The notes below the pieces were generated by a model that was given only the letters and a program-made list of their open reading frames with translations, was not told the DNA's origin and did no database searches. 55,817 bases of DNA from Pseudonocardia sp. SCN 73-27 (GTDB taxonomy: Bacteria > Actinomycetota > Actinomycetes > Mycobacteriales > Pseudonocardiaceae). Location of the stretch: assembly GCA_001725415.1 (NCBI GenBank), contig MEGH01000050.1, forward strand, positions 1 through 55,817. The letters are read 5' to 3'. Both the position numbers and the translations under genes were made by a program. Of the stretch, positions 1-55,817 are shown piece by piece; within the stretch, counting starts at the first letter, position 1; every line of letters starts with the position of its first letter.

Positions 1-2
1 TG

Positions 3-104
3 TCCGGATGGCTGCACTTCTACAATCACCACCGCCGACACACCGGCATCGGCGGTCACCCACCCGCAAGCCGTGTTCCTAACCTCTCAGGGCAGAACAG
101 CTAG
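3..104 (+). mobile_element. C-terminal end of an IS481-type transposase (partial)
   Basis: The last 33 codons of a reading frame enter from the left edge and end at TAG 102-104. The peptide contains WLHFYNHHRRHTGIGGHPP followed by ASRVPNLSGQNS, which is the usual end of IS481/rve-type DDE transposases from actinobacteria (family knowledge). The catalytic part lies outside the window, so intactness cannot be judged. Its TAG lies in a CTAG that is also the stop codon of the convergent gene at 101-490, and no terminal inverted repeat is recognisable between them. Confidence 0.75.
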
Positions 105-490
105 TTCTCGTCGCGGCCGGTGAGCTTCTCCTCGAGGTCGTCCGCGACGTCGGCCACGTGCCGGAACGGGCGGTCGAAGCTGCCCAGGTTCGCGTCGCCC
201 AGCGGCACGGAGTGCCGGAACACCGCGACCCCGTCGACCGACGCGACCCCGCCGACGACCGACGCACCTGCGAGCGACAGCAGCTGCGTCAGGTCGACCT
301 CGGCGACGCGACAGATCGGCGAGGAGATCTGCGCCCACGTGTGCCCGTCGTCGCCGACCACCTGACGCACGACGACGAGCTGCGTGCGCTCCCCCGTCGT
401 CGGCAGGTTGAACCACAGTTCCTGGTCGTGCTGGCGCATGATCTCGTAGCGCACCCGCACGTAGGAGACGAGATCGTCCCAGCTGGCCAC
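101..490 (-). CDS. Conserved hypothetical protein, 129 aa
   Basis: A small soluble acidic protein, probably a single compact domain, with no signal peptide or membrane segment. It starts MASWDDLVSYVRVRYEIM, has an alternating hydrophobic core (RTQLVVVRQVV, TWAQISSPI) and ends VADDLEEKLTGRDEN. The overall pattern recalls the small YbjN/type III chaperone-like fold proteins common in actinobacteria, but this is an impression and no function is assigned. A GGAGG lies just before ATG 490. The last codons abut the transposase end at 104 and the two stop codons share CTAG, so the original C-terminus may have been altered by the insertion. It is separated from the acyl-CoA dehydrogenase by about 80 bp. 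Confidence 0.6.
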   Translation of the reverse strand: MASWDDLVSYVRVRYEIMRQHDQELWFNLPTTGERTQLVVVRQVVGDDGHTWAQISSPICRVAEVDLTQLLSLAGASVVGGVASVDGVAVFRHSVPLGDANLGSFDRPFRHVADVADDLEEKLTGRDEN

Positions 491-569
491 GGCGGCTCCT
501 CCCGGTCGTCGACGCGACCGTACCGCGATCAGCCGGGACGGCCGCTGGGAGTGTCGGACGCTCCCTGAC

Positions 570-1718
570 CTAGAGGCCGAGCTGGCGGGCGATCAGCATC
601 TTCTGGACCTCCGAGGTGCCCTCGCCGATCTCCAGAATCTTGGCGTCGCGGTAGAAGCGGCCGACGGGGAACTCGTTCATGAAGCCGTAGCCGCCGAAGA
701 TCTGCGTGGCGTCGCGGGCGTTGTCCATCGCCGCGTTCGACGACACCAGCTTCGCGATCGCCGCCTCCTTCTTGAACGGCTTGCCCGCCTGCATCTTCGC
801 CGCCGCCGCGTACCAGGCCAGCCGCGAGGTGTGGGCGCGCGTCTCCATCTCGGCGATCTTGAACTGGATCGCCTGGTAGCTGCCGATCGGCTGGCCGAAC
901 GCCTCGCGCTCGTGGGCGTAGCGGACCGACTCGTCGACGCAGCCCTGCGCGAGCCCGGTGCCGAGCGCGGCGATGGCGATGCGGCCCTCGTCGAGGATCG
1001 ACAGGAACTGGGCGTAGCCGCGGCCGCGCTCACCGAGAAGGTTCTCGGCGGGGACGCGGCAGTCGTCGAACGACAGCTCGTGGGTGTCGGACGCGTTCCA
1101 GCCGACCTTGGAGTATTTGGGCGCCACCGAGAACCCGGGCGTGCCCGACGGCACGACGATCGCGGAGATCTCCTTCTTGCCGCCGTCGCGCTCACCGGTG
1201 ATCGCCGTGACCGTGACCAGCGACGTCACGTCGGTGCCGGAGTTGGTGATGAACGACTTCGAGCCGTTGATGACCCACTCGTCGCCGTCGAGGCGGGCGG
1301 TGGTGCGGGTGGCGCCGGCGTCGGAACCGCCGCCGGGCTCGGTGAGCCCGAACGCGCCGAGCTTCGTCGCGGTGACGAGATCGGGGAGCCAGCGGGCCTT
1401 CTGCTCGTCGGTGCCGAAGCGGTAGATCGGCATGAGGCCGAGCGAGACACCGGCCTCCAGGGTGATCGCGACCGACGAGTCGACGCGCCCCAGCTCCTCC
1501 AGCGCGATGCACAGCGCCGTGTAGTCGCCGCCCATGCCGCCGTGGTCCTCGTCGACCGGCAGTCCGAACAGCCCCATCCGGCCCATCTTCGCGACGAGGT
1601 CGTAGGGGAACTCCTCGCGCTCGTAGAAGCCGCCGATGACGGGGGCGACCTCCTTGCGCGCGAAGTCCTCCACCGTCTGGCGCAGGGCCTCCTGCTCCTC
1701 GTCGAGCCAGAGATCCAT
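570..1718 (-). CDS. Acyl-CoA dehydrogenase, probably isovaleryl/short-branched-chain type
   Basis: FAD-dependent alpha,beta-dehydrogenation of a short acyl-CoA; 382 aa, the normal length for the family. Visible features are an N-terminal helical domain (MDLWLDEEQEALRQTVEDFA), the FAD/substrate motif AFGLTEPGGGSDAGATRTTA near residue 130, FITNSG, YAHEREAFGQPI, the FAD-contact segment QIFGGYGFMNEFPVGRFYRD, and the C-terminal EIGEGTSEVQKMLIARQL. The last carries the EGT stretch that usually holds the catalytic glutamate region. Its ATG overlaps the accA1 stop (TGATG), so the two are translationally coupled. The order accD1-accA1-fadE matches the mycobacterial accD1-accA1-fadE19 leucine-degradation block, from which isovaleryl-CoA is the likely substrate (inference). 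Confidence 0.9.
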   Translation of the reverse strand: MDLWLDEEQEALRQTVEDFARKEVAPVIGGFYEREEFPYDLVAKMGRMGLFGLPVDEDHGGMGGDYTALCIALEELGRVDSSVAITLEAGVSLGLMPIYRFGTDEQKARWLPDLVTATKLGAFGLTEPGGGSDAGATRTTARLDGDEWVINGSKSFITNSGTDVTSLVTVTAITGERDGGKKEISAIVVPSGTPGFSVAPKYSKVGWNASDTHELSFDDCRVPAENLLGERGRGYAQFLSILDEGRIAIAALGTGLAQGCVDESVRYAHEREAFGQPIGSYQAIQFKIAEMETRAHTSRLAWYAAAAKMQAGKPFKKEAAIAKLVSSNAAMDNARDATQIFGGYGFMNEFPVGRFYRDAKILEIGEGTSEVQKMLIARQLGL

Positions 1719-3709
1719 CAGTTCTCCTCCGTGTCCACAGTGAGCAGCACCGCGTCCTTCGCGACGGCGGCGCCCGCCCGGGCGCGCAGGTCGCGGACCA
1801 CGCCGTCGGCCGGCGCGGTGAGTACGTGTTCCATCTTCATGGCCTCGACGACGACGAGCCGCTGACCGGCGACGACGGTGTCGCCCTCGGCCACGTCGAC
1901 CACCGTGACGGTGCCGGGCATGGGGCTGACGACGGGCCCGCCCGTCGACGCCGCGTCGGCGCGGGCGGCCTCCAGCCGACCCTGCTCCCGCACCGCCCAC
2001 GCATACCCGTCGCGCCCGATCCACAGCGTCCCGTCGTCGGCCCGCGCCGCCCGGTAGCGCCGGGTGACACCGCCCTGTGAGTGGCAATAGTCGCTGTAGC
2101 GACCATTGCCGCTCACGAGCTCTGTGCTGGTGCTTTCCGCCGGCGAGCCGCCGATGATCAGGGACGCGTCGGCCGCGCGGCCGCGGGCCGTGACCTCGAC
2201 CGGGTCGTGACCCGGGACGAGCAGGGTGCGGGTGGTCGCGGCGCTGTCGCCGAGGCGCCAGCCGCCGGGGATGTCGAAGGGATCGACGACGGCGCCCGTC
2301 GGTTCCAGGTCCAGCAGCGCCACCCCGGTCGCGGCGCCGAGGACGTCGGCGGGGAGGTCGGCCGAGGCCCAGTCGTCGAGCCGGCGGCCGACGAGGCCGG
2401 TGTCGAGGTTCGCGGCGCGGACGTCGCCGTCCGCGAGCAGGGCGCGCAGGAACCCGATGTTGGTGCCCAGCCCCAGCAGCGTGGTGTGGGCCAGCGCGGT
2501 GTCGAGGCGCCGGATCGCCTCGTCGCGGTCGGCGCCGTGGGCGATGACCTTGGCGAGCATGGGGTCGTAGTCGGAGCCGACGACACCGCCGCTCTCGATG
2601 CCGGCATCCGTGCGGATCCCGGCCCCGGTCGGCGCCTCGAAGGCGAGGATGCGCCCTCCGGTCGGCAGGAAGCCTGCGGCCGGGTCCTCGGCGTAGACAC
2701 GGACCTCGATCGCGTGCCCGTCGAGACGCACGTCGTCCTGCCCGATCGGCAGCGGCTCCCCCGCGGCGACCCGCAGCTGCAGCTCCACCAGGTCGAGCCC
2801 GGTGACCATCTCCGTGACCGGGTGCTCGACCTGCAGCCGCGTGTTCATCTCCATGAAGAAGAACTCGTCGGGCCGGTCGCCGCCCACGATGAACTCGACG
2901 GTGCCCGCACCGGTGTAGCCGACCGACCGGGCCGCCTCGACCGCCGCCGCGCCCATCCGCTGCCGCTGCTCGGGCGTGAGCAGCGCGGACGGCGCCTCCT
3001 CGACGATCTTCTGGTGCCGCCGCTGCAGCGAGCACTCGCGCTCACCAAGGTGGACGACGGTGCCGTGGGCGTCGGCCATGACCTGGATCTCGATGTGCCG
3101 CGGCGTCGTGACGAGCCGTTCGACGAGCAGGGTGTCGTCGCCGAACGCGCCCTTGGCCACGCGCCGCGCGCCGACGATGGCGTCGACCAGGTCCTCGGGG
3201 CGGTGGACCTCGACCATGCCCTTCCCGCCGCCACCCGCCGAGGGCTTGAGCAGCACCGGGTAGCCGATCTCGTCGACGGCCGCGGCGAGGTCGTCGTCGG
3301 AGAGGCCGGCGCCGTCGGAACCCGGGACGACCGGCACACCCGCCTTCGCGACGGTCTGCTTCGCGCGGATCTTGTCGCCCATCGCCTCGATCGCCGACGC
3401 CGGCGGGCCGACGAACACGATGCCCGCGTCCTCGCACGCCGCGGCGAACGCGGTGTTCTCCGAGAGGAAGCCGTAGCCGGGGTGGACCGCGTCGGCCCCC
3501 GTCGCCCGAGCGGCGTCGAGGACGCGCTCGATCGACAGGTAGGCGTTGGTGGCGCCCAGCGACACCGCGACGTCCGCCGCGGCGACGTGCGGCGATCCGG
3601 CGTCGACGTCCGTGTACACCGCCACGGAGCGGATGCCCAGCCTGCGCAGCGTGCGGATGACCCGCAGCGCGATCTCGCCACGGTTGGCGACCAGCACCGT
3701 CGAGAACAT
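1718..3709 (-). CDS. accA1: Acyl-CoA carboxylase alpha subunit (biotin carboxylase + BCCP)
   Basis: ATP-dependent carboxylation of biotin, feeding the AccD1 carboxyltransferase; 663 aa. The N-terminal biotin carboxylase domain opens MFSTVLVANRGEIALRVIRT, with HPGYGFLSEN, the glycine-rich ATP loop LLKPSAGGGGKGM, ERECSLQRRHQKIVEEAPS and MEMNTRLQVEHPVTE. The C-terminal biotin carrier has VVEAMKMEHVL, whose lysine is biotinylated. ATG 3709 lies 5 nt after the accD1 stop. Oddity: in the linker between the carboxylase and carrier domains, a 40-bp palindrome (2077-2116) is read in frame as VSGNGRYSDYCHS. The gene stays open through it, so the enzyme probably tolerates the added segment. Pairing with an MccB-like beta subunit and a dehydrogenase suggests methylcrotonyl-CoA carboxylation. 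Confidence 0.93.
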   Translation of the reverse strand: MFSTVLVANRGEIALRVIRTLRRLGIRSVAVYTDVDAGSPHVAAADVAVSLGATNAYLSIERVLDAARATGADAVHPGYGFLSENTAFAAACEDAGIVFVGPPASAIEAMGDKIRAKQTVAKAGVPVVPGSDGAGLSDDDLAAAVDEIGYPVLLKPSAGGGGKGMVEVHRPEDLVDAIVGARRVAKGAFGDDTLLVERLVTTPRHIEIQVMADAHGTVVHLGERECSLQRRHQKIVEEAPSALLTPEQRQRMGAAAVEAARSVGYTGAGTVEFIVGGDRPDEFFFMEMNTRLQVEHPVTEMVTGLDLVELQLRVAAGEPLPIGQDDVRLDGHAIEVRVYAEDPAAGFLPTGGRILAFEAPTGAGIRTDAGIESGGVVGSDYDPMLAKVIAHGADRDEAIRRLDTALAHTTLLGLGTNIGFLRALLADGDVRAANLDTGLVGRRLDDWASADLPADVLGAATGVALLDLEPTGAVVDPFDIPGGWRLGDSAATTRTLLVPGHDPVEVTARGRAADASLIIGGSPAESTSTELVSGNGRYSDYCHSQGGVTRRYRAARADDGTLWIGRDGYAWAVREQGRLEAARADAASTGGPVVSPMPGTVTVVDVAEGDTVVAGQRLVVVEAMKMEHVLTAPADGVVRDLRARAGAAVAKDAVLLTVDTEEN
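2077..2116. repeat. 40-bp palindromic element, class A, inside accA1
   Basis: Left arm GTGAGTGGCAATAGTCGC, 4-nt loop, right arm GCGACCATTGCCGCTCAC; 18-bp arms with two mismatches that would be G-U pairs on one RNA strand. It lies within accA1 and is translated there. The same element lacking coding context is at 6737-6776 and a half copy at 55691. Confidence 0.9.
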
Positions 3710-3714
3710 GTGCC

Positions 3715-5292
3715 TCACATCCGGAAGACGCCGAACGCGGGGTCCCCGAGGGGCGCGTTGGCGGCGATCGAGAGGGACAGACCGAGGACGCGGCGGGTGT
3801 CGGCGGGGTCGATGACGCCGTCGTCCCACAGCCGGGCCGAGGAGTAGTAGGGGTGGCCCTGCTCCTCGTACTGCGCGCGGATGGCATCGGGGTCGGCGTT
3901 GCCGACCGTGCCGAGCACCGTCGCGGCCTGCTCCCCGCCCATGACGGAGATGCGGGCGTTGGGCCACATGAACAGGAAGCGTGGCGAGTAGGCCCGGCCG
4001 CACATGGCGTAGTTGCCGGCGCCGAACGAGCCGCCGATGACGACGGTCAGCTTCGGCACCCGCGTCGACGCCACCGCGGTCACCATCTTGGCGCCGTTCT
4101 TGGCGATGCCCCCGGCCTCGTACGCAGCGCCGACCATGAACCCGGAGATGTTCTGCAGGAACACCAACGGGATGCCGCGCTGGTCGCACAGCTCCACGAA
4201 GTGCGCGCCCTTGACCGCGGACTCGCTGAACAGGATGCCGTTGTTGGCGACGATCCCGACGGGGTGCCCGTGGATGTGGGCGAAACCGGTGACGAGCGTC
4301 GTCCCGTACTCGGCCTTGAACTCGTGGAACCGTGAGCCGTCGACGACCCGCGCGATGACCTCACGCACGTCGTAGGGGGTGCGGGTGTCGGCCGGGACCA
4401 TGCCGTAGAGCTCGGCCGGGTCGACGACCGGCTCCTCCGTCGGCTGCGTGGACCAGGGCCGGGCGGCGCGTGGGCCCAGAGTCGACACGATGGAGCGCAC
4501 GATCTGCAGGGCGTGCGCGTCGTCGTCGGCAAGATGGTCGGTGACGCCGGAGACGCGGGAGTGCAGCGCCCCGCCGCCCAGCTCCTCCGCGGTGACGACC
4601 TCGCCCGTCGCGGCCTTCACCAGCGGCGGACCACCCAGGAAGATCGTGCCCTGGTCGCGGACGATGACGGCCTCGTCGCTCATCGCGGGGACGTAGGCGC
4701 CGCCGGCGGTGCACGAGCCCATGACTGCGGCGATCTGCGGGATACCGAGGCCCGACATCGTGGCCTGGTTGTAGAAGATGCGGCCGAAGTGCTCGCGGTC
4801 GGGGAATACGTCGTCCTGCTGCGGGAGGAAGGCACCGCCGGAGTCGACGAGGTAGACGCACGGCAGCCTGTTGTGCAGGGCCACCTCCTGCGCGCGGAGG
4901 TGCTTCTTGACCGTCATCGGGTAGTAGGTGCCGCCCTTGACGGTGGCGTCGTTGGCGACGATCACGCACTCGCGACCCGCCACGCGGCCGACGCCGGTGA
5001 TCATCCCGGCGCCGGGGGCGTCGCCGCCGTAGAGGCCGTGGGCGGCCAGCGGGGACAGCTCCAGGAAGGGCGACGACGGGTCGAGCAGTGCGTCGACCCG
5101 GTCGCGCGGCAGCAGCTTACCCCGGGCGACGTGGCGTTCCCTGCTGCGCGCGGGTCCGCCGAGGCGGGCGGTGGCGAGCGTCGCGTTGAGGTCCGCGACG
5201 AGGTCGCGGTGGGCGGAGGCGTTGCGCGCGAACGCGTCGCCGCCGGGATCGGCCGCCGTGGCGAGCACGGGGGCGTCGGTCGGGCTCGTCAT
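3715..5292 (-). CDS. accD1: Acyl-CoA carboxylase beta subunit (carboxyltransferase), MccB-like
   Basis: Transfers CO2 from carboxybiotin on AccA1 to an acyl-CoA; 525 aa, normal for the family. The N-terminal crotonase-like half carries [49 protein letters not shown] and [17 protein letters not shown]. The C-terminal half carries [40 protein letters not shown] and [20 protein letters not shown]. The [12 protein letters not shown] and ISGFMVG wording is that of methylcrotonyl-CoA (and geranyl-CoA) carboxylases rather than propionyl-CoA carboxylases. Start ATG 5292 has GGAGGG a few bases upstream. It is first gene of the accD1-accA1-dehydrogenase operon; two TetR-type palindromes lie 24-57 bp upstream. 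Confidence 0.92.
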
Positions 5293-5315
5293 CGACCCTC
5301 CAGACAGGCAACCAT

Positions 5316-5349
5316 GTTAGCGATCGTTAACAGGTTAGCGAACGTTAAC
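5316..5349. promoter_or_regulatory. Twin TetR-type operators upstream of accD1
   Basis: Two copies of a palindrome, GTTAGCGATCGTTAAC at 5316-5331 and GTTAGCGAACGTTAAC at 5334-5349, lie in tandem 18 bp apart, centre to centre. The same motif, GTTAGCGCTCGCTAAC, stands directly in front of the TetR gene at 10357. The second copy contains the TAA stop and last codons of the MocR gene, so the accD1 promoter must lie within the 3' end of that gene. Binding by the 10357 TetR protein is an inference from the shared motif. Confidence 0.75.
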
Positions 5350-6726
5350 GTGCGGCGCCAGAAGTCGTGCCGCCCGTGCGAGCAGCGCCACTGCCCGACG
5401 GATGCGGTCCGGGGACTGTGCGGCGTACCCGAGAACGAGGCCCGGGAGTCCCGGCGCGATCCGGTGCTGCGACAGCGACTGCACCAGCACCCCGTCGGCG
5501 GCAGCCGCGGCGGCGAGGGCGACGTCGTCCCCGTCGACCGTCACCATCAGGTGCAGCCCGGCCGCGACGCCGTGCACCTCCGCCGCCGGCAGGTGCTCGG
5601 CCAGCGCGGCGAGCATCGCGTCGCGACGGGCCCGCTGCCGCACCCGCACCCGCCGCAGATGACGCTCCAGCGCACCCGACTCCAGCAGCCGCGCGAACAC
5701 CAGCTGCGGCAGCGAGGGCCCGCCGAGATCGGCCATGTACCGCTCGCGGGCCAGGTCCTCACGCAGCTCCGGCGGCGCGATTAGCCAGCCCAGCCGCAGC
5801 CCCGGCGCCAGCGTTTTCGACACGCTCCCGGCGTGCGCGACCCGGTCCGGCGCGAGCCCCTGCAGCGCGCGCACGGGCGGGCGGTCGTAGCGGAACTCGG
5901 CGTCGTAGTCGTCCTCGACGACCAGCCCACCCTCGGCGGCCCACTCCAGCAGCGCACGACGCCGGGCCGGGGCGAGCACGACGCCCGTCGGGAACTGGTG
6001 GGCCGGGGTGAGCAGCGCCGTCGTGGCCCCGGTGCGGCGCAGCGCGTCGATGTCCATGCCGTCGCCGTCGACCGGCACGCCGACCGGTCGCAGCCCCCAG
6101 AACGCCAGCTGCTCCCGCGCACCCCGCGAGCCCGGGTCCTCGACGGCGAGATCGAGCCTGCCGCGCCGGGCCAGCACCCGCCCGAGCAACGCCAGCCCCT
6201 GAGCCACCCCGCCGACGACGAGCACGTCGTCCGCTGCCGCGTGCACCCCACGGGTGCGCCGTAGCCAGTCCGCGAGCCGGCGGCGCAGCACCGGGTGGCC
6301 GCGTGGGTCGGGATAGGCGAGGTCTCCCGCCGACGTCGTGTCCAGCACCTCGCGCTCCGCGCGCAGCCAGGCCGCGCGCGGGAAGGCGGAGAGATCGGGC
6401 AGGCCGGGCGAGAGGTCGAGCTCCGGCGGGGCGGGCGTGGCCGTGGCGTCGGCCGGTGCACGGCGCGGCACCGTCGCGACGACCGTCCCGCGGGCTCCGC
6501 CGCTGGTCAGCAGGCCCTCGTCGGCGAGCCGTCGGTAGGCCTCGACGACCACGCCCCGGGACACGCCGAGGTCGGTCGCGAGGGTCCGGGAGGCCGGCAG
6601 CCGCGCCCCGACGCCGAGCGACCCGCCCGCGACGGTGTCGCGCAGGGCCTCGGTCAGCCAGCCGGCGAGGCCGCCGCGCGGGACGCCGGTGGGGTCGAGC
6701 TGGAGGAAGTCCGATCCGGCTGTCAC
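5335..6726 (-). CDS. MocR/PdxR-type regulator (GntR DNA-binding + aminotransferase-like domain)
   Basis: A transcriptional regulator of 463 aa. An N-terminal winged helix (LPASRTLATDLGVSRGVVVE, then AYRRLADEGLL) is linked to a fold-type I PLP-binding domain: VEDDYDAEFRYDRPPVRAL, and HAGSVSKTLAPGLRLGWLI whose lysine would bind PLP. I start it at GTG 6726; a TTG further upstream would lie inside the palindrome at 6737. MocR proteins usually regulate a divergent gene, which here is the EamA exporter at 6850, often for pyridoxal, amino acid or GABA-like ligands (family knowledge; the ligand here is unknown). Its stop codon lies inside an operator of the downstream acc operon. Confidence 0.88.
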   Translation of the reverse strand: MTAGSDFLQLDPTGVPRGGLAGWLTEALRDTVAGGSLGVGARLPASRTLATDLGVSRGVVVEAYRRLADEGLLTSGGARGTVVATVPRRAPADATATPAPPELDLSPGLPDLSAFPRAAWLRAEREVLDTTSAGDLAYPDPRGHPVLRRRLADWLRRTRGVHAAADDVLVVGGVAQGLALLGRVLARRGRLDLAVEDPGSRGAREQLAFWGLRPVGVPVDGDGMDIDALRRTGATTALLTPAHQFPTGVVLAPARRRALLEWAAEGGLVVEDDYDAEFRYDRPPVRALQGLAPDRVAHAGSVSKTLAPGLRLGWLIAPPELREDLARERYMADLGGPSLPQLVFARLLESGALERHLRRVRVRQRARRDAMLAALAEHLPAAEVHGVAAGLHLMVTVDGDDVALAAAAAADGVLVQSLSQHRIAPGLPGLVLGYAAQSPDRIRRAVALLARAARLLAPHVNVR

Positions 6727-6736
6727 GACACCCCCT

Positions 6737-6776
6737 GTGAGCGGCAATGGTCGCTACGGCGACTATTGCCGCTCAC
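6737..6776. repeat. 40-bp palindromic element, class A, between mocR and the EamA gene
   Basis: Arms GTGAGCGGCAATGGTCGC and GCGACTATTGCCGCTCAC with loop TACG, one mismatch. As RNA it would close with a C(UACG)G tetraloop, a very stable type. It occupies the divergent intergenic region, 11 bp from the mocR start codon. The remainder of the gap (6777-6849) holds an inverted pair, TGGTCC at 6784 and GGACCA at 6822, that could belong to the MocR operator, but this is weak. Confidence 0.9.
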
Positions 6777-6849
6777 GACCTCTTGGTCCACTCGCGGCGA
6801 GCAAGCTTGGCCCTGTCGAACGGACCATGCCCCGCCGACGATCGACGTC

Positions 6850-7737
6850 ATGCGAACGGGAACCGCGCTCGCGATGGGCGCACTGGGCATGTGCTTCGTG
6901 GGCGGGAGCGTCGCCGTCTCCGGACTGCTGCGCGACGCCCCCGTCCTGACGACCCAGGCCCTCCGCTACGCCGCCGCCTTCGTGGTCCTGCTGGTCGCGG
7001 CCCGGGTGTCGGGCCGCGTCCTCGTGCGGCCGCGCGGCCGGGAATGGCTGTGGCTCGGCGGGGTCGCCGGCAGCGGTCTCGTCCTGTTCAACGTCGCGCT
7101 CGTCCAGGGCTCCGCCCACGCCGAACCCGCGGTGCTCGGGGTGGCCGTCGCCGGCGTCCCGGTGCTGCTCGCGCTCGGCGGGACCGGCGACCGGCGGATC
7201 GTCCTCGCCGGAGCGGCGCTGGTCACGGTCGGCGCGGTGCTCGTCGAGGGCGGCGGGCGGACCGACGCACAGGGCCTGCTGTGGGCACTGCTGGTGCTCG
7301 CCTGCGAGGCAGGGTTCACGCTGCTCGCCGTGCCCGTCCTCGGCCGCCACGGCCCGTGGGGCGTCTCCGTGCACACGTGCTGGATGGCGGCGATCGGGCT
7401 CGCGGTCGGCGGCCTGCTCACCGAGGGACCCGCGGCGGTCGCCACGCTGCGCCCCGAGCACCTGCTCGCCATGGGATACCTGGCCGTCGGCGTCACCGCC
7501 GTCGCCTTCGTGCTCTGGTACTCCGCCGTCGGTCGCCTCGGCGCCGGGCGCGCCGGCCTGCTGACGGGTGTCGCACCGGTCGCCGCCGCGCTCATCGGCG
7601 CCGCCCTCGGCGCACCCCTGCCCGGCCCTCGGGTGTGGCTCGGGTTGGCGCTCGTCGGGGCCGGGCTGGCCGTCGGGATGCGCCGGCCGCGGCGAGCGGC
7701 GCCGGCCCCGACGCCGGCGACTGTCTCGATCCCGTGA
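6850..7737 (+). CDS. EamA/DMT-family transporter (10 TM)
   Basis: An inner-membrane exporter of the drug/metabolite transporter superfamily, 295 aa with about ten hydrophobic segments from the start codon on (for example MGALGMCFVGGSVAVSGLL, WLWLGGVAGSGLVLFNVALV, MGYLAVGVTAVAFVLWYSAV, LIGAALGAPLPGPRVWLGLA). Two repeated EamA halves are apparent. ATG 6850 was chosen because the hydrophobic N-terminal segment begins there. It is divergent from the MocR regulator, which probably controls it; the substrate is not predictable, but MocR/EamA pairs often concern amino-acid or vitamin B6-like compounds (family knowledge). Confidence 0.85.
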   Translation: MRTGTALAMGALGMCFVGGSVAVSGLLRDAPVLTTQALRYAAAFVVLLVAARVSGRVLVRPRGREWLWLGGVAGSGLVLFNVALVQGSAHAEPAVLGVAVAGVPVLLALGGTGDRRIVLAGAALVTVGAVLVEGGGRTDAQGLLWALLVLACEAGFTLLAVPVLGRHGPWGVSVHTCWMAAIGLAVGGLLTEGPAAVATLRPEHLLAMGYLAVGVTAVAFVLWYSAVGRLGAGRAGLLTGVAPVAAALIGAALGAPLPGPRVWLGLALVGAGLAVGMRRPRRAAPAPTPATVSIP

Positions 7738-7820
7738 CCCGAACAGGATTGAGGTGCCCGGGAACGGGCAGGCCACCGACAGCGCGTCCGTCGGAGGCGC
7801 ATCGGACAAAGGAGGCCCAC

Positions 7821-8063
7821 ATGGCTCCGACCACCCCCTGGTCGACGACACCCATCGCGGTCGACGACCCCACCGTCGTGACCGGACAGCGAGGAACGGC
7901 GTACTCCTGCCCGGACCTGGTCACACTGGACGGCCACCTCGCCGCCCTGTGCACCAGGATCCGGCAGGCGACACCCCAGTTCCCGAGCCTGGTACAGGCC
8001 TTCCGCGACGACGTCGACCTGCTGCTCGACCGAAGGCGATGGCTGGAGCTCACCTCGGTGTGA
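7821..8063 (+). CDS. Small hypothetical protein, 80 aa
   Basis: A short gene with an excellent ribosome-binding site (AAAGGAGG at 7808-7815) before ATG 7821. The product is soluble and mildly acidic: an unstructured proline/threonine-rich start (MAPTTPWSTTPIAVDDPTVV), then a single cysteine segment (YSCPDLVTLDGHLAALCTRI) and a C-terminal helix (VQAFRDDVDLLLDRRRWLEL). No domain is recognised. It ends 23 bp before the stop of the convergent LuxR-type gene. Its strong SD and preserved frame argue that it is real. Confidence 0.65.
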   Translation: MAPTTPWSTTPIAVDDPTVVTGQRGTAYSCPDLVTLDGHLAALCTRIRQATPQFPSLVQAFRDDVDLLLDRRRWLELTSV

Positions 8064-8086
8064 CCATGCCGGCCCGACCTCTCCGG

Positions 8087-9540
8087 TCAGGCCGGCCGAC
8101 CCACCACCAATGCGGCGACACCCGCCCGTGAGGTGAGACCCGTCCGTCGCATGATGCTGCTGACGTGGTTCTCGACGGTCCGCTCCGACAGGTGCAGCCG
8201 TTCGGCGATGCCCCTGTTGGTGAGGCCGTCGGCGACCAGCGTGGCGACCTCGGTCTCGCGGGGCGACAACGGCCCCCGGGACGTGACCGTCGCGAGCGCG
8301 GCGCAGGCCGCCACGAGCGGTGCCATCCCCAGCCGCGCCGCCAGCGCGGACGCCGCGTCGAGATGTGCCCGCGCCTCGGCGCCACCGGGACGGTCGGCGG
8401 TACGCGCGAGCTCGAGGTGCGCCCAGCCGGTGTGCGGTAGGTCGTGCACCGCCTCGGCGCAGGCCAGCGCGTCGGCGAGATGGGCGCGCGCCCGGGCCCG
8501 GTCGCCCAGCAGCCACGCGAGCCTGCCCAGATCCAGGGCGACGGGCCCGCAGAGCGGCGTATCGGCCGGACCGCCGACGAGCAGCTCCGCGAAGGGCTCG
8601 AGCATCGCGTAGACGCCGGCGGCGGTCGCGACGTCGTCGAACAGCACGCAGAGCCGGGCGTGGCCGGACGTCGCGACGAGCCATTCCGGGGTGGCGCGCG
8701 GCATGTCGCCGACGTGCGGGGCGACCGCGCGCCACAACGGCTCCGCCTCGGCCTGCCGTCCCATCGCGCCGAGTACCGACGCGTGCCAGCCGCGGGCGAA
8801 GAACGGTGCCCCGTCGAGCAACGTCCGCACCCGGGCCTCGACCTCGGGCAGGCCCTCGCCGGTGAGCACCGCGGCGTGCGACGCGAGGACGACCTGCAGA
8901 TGCGGCGCCGCACCGAGGGCGGCAGCGTCCGCGGCGGTCGCCGCCGAGTCCGCGAACCGGCCGTCGAGCAGCTGCATGCAGGCGCGGACCATCCCCAGCC
9001 GCGCGCGCCACCGCGGCTCGCCCATGCGTTCCACGACCTCGGCGAGCGCCGGCACCTCGCCATCGATCTCGACCCGGCGGCCGAGCACACCCCATGCCGC
9101 GATCCGCACGAACCGGCCCCACGCCTCGTACTCCGCTTGCCCCGCCGCCCGGCCCAGCCCGACGGCCTCGCCGCCGATCGCGAGCCTGCGCGCGACACCG
9201 TCCGGGCCGAGGCCTGCGGGTCGCCGTCGGGCGTCCCCGGTGCCGAGACCGGCTCCCACGGGCTGCGCGTCGCCGCGAGCTGGGCCTCGACGCGGGCGCG
9301 GCGGACCGGGTCGAGTCCGTCGGGGCGGGCCAGGACCTCGACGCACAGCAGATGCACCTGCCCGCGGACGGGTGTCCAGTCGAGGTCACGCAGGGTCGTC
9401 GCGGCGTCGGCGAGCAGCGCGGTGTCGCCGGTGTCCCGGGCGGCGTCGGCGGCCGACCGGCAGGCCTCCCAGGCCTCGACGACCTGGCCGTCACGGAACC
9501 GCTGCCCGGCCAGCGCGAGCCAGGCCCGAGGGTCGTCCAT
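8087..9540 (-). pseudogene. LuxR-family regulator with TPR-like sensor region, single-base frameshift
   Basis: From ATG 9540 the protein runs MDDPRAWLALAGQRFRDGQV through repeated alpha-helical, TPR-like segments to about APGTPDGDPQA (near 9215). It then continues in the neighbouring frame as GLGPDGVARRLAIGGEAVGL and onward to the C-terminal LuxR helix-turn-helix (GPLSPRETEVATLVADGLTN, then RGIAERLHLSERTVENHVSS). The span is 1454 nt, one base short of 485 codons, so a single missing base restores a full-length protein. No ATPase or receiver domain is visible. The divergent membrane-protein gene at 9688 is its likely target. It may be a real pseudogene or a sequence error. Confidence 0.8.
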
Positions 9541-9687
9541 CCCCACCTCCGCCCGGGGCCGCGGTTGCGCGACAGCGTACGGACATGGGTGGTGCGCGGG
9601 TGAGTGCTTTCCCCGATGTGGCGGACCGGCCGTGGTTCCTACGGTCGCTGCAACTCCGCGACCTGCGCGGACCGTGAGGGGGAGACG

Positions 9688-10311
9688 ATGAGCGGGACGA
9701 CGGTGCAGGCACGCAGCACCACGGACACCGGCGGCTGGATCTGTTTCTGGGGCGGCCTGGTCGGGGCCGTGCAGGCCGTCATCATGCTGCTGTGGACGCC
9801 CGAGGTCGGGGCCGACCGGTACAGCTACCCGATGACGCCGGGCGGATACGTCGTCGCGCAGCTGACCTTCGCGGTGCAGCACGTGGCCCTGCTCGTCGGG
9901 CTCGTCGCACTGGCCCGGTCGGCGTGGACGGCGCGGTCGCGGCCGGCGCGCGTCGGCGCATGGGCGTCGGCGGCGGGGATGGCACTGCTCACGATCATGG
10001 AGGCGGTCGCGATCCTCGCGGCGTCCGAGCCGACCGGCAGCGCGACCGCGACGCTCGTCGACTCGCTCTACGGCATCCCGACGATCGTGCTGGGCGTCGC
10101 GCTCGTCGTCTGCGCGGTCGCGCTCGTGAGGGACCGGTCGCTCGGCGCCGGCCCGCGATGGATGGTGCTCGTGCTGGGCGTCTACGTGTTCGTCGTGCTG
10201 CTGCCGGGCATCGTCACCGGGTCGTACACCCTGGCCCGCATCGCGATCGGCGTCTGGATGCTCGGCTTCGCCATGCTCGGGTTCCTCCTGGCACGTCGCT
10301 CCGAGGGCTGA
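9688..10311 (+). CDS. Conserved membrane protein, 207 aa
   Basis: An integral membrane protein with six or so hydrophobic stretches: WICFWGGLVGAVQAVIMLLW, VQHVALLVGLVALARSAW, VGAWASAAGMALLTIMEAVA, IPTIVLGVALVVCAVALV, MVLVLGVYVFVVLLPGIVTG and IAIGVWMLGFAMLGFLLA. ATG 9688 is preceded by GAGGGGGAG; a longer upstream reading has no membrane character and no SD, so it was not used. It has no recognisable catalytic motif. It is divergent from the LuxR-type gene and ends 13 bp before the operator of the next gene. Confidence 0.78.
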   Translation: MSGTTVQARSTTDTGGWICFWGGLVGAVQAVIMLLWTPEVGADRYSYPMTPGGYVVAQLTFAVQHVALLVGLVALARSAWTARSRPARVGAWASAAGMALLTIMEAVAILAASEPTGSATATLVDSLYGIPTIVLGVALVVCAVALVRDRSLGAGPRWMVLVLGVYVFVVLLPGIVTGSYTLARIAIGVWMLGFAMLGFLLARRSEG

Positions 10312-10324
10312 CCACACCCGCTGC

Positions 10325-10340
10325 GTTAGCGCTCGCTAAC
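10325..10340. promoter_or_regulatory. TetR-type operator in front of tetR (10357)
   Basis: GTTAGCGCTCGCTAAC is a perfect 16-bp palindrome 16 bp before ATG 10357. It matches the two sites before accD1 in the outer GTTAGCG..CG.TAAC positions. This placement is typical of autorepression. Confidence 0.75.
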
Positions 10341-10356
10341 CGGCTACGCTGCGCCG

Positions 10357-10941
10357 ATGGCCGTTCCGACGGGTGCCGCGACCGGTCGGCGCGAGCAGAT
10401 CCTCATCGTCGCGGCCCGGCTGTTCGCCAAGCACGGGTTCCACGGGGTGAGCATCGCCGACCTCGGCGCGGCCGTCGGCGTGAGCGGGCCGGCGCTGTAC
10501 CGGCACTTCCCCGGCAAGGAGGCACTGCTCGCGGAGATGCTCGTCGGCATCAGCGAGCACCTGCTCGCCGGGGGCCGGGAGCGCGCCGCGGCCGGTGGCG
10601 ACGCCCGCGCCACCCTGGAGGCGCTCGTCGACTTCCATCTCGACTTCGCGCTGACCTCCCCCGACCTCATCGTCGTGCAGGACCGGGACCTCGCGAACCT
10701 GCCGCCCGAGCCGCGGCGCAAGGTGCGGCTACTGCAACGCACGTACGTCGAGATCTGGGTGGAGGTGCTTCGGGAGATCACGCCGGGCCTGCAGCCGGAG
10801 GCGGCCCGGATCGCCGCGCACGGCACGTTCGGGCTGCTCAACTCCACCCCGCACAGCGGCGCGCGGGGCAGCACCCGCGAGGTCGCGACGCTGCTGCGCG
10901 ACATGGCCCTCACCGCGCTGACGACGCTCCCCGCCGCCTGA
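10357..10941 (+). CDS. TetR-family regulator, candidate repressor of the accD1-accA1 operon
   Basis: 194 aa. The N-terminal helix-turn-helix is HGFHGVSIADLGAAVGVSG followed by PALYRHFPGKEALLAEML; the remainder is an all-helical ligand domain ending TALTTLPAA. The start at ATG 10357 gives the short N-terminal tail usual for TetR proteins. A palindrome just upstream recurs twice before accD1, about 5 kb away, suggesting that one regulator controls itself and branched-chain acyl-CoA degradation. In M. tuberculosis a TetR protein (Rv2506/BkaR) lies beside the equivalent accD1 block, which supports this by analogy; here the regulator is separated by other genes. The ligand is presumably an acyl-CoA (inference). 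Confidence 0.85.
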   Translation: MAVPTGAATGRREQILIVAARLFAKHGFHGVSIADLGAAVGVSGPALYRHFPGKEALLAEMLVGISEHLLAGGRERAAAGGDARATLEALVDFHLDFALTSPDLIVVQDRDLANLPPEPRRKVRLLQRTYVEIWVEVLREITPGLQPEAARIAAHGTFGLLNSTPHSGARGSTREVATLLRDMALTALTTLPAA

Positions 10942-10949
10942 CCGAACCC

Positions 10950-11066
10950 CGGCGCGCAACCCCATTGCTGTCCGGAGGCCGCGAACAGCAGTGAGGTTGC
11001 GCGCGGCTTCTCGGGCGCAACCTCACTGCTGCCGGCGGGCCGATCCGCGACCGTGAGGTTGCGCGC
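10950..11066. repeat. GCGCGCAACC hairpin repeat cluster between convergent genes
   Basis: The gap between tetR (ends 10941) and the P-type ATPase (ends 11069) is filled with inverted copies of one unit. GCGCGCAACCCCATTGCTGT is followed by its reverse form AACAGCAGTGAGGTTGCGCG, then by GCGCAACCTCACTGCTG and GTGAGGTTGCGCGC. Paired, they make long hairpins with no obvious T-tract. A related cluster lies at 40298-40430, also between convergent genes. It could act as a bidirectional terminator or be a REP-like element. Confidence 0.8.
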
Positions 11067-11068
11067 GA

Positions 11069-12960
11069 TCATCCGACCGCGACCTCGCCGCGCGTCGCCC
11101 GCCGGTCGGCGACCTCCGGGGTCCGGGACGCCGAGCGGCCGGCCAGCAGGCGCAGGCCGTTGAGGCAGACGACGACCGTCGACAGCTCGTGGCCCGCGAC
11201 CCCGAGGACCAGCGGCAGCGTCCCGATCAGGTCCCAGGCGACGAGCCCCGCGATGACGGCGCCCGCGAAGACGAGGTTGGCCTTGGCGACGCGGGTCGCC
11301 CGGCGCGACAGGGTGACCAACGCGGGGAGGCCACCCATGGGGTCGCGCAGCAGCACCCCGTCGCCGGCCTGCACCGACAGTGCGCTGGCGCCGTGTCCGA
11401 CGGCGAGCCCGACGTCGGCGACGGCGAGCAGGGGGGCGTCGTTGACGCCGTCGCCCGCGGCGAGGACGGTCCGGCCGTCGCGCCGCCAGTCCGGACGACG
11501 CAGCCGTCGACGACGTCGGCCTTCCCGTCGGGCAGCAGCCCGGCGTGGACCTCGCTGATGCCGAGCCGTCCGGCGACGGCGGCGGCGGGGCGGTCGGCGT
11601 CGCCGGTGAGCAGGGCGGGGGTGCGGCCGGTGAGCGCGGTGAGGGATGCGACGGCGTCGGCGGCGCCGGGGCGCAGGTCGTCGGCGAGCGCGAGCACACC
11701 CGCGACCTCGCCGTCGACCCGCACGACGACGGCGGTCGCGCCGTCGACCGCGGTCTCGGGGGAACCAGGAGCCGGGCGCCCGACGGTCACGACCTGCCCG
11801 CGCACCGTCGCGCGGACCCCGATCCCCGGTTCGGCGGTGAACCCGGTCGCGGCGGGTACGACCAGCCTGCGCCGGTCGGCCTCCTCCCGGATCGCTCGGC
11901 CGAGGGCGTGCTCGCTGCCGGCCTCGGCGGCGGCGGCGAGCGCGACGAGCGCATCGGGGTCGGTCGCGCGCACCTCGACCACGCGCGGCGTGCCCGAGGT
12001 CAGGGTGCCGGTCTTGTCGAGGGCCACGGTGTCGACGGCGGCGAGGGCCTCGACGACGGTGGCGTCGCGCAGCAGGGCGCCGCGGCGGGAGGCGACGGCG
12101 ATGGCGGCGAGCAGCGGCGGCATGGTCGCGAGCACGACCGCGCAGGGGGACGCGACGATCATGAAGGTCATGGCGCGCAGCAGGGTCGGCTCGAACTCGG
12201 CGCCGACGAGCATCGGGATGCCGAGCAGTGCGAGGGTCACGACGACGACGCCGACCGAGTAGGGCTGCTCGATCCGCTCGATGAGCAGCTGCCGCTCGGA
12301 GGACGACTCGGTGGCGCGCTCGACGCGTTCGCGGATGCCGGCGACGACCCAGTCGCCGGGGTCGCGGTCGACGCGGACGCGCAGGACGCCGGTGCCGTTG
12401 ACGGTTCCGGCGTGGACGGCGGTGCCGATGCCGGCGGGGCGGGGCAGCGGCTCACCGGTCAGGGACGCGGTGTCGACCTCGCTCGCACCGTCGACGACCT
12501 CGCCGTCGGCGGGGATGCGGTCACCGGGCCGGACGAGGACGACGTCACCGGTCCGCAGGTCACGGGCGGGGACCTGCGACTCGGACCCGTTCTCGAGCCG
12601 AACGGCGGTCTCGGGCGCGAGGTCGAGCAGCGCCTCGATGCCGCGGCGCGTCCGGGCCGTCATGACCGCTTCGAGCGCACCGGATGTCGCGAAGATGACG
12701 ACGAGCAGTCCGCCGTCGAGCGGCTGGCCGATCGCGGCCGCGGCGAGCGCGGCCACGATCATGAGCAGGTCGACGTCGAGGCTGCCGTGGCGCAGGGAGC
12801 GCAGGCCCGACCAGGCGGGTTCCCACCCCCCGGCGACGTAGCAGACCACCCAGGCGGTCGCGGTCAGCGCGACGGGTGCGTCGAGCAGCTGGGCGGGGAC
12901 GGCGACTGCGAACGCCGCGAGGGCGAGCAGGGCGTAGCGGACCTCGGGAAGCACCCGCAC
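11069..12960 (-). pseudogene. CtpD-like heavy-metal P-type ATPase, single-base frameshift
   Basis: P1B-type metal exporter. From GTG 12960 it shows transmembrane segments, the actuator motif SLTGEPLPRPAG, the membrane metal-binding motif FMIVASPCAVVLATMPPLLA and the phosphorylation motif ALDKTGTLTSGTP. It then shifts frame near 11511, after KADVVDG, and continues as RRDGRTVLAAGDGVNDAPLL with two final TM segments (AKANLVFAGAVIAGLVAWDL). The span of 1892 nt is one base short of 631 codons. There is no N-terminal metal-binding domain, as in CtpD. The SPC motif with ATMPPLLAAIA wording resembles CtpD, which exports Co/Ni and possibly Fe (family knowledge). If the shift is real, the catalytic GDGVND is lost and the pump is dead. 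Confidence 0.82.
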
Positions 12961-12965
12961 ACCTT

Positions 12966-12985
12966 ATCTGCGTATTCACGCAGAT
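12966..12985. promoter_or_regulatory. Inverted repeat before the P-type ATPase, probable metalloregulator operator
   Basis: ATCTGCGT-ATTC-ACGCAGAT is a perfect 8-bp inverted repeat 5 bp upstream of GTG 12960. This is the position of an operator for a metal-sensing repressor of the ArsR/SmtB type (inference). The only ArsR gene in the window (34552) lacks the usual C-terminal metal ligands and is not adjacent. Confidence 0.55.
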
Positions 12986-13028
12986 GCGTAATCAGAAGAT
13001 TTTGCTCACACCCCGTGCAGCCCCGAAC

Positions 13029-13856
13029 TCACAGGAGGCCCGCGTGCCCCAGCCGCTCCTCGTACAGGTCGAGCGCCTCCTGCTCGTCGGTCGCCTCCGC
13101 CTCCGCCCGCTCCCACAGCTCCCCGATGTCGACGGTCGAGCGCGCCACCCGCTCCGCCCACGCCGCGGCGTCGCACCGCCAGTAGCCGATGACCCCGTAG
13201 GAGTCGGCGGGCAGCTCCAGCTCGTGGCGCAGGTACTTGCGCACGGCGCGCGTCGCCGCAGCCTCGCCCGCGACGTAGACGTACCCCGGGCCGTCGGGAA
13301 GTTGCACCTCCCGCGCGATGCGTTCCAGCTCGGACCCGCCGTGCACCACCTCGGGGTTGTGCACCCAGGTGACCTCGGCGCCGGGCAGCTCCTGCTCGTC
13401 GGCGGCCGACGGGACCTCCGCGACGACGATCGTGCGCATCCCCGCGGGCGCCTCCTCGGCGATGCGGCCCGCCGCCGGCAGCCCGGTGGTGTCGACGAGC
13501 AGCAGCTGCCACTCCGCGCCGTCGGGGCGGGTGAACCAGCTGTTCTGGTAGGTCAGGGAGAGCTGGTCGCCGGGTCGCCCGCGGCGCGCCCATGCCGACG
13601 CGGCGCCGCCCTCGTGGACGATCACGTCGAACGTGAGGCGGTCACCCTCGACGCGGCGCACCGTGTACCAGTGCCCGCGTTCCACGTCGTCCCCGGCGAC
13701 GGTCGACCCGTCGAGCGGGAATGTCAGCACGCACCCCTCGTCGGGCACCTGGAGCGACTCGAAGCCGGGCACGTCGAGCGCGACCCGCACGATGCTCGGC
13801 GAGAGCGTTCGCACCGCGACGACCTCGGCAGGCCGCACCTGCGGCTGGCCCCTCAT
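13029..13856 (-). CDS. Siderophore-interacting protein / ferric-siderophore reductase (SIP family)
   Basis: A cytoplasmic flavoprotein of 275 aa that releases iron from imported ferric siderophores using NAD(P)H. The N-terminal FAD domain has IVRVALDVPGF, GHWYTVRRVEG and ASAWARRGRPGDQLSLTYQN. The C-terminal SIP domain has LLLVDTTGLPAAGRIAEEAP, VYVAGEAAATRAVRKYLRHE and YGVIGYWRCDAAAWAERV, the standard family ending. ATG 13856 has AGGAGG 4 nt upstream; a GTG at 13904 would add a run with no family similarity. It is divergent from the siderophore biosynthesis operon and shares the iron box at 13913-13947, so it should be induced by iron starvation. Confidence 0.92.
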   Translation of the reverse strand: MRGQPQVRPAEVVAVRTLSPSIVRVALDVPGFESLQVPDEGCVLTFPLDGSTVAGDDVERGHWYTVRRVEGDRLTFDVIVHEGGAASAWARRGRPGDQLSLTYQNSWFTRPDGAEWQLLLVDTTGLPAAGRIAEEAPAGMRTIVVAEVPSAADEQELPGAEVTWVHNPEVVHGGSELERIAREVQLPDGPGYVYVAGEAAATRAVRKYLRHELELPADSYGVIGYWRCDAAAWAERVARSTVDIGELWERAEAEATDEQEALDLYEERLGHAGLL

Positions 13857-13912
13857 CCATCCTCCTCGACCACGGAAACCGCTCCGCTCAGTGTCCGCCC
13901 ACACGGGCTATT

Positions 13913-13947
13913 GAAAGTAAGCCTTCCCTTAGGGAAGGGTAACCTAG
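13913..13947. promoter_or_regulatory. Tandem overlapping iron boxes (IdeR/DmdR type)
   Basis: TTAGGGAAGGGTAACCTAG (13929-13947) matches 15 of 19 positions of the IdeR/DmdR1 consensus TTAGGTTAGGCTAACCTAA as I know it. On the other strand TAAGGGAAGGCTTACTTTC (13931-13913) matches about 12 of 19. The two overlap by 3 bp and sit between the divergent SIP and monooxygenase genes, so one regulator complex could shut both promoters when iron is plentiful. Confidence 0.8.
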
Positions 13948-13970
13948 TCCTCACGAAAGGGAGCGCGTGC

Positions 13971-15236
13971 ATGTTTCGATGTGGGTCGTTCGACGTGGTC
14001 GGTGTCGGTTTCGGACCATCGAACCTGGCGCTCGCCGTCGCTGTCGCCGAGCACAACACCACCACCCCCGGCGAAAGGTTGAGCGCCCGGTTCGTGGAGC
14101 GACAGAGCACCTTCGGATGGCATCGCGGCATGCTGCTGGAGGACGCGACCATGCAGATCAGCTTCCTCAAGGACCTCGCCACCCTGCGGAACCCCGTGAG
14201 CCCCTACGGCTTCCTGTCCTACCTCCACGACCGGGGTCGGCTCATCGACTTCATCAACTACGGCAGCGCATTCCCCACGCGCCTGGAGTTCCACGACTAT
14301 CTCGAATGGGTCGCCGGACGATTCGTCGACGACGTCGACTACCGCACGACGGTGACCTCGATCGATCCGGTACCCGACGCATCCGAGTTCCTCGACATCA
14401 GGACGTCGGACGGGGCGACGATGCGCACCCGCAACGTCGTGGTCGCCACAGGGCTCGCCGCGAACCTGCCCGACGGAGTGGTCCCGGGAGAGCGGATCTG
14501 GCACACCCGGGACCTCCTCACCCGCACCGACCGGCCGGTCGACCCGCGTCGCGTGATCGTCGTCGGGGCCGGGCAGAGCGCTGCCGAAGCCGTGGACCAC
14601 TTCCACCGCAGATTCGAGTCCGCCGAGGTGTGGGCCGTCTTCAACCGCTACGGCTACAGCCCGGCCGACGACACGCCGTTCGCCAACCGCGTGTTCGATC
14701 CGGGCGCCGTCGACGACTTCTTCGGAGCACCCCCCGAAGTCAAACAGATGATTCTCGGCTACCACGCCAATACCAACTACTCCGTCGTCGACCCCGAGCT
14801 CATCGAGTCCCTCTACCGTCGCCACTACCACGAGAAGATCAGCGGACGCGAACGGCTGCGGTTCCTCAACGTCAGCCGCATCGATGACGTGGTGGCGAGC
14901 CGCGACCACGTCGAACTGGTCCTCGAGTCGATGCTCGACGGCGGGCGCGAAGCAGTCCGAGCCGACCTCGTGGTCTACGCGACCGGATACCGGCCCTCCG
15001 ACCCGTGCGACCTTCTCGGCGACCTCACCGGATCCTGCCTGCGCGACGACGCCGGCCGCCTGAGCATCAATCGCGACTACCGGGTGGCGACCGACCCCGC
15101 ACTGCGCGCAGGGATCTACGTCCAGGGCGCGACCGAGCACACCCATGGACTGTCCTCGACGCTGCTGTCGAACATCGCCGTGCGGAGTGGGGAGATCGTG
15201 CAGTCGATCGCCGAGCGCACCTCGGCCCTGGTCTGA
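13971..15236 (+). CDS. L-ornithine N5-monooxygenase (SidA/PvdA type)
   Basis: Hydroxylates the side-chain amine of L-ornithine with FAD, NADPH and O2, the first step to hydroxamate siderophores; 421 aa. Visible are FAD binding (VVGVGFGPSNLALAVAVAEH), the substrate region HRGMLLEDATMQISFLKDLA, the NADPH fold RVIVVGAGQSAAEAVDHF, the NTNYSVVDPELI stretch usual for ornithine enzymes, the DLVVYATGYRP motif and the C-terminal THGLSSTLLSNIAVRSGEIV. Lysine hydroxylases are close relatives, but the NRPS pockets favour hydroxyornithine. ATG 13971 follows an AAAGGGAG run. It is the first gene of the iron-boxed operon; mbtH follows after 30 bp. Confidence 0.93.
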   Translation: MFRCGSFDVVGVGFGPSNLALAVAVAEHNTTTPGERLSARFVERQSTFGWHRGMLLEDATMQISFLKDLATLRNPVSPYGFLSYLHDRGRLIDFINYGSAFPTRLEFHDYLEWVAGRFVDDVDYRTTVTSIDPVPDASEFLDIRTSDGATMRTRNVVVATGLAANLPDGVVPGERIWHTRDLLTRTDRPVDPRRVIVVGAGQSAAEAVDHFHRRFESAEVWAVFNRYGYSPADDTPFANRVFDPGAVDDFFGAPPEVKQMILGYHANTNYSVVDPELIESLYRRHYHEKISGRERLRFLNVSRIDDVVASRDHVELVLESMLDGGREAVRADLVVYATGYRPSDPCDLLGDLTGSCLRDDAGRLSINRDYRVATDPALRAGIYVQGATEHTHGLSSTLLSNIAVRSGEIVQSIAERTSALV

Positions 15237-15266
15237 CCCCCACCCCCGACAGAAGGCGAGACACGG

Positions 15267-15494
15267 ATGTCCACCAACCCGTTCGACGACCCGGACGGCA
15301 CCTTCCACGTACTGGTCAACGACGAGGAGCAGCACTCGCTCTGGCCGGCGTTCGCGGCGGTCCCCGACGGCTGGCACGTGGTGCTCTCCGCAGCCGCCCG
15401 CCAGGAGTGCCTGGACTACGTCGACCAGCACTGGGACGACCTGCGCCCCCGGAGCCTGCGTGAGCGCTCCGCACCGGCCACGCCGGCCCCCTGA
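15267..15494 (+). CDS. MbtH-like protein, NRPS adenylation-domain partner
   Basis: 75 aa. It carries the family signature [20 protein letters not shown] with the conserved tryptophans, followed by [15 protein letters not shown]. MbtH-like proteins bind adenylation domains and are often needed for their solubility and activity. It sits between the ornithine hydroxylase and the receptor lipoprotein, 1.1 kb ahead of the NRPS it presumably serves. ATG 15267 is preceded by AGAAGGCGAG. Confidence 0.95.
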
Positions 15495-15552
15495 TCCCGG
15501 GCGGTCCAGCGCCCGAAGAACGTTCCTGATCGACCCCCGGAGGAGCACGACC

Positions 15553-16581
15553 GTGAGTATCCGCATGCCCCGAACACTTCGACGACGGATGCTGCTGCCG
15601 CTCGCAGCGGCGCTCGCCGTGGCCCTCGCAGGCTGCGGCACAGCGCAGTCACCCTCCACGTCCCCGTCGGCGCCGCCGGCCGGCCCCGGCTTCCCGGTGA
15701 CCATCGACCACGCCCTCGGTTCCACCACCATCACCGCCGCGCCGCAGCGCGTGGTCACCATCGGCTGGAGCGACCAGGACGCCGTGCTAGCACTCGGTGT
15801 CCAGCCGGTCGGCACCACGGAGTGGTTCGACGAGCAGCCGGGCGCCGTCTTCCCGTGGGCGACCGCGGCCGCGAAGGGCGCGACCCCCGAGATCGTCGCG
15901 AACGCCGGCGAGATCAGCTTCGAGAAGGTGGCCGCCCTCCGCCCGGACCTGATCCTCGCCCTGTACGAGGGCCTGGACCGCTCCGAGTACGACAAGCTGT
16001 CGGCGATCGCCCCCACCGTCGCCCACCCGGCCGAGTACGACGCCTTCGGCGCCCCCTGGCAGGAGACGACGGTGACGATCGGCCGCGCGCTCGGCCGTGA
16101 GGCGCAGGCCAAGGACCTGGTGGCGGGCGTGGAGCAGAAACTCGCCGCCGTCCGCACGGCTCACCCGCAATGGGCCGAGAAGACCATGCTCGTGATGGCG
16201 ACGGCCGAGGCCGGCACGTACGGGGTCTTCTCGCCGCAGGACCCGAAGGCCCGGTTCTTCGCCGACCTCGGCTTCAAGACTCAGCCCCCGTGGCTCGCCC
16301 CGCGCGTGCAGGACAACCTCGCGAACGTCAGCGCCGAGGAGTTCACGCTCCTCGACGTCGACCGCCTCGCCTGGACCTCCGACCCCGACCTCGTCGCCAC
16401 GCTGCAGAAGGATCCCATCTACAACCGGCTCGACGTCGTCCGCGACGGCCGCGTGTCCTACTTCGACTACACGCAGGCCCCGTTCCCGGGTGCGGCGATC
16501 ACCTTCAACACCGTGCTGAGCATCCCCTACGCCCTCGACCAGGTCGTTCCCGAGCTGGAGAAGCTGGACGCCGAGCCGTGA
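15553..16581 (+). CDS. Iron-siderophore ABC transporter substrate-binding lipoprotein
   Basis: A cell-surface lipoprotein of 342 aa that captures ferric siderophore. The signal peptide has twin arginines and a hydrophobic core ([20 protein letters not shown]) ending in the lipobox LAGC. The mature part is a FecB/FhuD-type periplasmic-binding fold: [34 protein letters not shown], the long linking helix around [19 protein letters not shown]-like sequence, and [10 protein letters not shown] at the end. GTG 15553 has CGGAGGAGC 7 nt upstream. It overlaps the NRPS start by 4 nt (GTGA). No FecCD-type permease or uptake ATPase is present in the window, so the import membrane complex must be elsewhere. 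Confidence 0.9.
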
Positions 16582-19500
16582 CCGCACTGAGCATCGACGA
16601 GCTGACGCCGTGGGCCCGCAGTCCCCTGCGGGAGGTCGACGAACTGCCGTGGTCACGGCTGTTCGAGAAGCGTGCCGCGGAGCGGCCCACGGCGACCGCG
16701 GTCGTCTGCGAGGACGAGTCGTTGAGCTACCACGAGCTCAACGAGCGTGCCAACCGGATGGCCCGCCTGCTCCGGGCGCGGGGGGTGGGGGCCGAGGACG
16801 TCGTCGGCCTCGCGCTCCCCCGCTCGCCCGAGCTGGTGGTCGCGGTGCTCGCGGTGCTCAAGGCGGGAGCAGTGTTCCTGCCGGTCGATCTGGACCATCC
16901 GGCCGAGCGGGTCGCCTACCTGCTGGACGACTCCGGCGCCGAGCTGATCCTCACCACGACCGACCTGGCGGGCGAGCTGCCGCCCGCAGCGGCGGCGGTG
17001 CGCGTGGACGCCGCCGCCACCGTGGCCGAGCTGTCCGGGCGATCGGGTGCCGACCTCGACGACGCGGAGGTGGGCGGCCCCATCCATCTGGACCGGGCCG
17101 CCTACCTCATCTACACCTCCGGCTCGACCGGTCGCCCCAAGGGGGCGCTGCTCACGCACGAGGGCATCGGCAGCCTCGTCGCGACGGCGGTGGACCGGCT
17201 GGGGGTGGACGCGCGGAGCAGGGTCGCGCAGTTCGCCTCGATCGGGTTCGACGTCGCGGTCTGGGACCTGACGATGTCGCTGTGCGTCGGCGGAACCGTC
17301 GTCCTCGTGCCGGCCCACCGCCGGGTCGCGGGCCCCGAGCTCACCGACTACCTCTGCGGCCACGGGATCACCCACATGATTCTGCCGCCCTCGCTCGTGG
17401 CGGCCCTGCCGCCGGAGAGCCGGTTGCCCGACGGCGCCGTGCTGGTGGTGGGCACGGAGACGGTGCCGCCGGAGGTGCTGCGGCGCTGGACCGGCCCCCT
17501 GCAGGTGGTGACCGCGTACGGGCTGACCGAGGCGACGGTGAACTCCACCTTGTGGACGGCCGAGCCCGGGTGGAGCGGGCCCGCCCCGATCGGCCGCCCC
17601 GACCCCAACACGCACGCGTTCGTGCTCGACGAGCAGCTGCGTCCGGTCGGGGTGGGCGAGGTCGGCGAGCTCTACGTCGCCGGTCGGGGGCTGGCCAGGG
17701 GGTACCGCGGACGGGCCGGGCTGACCGCGTCGCGGTTCGTGGCCGACCCGTTCGCGGTCGACGGCTCCCGGATGTACCGCACCGGGGACCGGGTCCGGTG
17801 GCGGACCGACGGGACACTGGACTTCCTCGGGCGCGCGGACCAGCAGGTCAAACTGCGTGGCCACCGGATCGAGCCGGGTGAGATCGAGGCCGCGCTGCTG
17901 GCGCAGCCCGGCGTCACCCAGGCCGCGGTCGTCGTCCGCGAGGACCAGCCCGGCCGCCGCATGCTGGTCGGGTACGTGGTGCTCGACGCCCCGGCCGACA
18001 GCCCGGCCGACGTGCGGGCCCGGTTGGCCGACTCGTTGCCGGCGCACATGGTCCCCACCGCGCTGGTGCCGATCGCCGGCGGACTGCCGATGACGCCGAA
18101 CGGCAAGCTCGACCGCGACGCCCTGCCCGCACCGCAGATCGAGGCCGCCGGCGGTCGGCCACCTCGCGACGACGCCGAGCGCCGCTGGTGCCGGTTGCTG
18201 GCCGGGGCCCTGGACCTGCCCGAGGTGGGGCCGGAGGACGACTTCTTCGTACTCGGCGGCGACAGCATCACCGCGGTCCGGGTGATCCGCGGCGCCCACG
18301 AGGACGGCCTCCGGGTGCGGGTGCGGGAGCTGATGGAGCTGCGCACCGCGGAGGCGCTCGCCGCCCGGTTCCCCGCCGCGGAACCGGAGCACCGCGCAGC
18401 CCAGGCTTCCGACGGTTCGGGCCCACTGCTCGACCCGCAGGTCGCGGCCCGGGCCGCCGCCCGCTACGGAGTCGGCACCGACGCGGTCTTCCCGGCCGCA
18501 CCGCTGCAGTCCGGGCTGTACTTCCAGTCGGTCTACGAGGGCTCGGGCGACGTCGACCCCTACACCGCGCAACACGACTTCGAGTTCGACGCTCCCCTCG
18601 ACGTCGCCCTGCTCGGCCGCGCGTGCGCGACACTGCTGGAGCGTCACCCGTTCCTGCGCGCCGGCCTGACCGCCGAGGGCGTTCCGCAGCCCGTGCAGGT
18701 CGTGCTGCCGACGGCCACCGTCCCCATCGAAGAGGTCGCCCTCACCGACCTGCCCCTCGACCACGCGCTGGAGCGCCTGGCCGCCGTGGCCGCGGACCAC
18801 CGCGGCCGGCGGTTCGACCTCGCCACGCCGCCACTGTTCCGCATCGCCGTCGCCCACCTGCCCGGTGGCCGGTCCCGGCTGGTGCTCACCCAGCACCTCA
18901 CCGCGTGGGACGGCTGGTCGCACCACATCGTCCTGCGAGAACTGTTCGCGCTGCTCGGCCACGACGGCACCGATCCGGGACTGCCCGCCGCGCCGTCGCA
19001 CCTGGACCACCCGCACTGGCTGGCCGTCCGAGACCACATGGCCGACGCAGCCGCGTGGCGGCACGCGCTGGCGGGGCTGGACGGCGGCACGCTCGTCGCC
19101 GGCGCCCGGCAGGCCGCGCCCGCGGACGCGCCCGCCCTGCCCTCGACCGCCGAGCTGGAGCTGCCCGCGGAGGCCGACGGAGCCGTCCGCGCCGGCGCCC
19201 GCGCCCTCGGCGTCACGGTCAACACCGTCCTCAACGCCGCCTGGGCGATCACCCTGGGCGGGCTGACCGGGCGGACCGACGTGGTCTTCGGCACCACGGT
19301 GGCCGGGCGGCCACCCGAGCTCGCGGGCAGCGACCGGTCGGTCGGCCAGTTCCTGAACACCGTGCCGGCCCGCGTGCGTCTCGACCTCGCCGAGCCCGTG
19401 GGCGCCCTGCTGCAGCGAATCCAGCGGGACCGGGCGGCCCTGCTCGACCACGAGCACGCCGGGCTGGCCGAGATCCAGCGTGCCGCCGGGCAGCAGCGAT

Positions 19501-22500
19501 TGTTCGACACCCTGTTCGTGCTGCAGAACTTCCCGAAGCTGGACCCGGCGGTGCTCGACGCGGTGGGCGCCCGCTACGTCGACTACGCCGACGCGACGCA
19601 CTACCCGCTCGCGCTGATCGTCGCCCCGCAGCCGCGGATGCGGTTCACCCTGCAGTTCCGGCCCGACGTCCTGGACCGGGCGACGGCGACGGCACTGCTG
19701 GACCGCCTCGCGACGACGACGCGGCGGTTGCTCGCGGCGCCCGCCGAGCCCGTCGGGCGGGTCGACGTGGTGACCGACGGCGAGCCGGCGGCACTGCGCG
19801 CGGCGTGGTCGGCCACCGAGCGCGACCTGCCCGACCGCACGGTGGCCGAGCACCTCGCGACGCTGGCCGCGGCCACCCCGCACGAGACGGCCCTCGTGTG
19901 CGGCGACGACCGGCTGACCTTCGCCGAGCTCGACGCGCGGGTCGACCGCCTCGCCCGGCTGCTCGTGACCCGCGGCGCGGGCCCGGAGCGCATCGTCGCC
20001 CTGGCCCTGCCCCGCTCCGCCGACATGGTGGCGACGTTGTTCGCCGTGCTGCGCACCGGCGCCGCGTACGTGCCCATGGACCTCGAGCTGCCGCCCGCGC
20101 GCATGGCCTCGATGGTCGGCGACGCCCGGCCGATCTGCCTCGTGACGCTCGCCGACGGGCCCGACCTCGACGTGTCGACGATCAGGCTCGACAGCCCCGA
20201 GATCGTCGCCGAGCTGGCCGCACTGCCACCCGGGCCGCCGCCGTCGACCGACCTGGCGGGTTTCGCCGCCGGCTCACCCGGACGGCTGGACCACCCCGCG
20301 TACCTGATCTACACGTCCGGCTCCACCGGCACACCCAAGGGCGTGCTCACCCCGCACCGGGGCCTCACCAACATGCTGGCCGAGTACCGCGCCGAGATCG
20401 TCCCGCGTGCCCTCGCCGGCACCGGCGGCCGTCGGCTGCGCGTCGCCCACACCACGTCGTTCTCCTTCGACATGTCCTGGGACGAGCTGTTCTGGCTGCT
20501 CGACGGGCACGAGCTGCACCTGTGCGACGAGCAGCTGCGACGCGACGCCCACCGCCTCGTCGAACACTGCCGCGCGCAGCGCCTCGACGTCCTCAACGTG
20601 ACGCCGACCTACGCCCGCGCCCTGCTCGACGCCGGCCTGCTCGACGCCGGCCTCCTCGACGGCGAGCACGTGCCGTCCCTGGTGCTGCTCGGTGGCGAGG
20701 CGGCGACCGACTCCGTCTGGACCGCGCTGCGCGAAGCGCCGCGCACCGACGGCTACAACCTCTACGGGCCCACCGAGTTCAGCGTGAACGCGCTCGGTGG
20801 CGGTGTCACCGACAGCCCCACCCCGACGGTCGGGCGACCGGTGCACAACACCCGGGTCCACATCCTGGACAGCGCGCTGCGACCCGTGCTCGACGGCTCG
20901 CCCGGCGAGCTCTACCTCGCCGGCGCCGGGTTGGCCCGCGGCTACCACGACCGGGCCGGCCTGACCGCCGAGAACTTCGTCGCCGACCCGTACGCGGCCG
21001 AACCCGGCAGACGCATGTACCGGACCGGTGACCTGGCCCGGCGGCGGCCCGACGGGACCATCGACTTCCTCGGCCGCACCGACGACCAGGTCAAGATCCG
21101 CGGCTACCGGATCGAGCCGGGCGAGATCGTCGCCGCACTGGAGGCGCACCCGCTCGTCGCGCAGGCAGCGGTGGTCGTCGACAGTACGTCGTCGCGCGGG
21201 GGCCCGGCCGTCGCCCGGTTGGCGGCTTACCTGGTGCCCGCCGACCCACGCACCGGCGCCCCCGCCGCCGCGATCCGCGGCCACCTGGCACTGCACCTCC
21301 CCGCGCACATGGTCCCCGCCTCGATCGTCTCCCTCGACGAGCTGCCGTTGACCGCGAACGGCAAGCTGGACGTCAAGGCGCTCCCGGCGCCGGTCTACAC
21401 CGGCGGCGGCAACCGCCCCCCGCGGACCGGACCCGAGCGGACGCTCTGCGCCTTGTTCGCCGAGCTGCTCGACGCCGCCGACGTGGGAGCCGACGACGAC
21501 TTCTTCGCACTCGGCGGCGACAGCATCAGCTCCGTCACCCTCGTCGGTCGAGCCCGGGAACGCGGGCTGGTCCTCACCCCGCGGCAGGTCTTCACCAGCC
21601 GGACCCCCGAGGCACTCGCCCTCGTCGCCACGATCGAGGACACCCCCGAGCAGGCCAGGCCGCCGGTCGGGCCACTCGAACTGGTACCGCTCGACCTCGC
21701 AGCCCTCGGCTCGCTGCGGGAGCGGTTCGCCGACCTCACCGACGTCTGGCCGCTGTCCCCGCTGCAGTCCGGGCTGTACTTCCAGGCGGTCTTCGACGAC
21801 TCCGGGGCGCTCGACGTCTACACCGGGCAGACCACCTTCGAGCTGGACCACCGCGTCGACACGGCCCGCCTGCGCGGCGCGACGCAGCTGCTGCAGCTGC
21901 GGCACCCGACGCTGCGCTGCGCGTTCGTCGACAACGGTGACGGCACCGTCCACCAGGTCGTGCGGGCCTCCGCCGACGACCCGGTGACCGAGCACGACCT
22001 GGCAGGCCTGGGCCCCGCCGAGGCCGCGGCGCGGACCGAGGACATCGCGCACGCCGACCGCACCCGCCGGTTCGACCTGACCGCGCCGCCACTGTTCCGG
22101 ATGTCGCTGCTGCGCCTGCCCGGCGGAACCGACCGGCTGGTGGTCACCTACCACCTGCTGGCGTGGGACGGCTGGTCGCACAGCACCCTGTTCGACCAGC
22201 TGTTCACCCTCTACGCCGGTGGCAGCGCGCAGGCGCTGCCGCCCGCGGCCGGCTACCCCGAGTACCTGCGCTGGCTGGCCGAACGCGACGGCGACGCCGC
22301 GCGCGCGGCGTGGGCCGGCGCCCTCGCCGGGATCGAGGAGCCCACCCTGGTCGGTCCGGCGCTGTGCGTCGGCACCACTGTCCCCGCAGCCATCCCCGCC
22401 CGGACCACGATCACGGTGCCGGCCGCGGGGTCCGAAGCCGTGCGTGCGGGTGCCAGACGCTGCGGGGTCACGCTCAACACCGTGCTCAACGCGGCGTGGG

Positions 22501-25500
22501 CGCTGGTCCTGGGTGGCCTCACCGGCCGCGACGAGGTGGTCTTCGGAACCACCGTCGCCGGGCGGCCACCGGAGCTGCCCGGGGCCGCGCACGTCGTCGG
22601 GCAGTTCCTCAACACCGTGCCGACGCGGGTGCGCACCGACCCCGCCGAAGCCGTGGGCGCGTTCCTGCGCCGGCTGCAGGACGAGCGGCTCGCCCTGGGC
22701 GAGCACGAGTTCCTCGGGCTCGGCGACATCCAACGCGCCGCAGGGCAGCCGGTGCTGTTCGACACCCTGTTCGTGCTGCAGAACTTCGCCGACATCCCGC
22801 AGCGTGCCCTCGACGCCGCCGGGGTCGTCGGCCGCCGCCACGTCGACGCCACCCACTACCCGCTGGTGATGATCGCGACCCCCGGCGACGAGCTGGGTCT
22901 GACCCTCGAACATCACGTCGCCGTGGGCGACGCCGAGGCGTCGGCGCTGCTGCGGCGCACGGCCGACGTAGCCGCGACGCTCGTCGCCGACCCGGACCGT
23001 CCGCTCGGCCGGCTCGATCTGCTCGGGCACGACGAGCGAGCACGCCTGGAGCGGGAGTGGTCGGCCACCGCCCGCCCGCTGAACGCGGAGTCGGTGGCCG
23101 AGACGCTCGCCGCGACAGCTGCGGCGCACGCCGGGGACACGGCCCTGGTCTGTGGGGCGGAGCGGCTCTCGTTCACCGACTTCGACGAACGGGTCGACCG
23201 GCTGGCCCGGTTGCTGCTGGCCCGCGGTGCGGGCCCCGAACGCGTCGTCGCGCTCGCCCTGCCGCGCGGCACGGACATGGTCGCCGCACTGTTCGCGACA
23301 CTGCGCACCGGCGCCGCCTACCTCCCGCTGGACCTGGAGTACCCACCGCAGCGCCTCGCCGTGATGGTCGCCGACGCCGACCCGGTGTGCGTCCTCACGA
23401 CGGCCGACGCCGCCGCGCTGTTGCCCGCCGGTGTCCCGGCGGCGGCGCTCGACGACCCGGCGGTGGCCGCCGAGCTGGCCGCCTTCCCGTCCGCCCCGCT
23501 CGGCGACGAGGAGCGCCCCGGCTTCGCCGTCGCCGACCCCAGCCGGTTGACGCATCCCGCCTACCTGATCTACACCTCCGGTTCCACCGGCGTCCCCAAG
23601 GGTGTGCTCACCCCGTACCAGGGGCTCACGAACATGTTGGCCAACCACCGGGCCGAGATCTTCGACCCCGTGGTGAGCGCCGCGGGCGGGCGCCGCCTAC
23701 GGATCGCGCACACCGTCTCCTTCTCCTTCGACATGTCGTGGGAGGAGCTGCTCTGGCTCGTCGAGGGCCACGAAGTGCACGTGTGCGACGAGGAGCTGCG
23801 CCGCGACGCCCACAAGCTGGTGGCCTACTGCCGCGACCAGCGCATCGACGTGGTCAACGTGACGCCCACGTTCGCGCACGCGCTGCTCGAGGAGGGGCTG
23901 CTCGACGGGCCGCACCGACCGTCCCTGGTGTTGCTGGGCGGCGAGGCCGTCACCGACACGGTGTGGACCGCGCTGCGGGAGGCCGACGGGGTGACCGGCT
24001 ACAACCTCTACGGCCCCACCGAGTACACGATCAACACACTGGGCGGGGGCACCGCCGACAGCGTCACCCCCACCGTCGGCAGGCCGATCCACAACACCCG
24101 CGGTTACGTGCTCGACGCCTCCCTGCGCCCGGTCCCGGTCGGCTGCCCCGGCGAGCTGTACATCGCCGGCACCGGGCTGGCCCGGGGATACCACCGGCGG
24201 GCCGCGCTCACCGCGGAGCGGTTCGTCGCCGACCCGTTCGCCGCCGGGCCGGGCCGGCGGATGTACCGCACCGGTGACCTGGTCCGCCGGCGTCCGGACG
24301 GGAACGTCGACTTCCTGGGCCGCACCGACGACCAGATCAAGATCCGCGGGTTCCGGGTCGAGCCCGGCGAGATCGCCGCCGCCCTGGAGTCGCTGGGGCA
24401 GGTGGCCCACGCCGCGGTCGTCGCGCGCACCCATCGCCCGTCCGGGCGCACGCGGCTGGTGGGCTACGTGGTCCCGACGGTCGCGGGCACCCCGGCCGAC
24501 GAGCTGGTCGCCACCGTGCGGGGCCTGCTGGCCGAGCGCCTGCCCGCCCACATGGTCCCGGCCGCGCTGGTCCCGGTTCCCGAGCTTCCGCTGACCGTCA
24601 ACGGCAAGCTCGACACCACCGCGCTCCCCGAGCCGACGTTCGCCTCGAGCCGTCGGCGGCGCGCCCCGCGCACCGACCCCGAACGGCTGCTGTGCGGGCT
24701 GTTCGAGGAGTTGCTCGGGGTGAGTGACGTGGGTGTCGACGACGACTTCTTCGAGCTCGGCGGCGACAGCATCGTCTCCATCGGGCTCGTGGGCCAGGCC
24801 CGCCGGCTCGGCATGGCCATCAGCCCGCGGCTGGTGTTCGAGCGCCGCACCCCCGAGGCGCTCGCACTCGCCGCCGCGACCGCCCCGGCCGCGCGACGGG
24901 CACCCGAGTCCGGGGTCGGGCGCGTTCCCCCGATCCCGATCCTCGCCGGGCTGCGCGACGAGGCCGTCGGCATCAACGGCTTCTTCCAGTCGCTGTGCGT
25001 GCAGACCCCGGTCGGCGCCGACGCGACGACCCAGATCACTTTGCTGCAGGCCCTGCTCGACCGCCACGACCTGCTCAGGGCCCGGCTGGACCGGGCCGAC
25101 GACTGGGCACTGCAGGTTCCCGAGCCCGGCTCCGTCGCCGCCGCGGACCTGCTGCGGACGGTCCCTGCGCCGGACGACCCGGCCGCGCTCGCCGCACTGC
25201 TCGACGCCTGCGAGGACGACGCGGTCGGCCGGCTCGACCCCGACCGCGGGGTGATGGTGCAAGCCGTGTTCGTCGACGCCGGGCCGGCGCGGCGCGGGCG
25301 GCTGCTGCTCGTCGCCCATCACATCGTGGTCGACGGCGTGTCCTGGCGCATCGTCGGTGAGGACCTGGCCGCGCTGTGGCGACAGCACCAGGACGGTCGT
25401 CCGCTCGCCCCGGAGCCGGTGCCCACCTCGTTCCGCGGCTGGGCCGAGGCGCTGCACCGGGAGGCCGGCCGCGACGAGCGGCTGGCCGAGCTGCCCCGCT

Positions 25501-28500
25501 GGCGCGACGAGCTGGCCCCGCGGGACCTCTGCCCGATCGGGGACCGGCCGCTGGACCCGGCCCGCGACACAGTCGGCACCACACGGTCGTCGACCGTGAC
25601 CGTGCCGCCCGCGGTCACCCGACGGCTGCTCGGCGCGGTCCCGGCCGCGTTCGGCGGCACCGTCAACGACGTCCTGCTCACGGCACTCGCGGTGGCCCTA
25701 CGGGGTGACCGCGGCGAGGGCGCGGTACTGGTCGACCTGGAGGGCCACGGCCGGGAGGGCGCCGCGGTCGACGAGACCGTCGACCTGTCCCGGACCGTGG
25801 GATGGTTCACCACCATCGCACCGGTCCGCCTCGACCCGGGGCCCGTGGAGTGGGTCGAGTTCCTGGACGGCGGCGCCCCGATGGCGGCGGCCGCCAAGCG
25901 GATCCGGACCGGGATCGAGGCGCGCCGCGACCGCGGGATCGGCTACGCCGCGCTGCGCCACCTGCACCCGGATCGGGCGCAGGCCTGGGCCGGTACCGCC
26001 ACCCCCGCCGTGCTGTTCAACTACCTCGGCCGCTTCGGCACCGGCGACGACCCCGAGGGGCAGGACTGGGGCCTCGCCCCGGAACGCCCGGCGCTCGGCG
26101 AACGGGCCGACCCGGACACCGCGGCAGGCTACCCGCTCGAGATCAACGCCGCGGTGACCGACGGCGCCACGGGCCCGTCCCTGTCGGCCACGTTCTCCTG
26201 GCCCGACGGGGTGCTGGCCGAGGGCCAGGTGGCGACGATCGCGCTGCGCTGGTCGGCCGCGTTGGAGGCCCTCGCCGAGCACGCCCCGCCCCCCGGCGGC
26301 TGGGGCCCGTCGCCCGCCGATTTCCCACTCGTCGACCTGACCCAGCCCGACGTCGACGCGCTCGCCGCGACGGTCGCGGGCGGCCTGGCCGACGTGTGGC
26401 CGCTGACCCCGCTCCAGCAGGGGATGTACTTCCACTCCCGCTACCACCTGCACAGCGACGCCGACCCCGACGGCTACATCGTCCAGTACGTCCTCGAACT
26501 GGCCGGCCCGCTGACCCAGGAGCAGCTGCGCGACGGGCTCGCCGCGCTCACCGCCCGCCACCCCGCGCTGCGCGCCTCGTTCCACGAGACCCTCGACGGT
26601 GGGCTGGTCCAGGCCGTGGCCCGCACGGTCGAGGTCCCGCTGCGCGTGCTGCACCCGGCCGACGACGCCACCACCGCCCGCGTCGCGCGGGAGGAACGGC
26701 GCCACGCGTTCGCGCTCCGGCAGGCGCCGCTGCTGCGGGTCGCCCTCCTCACCGGCGACCGGCCCGAGCAGCCGGACGCCGCGCACCGGGTGGTCGTCAC
26801 CCTGCACCACCTGGTGGCCGACGGATGGTCGCTGCCGGTCCTGTTCGACGACCTCATCGACCTGATCGAGGCCCGGGAGGACGGCCGGGACCCGGCGCCG
26901 GTGCCGTCCTACCGGGAGTACCTGGGCTGGCTGTCCCGCCAGGACACCGGCCGGACCCGGGCTGCCTGGCGTGCGGCGCTGGAGGGGCTGACGGAGCCCA
27001 CCCTGATCGGGACGGCCCTCCCCGCCGACGCTGCGCCCACCGCTCCCGCAGCACTGACCGGGACGGTACCGGCGGAGCTGACCAGCACGCTGGCAGCGGC
27101 AGCCCGACACCGCGGGCTGACACTGAACACCCTGGTCAGCGGGGCTTGGGCAATCGCACTCGGCACCCTCACCGGACGCGACGACGTCGTCTTCGGCGCC
27201 GTTGTGTCCGGCCGCGACGCGGACGTGCCCGGCATCGACTCGCAGGTCGGGCTGTTCATCAACACGGTGCCGGTGCGGGTCCGCTGGTCCCCCACGGAAC
27301 GCATCACCGACGTGCTGCTCGCGCACCAGCGTGAGCAGGCCGACCTGCTCGGCCACCAGTACCTCGGGCTGGCCGAGGTCCATTCCCTCGCCGGCATGGA
27401 GCAGCTCTTCGACGTGCTCTTCGTGTTCGAGAACTTCCCACCCGGTGCAGACGGGAGGGCAGCCGGTGGGCTCCGGATCACCGGCACCGGCGAGTCGGTC
27501 GAGGCACGCACTCACTTCGCGGCGTCCCTGCAGGTCTTCCCGGGCACGGAGCTCGCACTGCGGCTGCAGTACGACGAGCGGCGCGTCCCGGTCGAGCGGG
27601 CGCAGCGGCTGCACGAGGCGTTCCTGTCGGTCCTGCACGAACTGGCCGCGGACAGCGACCCGCCGATGGGCCGGCTGCAGCTGGTCACCCCGGCGGAACG
27701 GGCTGCGCTCGAACAGGGCTGGGCGGCCACCAGCCACCCCGTGCGCCCGTCGACCGTCGCCGAGCTGCTCGCGCAGCGCGCCGCAGCGCAACCCGACACC
27801 GTGGCCCTGGTGTGCGAGGACGAGCAGCTGACCTTCGCCGAGCTCGACGCACGGGTGAACCGGGTGGCCAGGCTCCTGCTGGCACGCGGTGCCGGGCCGG
27901 AGCGCATCGTCGCGCTGGCAATGGCCCGGTCGCTGGACACGGTGGTGGCGCTGTTCGCCGTGCTGCGCACCGGGGCGGCCTACCTGCCGCTGGACCTCGA
28001 CCACCCGGTCGACCGGTGGGCGGTGATGCTCTCCGACGCCCGGCCGGTGTGTGTGCTCACCGACGGGTCCGGGGCGGGCCGGCTCCCCACCGAGGTGGGC
28101 GCGGCGGTGCTGGGGCTGCACGACCCGGAGACCGCCGCCGAGCTTGCGCGTCTGTCCGCGGTCACGCTCACCCCTGCCGAGCTCGGTCCGTTCGCCCCCG
28201 GCACGCCGGGTCGGCTGGAACACCCGGCATACCTCATCTACACCTCCGGCTCCACGGGTGTCCCCAAGGGCGTGCTCACCCCCTACCGGGGCTTGACGAA
28301 CATGCTGGTGAACCACCAGGCGAAGATCTTCGGCCCCGCCCTGGCCCGGACCGGGGGCCGCCGCCTGCGGATCGCGCACACCGTCTCCTTCTCCTTCGAC
28401 ATGTCGTGGGAGGAGCTGCTCTGGCTCGTCGAGGGCCACGAGGTGCACGTGTGCGACGAGGAGCTGCGCCGCGACGCCCAGCAGCTCGTCGCCTACTGCG

Positions 28501-31037
28501 CCGAGCAGCGCATCGACGTCGTCAACGTGACACCCACCTACGCGCGGACGCTGCTCGACAGCGGTCTGCTCGACGGCCCGCACCGACCGCCGCTGGTCCT
28601 GCTCGGCGGCGAGGCGGTCACCGAGTCGGTGTGGACGCAGCTGGCCGACGCGAAGGGTGTGGTCGGCTACAACCTTTACGGCCCCACCGAGTACACGATC
28701 AACACCCTCGGCGGCGGCACCGAGGACAGCGCCACACCGACGGTCGGCACACCGATCACCAATACCCGTGCCTACATCCTCGACCGCGCGCTCCGCCCTG
28801 TCCCCCCCGGTTCGCCCGGTGAGCTCTACATCGCCGGCGCCGGGTTGGCGCGCGGCTACCACGACCGCCCGGGACCGACGGCGGAGCGGTTCGTCGCCGA
28901 CCCGTACGGCGCCGCCACGGGCGGGCGCATGTACCGCACCGGCGACCTCGTCGTCGCGCGGCCCGACGGGAACATCGACTTCCTGGGCCGCACCGACGAC
29001 CAGGTCAAGATCCGGGGCTATCGGGTGGAACCGGGCGAGATCGTCGCCACCCTGGAACGCCACCCCGGGGTGGCCCAGGCCGCGGTGACCGTGCACCGGC
29101 GCGGGGAGGCCCGGATCGCCCACCTGGCCGGCTACCTGGTCGCGGCCGAGCCCGTCGACCCGGCAGCGCTGGTCGCCGCGGTGCGCACCCACCTCGCCGA
29201 GCAGCTACCCCCGCACATGGTCCCCACCACCCTCGATGTGCTGGACGAGCTGCCGCTGACCGTCAACGGCAAGCTCGACACCGGGGCGTTGCCGGCTCCG
29301 GAGCTCACCGGTACGCGAGAGCTCCGCGCTCCGCGCTCCGAGGCCGAGCGGAGCCTCTGCGACCTGATCGGGCGGCTGCTCGGGGTGCCGGAGGTCGGCA
29401 TCGACGACGACTTCTTCTCACTCGGAGGCGACAGCATCAGCTCGATCGCGCTCGTCTCGCAGGCCCGCCGGCTCGGGTTGGCGTTGCGGCCGCGGGACGT
29501 GCGCACGGCCCGCACGGTCCAGGCCCTGGCCGCGCTCGGTTCCGGCCCGGCGACGGCGGCTCGCGCGGACGAGGAGGGGACGGGGCGGGTGCCCGCCACG
29601 CCGATCATGGGGTGGCTCGCCGGGTCGACCGCGGCGGCAGGCGGCTCGATCAGCGCCTTCCACCAGGCGGTGGCCCTGCAGACGCCGGCCGGGGTGGACG
29701 CATCGGAGCTCCTGCCCGTCCTGCAGGCCCTGCTCGACCACCACGACCTGCTGCGGGCCCGGCTGCACCGCGGGACGGCGCGCTGGGAGCTGGAGGTCCC
29801 CGAGCCGGGCACCGTCCGGGCCGACGACCTGCTGTCGGTGGTCGAGATGCGGTCCGGCACCGACGTCGGGATCGTCGTCGAGGAGCAGCGGCTGCGGGCC
29901 GCGGCCCGCCTCGACCCCGACCGCGGGGTCATGTCGCAGGCGGTGCTGCTCGACACCGGCCCGGCCGATCCGGGGATCCTGCTGCTGGTCGCCCACCACC
30001 TGGTCGTCGACGGGGTGTCGTGGCGCATCCTCACCGAGGACCTCGCCGAGGCGTGGGCGCGGCACCGCGCGGGCGAGCCGATCGCCCTGCCGGACGTCGG
30101 GACGCCGTTCCGCGCCTGGGCCCGTGGGCTGGACCACGCCGGGCGCACCGGGGCCCGTGCCGGAGAGCTGGCGCACTGGCGGACCACCACGCAGGCGGCG
30201 GTCGGCCGGTTCGCCCGCGCTCCTCTCGACCCTGGTCGCGACACCGCCACGACCGTCCAGGAGCTTTCCCTGGTGCTGCCGACCGACTGGACGACGCCGC
30301 TGCTGTCGTCCGTCCCGGCCGTCCTGCGCGCCACGGTCAACGACGTCCTGCTCGCCGCGCTGGCGGTCGCCGCCGACGAGTGGCGGCGCCGCACCGGCCG
30401 TGATCCGGGCGACGGGACGTTGGTGGCGTTGGAGGGGCACGGCCGGGAGGAGCAGGTCGGGGACGTCGACCTGACGCGGACCGTCGGCTGGTTCACCACC
30501 GCCTTCCCGGTGCACCTGCCGGTCGAGCCCACCGCCTGGTCCGCCGTCCTGGCCGCCGATCCCCACGAGGTGCGCCGGATCGTCGGCGGCGTCGGCGAGC
30601 AGCTCTGCGCCGTCGCCGACGGAGGGTTGGGCTACGGCGTGCTGCGCCACCTCGACCCCCATGCCGGTCCCGAGCTCGCCGCCGCGGCCGAACCCGAGCT
30701 GCAGTTCAACTACCTCGGGCGCTACGCGGAGGGTGCGGGGGAGGGGAGTGACTGGAAGACCCCGCCGGGGTTGGACCCGCTGACGGGCGGGCGGGACGAT
30801 GCCATGCCGGCCGGCCATCCGCTGGTGCTCGACGTGCTCGCGGTCGACGTCGACGGGCGGCCCGAACTGCACGCCTCCTGGGAATGGCCTGCGGCGGCCT
30901 TCGCCGCCGGCGAGGTGCCGAGCCTGGCCGAGCTGTGGTTCGAGGCGTTGCGCGGCATCGTCAGTGCGGTCACCGGGCAGGACGGCCCCGGGCATGGTCC
31001 AGGGCAGGGCGGCCGCACGGAGGGTGGCCTCACATGA
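16578..31037 (+). CDS. Four-module siderophore NRPS, A-PCP-C-A-PCP-C-A-PCP-E-C-A-PCP-E, no thioesterase
   Basis: 4819 aa. Domain order with approximate residues: A1 25-515, PCP1 (Ser563), C1 630-1060, A2 1085-1600, PCP2 (Ser1649), C2 1720-2150, A3 2165-2680, PCP3 (Ser2731), E1 2780-3230, C3 3270-3700, A4 3720-4235, PCP4 (Ser4286), E2 4335-4800. All carriers read GGDSI. Ten-residue pocket codes read by eye are A2 DMDNLGLVNK, A3 and A4 DMENLGLINK, the code known for N5-hydroxyornithine in coelichelin synthetase; A1 is about DVWIVGAVNK, which I cannot assign. E1 and E2 keep HHxxxDG (His2914/2915; 4473/4474), as does C3 (3410/3411). C1 and C2 read HLTAWDG (773-779) and HLLAWDG (1859-1865), lacking the second, catalytic His. 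There is no N-terminal C domain and no TE. Predicted product: X-hOrn-(D)hOrn-(D)hOrn. GTG 16578 overlaps the lipoprotein stop. Confidence 0.95.
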
Positions 31038-32722
31038 CCGTGTCCACCGGCCGCTCGGTCCTGACGGGGTCGATCGGCGCCTTCCGTGGCCGGGTCGGGC
31101 TGGCAACGCTGTGCTTCGGCGGCCACCAGATCGGCGAGGTGCTGGTCCCGGTGCTGGTCGGGGCGGTGATCGACACCGCCCTACGGACCGCTGACACGTC
31201 GGCCCTGCTCGGTTGGCTGGCCGTACTCGGCCTGGACTTCGCCTTGCTGTCCGTCTGCTACCGGCTCGGCGCCCGGCAGGCCTGGATCGCGGACGTGTGC
31301 GCCGACCAGCGTCTGCGGCTCCTCATCGCCCGCCGCCTGCTCGCCCCGGCCGGCGGCGCCGAGAAGGGTCGCCTGCCCGGCGAGCTCGTCTCGATCGCCA
31401 CCTCCGACACCAAGCGCGTCGGGCTGGTCAACTTCGGGCTGCCGCTGGGCCTGGCGGCCCTCGCCGCGCTGCTGGTCGCCGCGGTGGCGCTGCTGCGCAT
31501 CTCGGTACCGCTCGGGCTGCTGATCCTGTTGGGCACCCCACCGGTGCTCTACCTGATCCACCTGTTCGGCCGCCCCATCGAGCGGCGCAGCGAGGCCGAG
31601 CAGGAACAGGCCGCGCAGGCCGCGGGCACCGCCACCGACCTGGTCGCGGGCATCCGGGTGCTCAAAGGTCTGCGCGCGGAACCCGCCGCGGTCCGCCGCT
31701 ACGCCCGGACCAGCGCCGACTCGCTGGCGGCGACCCTGCGGGCCACGCGCAGCCAGGCCTGGTTCTCCGGGACGGTGCTCATCGTCAATGGCACGTTCCT
31801 CGCCGTGATCGCCCTGGTCGGTGGCCGGCTGGCGGCCGCCGACCAGATCAGCACCGGGCAGCTGGTCGCCGCCGTCGGCCTGGCCCAGTTCCTCGTCGAC
31901 CCGTTGCAGGAGCTGGGCTGGGTCAACGAGCGGTTCGCGCAGGCGAGGGCGTCGGCGCGGCGGATCGCCGAGCTGCTCGGTGCACCGGCGGCGGTACGCG
32001 CCGGAACCGGCCGGCCGCCCGCCCGGGTCGACGGTGCCCTGCACGTCCGCGACCTGCGCCACGGCTCGCTGGCCGGACTCGACCTCGACGTCCGGGCGGG
32101 CGAGCTCGTCGGGATCGTCGCGGCCGATCCCGCGGACGCGGCGGCCCTGCTGAGCTGTCTGGCCCGGGAGGCGGACCCCGAGCACGGGTCGCTGCAGCTC
32201 GACGGGGTACCGCTGGCCGACTACGCACCCGAGTCCGCCCGCGCGGCCGTGCTGGTCGCGGCCCACGACGCGGAGCTGTTCGCGGACACGGTGCGCGCCA
32301 ATGTCGGCGCCGCCGCCCCCGGCGATCGCGACCTCACCCCGGCGCTGGCCGCCGCACGGGCGGACCAGGTGGTCGACGCGCTCGCGGACGGGTTCGACAC
32401 CGTCGTCGCCGAGCACGGCCGGACGCTCTCCGGCGGGCAGCGCCAGCGGGTGGCACTCGCCCGGGCGCTCGCCGCGGACCCACCCGTCCTGGTGCTGCAC
32501 GACCCGACCACCGCCGTGGACTCGGTCACCGAGGCCGAGATCGCCGCCGGACTGCGCACCCTGCGCCACGGCCGGACCACCGTGGTGGTGACCAGCAGTC
32601 CCGCTCTGCTTGCCGTTGCCGACCGGGTGGTGCTCGTCGACGGGGGCCGCGTCACCGCGCTCGGCCGCCACGGCCGGCTCCTGGCCGACCGGGCCCGCTA
32701 TCGAGAGGTGGTGCTGGGTTGA
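31034..32722 (+). CDS. ABC exporter half-transporter with degenerate ATPase (subunit 1)
   Basis: 562 aa, type IV (ABCB-like) exporter half: about six TM segments in residues 1-320, then a nucleotide-binding domain. The signature [15 protein letters not shown] is intact. Where the Walker A loop should be, the sequence is [18 protein letters not shown] with no GKS/T; Walker B reads [11 protein letters not shown] instead of a D-E pair; the H-loop position reads [10 protein letters not shown] with no His. It therefore cannot bind and hydrolyse ATP in its own site but can give its signature to the partner. ATG 31034 overlaps the NRPS stop (ATGA) and its stop overlaps the partner's TTG, so the three are tightly coupled. 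It is likely a siderophore exporter with the next gene. Confidence 0.9.
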
Positions 32723-34458
32723 TCGACCGCGAACTGCTGCCGGTCGCCACCCCGACCCGCACACGCCGGATGCTGGGCGAGCTGCTGCGCCCGCACCGGG
32801 CCCGCGTCGTCCTGGCGGTGACGGCCCTCGCGGGCGGCGCCGCCGCAGGCCTGCTCGTCGCGCCGTTGCTCGGTCGCATCATCGACCTGGTCGTGGACGG
32901 TGGTGGGCCCGAGGCGGTGACCTTGCCCGCCGTCGGGCTGGTCGGCGTCGCCGTCGTACAGGGGCTGCTCGCCACGCTCGGGGTGGCCCAGACCGCGCAG
33001 GTCGGCGAGGTCGTGCTGGCGCGGCTGCGAGAACGGCTCGTCGAACGCGCGCTCGGGTTACCACTGGACCGGATCGAGGCGGCCGGCGCGGGCGACCTCG
33101 GCTCCCGGGTGACCGAGGACGTCGCCCAGGTCGGCGAGGCGGTCCGGGAGGGGGTGCCGGCGTTGGCCCGCTACGGGCTGATCATCGTGCTGACCTTCGT
33201 CGGACTCGCCGTCCTGGACTGGCGGTTCCTGCTGGCGGCACTGGCCGCGGTACCGATACAGGCGCTCACCGCCCGGTGGTACCTGCGTCTCGCCACCCCC
33301 CTCTACGCCGAGCAGCGAGTCGCGGGGGGCGCCCAGCAGCAGCAGCTGCTGGACAGCACGGTCGGCCTGCCGACGGTACGGGCGTTCCGCCTCGCCGGGC
33401 GTCACACGGAGCTGGTCCGACAGCGCTCGCAGCGGGTCGTCGACCTCGCGCTGCAGGTGGTCCGCCTGCAGAACGGGTTCTTCGGGCGGCTGAACCTCGC
33501 CGAGTTCGTCGGCCTCGCCCTCGTGTTGGTCGTCGGGTTCCTGCTGGTCCGCTCGGGGACGGTGTCGATCGGGACGGCCAGCGCCGCCGCGCTCTACTTC
33601 ATCGGCCTGTTCGGGCCCCTCAACGAGGTGCTGTTCCTGCTGCAGACCGTGCAGGCGGCGGCCGCCGGTCTGGCGCGCATCGTCGGGACCGCCGACCTGC
33701 CGGAGCCGGATCATCCGGTGCCGGTGCGGGGTGCGGCACCGGCCCGGGTCCACGTCGAGGCGGTGGCGTTCGGCTACCGCGACGGGCCCGACGTGCTCAC
33801 CGGTGTCGACGTGGACATCGCCGCCGGCGCCCGGCTGGCCGTCGTCGGCGCCAGCGGCGCAGGCAAGACGACGCTGGCCAAGCTGGTCGCAGGGGTGCAC
33901 CGTCCCGACCGTGGAACCGTCCGGCTGGCACCGGAACCGCCCGGCAGCTCGCTGCGGGAGGCCGTCGCACTCGTCGCCCAGGAGGTGCACGTGTTCGCCG
34001 GCCCGCTCGCCGACGACCTACGCCTGGCCGACCCGGACGCCGGCGACGCGCAGTTGCGCGCGGCTCTGGACCGGGTCGGTGCGCTCGACTGGGTCGACGC
34101 GCTCCCCGACGGCGTACGGACCGTGGTGGGCGCCGGCGGCACGGCGTTGACCGTCGTGCAGGCCCAGCAGCTGGCACTCGCCCGGCTCGTCCTGGCCGAT
34201 CCACCGGTCGCGATCCTCGACGAGGCCACCGCCGAGGCAGGCAGCGCGGGCGCACGCGTCCTGGAGTCCGCCGCGCAGCGGGCGCTGGGCGGCAGGACCG
34301 CGCTCGTGGTGGCCCATCGGCTCAACCAGGCGGCCGACGCCGACGCCGTGCTCCTTCTCGACGGCGGAAAGGTGGTCGAGGTCGGCAGCCATGCCGAGCT
34401 GCTGGCCGCGGACGGGCCCTATGCCGCACTGTGGGCGGCCTGGTCGGGTGACCGATGA
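32719..34458 (+). CDS. ABC exporter half-transporter with intact Walker motifs (subunit 2)
   Basis: 579 aa, TM region about residues 25-310 followed by a nucleotide-binding domain. Walker A is intact (LAVVGASGAGKTTLAKLVAG), Walker B is intact (PVAILDEATAEAG) and the H-loop is present (ALVVAHRLNQAADAD). The signature position reads LTVVQAQQLALARL instead of LSGGQ, and the D-loop is altered (EAGS for ALD). These defects mirror those of subunit 1, so the heterodimer would have one complete composite site. The start is taken at TTG 32719, overlapping the previous stop as TTGA; an internal ATG near 32770 would remove the start of the first TM region. It is the last gene of the siderophore operon. 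Confidence 0.9.
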   Translation: MIDRELLPVATPTRTRRMLGELLRPHRARVVLAVTALAGGAAAGLLVAPLLGRIIDLVVDGGGPEAVTLPAVGLVGVAVVQGLLATLGVAQTAQVGEVVLARLRERLVERALGLPLDRIEAAGAGDLGSRVTEDVAQVGEAVREGVPALARYGLIIVLTFVGLAVLDWRFLLAALAAVPIQALTARWYLRLATPLYAEQRVAGGAQQQQLLDSTVGLPTVRAFRLAGRHTELVRQRSQRVVDLALQVVRLQNGFFGRLNLAEFVGLALVLVVGFLLVRSGTVSIGTASAAALYFIGLFGPLNEVLFLLQTVQAAAAGLARIVGTADLPEPDHPVPVRGAAPARVHVEAVAFGYRDGPDVLTGVDVDIAAGARLAVVGASGAGKTTLAKLVAGVHRPDRGTVRLAPEPPGSSLREAVALVAQEVHVFAGPLADDLRLADPDAGDAQLRAALDRVGALDWVDALPDGVRTVVGAGGTALTVVQAQQLALARLVLADPPVAILDEATAEAGSAGARVLESAAQRALGGRTALVVAHRLNQAADADAVLLLDGGKVVEVGSHAELLAADGPYAALWAAWSGDR

Positions 34459-34539
34459 CCCCGTGCGCCGGTGGTCGTCGACCGCGGCCGACGCCGCGAT
34501 GTTCACACCCGAACGGTTCGTCAGATGGTCCTCGCCAGG

Positions 34540-34554
34540 TACAGTGACCATGTG
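34540..34554 (+). promoter_or_regulatory. Leaderless promoter -10 box of arsR
   Basis: TACAGT (34540-34545) fits the actinobacterial TANNNT -10 element and lies 6 nt before GTG 34552, the spacing expected if transcription begins on the start codon. No Shine-Dalgarno sequence is present, which supports the leaderless reading. Confidence 0.5.
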
Positions 34555-34869
34555 CACGACGGCATAGCAGGCTTCGAGATGCCCGATCCGGACGACGTCC
34601 GGCGGGCCGCCGATTCGTTGCGCCTGCTGGCCGACGCCACCCGGATCAAGATCCTCTACGCGCTGCTCCAGGGCGAGACCAACGTCGCCTGCCTCGCCGA
34701 GCTGGTCGGGTCCCAGCCCGCGGCCGTGAGCCAGCACCTCGCCAAGCTGCGCCTCGCCGGCCTCGTCGAGGGCCGCCGTGAGGGCACCTTCGTGTACTAC
34801 ACCGCGCCCGACGAGCGCGTCCGCCGGCTGCTCACCGAGGCGCTCGGCCAGCCCGTCGGTACGACCTGA
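34552..34869 (+). CDS. ArsR/SmtB-family winged-helix regulator
   Basis: 105 aa. Core sequence: AADSLRLLADATRIKILYAL, then LVGSQPAAVSQHLAKLRLAG (recognition helix), LVEGRREGTFVYYTAPDERV (wing). Metal-sensing relatives carry D/H residues in the last helix, but here it reads DERVRRLLTEALGQPVGTT without histidine, so classical alpha5 metal sensing is doubtful. A cysteine is present in the second helix (NVACLAELVG). GTG 34552 is preferred because of the TANNNT box; ATG 34525 is the alternative and would add nine residues. It follows the exporter by 93 bp and precedes ppc; its target is unknown. Confidence 0.8.
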   Translation: MHDGIAGFEMPDPDDVRRAADSLRLLADATRIKILYALLQGETNVACLAELVGSQPAAVSQHLAKLRLAGLVEGRREGTFVYYTAPDERVRRLLTEALGQPVGTT

Positions 34870-34989
34870 CCGGGTTCACCCCCGGAACCCTCCTCCTCGC
34901 GGTCGCGCACACCCCGTCCGCGGGTGCAGGATGTGCGCTTCACGTCGTTCCCGCCGTCGCGAACGAACCACCACGCGAGCGAGGACACG

Positions 34990-37779
<2,790 letters not shown>

Positions 37780-37783
37780 CCCC

Positions 37784-37823
37784 GTGAGTGGCGTTATTGG
37801 CTATAGCCAATAACGCCACTCAC
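37784..37823. repeat. 40-bp perfect palindrome, class B, after ppc
   Basis: Arms GTGAGTGGCGTTATTGGCTA and its exact complement, with no loop. It begins 4 bp after the ppc stop and could serve as a transcript end. It is identical in its 40 bp to the copy at 42158. Confidence 0.95.
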
Positions 37824-37978
37824 GAGGTCTCACAGCGGCGGCTCGACCTCGCCCAGGTACTGGCGCGTTCGTCGCCCTCGGTGTCGGCGTAGTCCTGGCC
37901 CGACCGGATCAGGCACAGTCCGCCGGCGGGGCGCCCCCGGCGGTGCGGTCGTCGGCGGGTTCGGCCAGGATCCGGCGC

Positions 37979-38737
37979 ATGACCGCCATCGACCTCAACT
38001 CCGACGTCGGCGAGTCCTTCGGGCGCTGGCAGCTCGGTGACGACAAGGCGATTCTCGGCCTCGTCGCCTCCGCGAACGTCGCGTGCGGATTCCATGCCGG
38101 AGACCCGTCGACCCTGCGGGCGACGATCGAGGTCGCCGTCCGCAACGACGTCGTCGTCGGCGCCCAGGTCGGCTACCGCGACCTGGCCGGATTCGGCCGC
38201 CGGTTCGTCGACGTCGCTCCCACCGAGCTCGCCGACGAGGTGGTCTACCAGCTCGGCGCCCTCGACGGCATGTGCCGCGTCGTCGGCACCCGCGTCCGTT
38301 ACGTGAAGCCGCACGGCGCCCTCTACAACGCCGCCGTGCACCATGCCGAGCAGGCGAACGCGATCGTTGCCGCCGTCCGCGACTACGACCCCGGCCTGCC
38401 GATCCTCGGTCTTCCCGGCTCCGCACTCCTCCGCGCGGCCGAGGCCGCGGGCCTGCGTGCAGTCCCGGAGGTGTTCGCCGACCGTGGCTACGCCCCCGAC
38501 GCCACCCTCGTCCCGCGCTCCGAGCCGGGCGCGGTGCTGAACGACCCCGACGAGGTCGCGCAGCGGGTGCTGCGGATCATCTCCGAAGGGTTGGTGCGCA
38601 GCGTGTCCGGTGACGACGTCGCCGTCAGCGGAGACTCGGTCTGCGTCCACGGCGACTCGCCCGGTGCCGTCGAGATGGCGTCGGCCGTCCGCGCCGCCCT
38701 CGACGCGGCCGGCGTCACGGTGGCGGCGTTCGCATGA
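37979..38737 (+). CDS. pxpA: 5-oxoprolinase subunit A (LamB/YcsF family)
   Basis: 252 aa, ATP-dependent cleavage of 5-oxoproline to glutamate together with PxpB and PxpC. Family marks: [20 protein letters not shown] at the N-terminus, [55 protein letters not shown] and [18 protein letters not shown]. Length and motifs are complete. ATG 37979 begins the conserved N-terminus directly; longer starts add unrelated sequence. First gene of pxpABC. The 155 bp between the palindrome and this gene show no clear promoter but may hold a decayed reverse-strand small gene. Confidence 0.94.
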
Positions 38738-38819
38738 TCCGTCCCGATTCCGCCGAGCTCGACCTCAGGCTGGTTGTCGACCCGCCGGAACGAGCCTCCT
38801 GTCGAACCCGGCGTGTGCG

Positions 38820-39434
38820 GTGAAGGCGCTCAGCTGCGGGGATGCGGCCGTTCTGTTCGAAGTCGGCACCCTCGACGAGGCGGTCGCGCTCGCCGCCGCT
38901 GTCCGCGCCGCCGAGCTGTCCGTGGTGGTCGACGTCGTCCCTGCCGCCCGGACCGTCCTCGTCGTCACCGCCCCGGGTGCCGACCTCGGGGCATTGCGCC
39001 GCACCGTCTCCGGCCTCCCGGTGTCCGATGCCGCCGTGACGCGGGAGGCCGATCCCGTCGAGATCTCCGTGGTCTACGACGGCCCCGACCTCGACGAGAT
39101 CGCCTCCTTCACCGGCCTCACTGTCGACGAGGTGATCGCCGTCCACACCGGGTCGGGATGGCGGGTGGCGTTCGCCGGGTTCTCGCCGGGCTTCGCCTAT
39201 CTCGTCGACGGCGACCCGCGGCTGCAGGTGCCCCGCCGTGACGAGCCACGGACCCGCGTTCCGGCCGGGGCGGTGGGGCTCGCGGGCGAGTTCTCGGCGG
39301 TCTACCCGCGCGCGACCCCCGGCGGCTGGCAGCTGCTCGGACACACCGACGCGACGTTGTGGGACACCGACCGCGACCCGCCCGCGCTGCTCGCGCCCGG
39401 CGACCGGGTCAGGTTCGTGCAGGTCGAGCGATGA
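38820..39434 (+). CDS. pxpB: 5-oxoprolinase subunit B (KipI family)
   Basis: 204 aa. The family core is present: SCGDAAVLFEVGTLDEAVAL, TVLVVTAPGADL, the signature VAFAGFSPGFAYLVDGDP, then VPAGAVGLAGEFSAVYPRAT and GGWQLLGHTDATLWDTDRDP. GTG 38820 starts immediately before the conserved strand; there is no good SD, and 82 bp separate it from pxpA. It overlaps pxpC by ATGA. PxpB and PxpC form the carboxyltransferase-like partner of PxpA (family knowledge). Confidence 0.92.
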   Translation: MKALSCGDAAVLFEVGTLDEAVALAAAVRAAELSVVVDVVPAARTVLVVTAPGADLGALRRTVSGLPVSDAAVTREADPVEISVVYDGPDLDEIASFTGLTVDEVIAVHTGSGWRVAFAGFSPGFAYLVDGDPRLQVPRRDEPRTRVPAGAVGLAGEFSAVYPRATPGGWQLLGHTDATLWDTDRDPPALLAPGDRVRFVQVER

Positions 39435-40279
39435 GCCTGACCGTGCTGGCGACCGGCCCGCGCGCGCTCCTGCAGGACGCCGGCCGCGTCGGCCTCGCGT
39501 CGATCGGGGTGGGCCGCTCGGGTGCCGCCGACCGCGCGGCCTGGGCGCTCGGGAACCGGCTCGTCGCCAACCCTCCCGACGCGGCATCGGTCGAGGTGCT
39601 GCTCGGTGGGCTGCGGGTCCGGGCCGAGCGGAACCTGACCGTCGCGCTGACCGGCGCTCCCGCGCAGGCAGTCGTCGACGGGAAACCGATGGGGCACAAC
39701 GCCCTGATCCCGCTGCGAGCCGGCGCAGAGCTGGCGCTGGGTACCCCCGACCGCGGGCTGCGGACCTACCTCGCCGTCCGCGGTGGGATCGTCGTCGACC
39801 CGGTCCTCGGGTCCCGCAGTACCGACACACTCTCCGGCATCGGCCCGCCCCCGCTGGAGGACGGGGTGCTGCTGCCGGTCGGGCTGACGCCGGCGGACCA
39901 CCCACTCGTCGACGTCGCGCCCGTCCGGCTGCCGGAGGCCGGGCCGGTGGTGCTGCGGTTCGTACCCGGCCCCCGCGACGACCGCCTCACCGCCCCGGAC
40001 GTCCTCGTCACGACGACCTGGACGGCGTCGGACCGCAGCGACCGCATCGGCTTGCGACTCACCGGGAAGCCGCTGCACCGCACCGACGACGCCGAGCTGC
40101 CCAGTGAGGGCCTGGTCCGCGGGGCGATCCAGCTGCCGCCGGGCGGGGAGCCGGTGCTGTTCCTCGCCGACCATCCGCTGACGGGCGGCTATCCGGTGGT
40201 CGGCGTGGTGCGCGACGCCGACGTCGACCGCGCCGCCCAGGTCCGCCCCGGCCAGCCCGTCCGCTTCCGCCAGACCTGA
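39431..40279 (+). CDS. pxpC: 5-oxoprolinase subunit C (KipA family)
   Basis: 282 aa. Recognised by TGPRALLQDAGRVGLASIGV, RSGAADRAAWALGNRLVANP, TYLAVRGGIVVDPVLGSRST, the LRFVPGPR stretch, SDRIGLRLTGKPL, EGLVRGAIQLPPGGEPVLFL and the ending DHPLTGGYPVVGVV. It completes the pxpABC operon, overlapping pxpB by 4 nt. The gene ends at a hairpin-rich gap facing the convergent VOC gene. Confidence 0.93.
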   Translation: MSLTVLATGPRALLQDAGRVGLASIGVGRSGAADRAAWALGNRLVANPPDAASVEVLLGGLRVRAERNLTVALTGAPAQAVVDGKPMGHNALIPLRAGAELALGTPDRGLRTYLAVRGGIVVDPVLGSRSTDTLSGIGPPPLEDGVLLPVGLTPADHPLVDVAPVRLPEAGPVVLRFVPGPRDDRLTAPDVLVTTTWTASDRSDRIGLRLTGKPLHRTDDAELPSEGLVRGAIQLPPGGEPVLFLADHPLTGGYPVVGVVRDADVDRAAQVRPGQPVRFRQT

Positions 40280-40297
40280 CGCCCGCGCGCGGCCCGG

Positions 40298-40430
40298 CCG
40301 ATCCGCGCGCAACCGGACGGTCGTGCGCGCGCCCGTCGACAACAGTGGGGTTGCGCCCGAACCACGGCGCGCAACCTCATGGTTGCGCTGAGGCCTCCCC
40401 GGAGACAGCAATGAGGGTGCGCGCCGCGGT
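40298..40430. repeat. Second GCGCGCAACC hairpin cluster, between convergent genes
   Basis: The 156-bp gap between pxpC and the VOC gene contains GCGCGCAACC (40306), ACAACAGTGGGGTTGCGC, GCGCGCAACCTCATGGTTGC and AGCAATGAGGGTGCGCGC in alternating orientation. The units match those at 10950-11066 more loosely. As there, both flanking genes read into it. Confidence 0.75.
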
Positions 40431-40435
40431 TCCGG

Positions 40436-40816
40436 TCAGGAGGGGACGACGATCTCCTGCAGCACCCAGGCGTTGCCGTCGGGGTCGGTGAAGTAGACGA
40501 AGCGTCCCCAGGGCTGGTCGTCGACGTCGGAGCACTCGATGCCCTTGCCGCGCAGGTGGTCGAGCGCGTCGGCGGCGCTGGGGACGACGACCTGGATGCC
40601 CTTGAGGCTGCCCGGCTCCATGTCGGTGAGGCCCTTGCCGATCGTGAACGAGCATGCGGAGCCCTGCGGGGTGATCTGGACGAACCGGAGGTCGGGGCCC
40701 ATCTGGTGGTCGTGGTCGAGGGTGAAGCCGATTGTGTCGACGTAGAAGTGCTTGGCCCGCTCGACGTCGGCGACGGGGAGGTGGATGAGCTCGATGCGCC
40801 AGTCGTTGATGGCCAT
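40436..40816 (-). CDS. VOC-superfamily (glyoxalase/bleomycin-resistance fold) protein
   Basis: 126 aa, one VOC domain: IELIHLPVADVERAKHFYVD, GFTLDHDHQMGPDLRFVQIT, IQVVVPSAADALDHLRGKGI and the ending RFVYFTDPDGNAWVLQEIVV, where D, G and E close the metal-binding half-site. Histidine 11 (IHLPV) and glutamate near the C-terminus are possible metal ligands. The substrate is unknown; such proteins are often regulated by nearby MerR genes. It is divergent from the MerR gene at 40956 and shares its operator region. ATG 40816 has GAGAGGAC upstream. Confidence 0.85.
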   Translation of the reverse strand: MAINDWRIELIHLPVADVERAKHFYVDTIGFTLDHDHQMGPDLRFVQITPQGSACSFTIGKGLTDMEPGSLKGIQVVVPSAADALDHLRGKGIECSDVDDQPWGRFVYFTDPDGNAWVLQEIVVPS

Positions 40817-40883
40817 GGTGCGGTCCTCTCGTCGGAGGGTCCGGAGTGTGCCTCCGAATCCGTTGAGAACAACTCTACGAACA

Positions 40884-40941
40884 CTTGTGGACAGATCCTG
40901 ACCACAAGAAGCATTGCCTTGACCTTTCCCCCGGGTCAAGG
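40884..40941. promoter_or_regulatory. Two inverted repeats between the VOC and MerR genes
   Basis: CTTGTGG (40884-40890) pairs with CCACAAG (40902-40908), and CCTTGACC (40917-40924) pairs with GGTCAAGG (40934-40941). MerR proteins bind such inverted repeats inside long-spacer promoters. The second repeat ends 14 bp before ATG 40956; the first is on the VOC side. Confidence 0.65.
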
Positions 40942-40955
40942 TCGACGCTTGCGCC

Positions 40956-41795
40956 ATGGACGAGGACCTCCTGACGATCGGGGCCTTCTCGCGGGCGACC
41001 CTGCTCTCGCCGAAGGCCCTGCGCGGGTACCACGACTCGGGGCTGCTGGTGCCCGCGGTCGTCGACGCCCGCACCGGCTACCGCGGCTACACCCGCGTGC
41101 AGCTGGGCGACGCAGGGGTGATCCGGGCGCTGCGGCAGCTCGACGTGCCGTTGCCCGAGATCGCGCGGGTGCTGGCGGCGCGCGATCCCGTCGAGACCAG
41201 GGCTGTTCTCGCCCACCATCGCGACCGCATGCGTGAGCAGCTGGCCCGCACCGAGGCGATCCTCGGGGAGGTCGACTCGCTGCTCACCGACCCGTCGACG
41301 TTGACCAGACACGCCGTGGTCGAACGCGACGAGCCTGCACTACCGGTGCTGGCCAGGTCGGGGTCGTGCCGCGAGGAGGCGTTCTCCGGGTTCATCGGCG
41401 ACGCCTTCCCGCGGCTGCTGGCGTTGCTCGCCGGGCAGGGCATCGCGCCGGCCGGGCCGCTGGGCGCGCTGTTCCCGGCCGAGTTCTCGGACGACCCCGC
41501 CGACGTCACGGTCTACCTGCCGCTCCCGGCGGGCATCGAGGTCAGGGGTGGCGACGGGTGCGCCGCGCTCACGCTCCCGGCGGCCCGGCTCGCGGTGGTG
41601 ACGTTCGTCGGGCCCTACACCGAGCTGTCGGAGGGGTACCGCTCGCTGGGGGCCTGGCTGGCCGGGGCACGCGTGCCCGTCGCCGGGCCGGTCCGCGAGT
41701 CCTACCTGGTGGGGCCCGGCGACGGAGAGCCCGAGTCCGCCTACCGCACCGAGATCGGCTGGCCGCTGGGCCGGCAGGAGAGGAACGAGTCATGA
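40956..41795 (+). CDS. MerR-family regulator with GyrI-like effector domain
   Basis: 279 aa. The N-terminal MerR winged helix reads LTIGAFSRATLLSPKALRGY, HDSGLLVPAVVDARTGYRGY, followed by the coiled dimerisation helix (MREQLARTEAILGEVDSLLT). Residues about 125-279 resemble a GyrI/BmrR small-molecule-binding domain (DVTVYLPLPAGIEV, RLAVVTFVGPYTELSEGYRS, ESYLVGPGD, TEIGWPL), so it senses an organic ligand rather than a metal. The stop overlaps the next VOC gene by ATGA. It probably controls both flanking VOC genes. Confidence 0.9.
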   Translation: MDEDLLTIGAFSRATLLSPKALRGYHDSGLLVPAVVDARTGYRGYTRVQLGDAGVIRALRQLDVPLPEIARVLAARDPVETRAVLAHHRDRMREQLARTEAILGEVDSLLTDPSTLTRHAVVERDEPALPVLARSGSCREEAFSGFIGDAFPRLLALLAGQGIAPAGPLGALFPAEFSDDPADVTVYLPLPAGIEVRGGDGCAALTLPAARLAVVTFVGPYTELSEGYRSLGAWLAGARVPVAGPVRESYLVGPGDGEPESAYRTEIGWPLGRQERNES

Positions 41796-42151
41796 CGTTG
41801 CAGATGGGTGGGGTCACGTTCGACTGCGCGGATCCGGTGAAGCTGGCCGCGTTCTGGTCGGCGGCGACGGACCGGCCGGCGGAGGCGATGGCGGGCGACG
41901 AGGTCGTGATGGTGGGCCGGGCGGCCCCGGGTGCGTTCCCGCCGATGATGTTCATCCGCGTCCCGGAGGGGAAGACGGCGAAGAACCGGTGCCATCTCGA
42001 CCTGCACAGCGCCGACCGCGAGGCTTCTGTCACCCGACTCGTGGAGCTGGGCGCCGAGGTCGTGGAGGACCACGAGATTGCCGAGTTCGACTTGCGCTGG
42101 ACCGTGCTGCGCGACCCGGAGGGCAACGAGTTCTGCGTGGCGCAGAGCTGA
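41792..42151 (+). CDS. VOC-superfamily protein
   Basis: 119 aa, single VOC domain of the glyoxalase_6 style: MGGVTFDCADPVKLAAFWSA, FIRVPEGKTAKNRCHLDLHS, LVELGAEVVEDHEIAEFDLR and the ending VLRDPEGNEFCVAQS. The H of RCHLDLHS and the final E of EGNEF are the usual metal positions in this fold. Translationally coupled to the MerR gene (ATGA overlap), which suggests it acts on or binds the same class of compound. Ends 7 bp before a class B palindrome and convergent to the cyclase. Confidence 0.85.
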   Translation: MTLQMGGVTFDCADPVKLAAFWSAATDRPAEAMAGDEVVMVGRAAPGAFPPMMFIRVPEGKTAKNRCHLDLHSADREASVTRLVELGAEVVEDHEIAEFDLRWTVLRDPEGNEFCVAQS

Positions 42152-42154
42152 CCA

Positions 42155-42200
42155 CCCGTGAGTGGCGTTATTGGCTATAGCCAATAACGCCACTCACGGG
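42155..42200. repeat. 46-bp perfect palindrome, class B, at a convergent gene junction
   Basis: The 40-bp core 42158-42197 is identical to that at 37784, and flanking CCC/GGG extend the perfect symmetry to 46 bp. Its right arm supplies the TGA stop of the adenylate cyclase (42194-42196). It separates two convergent genes and could terminate both. Confidence 0.95.
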
Positions 42201-43675
42201 TTCACGGGTGTGGCGAGGCGTGTCGCGTCGGTGCGGCCGCGCAGGGTGACGGCGTCGCCGAGGCGCCAGTGCGCGGCTTCCTCCGGCGAAGCCGACGACA
42301 CGGCCGCCGCCGACGCCAGGACCCAGCCGTCGGACGACTTCGCCAGCTCGGTGAGCCGCGCCGCCTCGTTCACGGGGTCGCCGATCACCGTGTACTCGTA
42401 GCGACGCGGGTCGCCGACGTTGCCCGCCACCGCGTCGCCCGCCGAGACGCCGATCCCGGCGGTCGTACCGGGCAGCTCCCGCTCGATGCGGGCGGCGAGG
42501 GTGCGGGCAGCGCACAAGGCCTGGCCTGCGGGATCGTCGAGCGTGGCGGGGGCCCCGAAGACCGCGAGCGCGGCGTCGCCCTCGAACTTGTTGATCCACC
42601 CGCCGCAGCCCTCGACGACCTCGACGACCACCCCGAAGAAGCGGTTGAGCAGGGCGACGACCTCGGTCGGCGGCCGGTGTGCGGCCAGTTCCGTCGACCC
42701 CACGAGATCGACGAACAGCACCGCCACGGAGCGGACCTCGCCGCCGAGCTCGACCTCGCCGGCGGCCGCGGCGAGCGAGGCGACGTCGTGGCCGACCTGC
42801 CGGCCGAAGAGGTCGCGTAGCCGTTCACGTTCGCGCAGGCCGTCGGTCATCGTGTTGAAGCCGGCCTGCAGCATGCCCAGTTCGGTGGCGTCGTAGACGG
42901 GGACGCGGGCGTCGAGGTCGCCGCCCTCCACGCGGTGCAGGGCGCGACGTACCGCGGTCACGGGGTCGGCGACGGCGCGGGCGGCGCCGACCGTCGTCAG
43001 GAAGCCGGCGAAGAGCGCGACGAGGCCGACGGCGATCGTGATCGTCGCGAGCTGCCCGGCGGGGACGTCCTGGAACACCAGCGACGACACCGCCGCCAGG
43101 ATCAGCCCGACGACGGGCACCGCCGTCCCGAGCGCCCAGAACAGCACCGACCGCACCAGCACGCCGATCCGCATCCGGCGCCGCAGCGGCCGGTCGGCGA
43201 GCACCCGCGCGGCGGCGGGCCGCAGGATGCGTTCGGCGAGCAGGTACGACAGCGCGGCCGTCGTGATGCCCCCGATGAGAATCGTCTCGCCGACGGTCAG
43301 CGCGAGCCGCCAGGCGTACTGCAGGTTGACCAGCACGAACAGCACGGTGGCGGCGAGCCAGAGCGCCGCCTGCACGGTCGCGAGCCGCAGCGGGCCGTAG
43401 AGGACGAGGCGGCGCTGGGCGGCCGCGTCGTCGCGCCGGGTGCGCAGCAGCAGCCCGCCCCACACGAGGCCGAGCGGGACGCAGACGATCAGGTACCCGG
43501 CGAGGATCAGCAGGTTGATGGAGCGGATGCGGTCGGGGTCGTCGACGTTCCCGGTGGGCAGCACCCAGGCCGCCAGCGCGACGACGATCGCGGTGCCGGT
43601 CAGGTTCGCGGTGGCGACGACGCCCCCGAGCAGCATCCTGACGGGCCAGCCGACGACCGACCGCCCGAGTCTCAT
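42194..43675 (-). CDS. Membrane-bound class III adenylate/guanylate cyclase with HAMP domain
   Basis: 493 aa. Six hydrophobic segments in residues 10-265 (for example MLLGGVVATANLTGTAIVVA, LLILAGYLIVCVPLGLVWGG, LATITIAVGLVALFAGFLTT), then a HAMP linker (ADPVTAVRRALHRVEGGDLD) and a C-terminal CHD catalytic domain: VAVLFVDLVGSTELAAHRPP, FEGDAALAVFGAP, AGIGVSAGDAVAGNVGDPRR and YTVIGDPVNEAARLTELA. The metal-binding Asp pair is FVD and EGD, and the D of IGDPVN suggests ATP selectivity by family rules. Layout matches mycobacterial Rv1318c-Rv1320c type cyclases. The C-terminus LATPVNP* is set by a palindrome. Confidence 0.9.
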   Translation of the reverse strand: MRLGRSVVGWPVRMLLGGVVATANLTGTAIVVALAAWVLPTGNVDDPDRIRSINLLILAGYLIVCVPLGLVWGGLLLRTRRDDAAAQRRLVLYGPLRLATVQAALWLAATVLFVLVNLQYAWRLALTVGETILIGGITTAALSYLLAERILRPAAARVLADRPLRRRMRIGVLVRSVLFWALGTAVPVVGLILAAVSSLVFQDVPAGQLATITIAVGLVALFAGFLTTVGAARAVADPVTAVRRALHRVEGGDLDARVPVYDATELGMLQAGFNTMTDGLRERERLRDLFGRQVGHDVASLAAAAGEVELGGEVRSVAVLFVDLVGSTELAAHRPPTEVVALLNRFFGVVVEVVEGCGGWINKFEGDAALAVFGAPATLDDPAGQALCAARTLAARIERELPGTTAGIGVSAGDAVAGNVGDPRRYEYTVIGDPVNEAARLTELAKSSDGWVLASAAAVSSASPEEAAHWRLGDAVTLRGRTDATRLATPVNP

Positions 43676-43686
43676 GGCGCCGGACT

Positions 43687-44517
43687 CTAGCCCGAACGGC
43701 GTATGGTCCCGCGCAGGTGCTCGACGCGCCCCGCCACGCCGAGGTCCCAGCCGCTGTCGACCGCCCTGGTCCGCAGATCCACGCGCGACGGCAGCCGCAG
43801 CGGTTTCCGGAACTCGACGTCGTAGGCGATCGCGTCGTCGGTCCGCCCCTGCAGCGAGGCCAACGCCCGTCCAGCCGTCCACATGCCGTGAGCGATGGCC
43901 GTCGGGAAGCCGAAGGCCTTGGCGCTCAACGGGTGCAGGTGGATCGGGTTGACGTCACCGGACACGGCCGCGTACCGACGCCCGGTGTCGGCGGGGACGC
44001 GCCACACCGCGGCGGCGGGCTCGTCGGAGACGTCGGGCAGCTCGTCGGGCGTCGCGGCGATCGCACCGGCCGGCGGCCGGGCGCCACGCGCGAGGTAGGT
44101 GCTGCGGCCGGTCCACACGGCGTCGCCCTCCACGGCGACCGCGGTGACCAGGTCGACCTGCGCGCCCTTCGGGTGGGCGACGAACCGCTCCGCATGCACG
44201 GCGAGGCGCAGCAGCTCACCTGCGTCGATCGCCCGGGTGGCGACGATCCGGTTCCGCACGTGGACCAGCCCGGGCAGGGCGAGCGGGAAGCTCCGCCGGG
44301 CCATGAGCTCGACATGCAACGCGAACCCGAGCACGTGCGGGTACGTCGGCGGCAGGGTGTCCGACAGCGCGAACCCGCATACCCGCGCGTAGTCGGCGAG
44401 GTGTCCGCGGTCGACGAGGACGTCGTCGCGGACGACCTCGTCGGTGGGCAGTTCCGAGCCGCGGCCGGGCAGCACCGCCCCGACCGCGGCCTTGGCGTAC
44501 AACGGCGCGAGCGACAT
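43687..44517 (-). CDS. htdX: MaoC-like (R)-hydroxyacyl dehydratase, HtdX-like
   Basis: 276 aa, a double hot-dog protein. The C-terminal active half holds YAAVSGDVNPIHLHPLSAKA followed by FGFPTAIAHGMWTAGRALAS, which carry the D/N and H of the hydratase-2 motif; the N-terminal half is non-catalytic (LPPTYPHVLGFALHVELMAR). It removes water from a 3-hydroxyacyl thioester, or in reverse hydrates an enoyl thioester. ATG 44517 overlaps the stop of the FabG4-like gene as TGATG. The order with FabG4 and FadA2-like genes equals that of M. tuberculosis Rv0241c-Rv0242c-Rv0243, which supports the symbol. Confidence 0.87.
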   Translation of the reverse strand: MSLAPLYAKAAVGAVLPGRGSELPTDEVVRDDVLVDRGHLADYARVCGFALSDTLPPTYPHVLGFALHVELMARRSFPLALPGLVHVRNRIVATRAIDAGELLRLAVHAERFVAHPKGAQVDLVTAVAVEGDAVWTGRSTYLARGARPPAGAIAATPDELPDVSDEPAAAVWRVPADTGRRYAAVSGDVNPIHLHPLSAKAFGFPTAIAHGMWTAGRALASLQGRTDDAIAYDVEFRKPLRLPSRVDLRTRAVDSGWDLGVAGRVEHLRGTIRRSG

Positions 44518-45899
44518 CAGGCCCCCAGCATCGACTGGCCGCACACCCGCACGACCTGCCCGTTCACCGCACCCGACGACGCCTGCCCCAGCCACCCGAT
44601 GGTCTCGGCGACGTCGACGGGCAGCCCGCCCTGGCGCAGGCTGTTGACCCGCCGCCCGGCCTCCCGGGTGCCGACGGGCATCTTCGCGGTCATCTCCGTC
44701 TCGATGAATCCGGGCGCGACGGCGTTGATCGTCGCGCCGTGCTCGGCGAACCGCGGCGCCAGCGCCCGGACCATGCCGATGATCCCGGCCTTGGACGCCG
44801 CGTAGTTCGTCTGGCCGCGGTTGCCCGCGATCCCGCTCTGCGACGACACGCACACGATGCGGGCGTTCGCGCCGAGGAGGTCGGGGGCGGCGAGCAGCGC
44901 TTCGTTGATGGTGAGCTGTGCGCCGAGGTTGACGGCCAGCACCGAGTTCCAGCGGTCGTCGTCCATGTTGGCCAGCAGTTTGTCGCGGGTGATGCCGGCG
45001 TTGTGGACGACGAGGTCGACGCGCCCGAAGCGCTCTCGCAGGAAGGACAGCAGCCGGGACGCGGCGTCGGGGGCGGTGATGTCGAGCTGCAACGCCGTCC
45101 CGCCGGTCCGGTTCGCGACGGCGGCGAGGCCTTCGCCTGCGGCGGGGATGTCGACGGCGACCATCGTCGCGCCGTCGCGGGCCAGGGTGTCGGCGATCGC
45201 GGCGCCGATCCCGCGTGCCGCCCCGGTGACGACGGCGACGCGCCCGGCCAAGGGGCGCACGGGGTCGACGGGGTCGTCCATCCCGGTGGGGTCGACCGGC
45301 TCGCCGGCCGGGGCGCCGAGGTGCACGACCTGCCCGTCGACGTAGGCCGACCGCGCGGACAGGAAGAACCGGACCGTGGAGTCGACGGTCGCGGGCGCGG
45401 CGTCGGGGTCGACGACCAGCAGGTTCGCGGTCGCCCCGGCCCGCAGCTCCTTGCCGATGGACCGGACGAGCCCGTCGAGCGCCTGCGCCACGGCAGCGCC
45501 TTCGGCGCCTCGTGAGTGGCTGTATTGGCTATAGCCAATAACGCCACTCACAGGGCCCAACAACAGGAGCCGGCCCGAGGGGGCGAGCTTGCGCACTGCC
45601 GGAGTCAGGATCTGCTGGGCCGCGGCCAGGTCCGCGAGCGTGGTCGCGTCCGTCAGGTCGAGGACCACGGCGGCGAGCTTGTCGTCGCCCGCCTCCGTGA
45701 CGACGGTGGCGCCTGCCTCGACGACGAGCGCGGCGATGGGCTCGGCGAACCGGCCGCCGCCCACGGCCGTGACGAGCGCAGGACCGCCGTCGAGCAGCGG
45801 CTGGCCAGGTGAGTAGCGGCGCAGGACCGGGATGCGTGGGGCGCCGAGCCGGCGGGCGAGACCGGTGTTGGACCAGTCTCGCAACGTGTCCGTGGGCAT
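44517..45899 (-). CDS. fabG4: High-molecular-weight 3-oxoacyl thioester reductase, FabG4-like
   Basis: 460 aa, twice the usual FabG length. The N-terminal half is a degenerate Rossmann, flavodoxin-like domain; the C-terminal SDR half has VAVVTGAARGIGAAIADTLA (NAD(P) site), LVVHNAGITRDKLLANMDDD, Ser in IVCVSSQSGIAGNRG and the YAASKAG motif with catalytic Tyr and Lys, then INAVAPGFIETEMTAKMPVG. This two-part build is that of FabG4 (Rv0242c), which is NADH-specific in M. tuberculosis. Oddity: in the N-terminal half a class B palindrome (45512-45551) is read in frame as [13 protein letters not shown], at a place where Rv0242c has a short loop. ATG 45899 was chosen over GTG 45908. Confidence 0.92.
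   Translation of the reverse strand: MPTDTLRDWSNTGLARRLGAPRIPVLRRYSPGQPLLDGGPALVTAVGGGRFAEPIAALVVEAGATVVTEAGDDKLAAVVLDLTDATTLADLAAAQQILTPAVRKLAPSGRLLLLGPVSGVIGYSQYSHSRGAEGAAVAQALDGLVRSIGKELRAGATANLLVVDPDAAPATVDSTVRFFLSARSAYVDGQVVHLGAPAGEPVDPTGMDDPVDPVRPLAGRVAVVTGAARGIGAAIADTLARDGATMVAVDIPAAGEGLAAVANRTGGTALQLDITAPDAASRLLSFLRERFGRVDLVVHNAGITRDKLLANMDDDRWNSVLAVNLGAQLTINEALLAAPDLLGANARIVCVSSQSGIAGNRGQTNYAASKAGIIGMVRALAPRFAEHGATINAVAPGFIETEMTAKMPVGTREAGRRVNSLRQGGLPVDVAETIGWLGQASSGAVNGQVVRVCGQSMLGA
45512..45551. repeat. 40-bp palindromic element, class B variant, inside fabG4
   Basis: Arms GTGAGTGGCTGTATTGGCTA and TAGCCAATAACGCCACTCAC; two adjacent bases in one arm differ from the perfect copies. 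It lies inside the FabG4-like gene, is translated on the minus strand in the only stop-free frame, and leaves the gene open. Confidence 0.92.
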
Positions 45900-45900
45900 G

Positions 45901-47181
45901 TCAGGCACCTTCCAGGATCGCGACGACCCCCTGGCCGCCCGCGGCGCAGATCGAGATCAGCCCGCGGCTGCCGGGGCCCTTCTCGTGCAGCAGCTTCGCC
46001 AGCGTCGCGACGATCCGCCCGCCGGTCGCGGCGAAGGGGTGACCGGCCGCCAGGGACGAGCCGGTGACGTTCAGTCGGGAACGGTCGATCGCGCCCGGCG
46101 GGACGTCGAGACCCAGCCGCTCCTTCGCGAACGCCGGGTCCTCCCAGGCCTTCATGGTCGAGAGCACGGTGGACGCGAAGGCCTCGTGGATCTCGTAGAA
46201 GTCGAAGTCCTGCAACGACATCCCGACGCGCTCCAGCAGCCGCGGCACCGCGAACACCGGGGCGGTGAGCAGCCCGTCGCGGCCGTGGACGTAGTCGACC
46301 GCGGCGGTCTCGGCGTCGACGACGTGCGCCAGCACGGGCAGCCGGTGCGCGGCGGCCCACTCGTCGGAACCCAGCAACACCAGCGCGGCACCGTCGGTCA
46401 GCGGCGTCGAGTTGCCCGCGGTCATCGTCGCGTCCTCCCCGCGACCGAAGACCGGCTTCAGCTTCGCCAGGGCCTCGACGTTCGAGTCGGGCCGGAGGTT
46501 GTCGTCGCGCGTCAGGCCCAGGTAGGGGGTGACGAGGTCGTCGAAGAAGCCGCGCTCGTAGGCGGCGGCGAGGTTGCGGTGCGAGGCGGCGGCGAGCTCG
46601 TCCTGCTCGGTGCGACCGATCCCCCACTCCTTCGCGGTGATCGCGGCGTGCTCACCCATTGAGAGGCCGGTGCGCGGCTCGGCGTTGCGCGGGATCTCGG
46701 GGACGATCTGCCCCGGCCGCAGCTTGCCGACGAGCTTCACCCGGTCGCCGAGCGAGCGCGCCGAGTTGAGGGCGACGAGCACCTTGCGCAGGTCCTCGTT
46801 GACGGCGATCGGGGCGTCGGAGGCTGTGTCGACGCCACCGGCGACCCCGGACTCGACCTGGCCGAGCGCGATCTTGTTGGCGACGGCGATCGTCGCTTCG
46901 AGGCCGGTGCCGCAGGCCTGCTGGATGTCGTAGGCGGGGGTCGCGGGCGAGAGCTTGCTGCCCAGGACGGCTTCGCGGGTGAGGTTGAAGTCGCGGGAGT
47001 GCTTGAGGACCGCGCCCGCCACGACCTCGCCGAGCCGCTCGCCGGACAGCCCGTAGCGGGCGACGAGCCCGTCGAGGGTCGCGGTGAGCATGTCGAGGTT
47101 GGAGGCCCGGGCGTAGCGCTTGTTGGCGCGGGCGAACGGGATGCGGTTGCCGCCGATGACGGCGGCGCGCCTGGCCGGCAT
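45901..47181 (-). CDS. fadA2: Acetyl-CoA acyltransferase (thiolase), FadA2-like
   Basis: 426 aa. Thiolytic cleavage of 3-oxoacyl-CoA at the end of beta-oxidation. Motifs: RIPFARANKRYARASNLDML, active cysteine in AYDIQQACGTGLEATIAVAN, MTAGNSTPLTDGAALVLLGS, FDFYEIHEAFASTVLSTMKA with the catalytic His, and LNVTGSSLAAGHPFAATGGR, then ISICAAGGQGVVAILEG carrying the second catalytic Cys. ATG 47181 follows GAGGAGAG. Its stop is 1 bp before the FabG4-like ATG, forming one operon with the next two genes, whereas in M. tuberculosis the fadA2 gene is divergent from fabG4. Confidence 0.94.
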   Translation of the reverse strand: MPARRAAVIGGNRIPFARANKRYARASNLDMLTATLDGLVARYGLSGERLGEVVAGAVLKHSRDFNLTREAVLGSKLSPATPAYDIQQACGTGLEATIAVANKIALGQVESGVAGGVDTASDAPIAVNEDLRKVLVALNSARSLGDRVKLVGKLRPGQIVPEIPRNAEPRTGLSMGEHAAITAKEWGIGRTEQDELAAASHRNLAAAYERGFFDDLVTPYLGLTRDDNLRPDSNVEALAKLKPVFGRGEDATMTAGNSTPLTDGAALVLLGSDEWAAAHRLPVLAHVVDAETAAVDYVHGRDGLLTAPVFAVPRLLERVGMSLQDFDFYEIHEAFASTVLSTMKAWEDPAFAKERLGLDVPPGAIDRSRLNVTGSSLAAGHPFAATGGRIVATLAKLLHEKGPGSRGLISICAAGGQGVVAILEGA

Positions 47182-47224
47182 GTTCTCTCCTCGTGATGAA
47201 GGGGACGGGGCGACTTACCCGTCA

Positions 47225-47261
47225 GTAGCTGATACCCAAAGTACACGGTACTGTCGGTGCC
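47225..47261 (+). promoter_or_regulatory. Leaderless promoter and operator of tetR (47262)
   Basis: TACTGT (47249-47254) is a TANNNT -10 box 7 nt before GTG 47262, with no Shine-Dalgarno sequence. AGTACACGGTACT (47240-47252), a 5-bp inverted repeat with 3-nt centre, overlaps the -10 and could be the autoregulatory operator. The same 80-bp gap must hold the thiolase promoter in the other direction. Confidence 0.5.
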
Positions 47262-47894
47262 GTGAAGCCGATCCGCGACCGCCGCGACAGCCGCTGGGAC
47301 TCCCACCGGGAGCAGCGGCGTGCCGAGCTGGTCGCGGCTGCCGTGGAGGCGATCAGGGCGCACGGCGCGGGCGTCGGCATGGACGACGTCGCCGCGGCCG
47401 CCGGCACGTCGAAAACCGTGGTGTATCGACACTTCCAGGACCGGACAGGCCTCTACGTCGCGGTCTGCGAGACCGTCGCCGCGACGCTCGTGACGCGCAT
47501 CCGCGCCGCCGTCGACACCGCGCGCGAGCAGACCGGCAGCCCCCACGCGATGGTCGCCGCCGGCATCGACGCCTATCTGTGGCTGATCGAGAACGACCGG
47601 GAGGTGTACCGGTTCGTGGTACACCGCCCGCTGCTCGACGCCGGTACGACGGACCCCGTGACGGATCTGACGACGGTGATCGGCGACCACGTCGCTGCCG
47701 TCGTCGACGAGGCCGTCCGGCAGCCGAGCGCTGCCCGCACCTGGGGCCACGCGATCGTCGGCCTCGTCAAGGGCGCCGCCGACGACTGGCTCGCCCGCCC
47801 CGACGGCACCACCCGTGCCGAGCTGACCGCCCGGCTGACCGATCTCGCCTGGACCGGGCTCGCCGGTCTGCGCACCCCGGAGGTGACCCCGTGA
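47262..47894 (+). CDS. TetR-family regulator of the beta-oxidation genes
   Basis: 210 aa. The helix-turn-helix reads VGMDDVAAAAGTSKTVVYRH with FQDRTGLYVAVCETVAATLV after it; the rest is a helical ligand domain (YLWLIENDREVYRFVVHRPL, WGHAIVGLVKGAADDWLARP). GTG 47262 follows a -10 box without SD, so a leaderless transcript is likely. It is divergent from the thiolase-fabG4-htdX operon and overlaps the acyl-CoA oxidase start by GTGA, so it can control both arms of the block; an acyl-CoA ligand is probable (inference). Confidence 0.88.
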   Translation: MKPIRDRRDSRWDSHREQRRAELVAAAVEAIRAHGAGVGMDDVAAAAGTSKTVVYRHFQDRTGLYVAVCETVAATLVTRIRAAVDTAREQTGSPHAMVAAGIDAYLWLIENDREVYRFVVHRPLLDAGTTDPVTDLTTVIGDHVAAVVDEAVRQPSAARTWGHAIVGLVKGAADDWLARPDGTTRAELTARLTDLAWTGLAGLRTPEVTP

Positions 47895-49792
47895 CGACCA
47901 CCACTGTTCCGACCGATCCCCGCCTGAACGCACTCCGCACCCTGCTCGACGGACGCTGGGCCCCTGTGCGCGAAGAGGTCCGCGAGCAGATGGGCCGCTT
48001 CAGGCCCGTCCGTCCCGGGCTGTCGACCGAGGAGTACCGCGCCCGCGTCCTCGACCTGATGGGCGAACTCGCCGCGACGAAGCGTCCGCACGCCGGGTTC
48101 GCGCCCGAGTACGGCGGCGAGGGCGACATCGGCGGGACCGTCGTCAGCTTCCAGACGCTCGGCTACGGCGACCTGTCACTGCTGGTCAAGGCCGGCGTGC
48201 AGTGGGGCCTTTTCGGCGGCGCGGTCCAGGTACTGGGCACCTCTCGTCATCACGATGAATACCTGCGCGCGATCATGGACGGCGAGCTGCTCGGCTGCTT
48301 CGCCATGACCGAGACGGGTCACGGCTCCGACGTCCAGCACCTGCGCACCACCGCCACCTACGACCCGGCGACGCGCGAGTTCGTGATCGACACCCCCGAG
48401 CCGGGCGCGCGCAAGGACTACATCGGCAACGCCGCCCGCGACGGGAAGATGGCCGTCGTCTTCGCCCAGCTCGTCACCGGGGGCGCAACCCATGGCGTCC
48501 ACGCCTTCCTGATGCCGATCCGCGACGACGCCGGTGCCGCGATGCCCGGCATCACGATCTCGGACTGCGGCGAGAAGGCCGGGCTGAACGGCGTCGACAA
48601 CGGGCGGCTGGTCTTCGACCACGTCCGCATCCCGCGCGAGGCGCTGCTCAACCGGTTCGCCGACGTCGCCGAGGACGGCACCTACTCCAGCTCGATCGAG
48701 AACGAGAACCGCCGCTTCTTCACGATGCTCGGCACGCTCGTCCGCGGCCGGATCAGCGTCGCCGGGGGCGCGGGCAGCGCAGCGCAGAAGGCGCTCGCAC
48801 TGGCGATCCGGTACGGCTCGACGCGTCGTCAGTTCGCCGACCCGACCACCGGCGAGGAGGTCGCGCTGCTCGACTACCGCGCCCACCAGCGCAAGCTCCT
48901 CCCCGCCCTGGCGACGACCTACGCGCTGCACCTCGCGCAGGAGGACCTCGTCGCGGAGATGCACCGCATCCAGGCGCCGGGGGCCGTCGTCACCGACGAG
49001 AAGGCGCAGCGCGACCTGGAGTACCGCGCGGCCGGACTGAAGGCCGTCGCGACCTGGCACGCGACGTCGACGATCCAGGCCTGCCGCGAGGCGTGCGGCG
49101 GCGCCGGCTACCTCGCCGAGAACCTGTTGCCACAGCTCAAGGCCGACTCCGACGTCTTCACGACGTTCGAGGGCGACAACACCGTCCTGCTGCAGCTGCT
49201 CGCGAAGGGGCTCCTGTCGGAGTACGGGAGCCGCGTCTCCGAGCTGGGCCCGCTCGGCACAGCGCGGTTCGCGAGCGGGGTGGCGGTCGAGGCGGTGGCG
49301 GAGAAGACCGGTCTCGCGAAGCTCCGGCTGCGAGCCGTCGATCCTCGCTCCCCGCAGGCCCAGGCGCGATTGATTCACGACCGCGCCGAGCACCTGCTGG
49401 CGAGCCTCGCGCGCCGACTCCGCCCCGCGATTCGCCCCGGGTCGGACCAGTTCGGCATCTTCAACGACGCCCAGGACCACCTCCTGCACGCCTCCCGCGC
49501 ACACGTCGACGCGGTCGTCTACGACGCGATCGCGACGGCCGTCGACAAGGTCTCCGACGCGCCCACCCGCGAGCTGCTCGCCCAGGTCCGCGACCTGCAC
49601 GCGCTCTCGGTGGTCGAGGCCGACCGGGCCTGGTTCCTCGAGCACGGACGGCTCACCGTCGCCGAGTCCCGCGCCGTCACCGCCGCGGTCAACGACCTCT
49701 GCGCGAGCCTGCGCCCCCACGCCCGGCTCCTGGTCGACGCGTTCGCGATCCCCGAGAGCTGGCTCGACTGCCCGCTGCTGCGGACCTCCTGA
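47891..49792 (+). CDS. Acyl-CoA oxidase-like flavoprotein (ACOX family)
   Basis: 633 aa, matching peroxisomal-type acyl-CoA oxidases in length and wording rather than classic dehydrogenases of 380 aa. Sequence marks: RPHAGFAPEYGGEGDIGG, GELLGCFAMTETGHGSDVQH (FAD site), RKDYIGNAARDGKMAVVFAQ, THGVHAFLMPIRDD, LVRGRISVAGGAGSAAQKAL, ACREACGGAGYLAENLLPQL and FTTFEGDNTVLLQLLAKGLL, the last including the catalytic Glu region; the C-terminal helical ACOX domain follows. It introduces the 2,3-double bond, passing electrons to O2 or an ETF. GTG 47891 is coupled to tetR. With the facing thiolase operon it provides dehydrogenation, hydration, reduction and cleavage steps. Confidence 0.9.
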   Translation: MTTTTVPTDPRLNALRTLLDGRWAPVREEVREQMGRFRPVRPGLSTEEYRARVLDLMGELAATKRPHAGFAPEYGGEGDIGGTVVSFQTLGYGDLSLLVKAGVQWGLFGGAVQVLGTSRHHDEYLRAIMDGELLGCFAMTETGHGSDVQHLRTTATYDPATREFVIDTPEPGARKDYIGNAARDGKMAVVFAQLVTGGATHGVHAFLMPIRDDAGAAMPGITISDCGEKAGLNGVDNGRLVFDHVRIPREALLNRFADVAEDGTYSSSIENENRRFFTMLGTLVRGRISVAGGAGSAAQKALALAIRYGSTRRQFADPTTGEEVALLDYRAHQRKLLPALATTYALHLAQEDLVAEMHRIQAPGAVVTDEKAQRDLEYRAAGLKAVATWHATSTIQACREACGGAGYLAENLLPQLKADSDVFTTFEGDNTVLLQLLAKGLLSEYGSRVSELGPLGTARFASGVAVEAVAEKTGLAKLRLRAVDPRSPQAQARLIHDRAEHLLASLARRLRPAIRPGSDQFGIFNDAQDHLLHASRAHVDAVVYDAIATAVDKVSDAPTRELLAQVRDLHALSVVEADRAWFLEHGRLTVAESRAVTAAVNDLCASLRPHARLLVDAFAIPESWLDCPLLRTS

Positions 49793-49796
49793 ACCG

Positions 49797-50762
49797 TCAT
49801 CGACGCAGGGTCTCGCCGGGCGCGCAGCCGAACCGGCGGCGGTAGGAGTCCTCGAAGCGGGACCGTGAGCCGAACCCCCAGCGGGCGGCCACCGCGGCGA
49901 CGGTGGCCCCGGCGGTGGTGGGGTCGGCATCCAGCAGGTCGCGGTGCGCGGCGTCGAGCCGGACCCGGCGCAGGTGCGCCGACGGAGTGATGTCCAGGTG
50001 GCGACGGAACGCCGACCGCAACGCCGCCGGGCCGACCCCGGCGGCCTCGGCGACGTCGGCGACCGTGATCGGCAGCGATGCGTGGGCGTCGACATAGGCG
50101 AGGGCGCGCCGCACCGTGGCCGGGCCGACGTGACCGGGGCCGGGCACGTAGCCACGGGTCATCGCGGTGTTCGGGAAGGCCGTCACGATCGCCGCGGCGA
50201 CGGTGCCGATCAGCTCCTGGTGCACGAGCGGCGTGAGAACGCCTCCGGCAGGGGCGGCCAGGTCCTCCCACAGCATCCGCGCGGTCATCCCCCACAGCCG
50301 CCCGCGCGCCGCCGAGACCGGACACAGCGACGTGAACGTCAGTGCCTCGGGTGCGAGGCCCGTCAGCTCCTCGACGGCGCGGCCCACCTCGGCGGGCGAC
50401 ATCCGGACCGCCAGCCCGACGTAGTCGTCCATCTCCATCACCGAGGACGCACCCGGCACGTAGAGGGTGCTGTGGCCCTCCCCCGCGACGGTGGCGCCGT
50501 AGCGGCCGAAGTCCAGCGCGGCCCGGCCGCGCAGCCAGGTCACGACGATCAGCTCGGCGCTGCCCTCGACCGCGGCGCTGAACGACGCCGAGCTCCGAGC
50601 CACGTCGACGCCCAGTGAGCCCGTGGCCACGGTGTCGGCCACGTAGTTCAGCCCGCTCTGCGGTCGCCGCATCCGGGTGCGCATCCCGTGCCGGCTGACG
50701 ATGTCGGCCACCTCGTCGGCGGAGTCCGACGCGAAGGAGAACCGTGTGACCGGTACCGGCAA
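49797..50762 (-). CDS. AraC-family regulator with AraC-like ligand-binding domain (paralogue 1)
   Basis: 321 aa. The N-terminal sensor half begins VTRFSFASDSADEVADIVSR and includes DFGRYGATVAGEGHSTLYVP; the C-terminal AraC HTH pair reads SLPITVADVAEAAGVGPAAL, RSAFRRHLDITPSAHLRRVR, VAAVAARWGFGSRSRFEDSY and FGCAPGETLRR. A TTG start at 50762 is preferred because GGGGAGG lies 5 nt upstream and the following VPVTRFSF aligns with IPVTRFSY at the start of the second paralogue (53195). Its stop is 4 bp from that of the convergent oxidase gene. The target is probably the adjacent SDR or an aromatic/alcohol pathway, as for FeaR-like relatives. Confidence 0.88.
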   Translation of the reverse strand: MPVPVTRFSFASDSADEVADIVSRHGMRTRMRRPQSGLNYVADTVATGSLGVDVARSSASFSAAVEGSAELIVVTWLRGRAALDFGRYGATVAGEGHSTLYVPGASSVMEMDDYVGLAVRMSPAEVGRAVEELTGLAPEALTFTSLCPVSAARGRLWGMTARMLWEDLAAPAGGVLTPLVHQELIGTVAAAIVTAFPNTAMTRGYVPGPGHVGPATVRRALAYVDAHASLPITVADVAEAAGVGPAALRSAFRRHLDITPSAHLRRVRLDAAHRDLLDADPTTAGATVAAVAARWGFGSRSRFEDSYRRRFGCAPGETLRR

Positions 50763-50842
50763 CGGTCCTCCCCAGGTCGTGATCGCCGTCGACCGGACCG
50801 GCCTCAGGAGCTTATCCGGCGGTGTGTCCCTCTTCCGGGCGG

Positions 50843-51571
50843 TCAGCCCGCGGCGAGGAACCGGCGTTCGAGCTCCGGGTAGATCAGGTTCTGGTCGTCG
50901 GACAGGCCTGCCTTGACCGTGCGACTGAAGTCGTCGACGGCGACCTCCGGCTCGCCGGCCTCCAGGCCGTCGAACGCGGCGGTGGCCACGGCGGCGGGAT
51001 CGACCTTCTCGCTGACCACACCGGCGGCGAGCTCGGTGTCGACGAACCCGACGTGCACGCCCACCACCTCGGTCTTCTGTCGACGGAGGTCGATGCGCGC
51101 GGCGTTGGTCCACGCCCAGGCCGCCGCCTTCGACGCCGCGTAGGTCGACAGCGCGGGAGGCGCCGCCCACGAGACGACCGACAGCATCTGCACCACCGCA
51201 CCACCACCGTTGGCGGCGAGGACCGGCGCGAAGGTCTGGGTGAGGCCGACGAGCGCGAGGTAGTTGGTCTCGATCTCGCGGCGTACCTGGTCGAGCGGCG
51301 CCGTCAGCGGCGTGCTGAACGCGGCGACGCCGGCGTTGTTCACGAGCAGCGTGACGTCGCCCAGCTCCTCCGCGAGGGCCGTGACCCGGGCGGGGTCGGT
51401 GACGTCGAGGGCGACCGGCACGATCCGCGGGTCGGCGACCTCGACCGTCGTGACATCACGCGCTCCGGCGTAGACCTTGCTCGCCCCGCGCGCCAGCAGC
51501 TCGGCGGTGAACGCCTTGCCGATCCCGCGGTTCGCCCCGGTCACCAGGGCGACCGCTCCCATGATCTGCAT
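50843..51571 (-). CDS. Short-chain dehydrogenase/reductase
   Basis: 242 aa. NAD(P) motif AVALVTGANRGIGKAFTAEL, NNAG in TLLVNNAGVAAFSTPLTAPL, catalytic Ser in MLSVVSWAAPPALSTYAASK with Tyr and Lys in YAASK, then VVGVHVGFVDTELAAGVVSE. Substrate not predictable. ATG 51571 has AAGGAG 5 nt upstream; the first in-frame upstream ATG at 51598 would lie in the operator. A TetR-type site at 51584-51598 lies 13 bp upstream of the start, and the same site overlaps the promoter of the TetR gene just before, so the two form a regulated pair. Confidence 0.9.
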   Translation of the reverse strand: MQIMGAVALVTGANRGIGKAFTAELLARGASKVYAGARDVTTVEVADPRIVPVALDVTDPARVTALAEELGDVTLLVNNAGVAAFSTPLTAPLDQVRREIETNYLALVGLTQTFAPVLAANGGGAVVQMLSVVSWAAPPALSTYAASKAAAWAWTNAARIDLRRQKTEVVGVHVGFVDTELAAGVVSEKVDPAAVATAAFDGLEAGEPEVAVDDFSRTVKAGLSDDQNLIYPELERRFLAAG

Positions 51572-51583
51572 CCCGACTCCTTG

Positions 51584-51598
51584 AAAACGACCGGTCAT
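51584..51598 (-). promoter_or_regulatory. TetR operator before the SDR gene
   Basis: On the minus strand ATGACCGGTCGTTTT matches, at 13 of 15 positions, ATGACCGATCGTCTT at 52199-52213 (plus strand) in the promoter of the adjacent tetR gene. The core GACCGGTC is self-complementary. Two TTGAAA words flank it directly. Confidence 0.65.
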
Positions 51599-51616
51599 CT
51601 TGAAATGGACACACGC

Positions 51617-52189
51617 TCACACCAGCAGGACGCCGAACGTGACGTCGAACCACTGGTCCAGGACGGCACGGTCGCCCGACACCTTGCCCCGCGCGATCGC
51701 ACCCTCGAACCCGTCGAGGACATAGCGGGCGAGCACCGCGGCGTCGGTGTCGACGTGCAGGTCCCCCGCCTCCCGGGCCTCGGCGAGCGCGGCCGCGACC
51801 GCCGCCGTCCACTGCTCGAGACCCGCCGCGACCTGCGCCCGCAGCCGCCCGCACTCCGCCGGCACGCCCGTACTGAAGTTCCCCAGCAGGCAGCCGTGCG
51901 GTCCGTACTCCGCGAACCGCCGCGCCGCAGCAGACTCCAGGTGCTCGCGCAGGCGCGGCAGCGGGGCACCCGAGCGCACGTACAGCCCGTCGAGCCCGCC
52001 GTCGACGACCCAGCGGCGCGTGATCTCGACCGCCAGCTCCTCCTTACCGGAGAAGTGGTTGTAGAACGAGCCCTTCGGCACGCCCGCGGCGTCGACCAGA
52101 TCCTGGATGCTCGATCCCTGGAATCCCTTCTCGAGGAACACGCGCGTCGCGTTGTCCACGATCCGGGACTTCACGCTCACCTGCGGCAC
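51617..52189 (-). CDS. TetR-family regulator, YxaF/LmrA-like
   Basis: 190 aa. The helix-turn-helix region reads GFQGSSIQDLVDAAGVPKGS with FYNHFSGKEELAVEITRRWV, and the C-terminal domain (PHGCLLGNFSTGVPAECGRL, ARYVLDGFEGAIARGKVSGD) is typical of the TetR_C subgroup near YxaF/NemR. Start GTG 52189: a sigma-70-like promoter (TTGACG, 17 nt, CATATT) lies just upstream and leaves no room for a leader with SD, so translation is probably leaderless. It precedes the SDR by 45 bp in the same direction. The shared operator indicates that it represses itself and the SDR; YxaF/NemR-like proteins often sense reactive electrophiles or flavonoids. Confidence 0.88.
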   Translation of the reverse strand: MPQVSVKSRIVDNATRVFLEKGFQGSSIQDLVDAAGVPKGSFYNHFSGKEELAVEITRRWVVDGGLDGLYVRSGAPLPRLREHLESAAARRFAEYGPHGCLLGNFSTGVPAECGRLRAQVAAGLEQWTAAVAAALAEAREAGDLHVDTDAAVLARYVLDGFEGAIARGKVSGDRAVLDQWFDVTFGVLLV

Positions 52190-52195
52190 GACACC

Positions 52196-52224
52196 AATAT
52201 GACCGATCGTCTTGGTCGCGTCAA
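52196..52224 (-). promoter_or_regulatory. Promoter of tetR (52189) with embedded operator
   Basis: On the minus strand TTGACG (52224-52219), 17-nt spacer, CATATT (52201-52196), then 6 nt to GTG 52189. The operator ATGACCGATCGTCTT (plus strand 52199-52213) lies in the spacer, where bound repressor would block RNA polymerase. Confidence 0.65.
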
Positions 52225-52233
52225 GGAACTGGG

Positions 52234-53195
52234 TCAGCGACGGAGCGTCTCGCCGGGCCGACAGCCGAACTGCGCCAGATAGGTGCCCTCGAAACGGGCC
52301 GGAGAACCGAACCCCCACCGCGCCGCCACCGCAGCGACGGGTCGGCCCCCGTCGGGTCCGCCGCCACGAGGTCGCGGTGCGCCGCGTCGAGCCGCACCCG
52401 GCGCAGGTGCGCCGACGGCGTCGTCCCCAGGTGGCGACGGAACGCCGACCGCAACGTCGCCGGACTCACGCCGGCGGCATCGGCCATGTCCGCCACCGTG
52501 ACCGGCAACGACGCGTGCGCGTCGACGTAGGCGAGCGCCCGGCGCAGTGTCGCCGGACCCACGTACCCGGGGCCGGGCACGTAGCCACGGGTCATCGCCG
52601 TGTTCGGGAAGGCGGACACCACCGCGGCCGCGACCGTGTTGACCAGCTCCCGGTGCACCAGCGGCGTGAGTGTCTCCGTGCCGGGCGCCGTCAGCTCCTC
52701 CCACAACATCCGCGCCGTGACGCCCCAGAGCCGCCCGTGCGCCGCCGACAACGGGCGGACCGATGTGAAGCGCAACGCCCCCGGCGCGAGCCCCGTCAGG
52801 TCCTCGACCGCGCGGCCCACCTCGTCCGGCGAGAGCCGGACCGCCAGCCCGACGTAGTCGTCCATGTCGAACACGCCCGGCGCGCCCGGCGGGTACAGGC
52901 TGCTGTCACCCGCCGCGGCGACCGCCCCGCCGTAGCGGCCGAAGTCCATGGACACCCGGCCCCGCAGCCAGCTCAGCAGGATCAGCTGGTCGCTGCCGTC
53001 CGCCGCCACACCCGACGTCGGCGAGCAGCGCGCGAGATCGACGCCGAGCGACGCTGTCGCCGCGCTGTCGACCGCGTAGTGCAGCCCTGCCACGGGCGGC
53101 GGGAACCGGACGCGCATGTAGAGCCGCGACACCAGATCCCACACCTCCTCGGCGGAGTCCGAGGCGTAGGAGAACCGCGTGACCGGGATGTCCAC
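52234..53195 (-). pseudogene. AraC-family regulator (paralogue 2), single-base frameshift
   Basis: Starts GTG 53195 with IPVTRFSYASDSAEEVWDLV and is co-linear with the AraC gene at 49797 throughout (for example PNTAMTRGYVPGPGYVGPAT and THE HTH segment SLPVTVADMADAAGVSPATL). After about DLVAADPTGADP (near 52345) the frame breaks; the neighbouring frame continues PVAAVAARWGFGSPARFEGT and ends FGCRPGETLRR. The 962-nt span is one base short of 321 codons. If the shift is real, the second HTH is replaced by unrelated residues and DNA binding is probably lost. It begins 6 nt after the methionine aminopeptidase stop. Confidence 0.85.
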
Positions 53196-53201
53196 CCCGG
53201 C

Positions 53202-53975
53202 CTACGCGCCCTTGAGCGTCAGCACGCGCGGGCCGTCCTCGGTGACGCCGATCGTGTGCTCGACGTGCGCGGCCCGGCTGCCGTCGGACGTGCGCAGCGT
53301 CCAGCCGTCGTCGTCGTGGCGGTAGCGGTCGCCCCCGCCGGCGATGAGCATCGGCTCGATCGCGAACACCAGGCCCGGCTCCAGCCGCATCCCGCGGCCG
53401 CGCTCGCCCTCGTTGGGGACGTGCGGCGCCTCGTGCATCTGCCTGCCGACGCCGTGCCCGCCGTGGTCGGCCAGCATGCCGTACCCGGCGGCACGGGCGA
53501 CCGACTCGATCGCGTGCCCCACGTCGCCAAGGTGCGCCCCGGCCAGCGACGCATCGATCCCGGCCCGCAGCGCCCGCTCGGCCGTGTCGATCAGCGCCAG
53601 GTCGGCCGGGTCGGCGGCACCGACGACGAAGCTGATCGCCGAGTCGGCGCACCAGTCGTCGAGATGGACGGCGAGGTCGATGCTGACCAGGTCGCCGTCG
53701 GCCAGCACCTGCGGGCCGGGGATGCCGTGGACGACGGCGTCGTTGACGCTGACGCAGGTCACGGCCGGATAGGGCGTCGAGGCGAAGCGCGGGAGGTAGT
53801 TCAAGAACGTCGGCCGCGCGCCGGCCGCGACGATCAGGTCACCGGCCGCCGCGTCGAGGTCGCTCACCCGCACACCCGGCGCAGCCTGGGCACGGACCGT
53901 CGCCAGCACGTCGGCGACGATCGCACCCGCCGCCGCGATGGCGTCCATCTCCGACGGCGTCTTCAACTCGATCAC
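53202..53975 (-). CDS. map: Methionine aminopeptidase type I
   Basis: 257 aa, dimetal enzyme removing N-terminal Met. Metal and catalytic residues visible: VSVNDAVVHGIPGPQVLADG (His), DLVSIDLAVHLDDWCADSAI (Asp pair), ADHGGHGVGRQMHEAPHVPN (His), LEPGLVFAIEPMLIAGG (Glu) and AAHVEHTIGVTEDG (Glu). No N-terminal SH3-binding extension, as in the short actinobacterial MapA-type forms. GTG 53975 was chosen since GGAGG is about 8 nt upstream; GTG 53984 would overlap the SD. It stands apart from the ribosomal cluster, so it is probably an additional copy. Confidence 0.94.
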   Translation of the reverse strand: MIELKTPSEMDAIAAAGAIVADVLATVRAQAAPGVRVSDLDAAAGDLIVAAGARPTFLNYLPRFASTPYPAVTCVSVNDAVVHGIPGPQVLADGDLVSIDLAVHLDDWCADSAISFVVGAADPADLALIDTAERALRAGIDASLAGAHLGDVGHAIESVARAAGYGMLADHGGHGVGRQMHEAPHVPNEGERGRGMRLEPGLVFAIEPMLIAGGGDRYRHDDDGWTLRTSDGSRAAHVEHTIGVTEDGPRVLTLKGA

Positions 53976-54057
53976 TGCACACACCCTCCGCGGTTCCGCG
54001 CCGACAGTACCGGCGCCGACGCCGCGTCCCCGCCGCGTAGGAGAAGCCCACGACCCC

Positions 54058-54118
54058 GCCGAGTTCGACGTGACGCTGGTCCCGACCGCGGTGGCCGGCG
54101 CCAGGTCGAACTCGGCGA
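54058..54118. terminator. Long hairpin behind the quinone-reductase gene
   Basis: CGCCGAGTTCGAC (54058-54070) is perfectly complementary to GTCGAACTCGGCG (54106-54118), 35-nt loop. It lies 8 bp after the stop of the gene at 54127 and before map in the direction of transcription. There is no T-run. It could terminate transcription or be another palindromic repeat of which only one copy is in view. Confidence 0.6.
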
Positions 54119-54126
54119 CGAGAGGG

Positions 54127-55056
54127 CTACATGCGCAGCACGACCTTGCCCATCGCGTGGCCCGTCTCCACCGCCGCCAGGGCCTCCGGGGCCTCGTCGA
54201 GCGGCCGGACGTCGATGACGTGCGGCGACAGCGACCCGTCGGCGACCAGGGCGATGACCTCGGAGTAGACGGCCGTCGTGCGGCGGCGCTCGACGTCGCG
54301 CCCGCCCAGCTCCTTGACCAGGCTCTTGTCGGCGATGCTGATCAGGTTGGCGGGGTCCTTCACCAGCGTCGCGACCTCCCGCAGCGCCTCCCCGCCCACC
54401 ATGTCGAACACCGCATCGACGCCGTCGGGCAGCAGTTCCCGCACCCGCGCCGCGACGCCAGGCCCGTAGCCGACGAGCGTCGCCCCGAGCGACTCGACGA
54501 GCTCCCGCTTCCCCTCGCTCGCCGTGCCGACGACCGCCACCCCGCCGTTGCGGGCCAGCTGCGCCGCCGCCACCCCGACGCCGCCGCCGATGCCGTTGAC
54601 CAGCAACGTCGTACCCTCGGGGAGGCCGAGGGAGACGATGCCGTCATACGCGGTGCAGACGGCGACGGGCAGCGCCGCCGCGTCGGTCCACGACACCTGC
54701 GGCGGCTTCTTCGCCGACGACTCCGCCCACAGCAGGCTGTACTCGCCGTACCCGCCGGCGCCGGGCGCGGTGGAGCCGAACACCTCGTCACCGATCGCGA
54801 ACCCCGTGACGTCCTGGCCGATGGCCCGCACGACCCCCGACACCTCACGGCCCAGGACGGCGGGGAACTCCGTCGGCACCGGGCCGGGGCCGCCGGAGCG
54901 CGACTTCCAGTCGGCGGGGTTGATCCCCGCGGCGCGGACCTCGACGAGCAGCTCCGCCGGCCCGGGCGCGGGGATCGGCAGGTCGAGGAACAGCTGGTTC
55001 TCCGGGCCGCCCACGGCGCTGAAGCCGTAGGCACGGAAGGTCTCGGTCGTCGCCAT
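54127..55056 (-). CDS. Zinc-independent quinone oxidoreductase-like MDR alcohol dehydrogenase
   Basis: 309 aa, NADPH-dependent medium-chain reductase of the QOR type. The N-terminal catalytic domain has VRAAGINPADWKSRSG and EFPAVLGREVSGVVRAIGQD; the cofactor domain has TTLLVNGIGGGVGVAAAQLA with the AxxGxGxG-like loop, and VDAVFDMVGGEALREVATLV. The structural-zinc cysteines and catalytic-zinc Cys/His are absent, as in QOR proteins. ATG 55056 lies at the family N-terminus. No obvious partner gene; a 13-bp-stem hairpin follows its stop. Confidence 0.9.
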   Translation of the reverse strand: MATTETFRAYGFSAVGGPENQLFLDLPIPAPGPAELLVEVRAAGINPADWKSRSGGPGPVPTEFPAVLGREVSGVVRAIGQDVTGFAIGDEVFGSTAPGAGGYGEYSLLWAESSAKKPPQVSWTDAAALPVAVCTAYDGIVSLGLPEGTTLLVNGIGGGVGVAAAQLARNGGVAVVGTASEGKRELVESLGATLVGYGPGVAARVRELLPDGVDAVFDMVGGEALREVATLVKDPANLISIADKSLVKELGGRDVERRRTTAVYSEVIALVADGSLSPHVIDVRPLDEAPEALAAVETGHAMGKVVLRM

Positions 55057-55125
55057 GTCCCTGTCCTACCCCGTCGCCGGGTCCGAGGCTTGGCGGCGGG
55101 CGCACGAACCCGGACGGGCGTCAGC

Positions 55126-55674
55126 TCAGGACGAGGGCAGGTGCAGGTCGTGCAGGTGGTGCTCGACGTCGTGCAGGAAGTACCGCGAGAAGCTGCCGAC
55201 GGTGAAGACACTGCCGTTGCTGCGCCGGGCCGGACGGTCCCACTGGTCGTCGTGCACGGCGTCCCAGGCCGCGGCGATCCGCTCGCCCGCCTCGGTGAGA
55301 TCCGCCGACACCATCTCGGGATCCTGCAGGTCGTAGCGGTCTTCGCGGGCCGTGACGTCCTGGTCCCAGTCGGCGAAGACGGGGTCGTCCTCGCGCAGCA
55401 TCAGGGTGAGGCGCTCGTGGAAGATCCGGAAGACGTCGCGGACGTGGCAGCCGTACTCGAGCGCCGACCAGGTGGCGGGGTCGGGGCGGCGGCGCGCGTC
55501 GGGGGCGGCGAGTGCGGCGCGGTAGGCCGGCAGCGCCGACCGCACCCTCACGCCGACGGACCCCTGCGCGACAGCGGCGGCGTCGAACCCGCACTCCGGG
55601 CAGGGGCGGTCGAGCACCCAGGTCCAGTCCTTGTCGTCAGGGACGATGGCGTCGGCGTTGCTCGCGTCGGTCAC
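55126..55674 (-). CDS. DinB-fold protein (mycothiol-dependent enzyme-like) with CPECG motif
   Basis: 182 aa, four-helix-bundle DinB/MDMPI-type protein. Possible metal ligands are His in ALEYGCHVRDVFRIFHERL and the cluster HDVEHHLHDL at the C-terminus. The segment DRPCPECGFDAAAV near the N-terminus is a recurrent feature of one actinobacterial DinB subgroup. Members act as thiol (mycothiol) transferases or isomerases; substrate unknown. GTG 55674 is preferred; the longer start at 55701 would read through the palindrome at 55691. It is 70 bp behind the quinone reductase start and runs in the same direction, upstream of it. Confidence 0.82.
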   Translation of the reverse strand: MTDASNADAIVPDDKDWTWVLDRPCPECGFDAAAVAQGSVGVRVRSALPAYRAALAAPDARRRPDPATWSALEYGCHVRDVFRIFHERLTLMLREDDPVFADWDQDVTAREDRYDLQDPEMVSADLTEAGERIAAAWDAVHDDQWDRPARRSNGSVFTVGSFSRYFLHDVEHHLHDLHLPSS

Positions 55675-55690
55675 GGGCCAGACTCTGCTC

Positions 55691-55717
55691 GTGAGCGGCA
55701 ATGGTCGCCACAGCGAC
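55691..55717. repeat. Truncated class A palindrome
   Basis: The full left arm GTGAGCGGCAATGGTCGC, loop CACA and the first five bases GCGAC of the right arm are present. The expected CATTGCCGCTCAC is missing and is replaced by TGTCGAGTCTCGGGACATGT. The break fits insertion of a mobile element into the palindrome. Confidence 0.85.
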
Positions 55718-55817
55718 TTGTCGAGTCTCGGGACATGTGAGACATCTGCTGTCTCAACACATCGAGGACACTGACATGCCCGCTGGTGGGCTGACCCGCG
55801 TGTAGTGGGTCAGCCTG
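55718..55817. mobile_element. Putative insertion-sequence terminus (partial)
   Basis: From about 55718 the sequence is unrelated to the flanking palindrome. It starts TTGTCGAGTCTCGGGACATG and contains the internal inverted pair TGAGACATCTGCTGTCTCA, features usual in terminal regions of transposons. No transposase reading frame is in view; the 100 bp end at the window edge. Assignment rests on the interrupted palindrome and on the IS481-type tail at the other edge, and the two need not be copies of one element. Confidence 0.5.

What the first reader, a model, noticed from the sequence alone, without database searches (positions are those of the whole stretch)
2077..55717. Family of 40-bp palindromes in two sister classes, able to sit in genes as readable insertions
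Six members: class A at 2077, 6737 and 55691 (half), class B at 37784, 42158 and 45512. All share GTGAG[C/T]GGC at one end and its complement at the other, but differ in the inner arm (AATNGTCGC versus GTTATTGGCTA). The first bases GTGAG give TGA in frame 2, and class B gives TAG in frame 3, so only frame 1 is open, on either strand. Both members inside genes are read in exactly that frame, giving VSGNGRYSDYCHS and [13 protein letters not shown]. This parallels the Rickettsia palindromic elements that insert into proteins, but I know of no such description for actinobacteria. Two classes with shared ends suggest a mobile or gene-converted non-autonomous element.
Basis: partly seen in the sequence, partly recalled or inferred. 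Interest (0 to 1): 0.88.

Follow-up and report, generated by a model that had tools for sequence, protein, structure and literature searches.

The report
Self-overwriting 40-bp palindromes behind genes
Short palindromic DNA repeats sit right behind the stop codons of many genes in this soil bacterium, and comparison with relatives indicates that old copies are rewritten in place, even inside an enzyme gene, so that genomes come to carry their own version of the repeat.

Summary
The window has five complete 40-bp palindromes and one half copy; its genome gives 131 matches of a strict pattern and 170 of a looser one, reversed-pattern controls 0. They are REP-like, non-autonomous repeats: constant 7-bp ends (GTGAGYG...CRCTCAC), 3-nt feet, inner arms that differ between genomes yet stay palindromic. 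Of 62 genomes of the genus (inferred Pseudonocardia), 28 hold 10-496 matches. Of 63 own copies examined, 54 lie within 26 bp of a called stop codon; 15 supply it with their terminal TGA. Two (2077, 45512) are inside genes.

The 'sister classes' look like ancestor and descendant: class A occurs in 8 genus genomes; the class B pattern 37 times here, once in the nearest relative, nowhere else among 62. At 13 of 15 shared sites with non-A arms here, the nearest relative has A; in a fabG4-like gene relatives read VSGDSRHSDYRHS, this genome [13 protein letters not shown]. So resident copies appear to be overwritten in place, whereas the published REP/RAYT model mainly lets old copies decay. Y1 transposase was not found in 25 of the 28 multi-copy genomes. 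The enzyme, if any, is unknown. New variant of a known kind.

The parts
2077..2116 (-). class A palindrome inside the acyl-CoA carboxylase alpha gene, read in frame on the minus strand as VSGNGRYSDYCHS
6737..6776 (+). class A palindrome in a divergent intergenic gap (by the gene caller) between a MocR/PdxR-like gene and an EamA-type transporter gene
37784..37823 (+). class B palindrome, 4 bp after the PEP carboxylase stop codon; relative G302 has what looks like a decayed copy there, G275 none
42158..42197 (-). class B palindrome between convergent genes; its terminal TGA is the stop of the minus-strand gene 42194-43636; G323 has a class A copy at this position
   Evidence: flank match below the strict threshold
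45512..45551 (-). class B palindrome inside the fabG4-like gene, read as [14 protein letters not shown]302, G323 and G275 carry class A at the same place
55691..55717 (+). truncated class A copy (left arm, apex, start of right arm), just upstream of the called start of a DinB_2 family ORF
1718..3709 (-). host gene of the 2077 copy: biotin-dependent acyl-CoA carboxylase alpha subunit; the palindrome lies in the BT_MCC_alpha domain
44517..45899 (-). host gene of the 45512 copy: FabG4-like 3-oxoacyl-ACP reductase (NF006110); the palindrome encodes residues 117-129, most of them in a low-confidence loop of the model

Best explanation
These are REP-like, non-autonomous palindromic elements of Pseudonocardiaceae. 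Shown: a near-perfect 40-bp inverted repeat with constant 7-bp ends and short feet; siting mostly right behind stop codons, also for copies with unrelated arms; patchy amplification (0-496 pattern matches per genome in the genus); arms that differ between genomes but recur at many sites within a genome; different arms at the same site in relatives, including inside two protein genes. Inferred: the unit is handled as folded DNA (probably a hairpin in single-stranded DNA at replication forks or gaps), recognised by its constant ends and feet; a currently active variant both enters new post-stop sites and replaces resident copies end to end (homing-like), so the arms evolve in concert. Behind a gene the element supplies a stop codon in one frame on either strand plus a strong hairpin, so it is tolerated there and may act as a bidirectional terminator or 3'-end stabiliser; inside genes it survives only in an open frame, in loops. 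The acting enzyme is unknown.
For: Copies: 131 strict matches in the own genome, reversed control 0 (at least one, of 48 bp, is not of the family); 170 with constant ends and 40 bp. Siting: 54 of 63 own copies within 26 bp of a called stop; 51 of 63 in a -5..+30 zone that is 3.0% of the DNA, p=6e-66; within 30 bp of a stop: 29/32 in G323, 12/12 in G275, 5/5 in G302; with unrelated arms, -5..+30: 6/11 in G272, 10/14 in G267, 7/8 in G271. Palindromy: 92% Watson-Crick cells vs 77% shuffled; 138 double-changed cells vs at most 71 in 500 shuffles. Rewriting: class B pattern 37 in G000, 1 in G323, 0 in 60 others; class A in 8 of 62. Of 25 own-G323 site pairs, 15 have non-A arms here and G323 has A at 13 of them. 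19 of the 25 have at least one immediate flank matching above a 99% null: 9 own non-A/G323 A, 2 non-A/non-A, 8 A/A. fabG4: own B, but A in G302, G323, G275 at the same place. Acyl-CoA carboxylase loop: A in G000, G323, G275, G302, G293; other arms in G311/G321 (core CCTCGTTCTARCGAGG, shared with some other copies there) and in G272 (nearly the arms of its many other copies). Against RNA-level pairing: sense-strand G-U 30 vs A-C 31 mismatches.
Against: No enzyme found; only Y1_Tnp was tested genome by genome. New insertion was not seen with clean boundaries except at one empty site (site 30). 6 of 25 own-G323 pairs and 3 of 10 own-G275 pairs have no matching immediate flank, and only 2 of the 13 own non-A/G323 A pairs match on both sides, so re-entry at the same post-stop spot is not excluded there. 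Orthologous copies keep a weak memory of each other (arm distance 4.93 vs 5.57 shuffled, p=0.038), so replacement is incomplete or partly gradual. Two G323 sites opposite own B are themselves non-A (GTCATCGGC, GGTATTGGC). At several own B sites the relatives have no element or another palindrome. Terminator function was not tested; wobble neutrality speaks mildly against an RNA role, but mismatches are few.
Confidence: 0.62

Rival explanations
1. No dedicated enzyme: dispersed copies exchange sequence by general recombination or replication template switching between hairpins sharing 7-9 bp ends, and arm-to-arm correction keeps them palindromic.
For: Constant ends with free but symmetric arms, genome-specific arms at shared sites, no Y1_Tnp match in 25 of 28 multi-copy genomes.
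Against: Does not explain entry at new sites, the nearly constant 40-bp length with unrelated arms or the post-stop siting; 7-9 bp of homology is short for RecA-type exchange (recalled).
Confidence: 0.35
2. Classical REPs/REPINs moved by a RAYT-type Y1 transposase, now lost or too divergent for the Pfam model.
For: Size, siting behind genes, stop-codon donation, intragenic units and class turnover all match REPs as described in PMC3733652 and PMC3686654. The latter also says novel variants might partially replace the original ones.
Against: Y1_Tnp in 5 of 62 genomes; 3 of the 28 multi-copy genomes have it, 25 do not; no association (Fisher p=0.65). The ten Y1 loci fetched carry no nearby GTGAG palindrome except one, about 0.6 kb from a weak Y1 fragment in G272. 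No GTAG tag. In the published model old copies remain and decay after a switch.
Confidence: 0.12
3. Host-encoded functional hairpins (terminators, mRNA 3'-end stabilisers) under RNA-level selection, changing by compensatory mutation; no mobility.
For: Post-stop siting, strong hairpin, double changes, oriented feet (31 vs 13, 10 undecided; p=0.01).
Against: 0 matches in 13 of 62 genomes and 496 in another; the same private arms at dozens of sites; no G-U over A-C excess; in-gene copies differ between genomes too.
Confidence: 0.08
4. No rewriting: repeated independent insertion and loss at post-stop hot spots brings different variants to the same place.
For: Other palindrome families occupy the same post-stop spots in relatives; 6 of 25 own-G323 pairs lack flank matches.
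Against: Same place in fabG4 with class A in all three occupied relatives; sites with both flanks matching and different arm class (sites 20 and 24).
Confidence: 0.2

Closest known systems
GTAG- and CGTC-tagged REPs (Di Nocera et al. 2013, PMC3733652; abstract, sections 6 and 15 and search passages seen)
   Same: Small palindromic repeats behind ORFs between convergent or same-direction genes, often under 20 bp from the stop, donating stop codons, occasionally intragenic; CGTC type lacks a dedicated transposase; different REPs reported at about the same site in recB of two Xanthomonas species.
   Different: Here a nearly fully paired 40-mer (18-19 bp stem, 4-nt apex in the two folds run; CGTC stems 8-9 bp, GTAG stems 5-13 bp), constant GTGAGYG ends, feet CCY...GAS instead of GTAG or CGTC...CCA, single units; evidence of arms rewritten in place. 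The word Actinobacteria does not occur in the paper's text.
REP 'orthoswitch' with RAYT transposases (Nunvar et al. 2013, PMC3686654; abstract and passages seen)
   Same: Genome- or clade-specific REP classes that turn over; its conclusions say novel variants might partially replace the original ones.
   Different: Its model lets old copies remain and decay, without a step that overwrites them at their sites in the passages seen. No Y1 match in this genome.
REPINs (PMC3116915; passages seen; authors Bertels and Rainey recalled)
   Same: Conserved ends, compensatory changes inside the hairpin.
   Different: REPINs are two REPs around a spacer and RAYT-linked; here one near-perfect palindrome, no Y1 match.
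Rickettsia palindromic elements (one passage of the review PMC10969869 seen)
   Same: Insertions read in frame inside genes.
   Different: RPEs are about 150 bp with 44 genic insertions in R. conorii; here 40 bp and 2 of 63 own copies.

Membership tests
REP, GTAG superfamily | GTAG tetranucleotide tag at one end | tested here: not met
   feet are CCT/CCC and GAC/GAG
REP, GTAG superfamily | RAYT (Y1/HUH) transposase in the genome | tested here: not met
   no PF01797 match in G000 and in 25 of 28 multi-copy genomes
REP, CGTC superfamily | CGTC/TGTC/CCTC tag | tested here: inconclusive
   of 126 feet of own copies, 34 read GTC and 28 CTC; fourth base variable
REP, CGTC superfamily | 8-9 bp stem with CCA tail | tested here: not met
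   18-19 bp stem, tail AGG in that orientation
REP (in the wide sense) | 20-40 bp palindromes in many copies, mainly extragenic, close behind ORFs | tested here: met
REPIN | two REPs in inverted orientation around a spacer | tested here: not met
   single 40-bp units; closest neighbouring own pair found 749 bp apart
Rickettsia palindromic element | frequent in-frame insertion in genes, about 150 bp | tested here: not met
   40 bp; 2 of 63 own copies in gene interiors
MITE | target-site duplication and ends of an autonomous partner | tested here: inconclusive
   one clean empty site, no duplication seen (site 30); no partner found in the DNA held
Intrinsic transcription terminator | ends transcripts in vivo | not testable with these tools
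   no expression data
Described structured RNA | Rfam family match | tested here: not met
   0 matches at gathering threshold in the window

The most novel reading that the evidence does not exclude
A homing-type replicator of only about 46 bp: an unidentified machinery recognises the constant ends of a folded DNA palindrome and copies one current variant over resident copies, genic ones included, so that each genome carries a self-consistent 'arm barcode' that can be swapped genome-wide.
Probability: 0.33. Interest if true: 0.9.

Novelty: new variant of a known kind. Interest (0 to 1): 0.72.

Why it matters
REPs are thought to spread by Y1 transposases; whether they evolve by gene conversion is an old question (the title of the 1988 Higgins review, seen only in reference lists, asks it). 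Here site pairs polarised by outgroup genomes, one of them inside a coding gene, point to overwriting of resident copies in genomes where no Y1 transposase was detected. The system makes the question directly testable and gives a case of protein sequence being rewritten by a repeat family.

Tried and rejected
Y1 transposase as driver: not supported. Genes between close pairs of elements as candidate movers: seven scanned (SDR, FGGY kinase, methionine-synthase-like, RibD_C, and three in G323: allantoicase, amidohydrolase, AH_C), all ordinary enzymes; one window gene of such a pair was scanned (HAMP/guanylate cyclase). Not scanned: the second L021 gene, the window gene 43687-44517, and the L131 and L141 genes. 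Phage vehicle: 14 IMG/VR contigs match the loose pattern; none is a near-perfect 40-bp copy with this genus's arms; four (L326, L328, L335, L338) are 38-bp hairpins with 15-16 of 19 pairs. Plasmid vehicle: no match for one class B and one class A query. Rfam: none in the window. Unpaired halves flanking a larger element: of 12 hits in own DNA, the 55691 half and one cut by a locus end look real. In-gene site in 80 named carboxylase homologues: no GTGAG palindrome in the aligned loop of the 14 best-scoring rows printed. RNA-level wobble: no signal. Literature: nine searches and one for 'orthoswitch'; in the capped listings seen (for example 20 of 188 and 30 of 269 papers) I found no description of this family; three returned nothing, and most subscription journals are not held. 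PMC12306157 was only searched for six terms. A note of mine says 17 copies donate the TGA; the correct count is 15. let perfect palindromes choose their orientation; one search repeats it with orientation fixed and gives the same counts.
Full report
WHAT IS THERE. No other 40-mer in the window has 17 or more of 20 complementary pairs, and 20 simulated windows have none. The genome has 131 exact matches of GTGAGYGGC-N10-32-GCCRCTCAC, reversed-pattern control 0 (one listed match, of 48 bp, is plainly not of the family), and 170 of the looser GTGAGYG-N26-CRCTCAC.

ANATOMY. In 63 copies taken from own-genome DNA, conservation runs from about -3 to +43 and then stops. Consensus: CCY, then 40 bp, then GAS. 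The sample was fetched around listed copies plus some unselected tiles and the window. Across 51 distinct cores, 92% of cells are Watson-Crick against 77% when one side is shuffled, and 138 cells changed on both sides against at most 71 in 500 shuffles; copies were picked partly for palindromy, so the double changes are the better measure. Two copies folded as single-stranded DNA give 18-19 bp stems with a 4-nt apex. Patterns that allowed 28-50 bp and 38-44 bp listed nearly only 40-bp matches. In other genomes of the genus the GTGAGYG ends go with unrelated arms, e.g. TTATCGCGG (G271), TTAGCGGTG and CTAGGGCCG (G267), TAACAGTGT (G272). In the family-wide search 209 of 390 genomes have at least one match; some genomes of other genera show the same ends with other arms and sometimes longer units (45-49 bp), but many single hits there are short and probably unrelated.

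WHERE IT SITS. With a simple codon-usage gene caller, 38 of 63 copies are intergenic (20 tandem, 15 convergent, 3 divergent), 21 overlap a gene's 3' end and 4 are inside, two of these only at the extreme 3' end. 54 of 63 lie within 26 bp of a called stop; 15 use the element's terminal TGA as the stop. 51 of 63 are in a post-stop zone making up 3.0% of the DNA, p=6e-66. Feet orientation agrees with the adjacent gene in 31 and disagrees in 13, with 10 undecided. Copies with quite different arms sit alike: within -5..+30 of a stop, 6 of 11 in G272, 10 of 14 in G267, 7 of 8 in G271; some of the misses have the stop further inside the element, and 1 of 14 in G267 is inside a called gene.

DISTRIBUTION. 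In 62 genus genomes, 49 have at least one match of the general pattern, 28 have ten or more, the maximum is 496, and 13 have none. Y1_Tnp (PF01797) is matched in 5 of 62; 3 of these are among the 28, so 25 multi-copy genomes lack a match; no association (Fisher p=0.65).

REWRITING IN PLACE. Class B (pattern GTGAGYGGCRTTRYTGGC-N4-GCCARYAAY) has 37 matches here, 1 in G323 and 0 in the other 60; class A occurs in 8 of 62 genomes. I took 34 own sites to G323 and G275; two have no fetched locus in either and four more none in G275 (one of the two, the PEP carboxylase site, is covered). A synteny block in G323, G275 and G302 was added. Many sites are empty, or hold another palindrome, in one or both relatives. 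Where both own genome and G323 hold a 40-bp copy (25 pairs), 15 have non-A arms here and G323 has A at 13 of these; the exceptions are GTCATCGGC and GGTATTGGC. I tested the immediate flanks against a null of mismatched pairs: 9 match on both sides, 10 on one, 6 on neither. Among the 19 supported pairs, 9 are own non-A/G323 A, 2 non-A/non-A and 8 A/A. Of 10 own-G275 pairs, 7 are supported, each on one side: 5 own non-A/A and 2 A/A. Over 27 own-G323 pairs (two added by hand) the arms differ at 4.93 of 18 positions, hardly less than shuffled pairs (5.57, p=0.038), while copies within G323 differ at 2.39; the mapped coding flanks average 92% identity. Ungapped non-coding flanks align poorly (about half the bases differ), because of indels and divergence, which is why searches were run.

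TWO GENES SHOW IT BEST. In the fabG4-like gene the element encodes residues 117-129. This genome reads [13 protein letters not shown] (class B); G302 and G323 read VSGDSRHSDYRHS and G275 VSGDGRHGDHRHS (class A) at the same place; the other 26 of the 30 loci held have no element there. The model puts it between a strand and a helix, residues 120-129 at pLDDT below 50 (mean pLDDT 70.5). In the acyl-CoA carboxylase alpha gene the same loop carries class A in G000, G323, G275, G302 and (with a damaged left end) G293, a different palindrome in G311 and G321, and a third one near the site in G272. The G272 copy has nearly the arms of most other copies listed in that genome (126 loose-pattern matches, a few of them unrelated); the G311/G321 arms share the core CCTCGTTCTARCGAGG, not the outer arm, with several of the 6 and 5 loose-pattern matches there. 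G280, G324 and G312 keep an HSQ-type stretch that may be the remnant of a decayed copy (inference).

RNA OR DNA. If pairing were selected in RNA, sense-strand G-U mismatches should exceed A-C. They do not: 30 against 31 over seven genomes. With end-to-end replacement this points to a DNA-level process. It is weak evidence, as mismatches are few.

INTERPRETATION. Shown: REP-like anatomy and siting, patchy amplification, genome-specific arms, and different arm classes at shared sites, with A as the likely ancestral state because G275 and G302 have it too. Inferred: replacement in place, folded DNA as the moving form, recognition by the constant ends, and a homing-like copying step. Not shown: any enzyme, transcription termination, or benefit to the host. 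By the published descriptions (PMC3733652, PMC3686654, PMC3116915; parts seen as listed under Closest known systems) this is REP-like in the wide sense but fails the GTAG and CGTC definitions on tag, stem and tail. Overwriting of resident copies departs from the published model, in which old copies remain and decay after a switch, although the same paper adds that novel variants might partially replace the originals.

Noticed in passing
L129-L138 and L144-L203 (G323, G275); e.g. sites 4, 9, 17: A second palindrome family with ends GAACGGCAC...GTGCCGTTC and genome-specific arms (AGTCGCGCA in G323, TTTCCCGCA in G275) lies behind stop codons: 7 copies in G323 (6 within 150 bp after a stop) and 8 of 8 in G275 DNA held, 1 in G000, 0 in G302.
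   Followed up: partly
L031:18736-18789: Another dispersed repeat of about 54 bp, matching on both strands in relatives, lies just beside a class A copy.
   Followed up: no
window:16578-31037: Large NRPS gene (four AMP-binding and five condensation stretches). The carboxylase and PEP carboxylase genes on either side are about 31 kb apart here but under 7 kb in G275, suggesting a cluster insertion or loss.
   Followed up: partly
L087, L085, L070 (G280, G324, G312 acyl-CoA carboxylase alpha loop): A stretch encoding HSQ(A/G)G where relatives carry the element: possible fossil of a decayed copy kept as protein sequence.
   Followed up: partly
own C8:18480 site in G302, own C8:44113 site in G275, and L187 (G275): Apparent decay products: only one end of the palindrome left, or a stem shortened to about half, as expected from hairpin-mediated deletion.
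   Followed up: no
L338 (IMG/VR contig): A 38-bp hairpin (15 of 19 pairs) with GTGAGTGGC ends and a CCTGCG-type arm in a viral contig, resembling arms seen in another genus.
   Followed up: no
G280 and G281: Two held genomes so close that spacing and sequences of several listed copies coincide (156 and 158 matches); a ready pair for finding very recent events.
   Followed up: no
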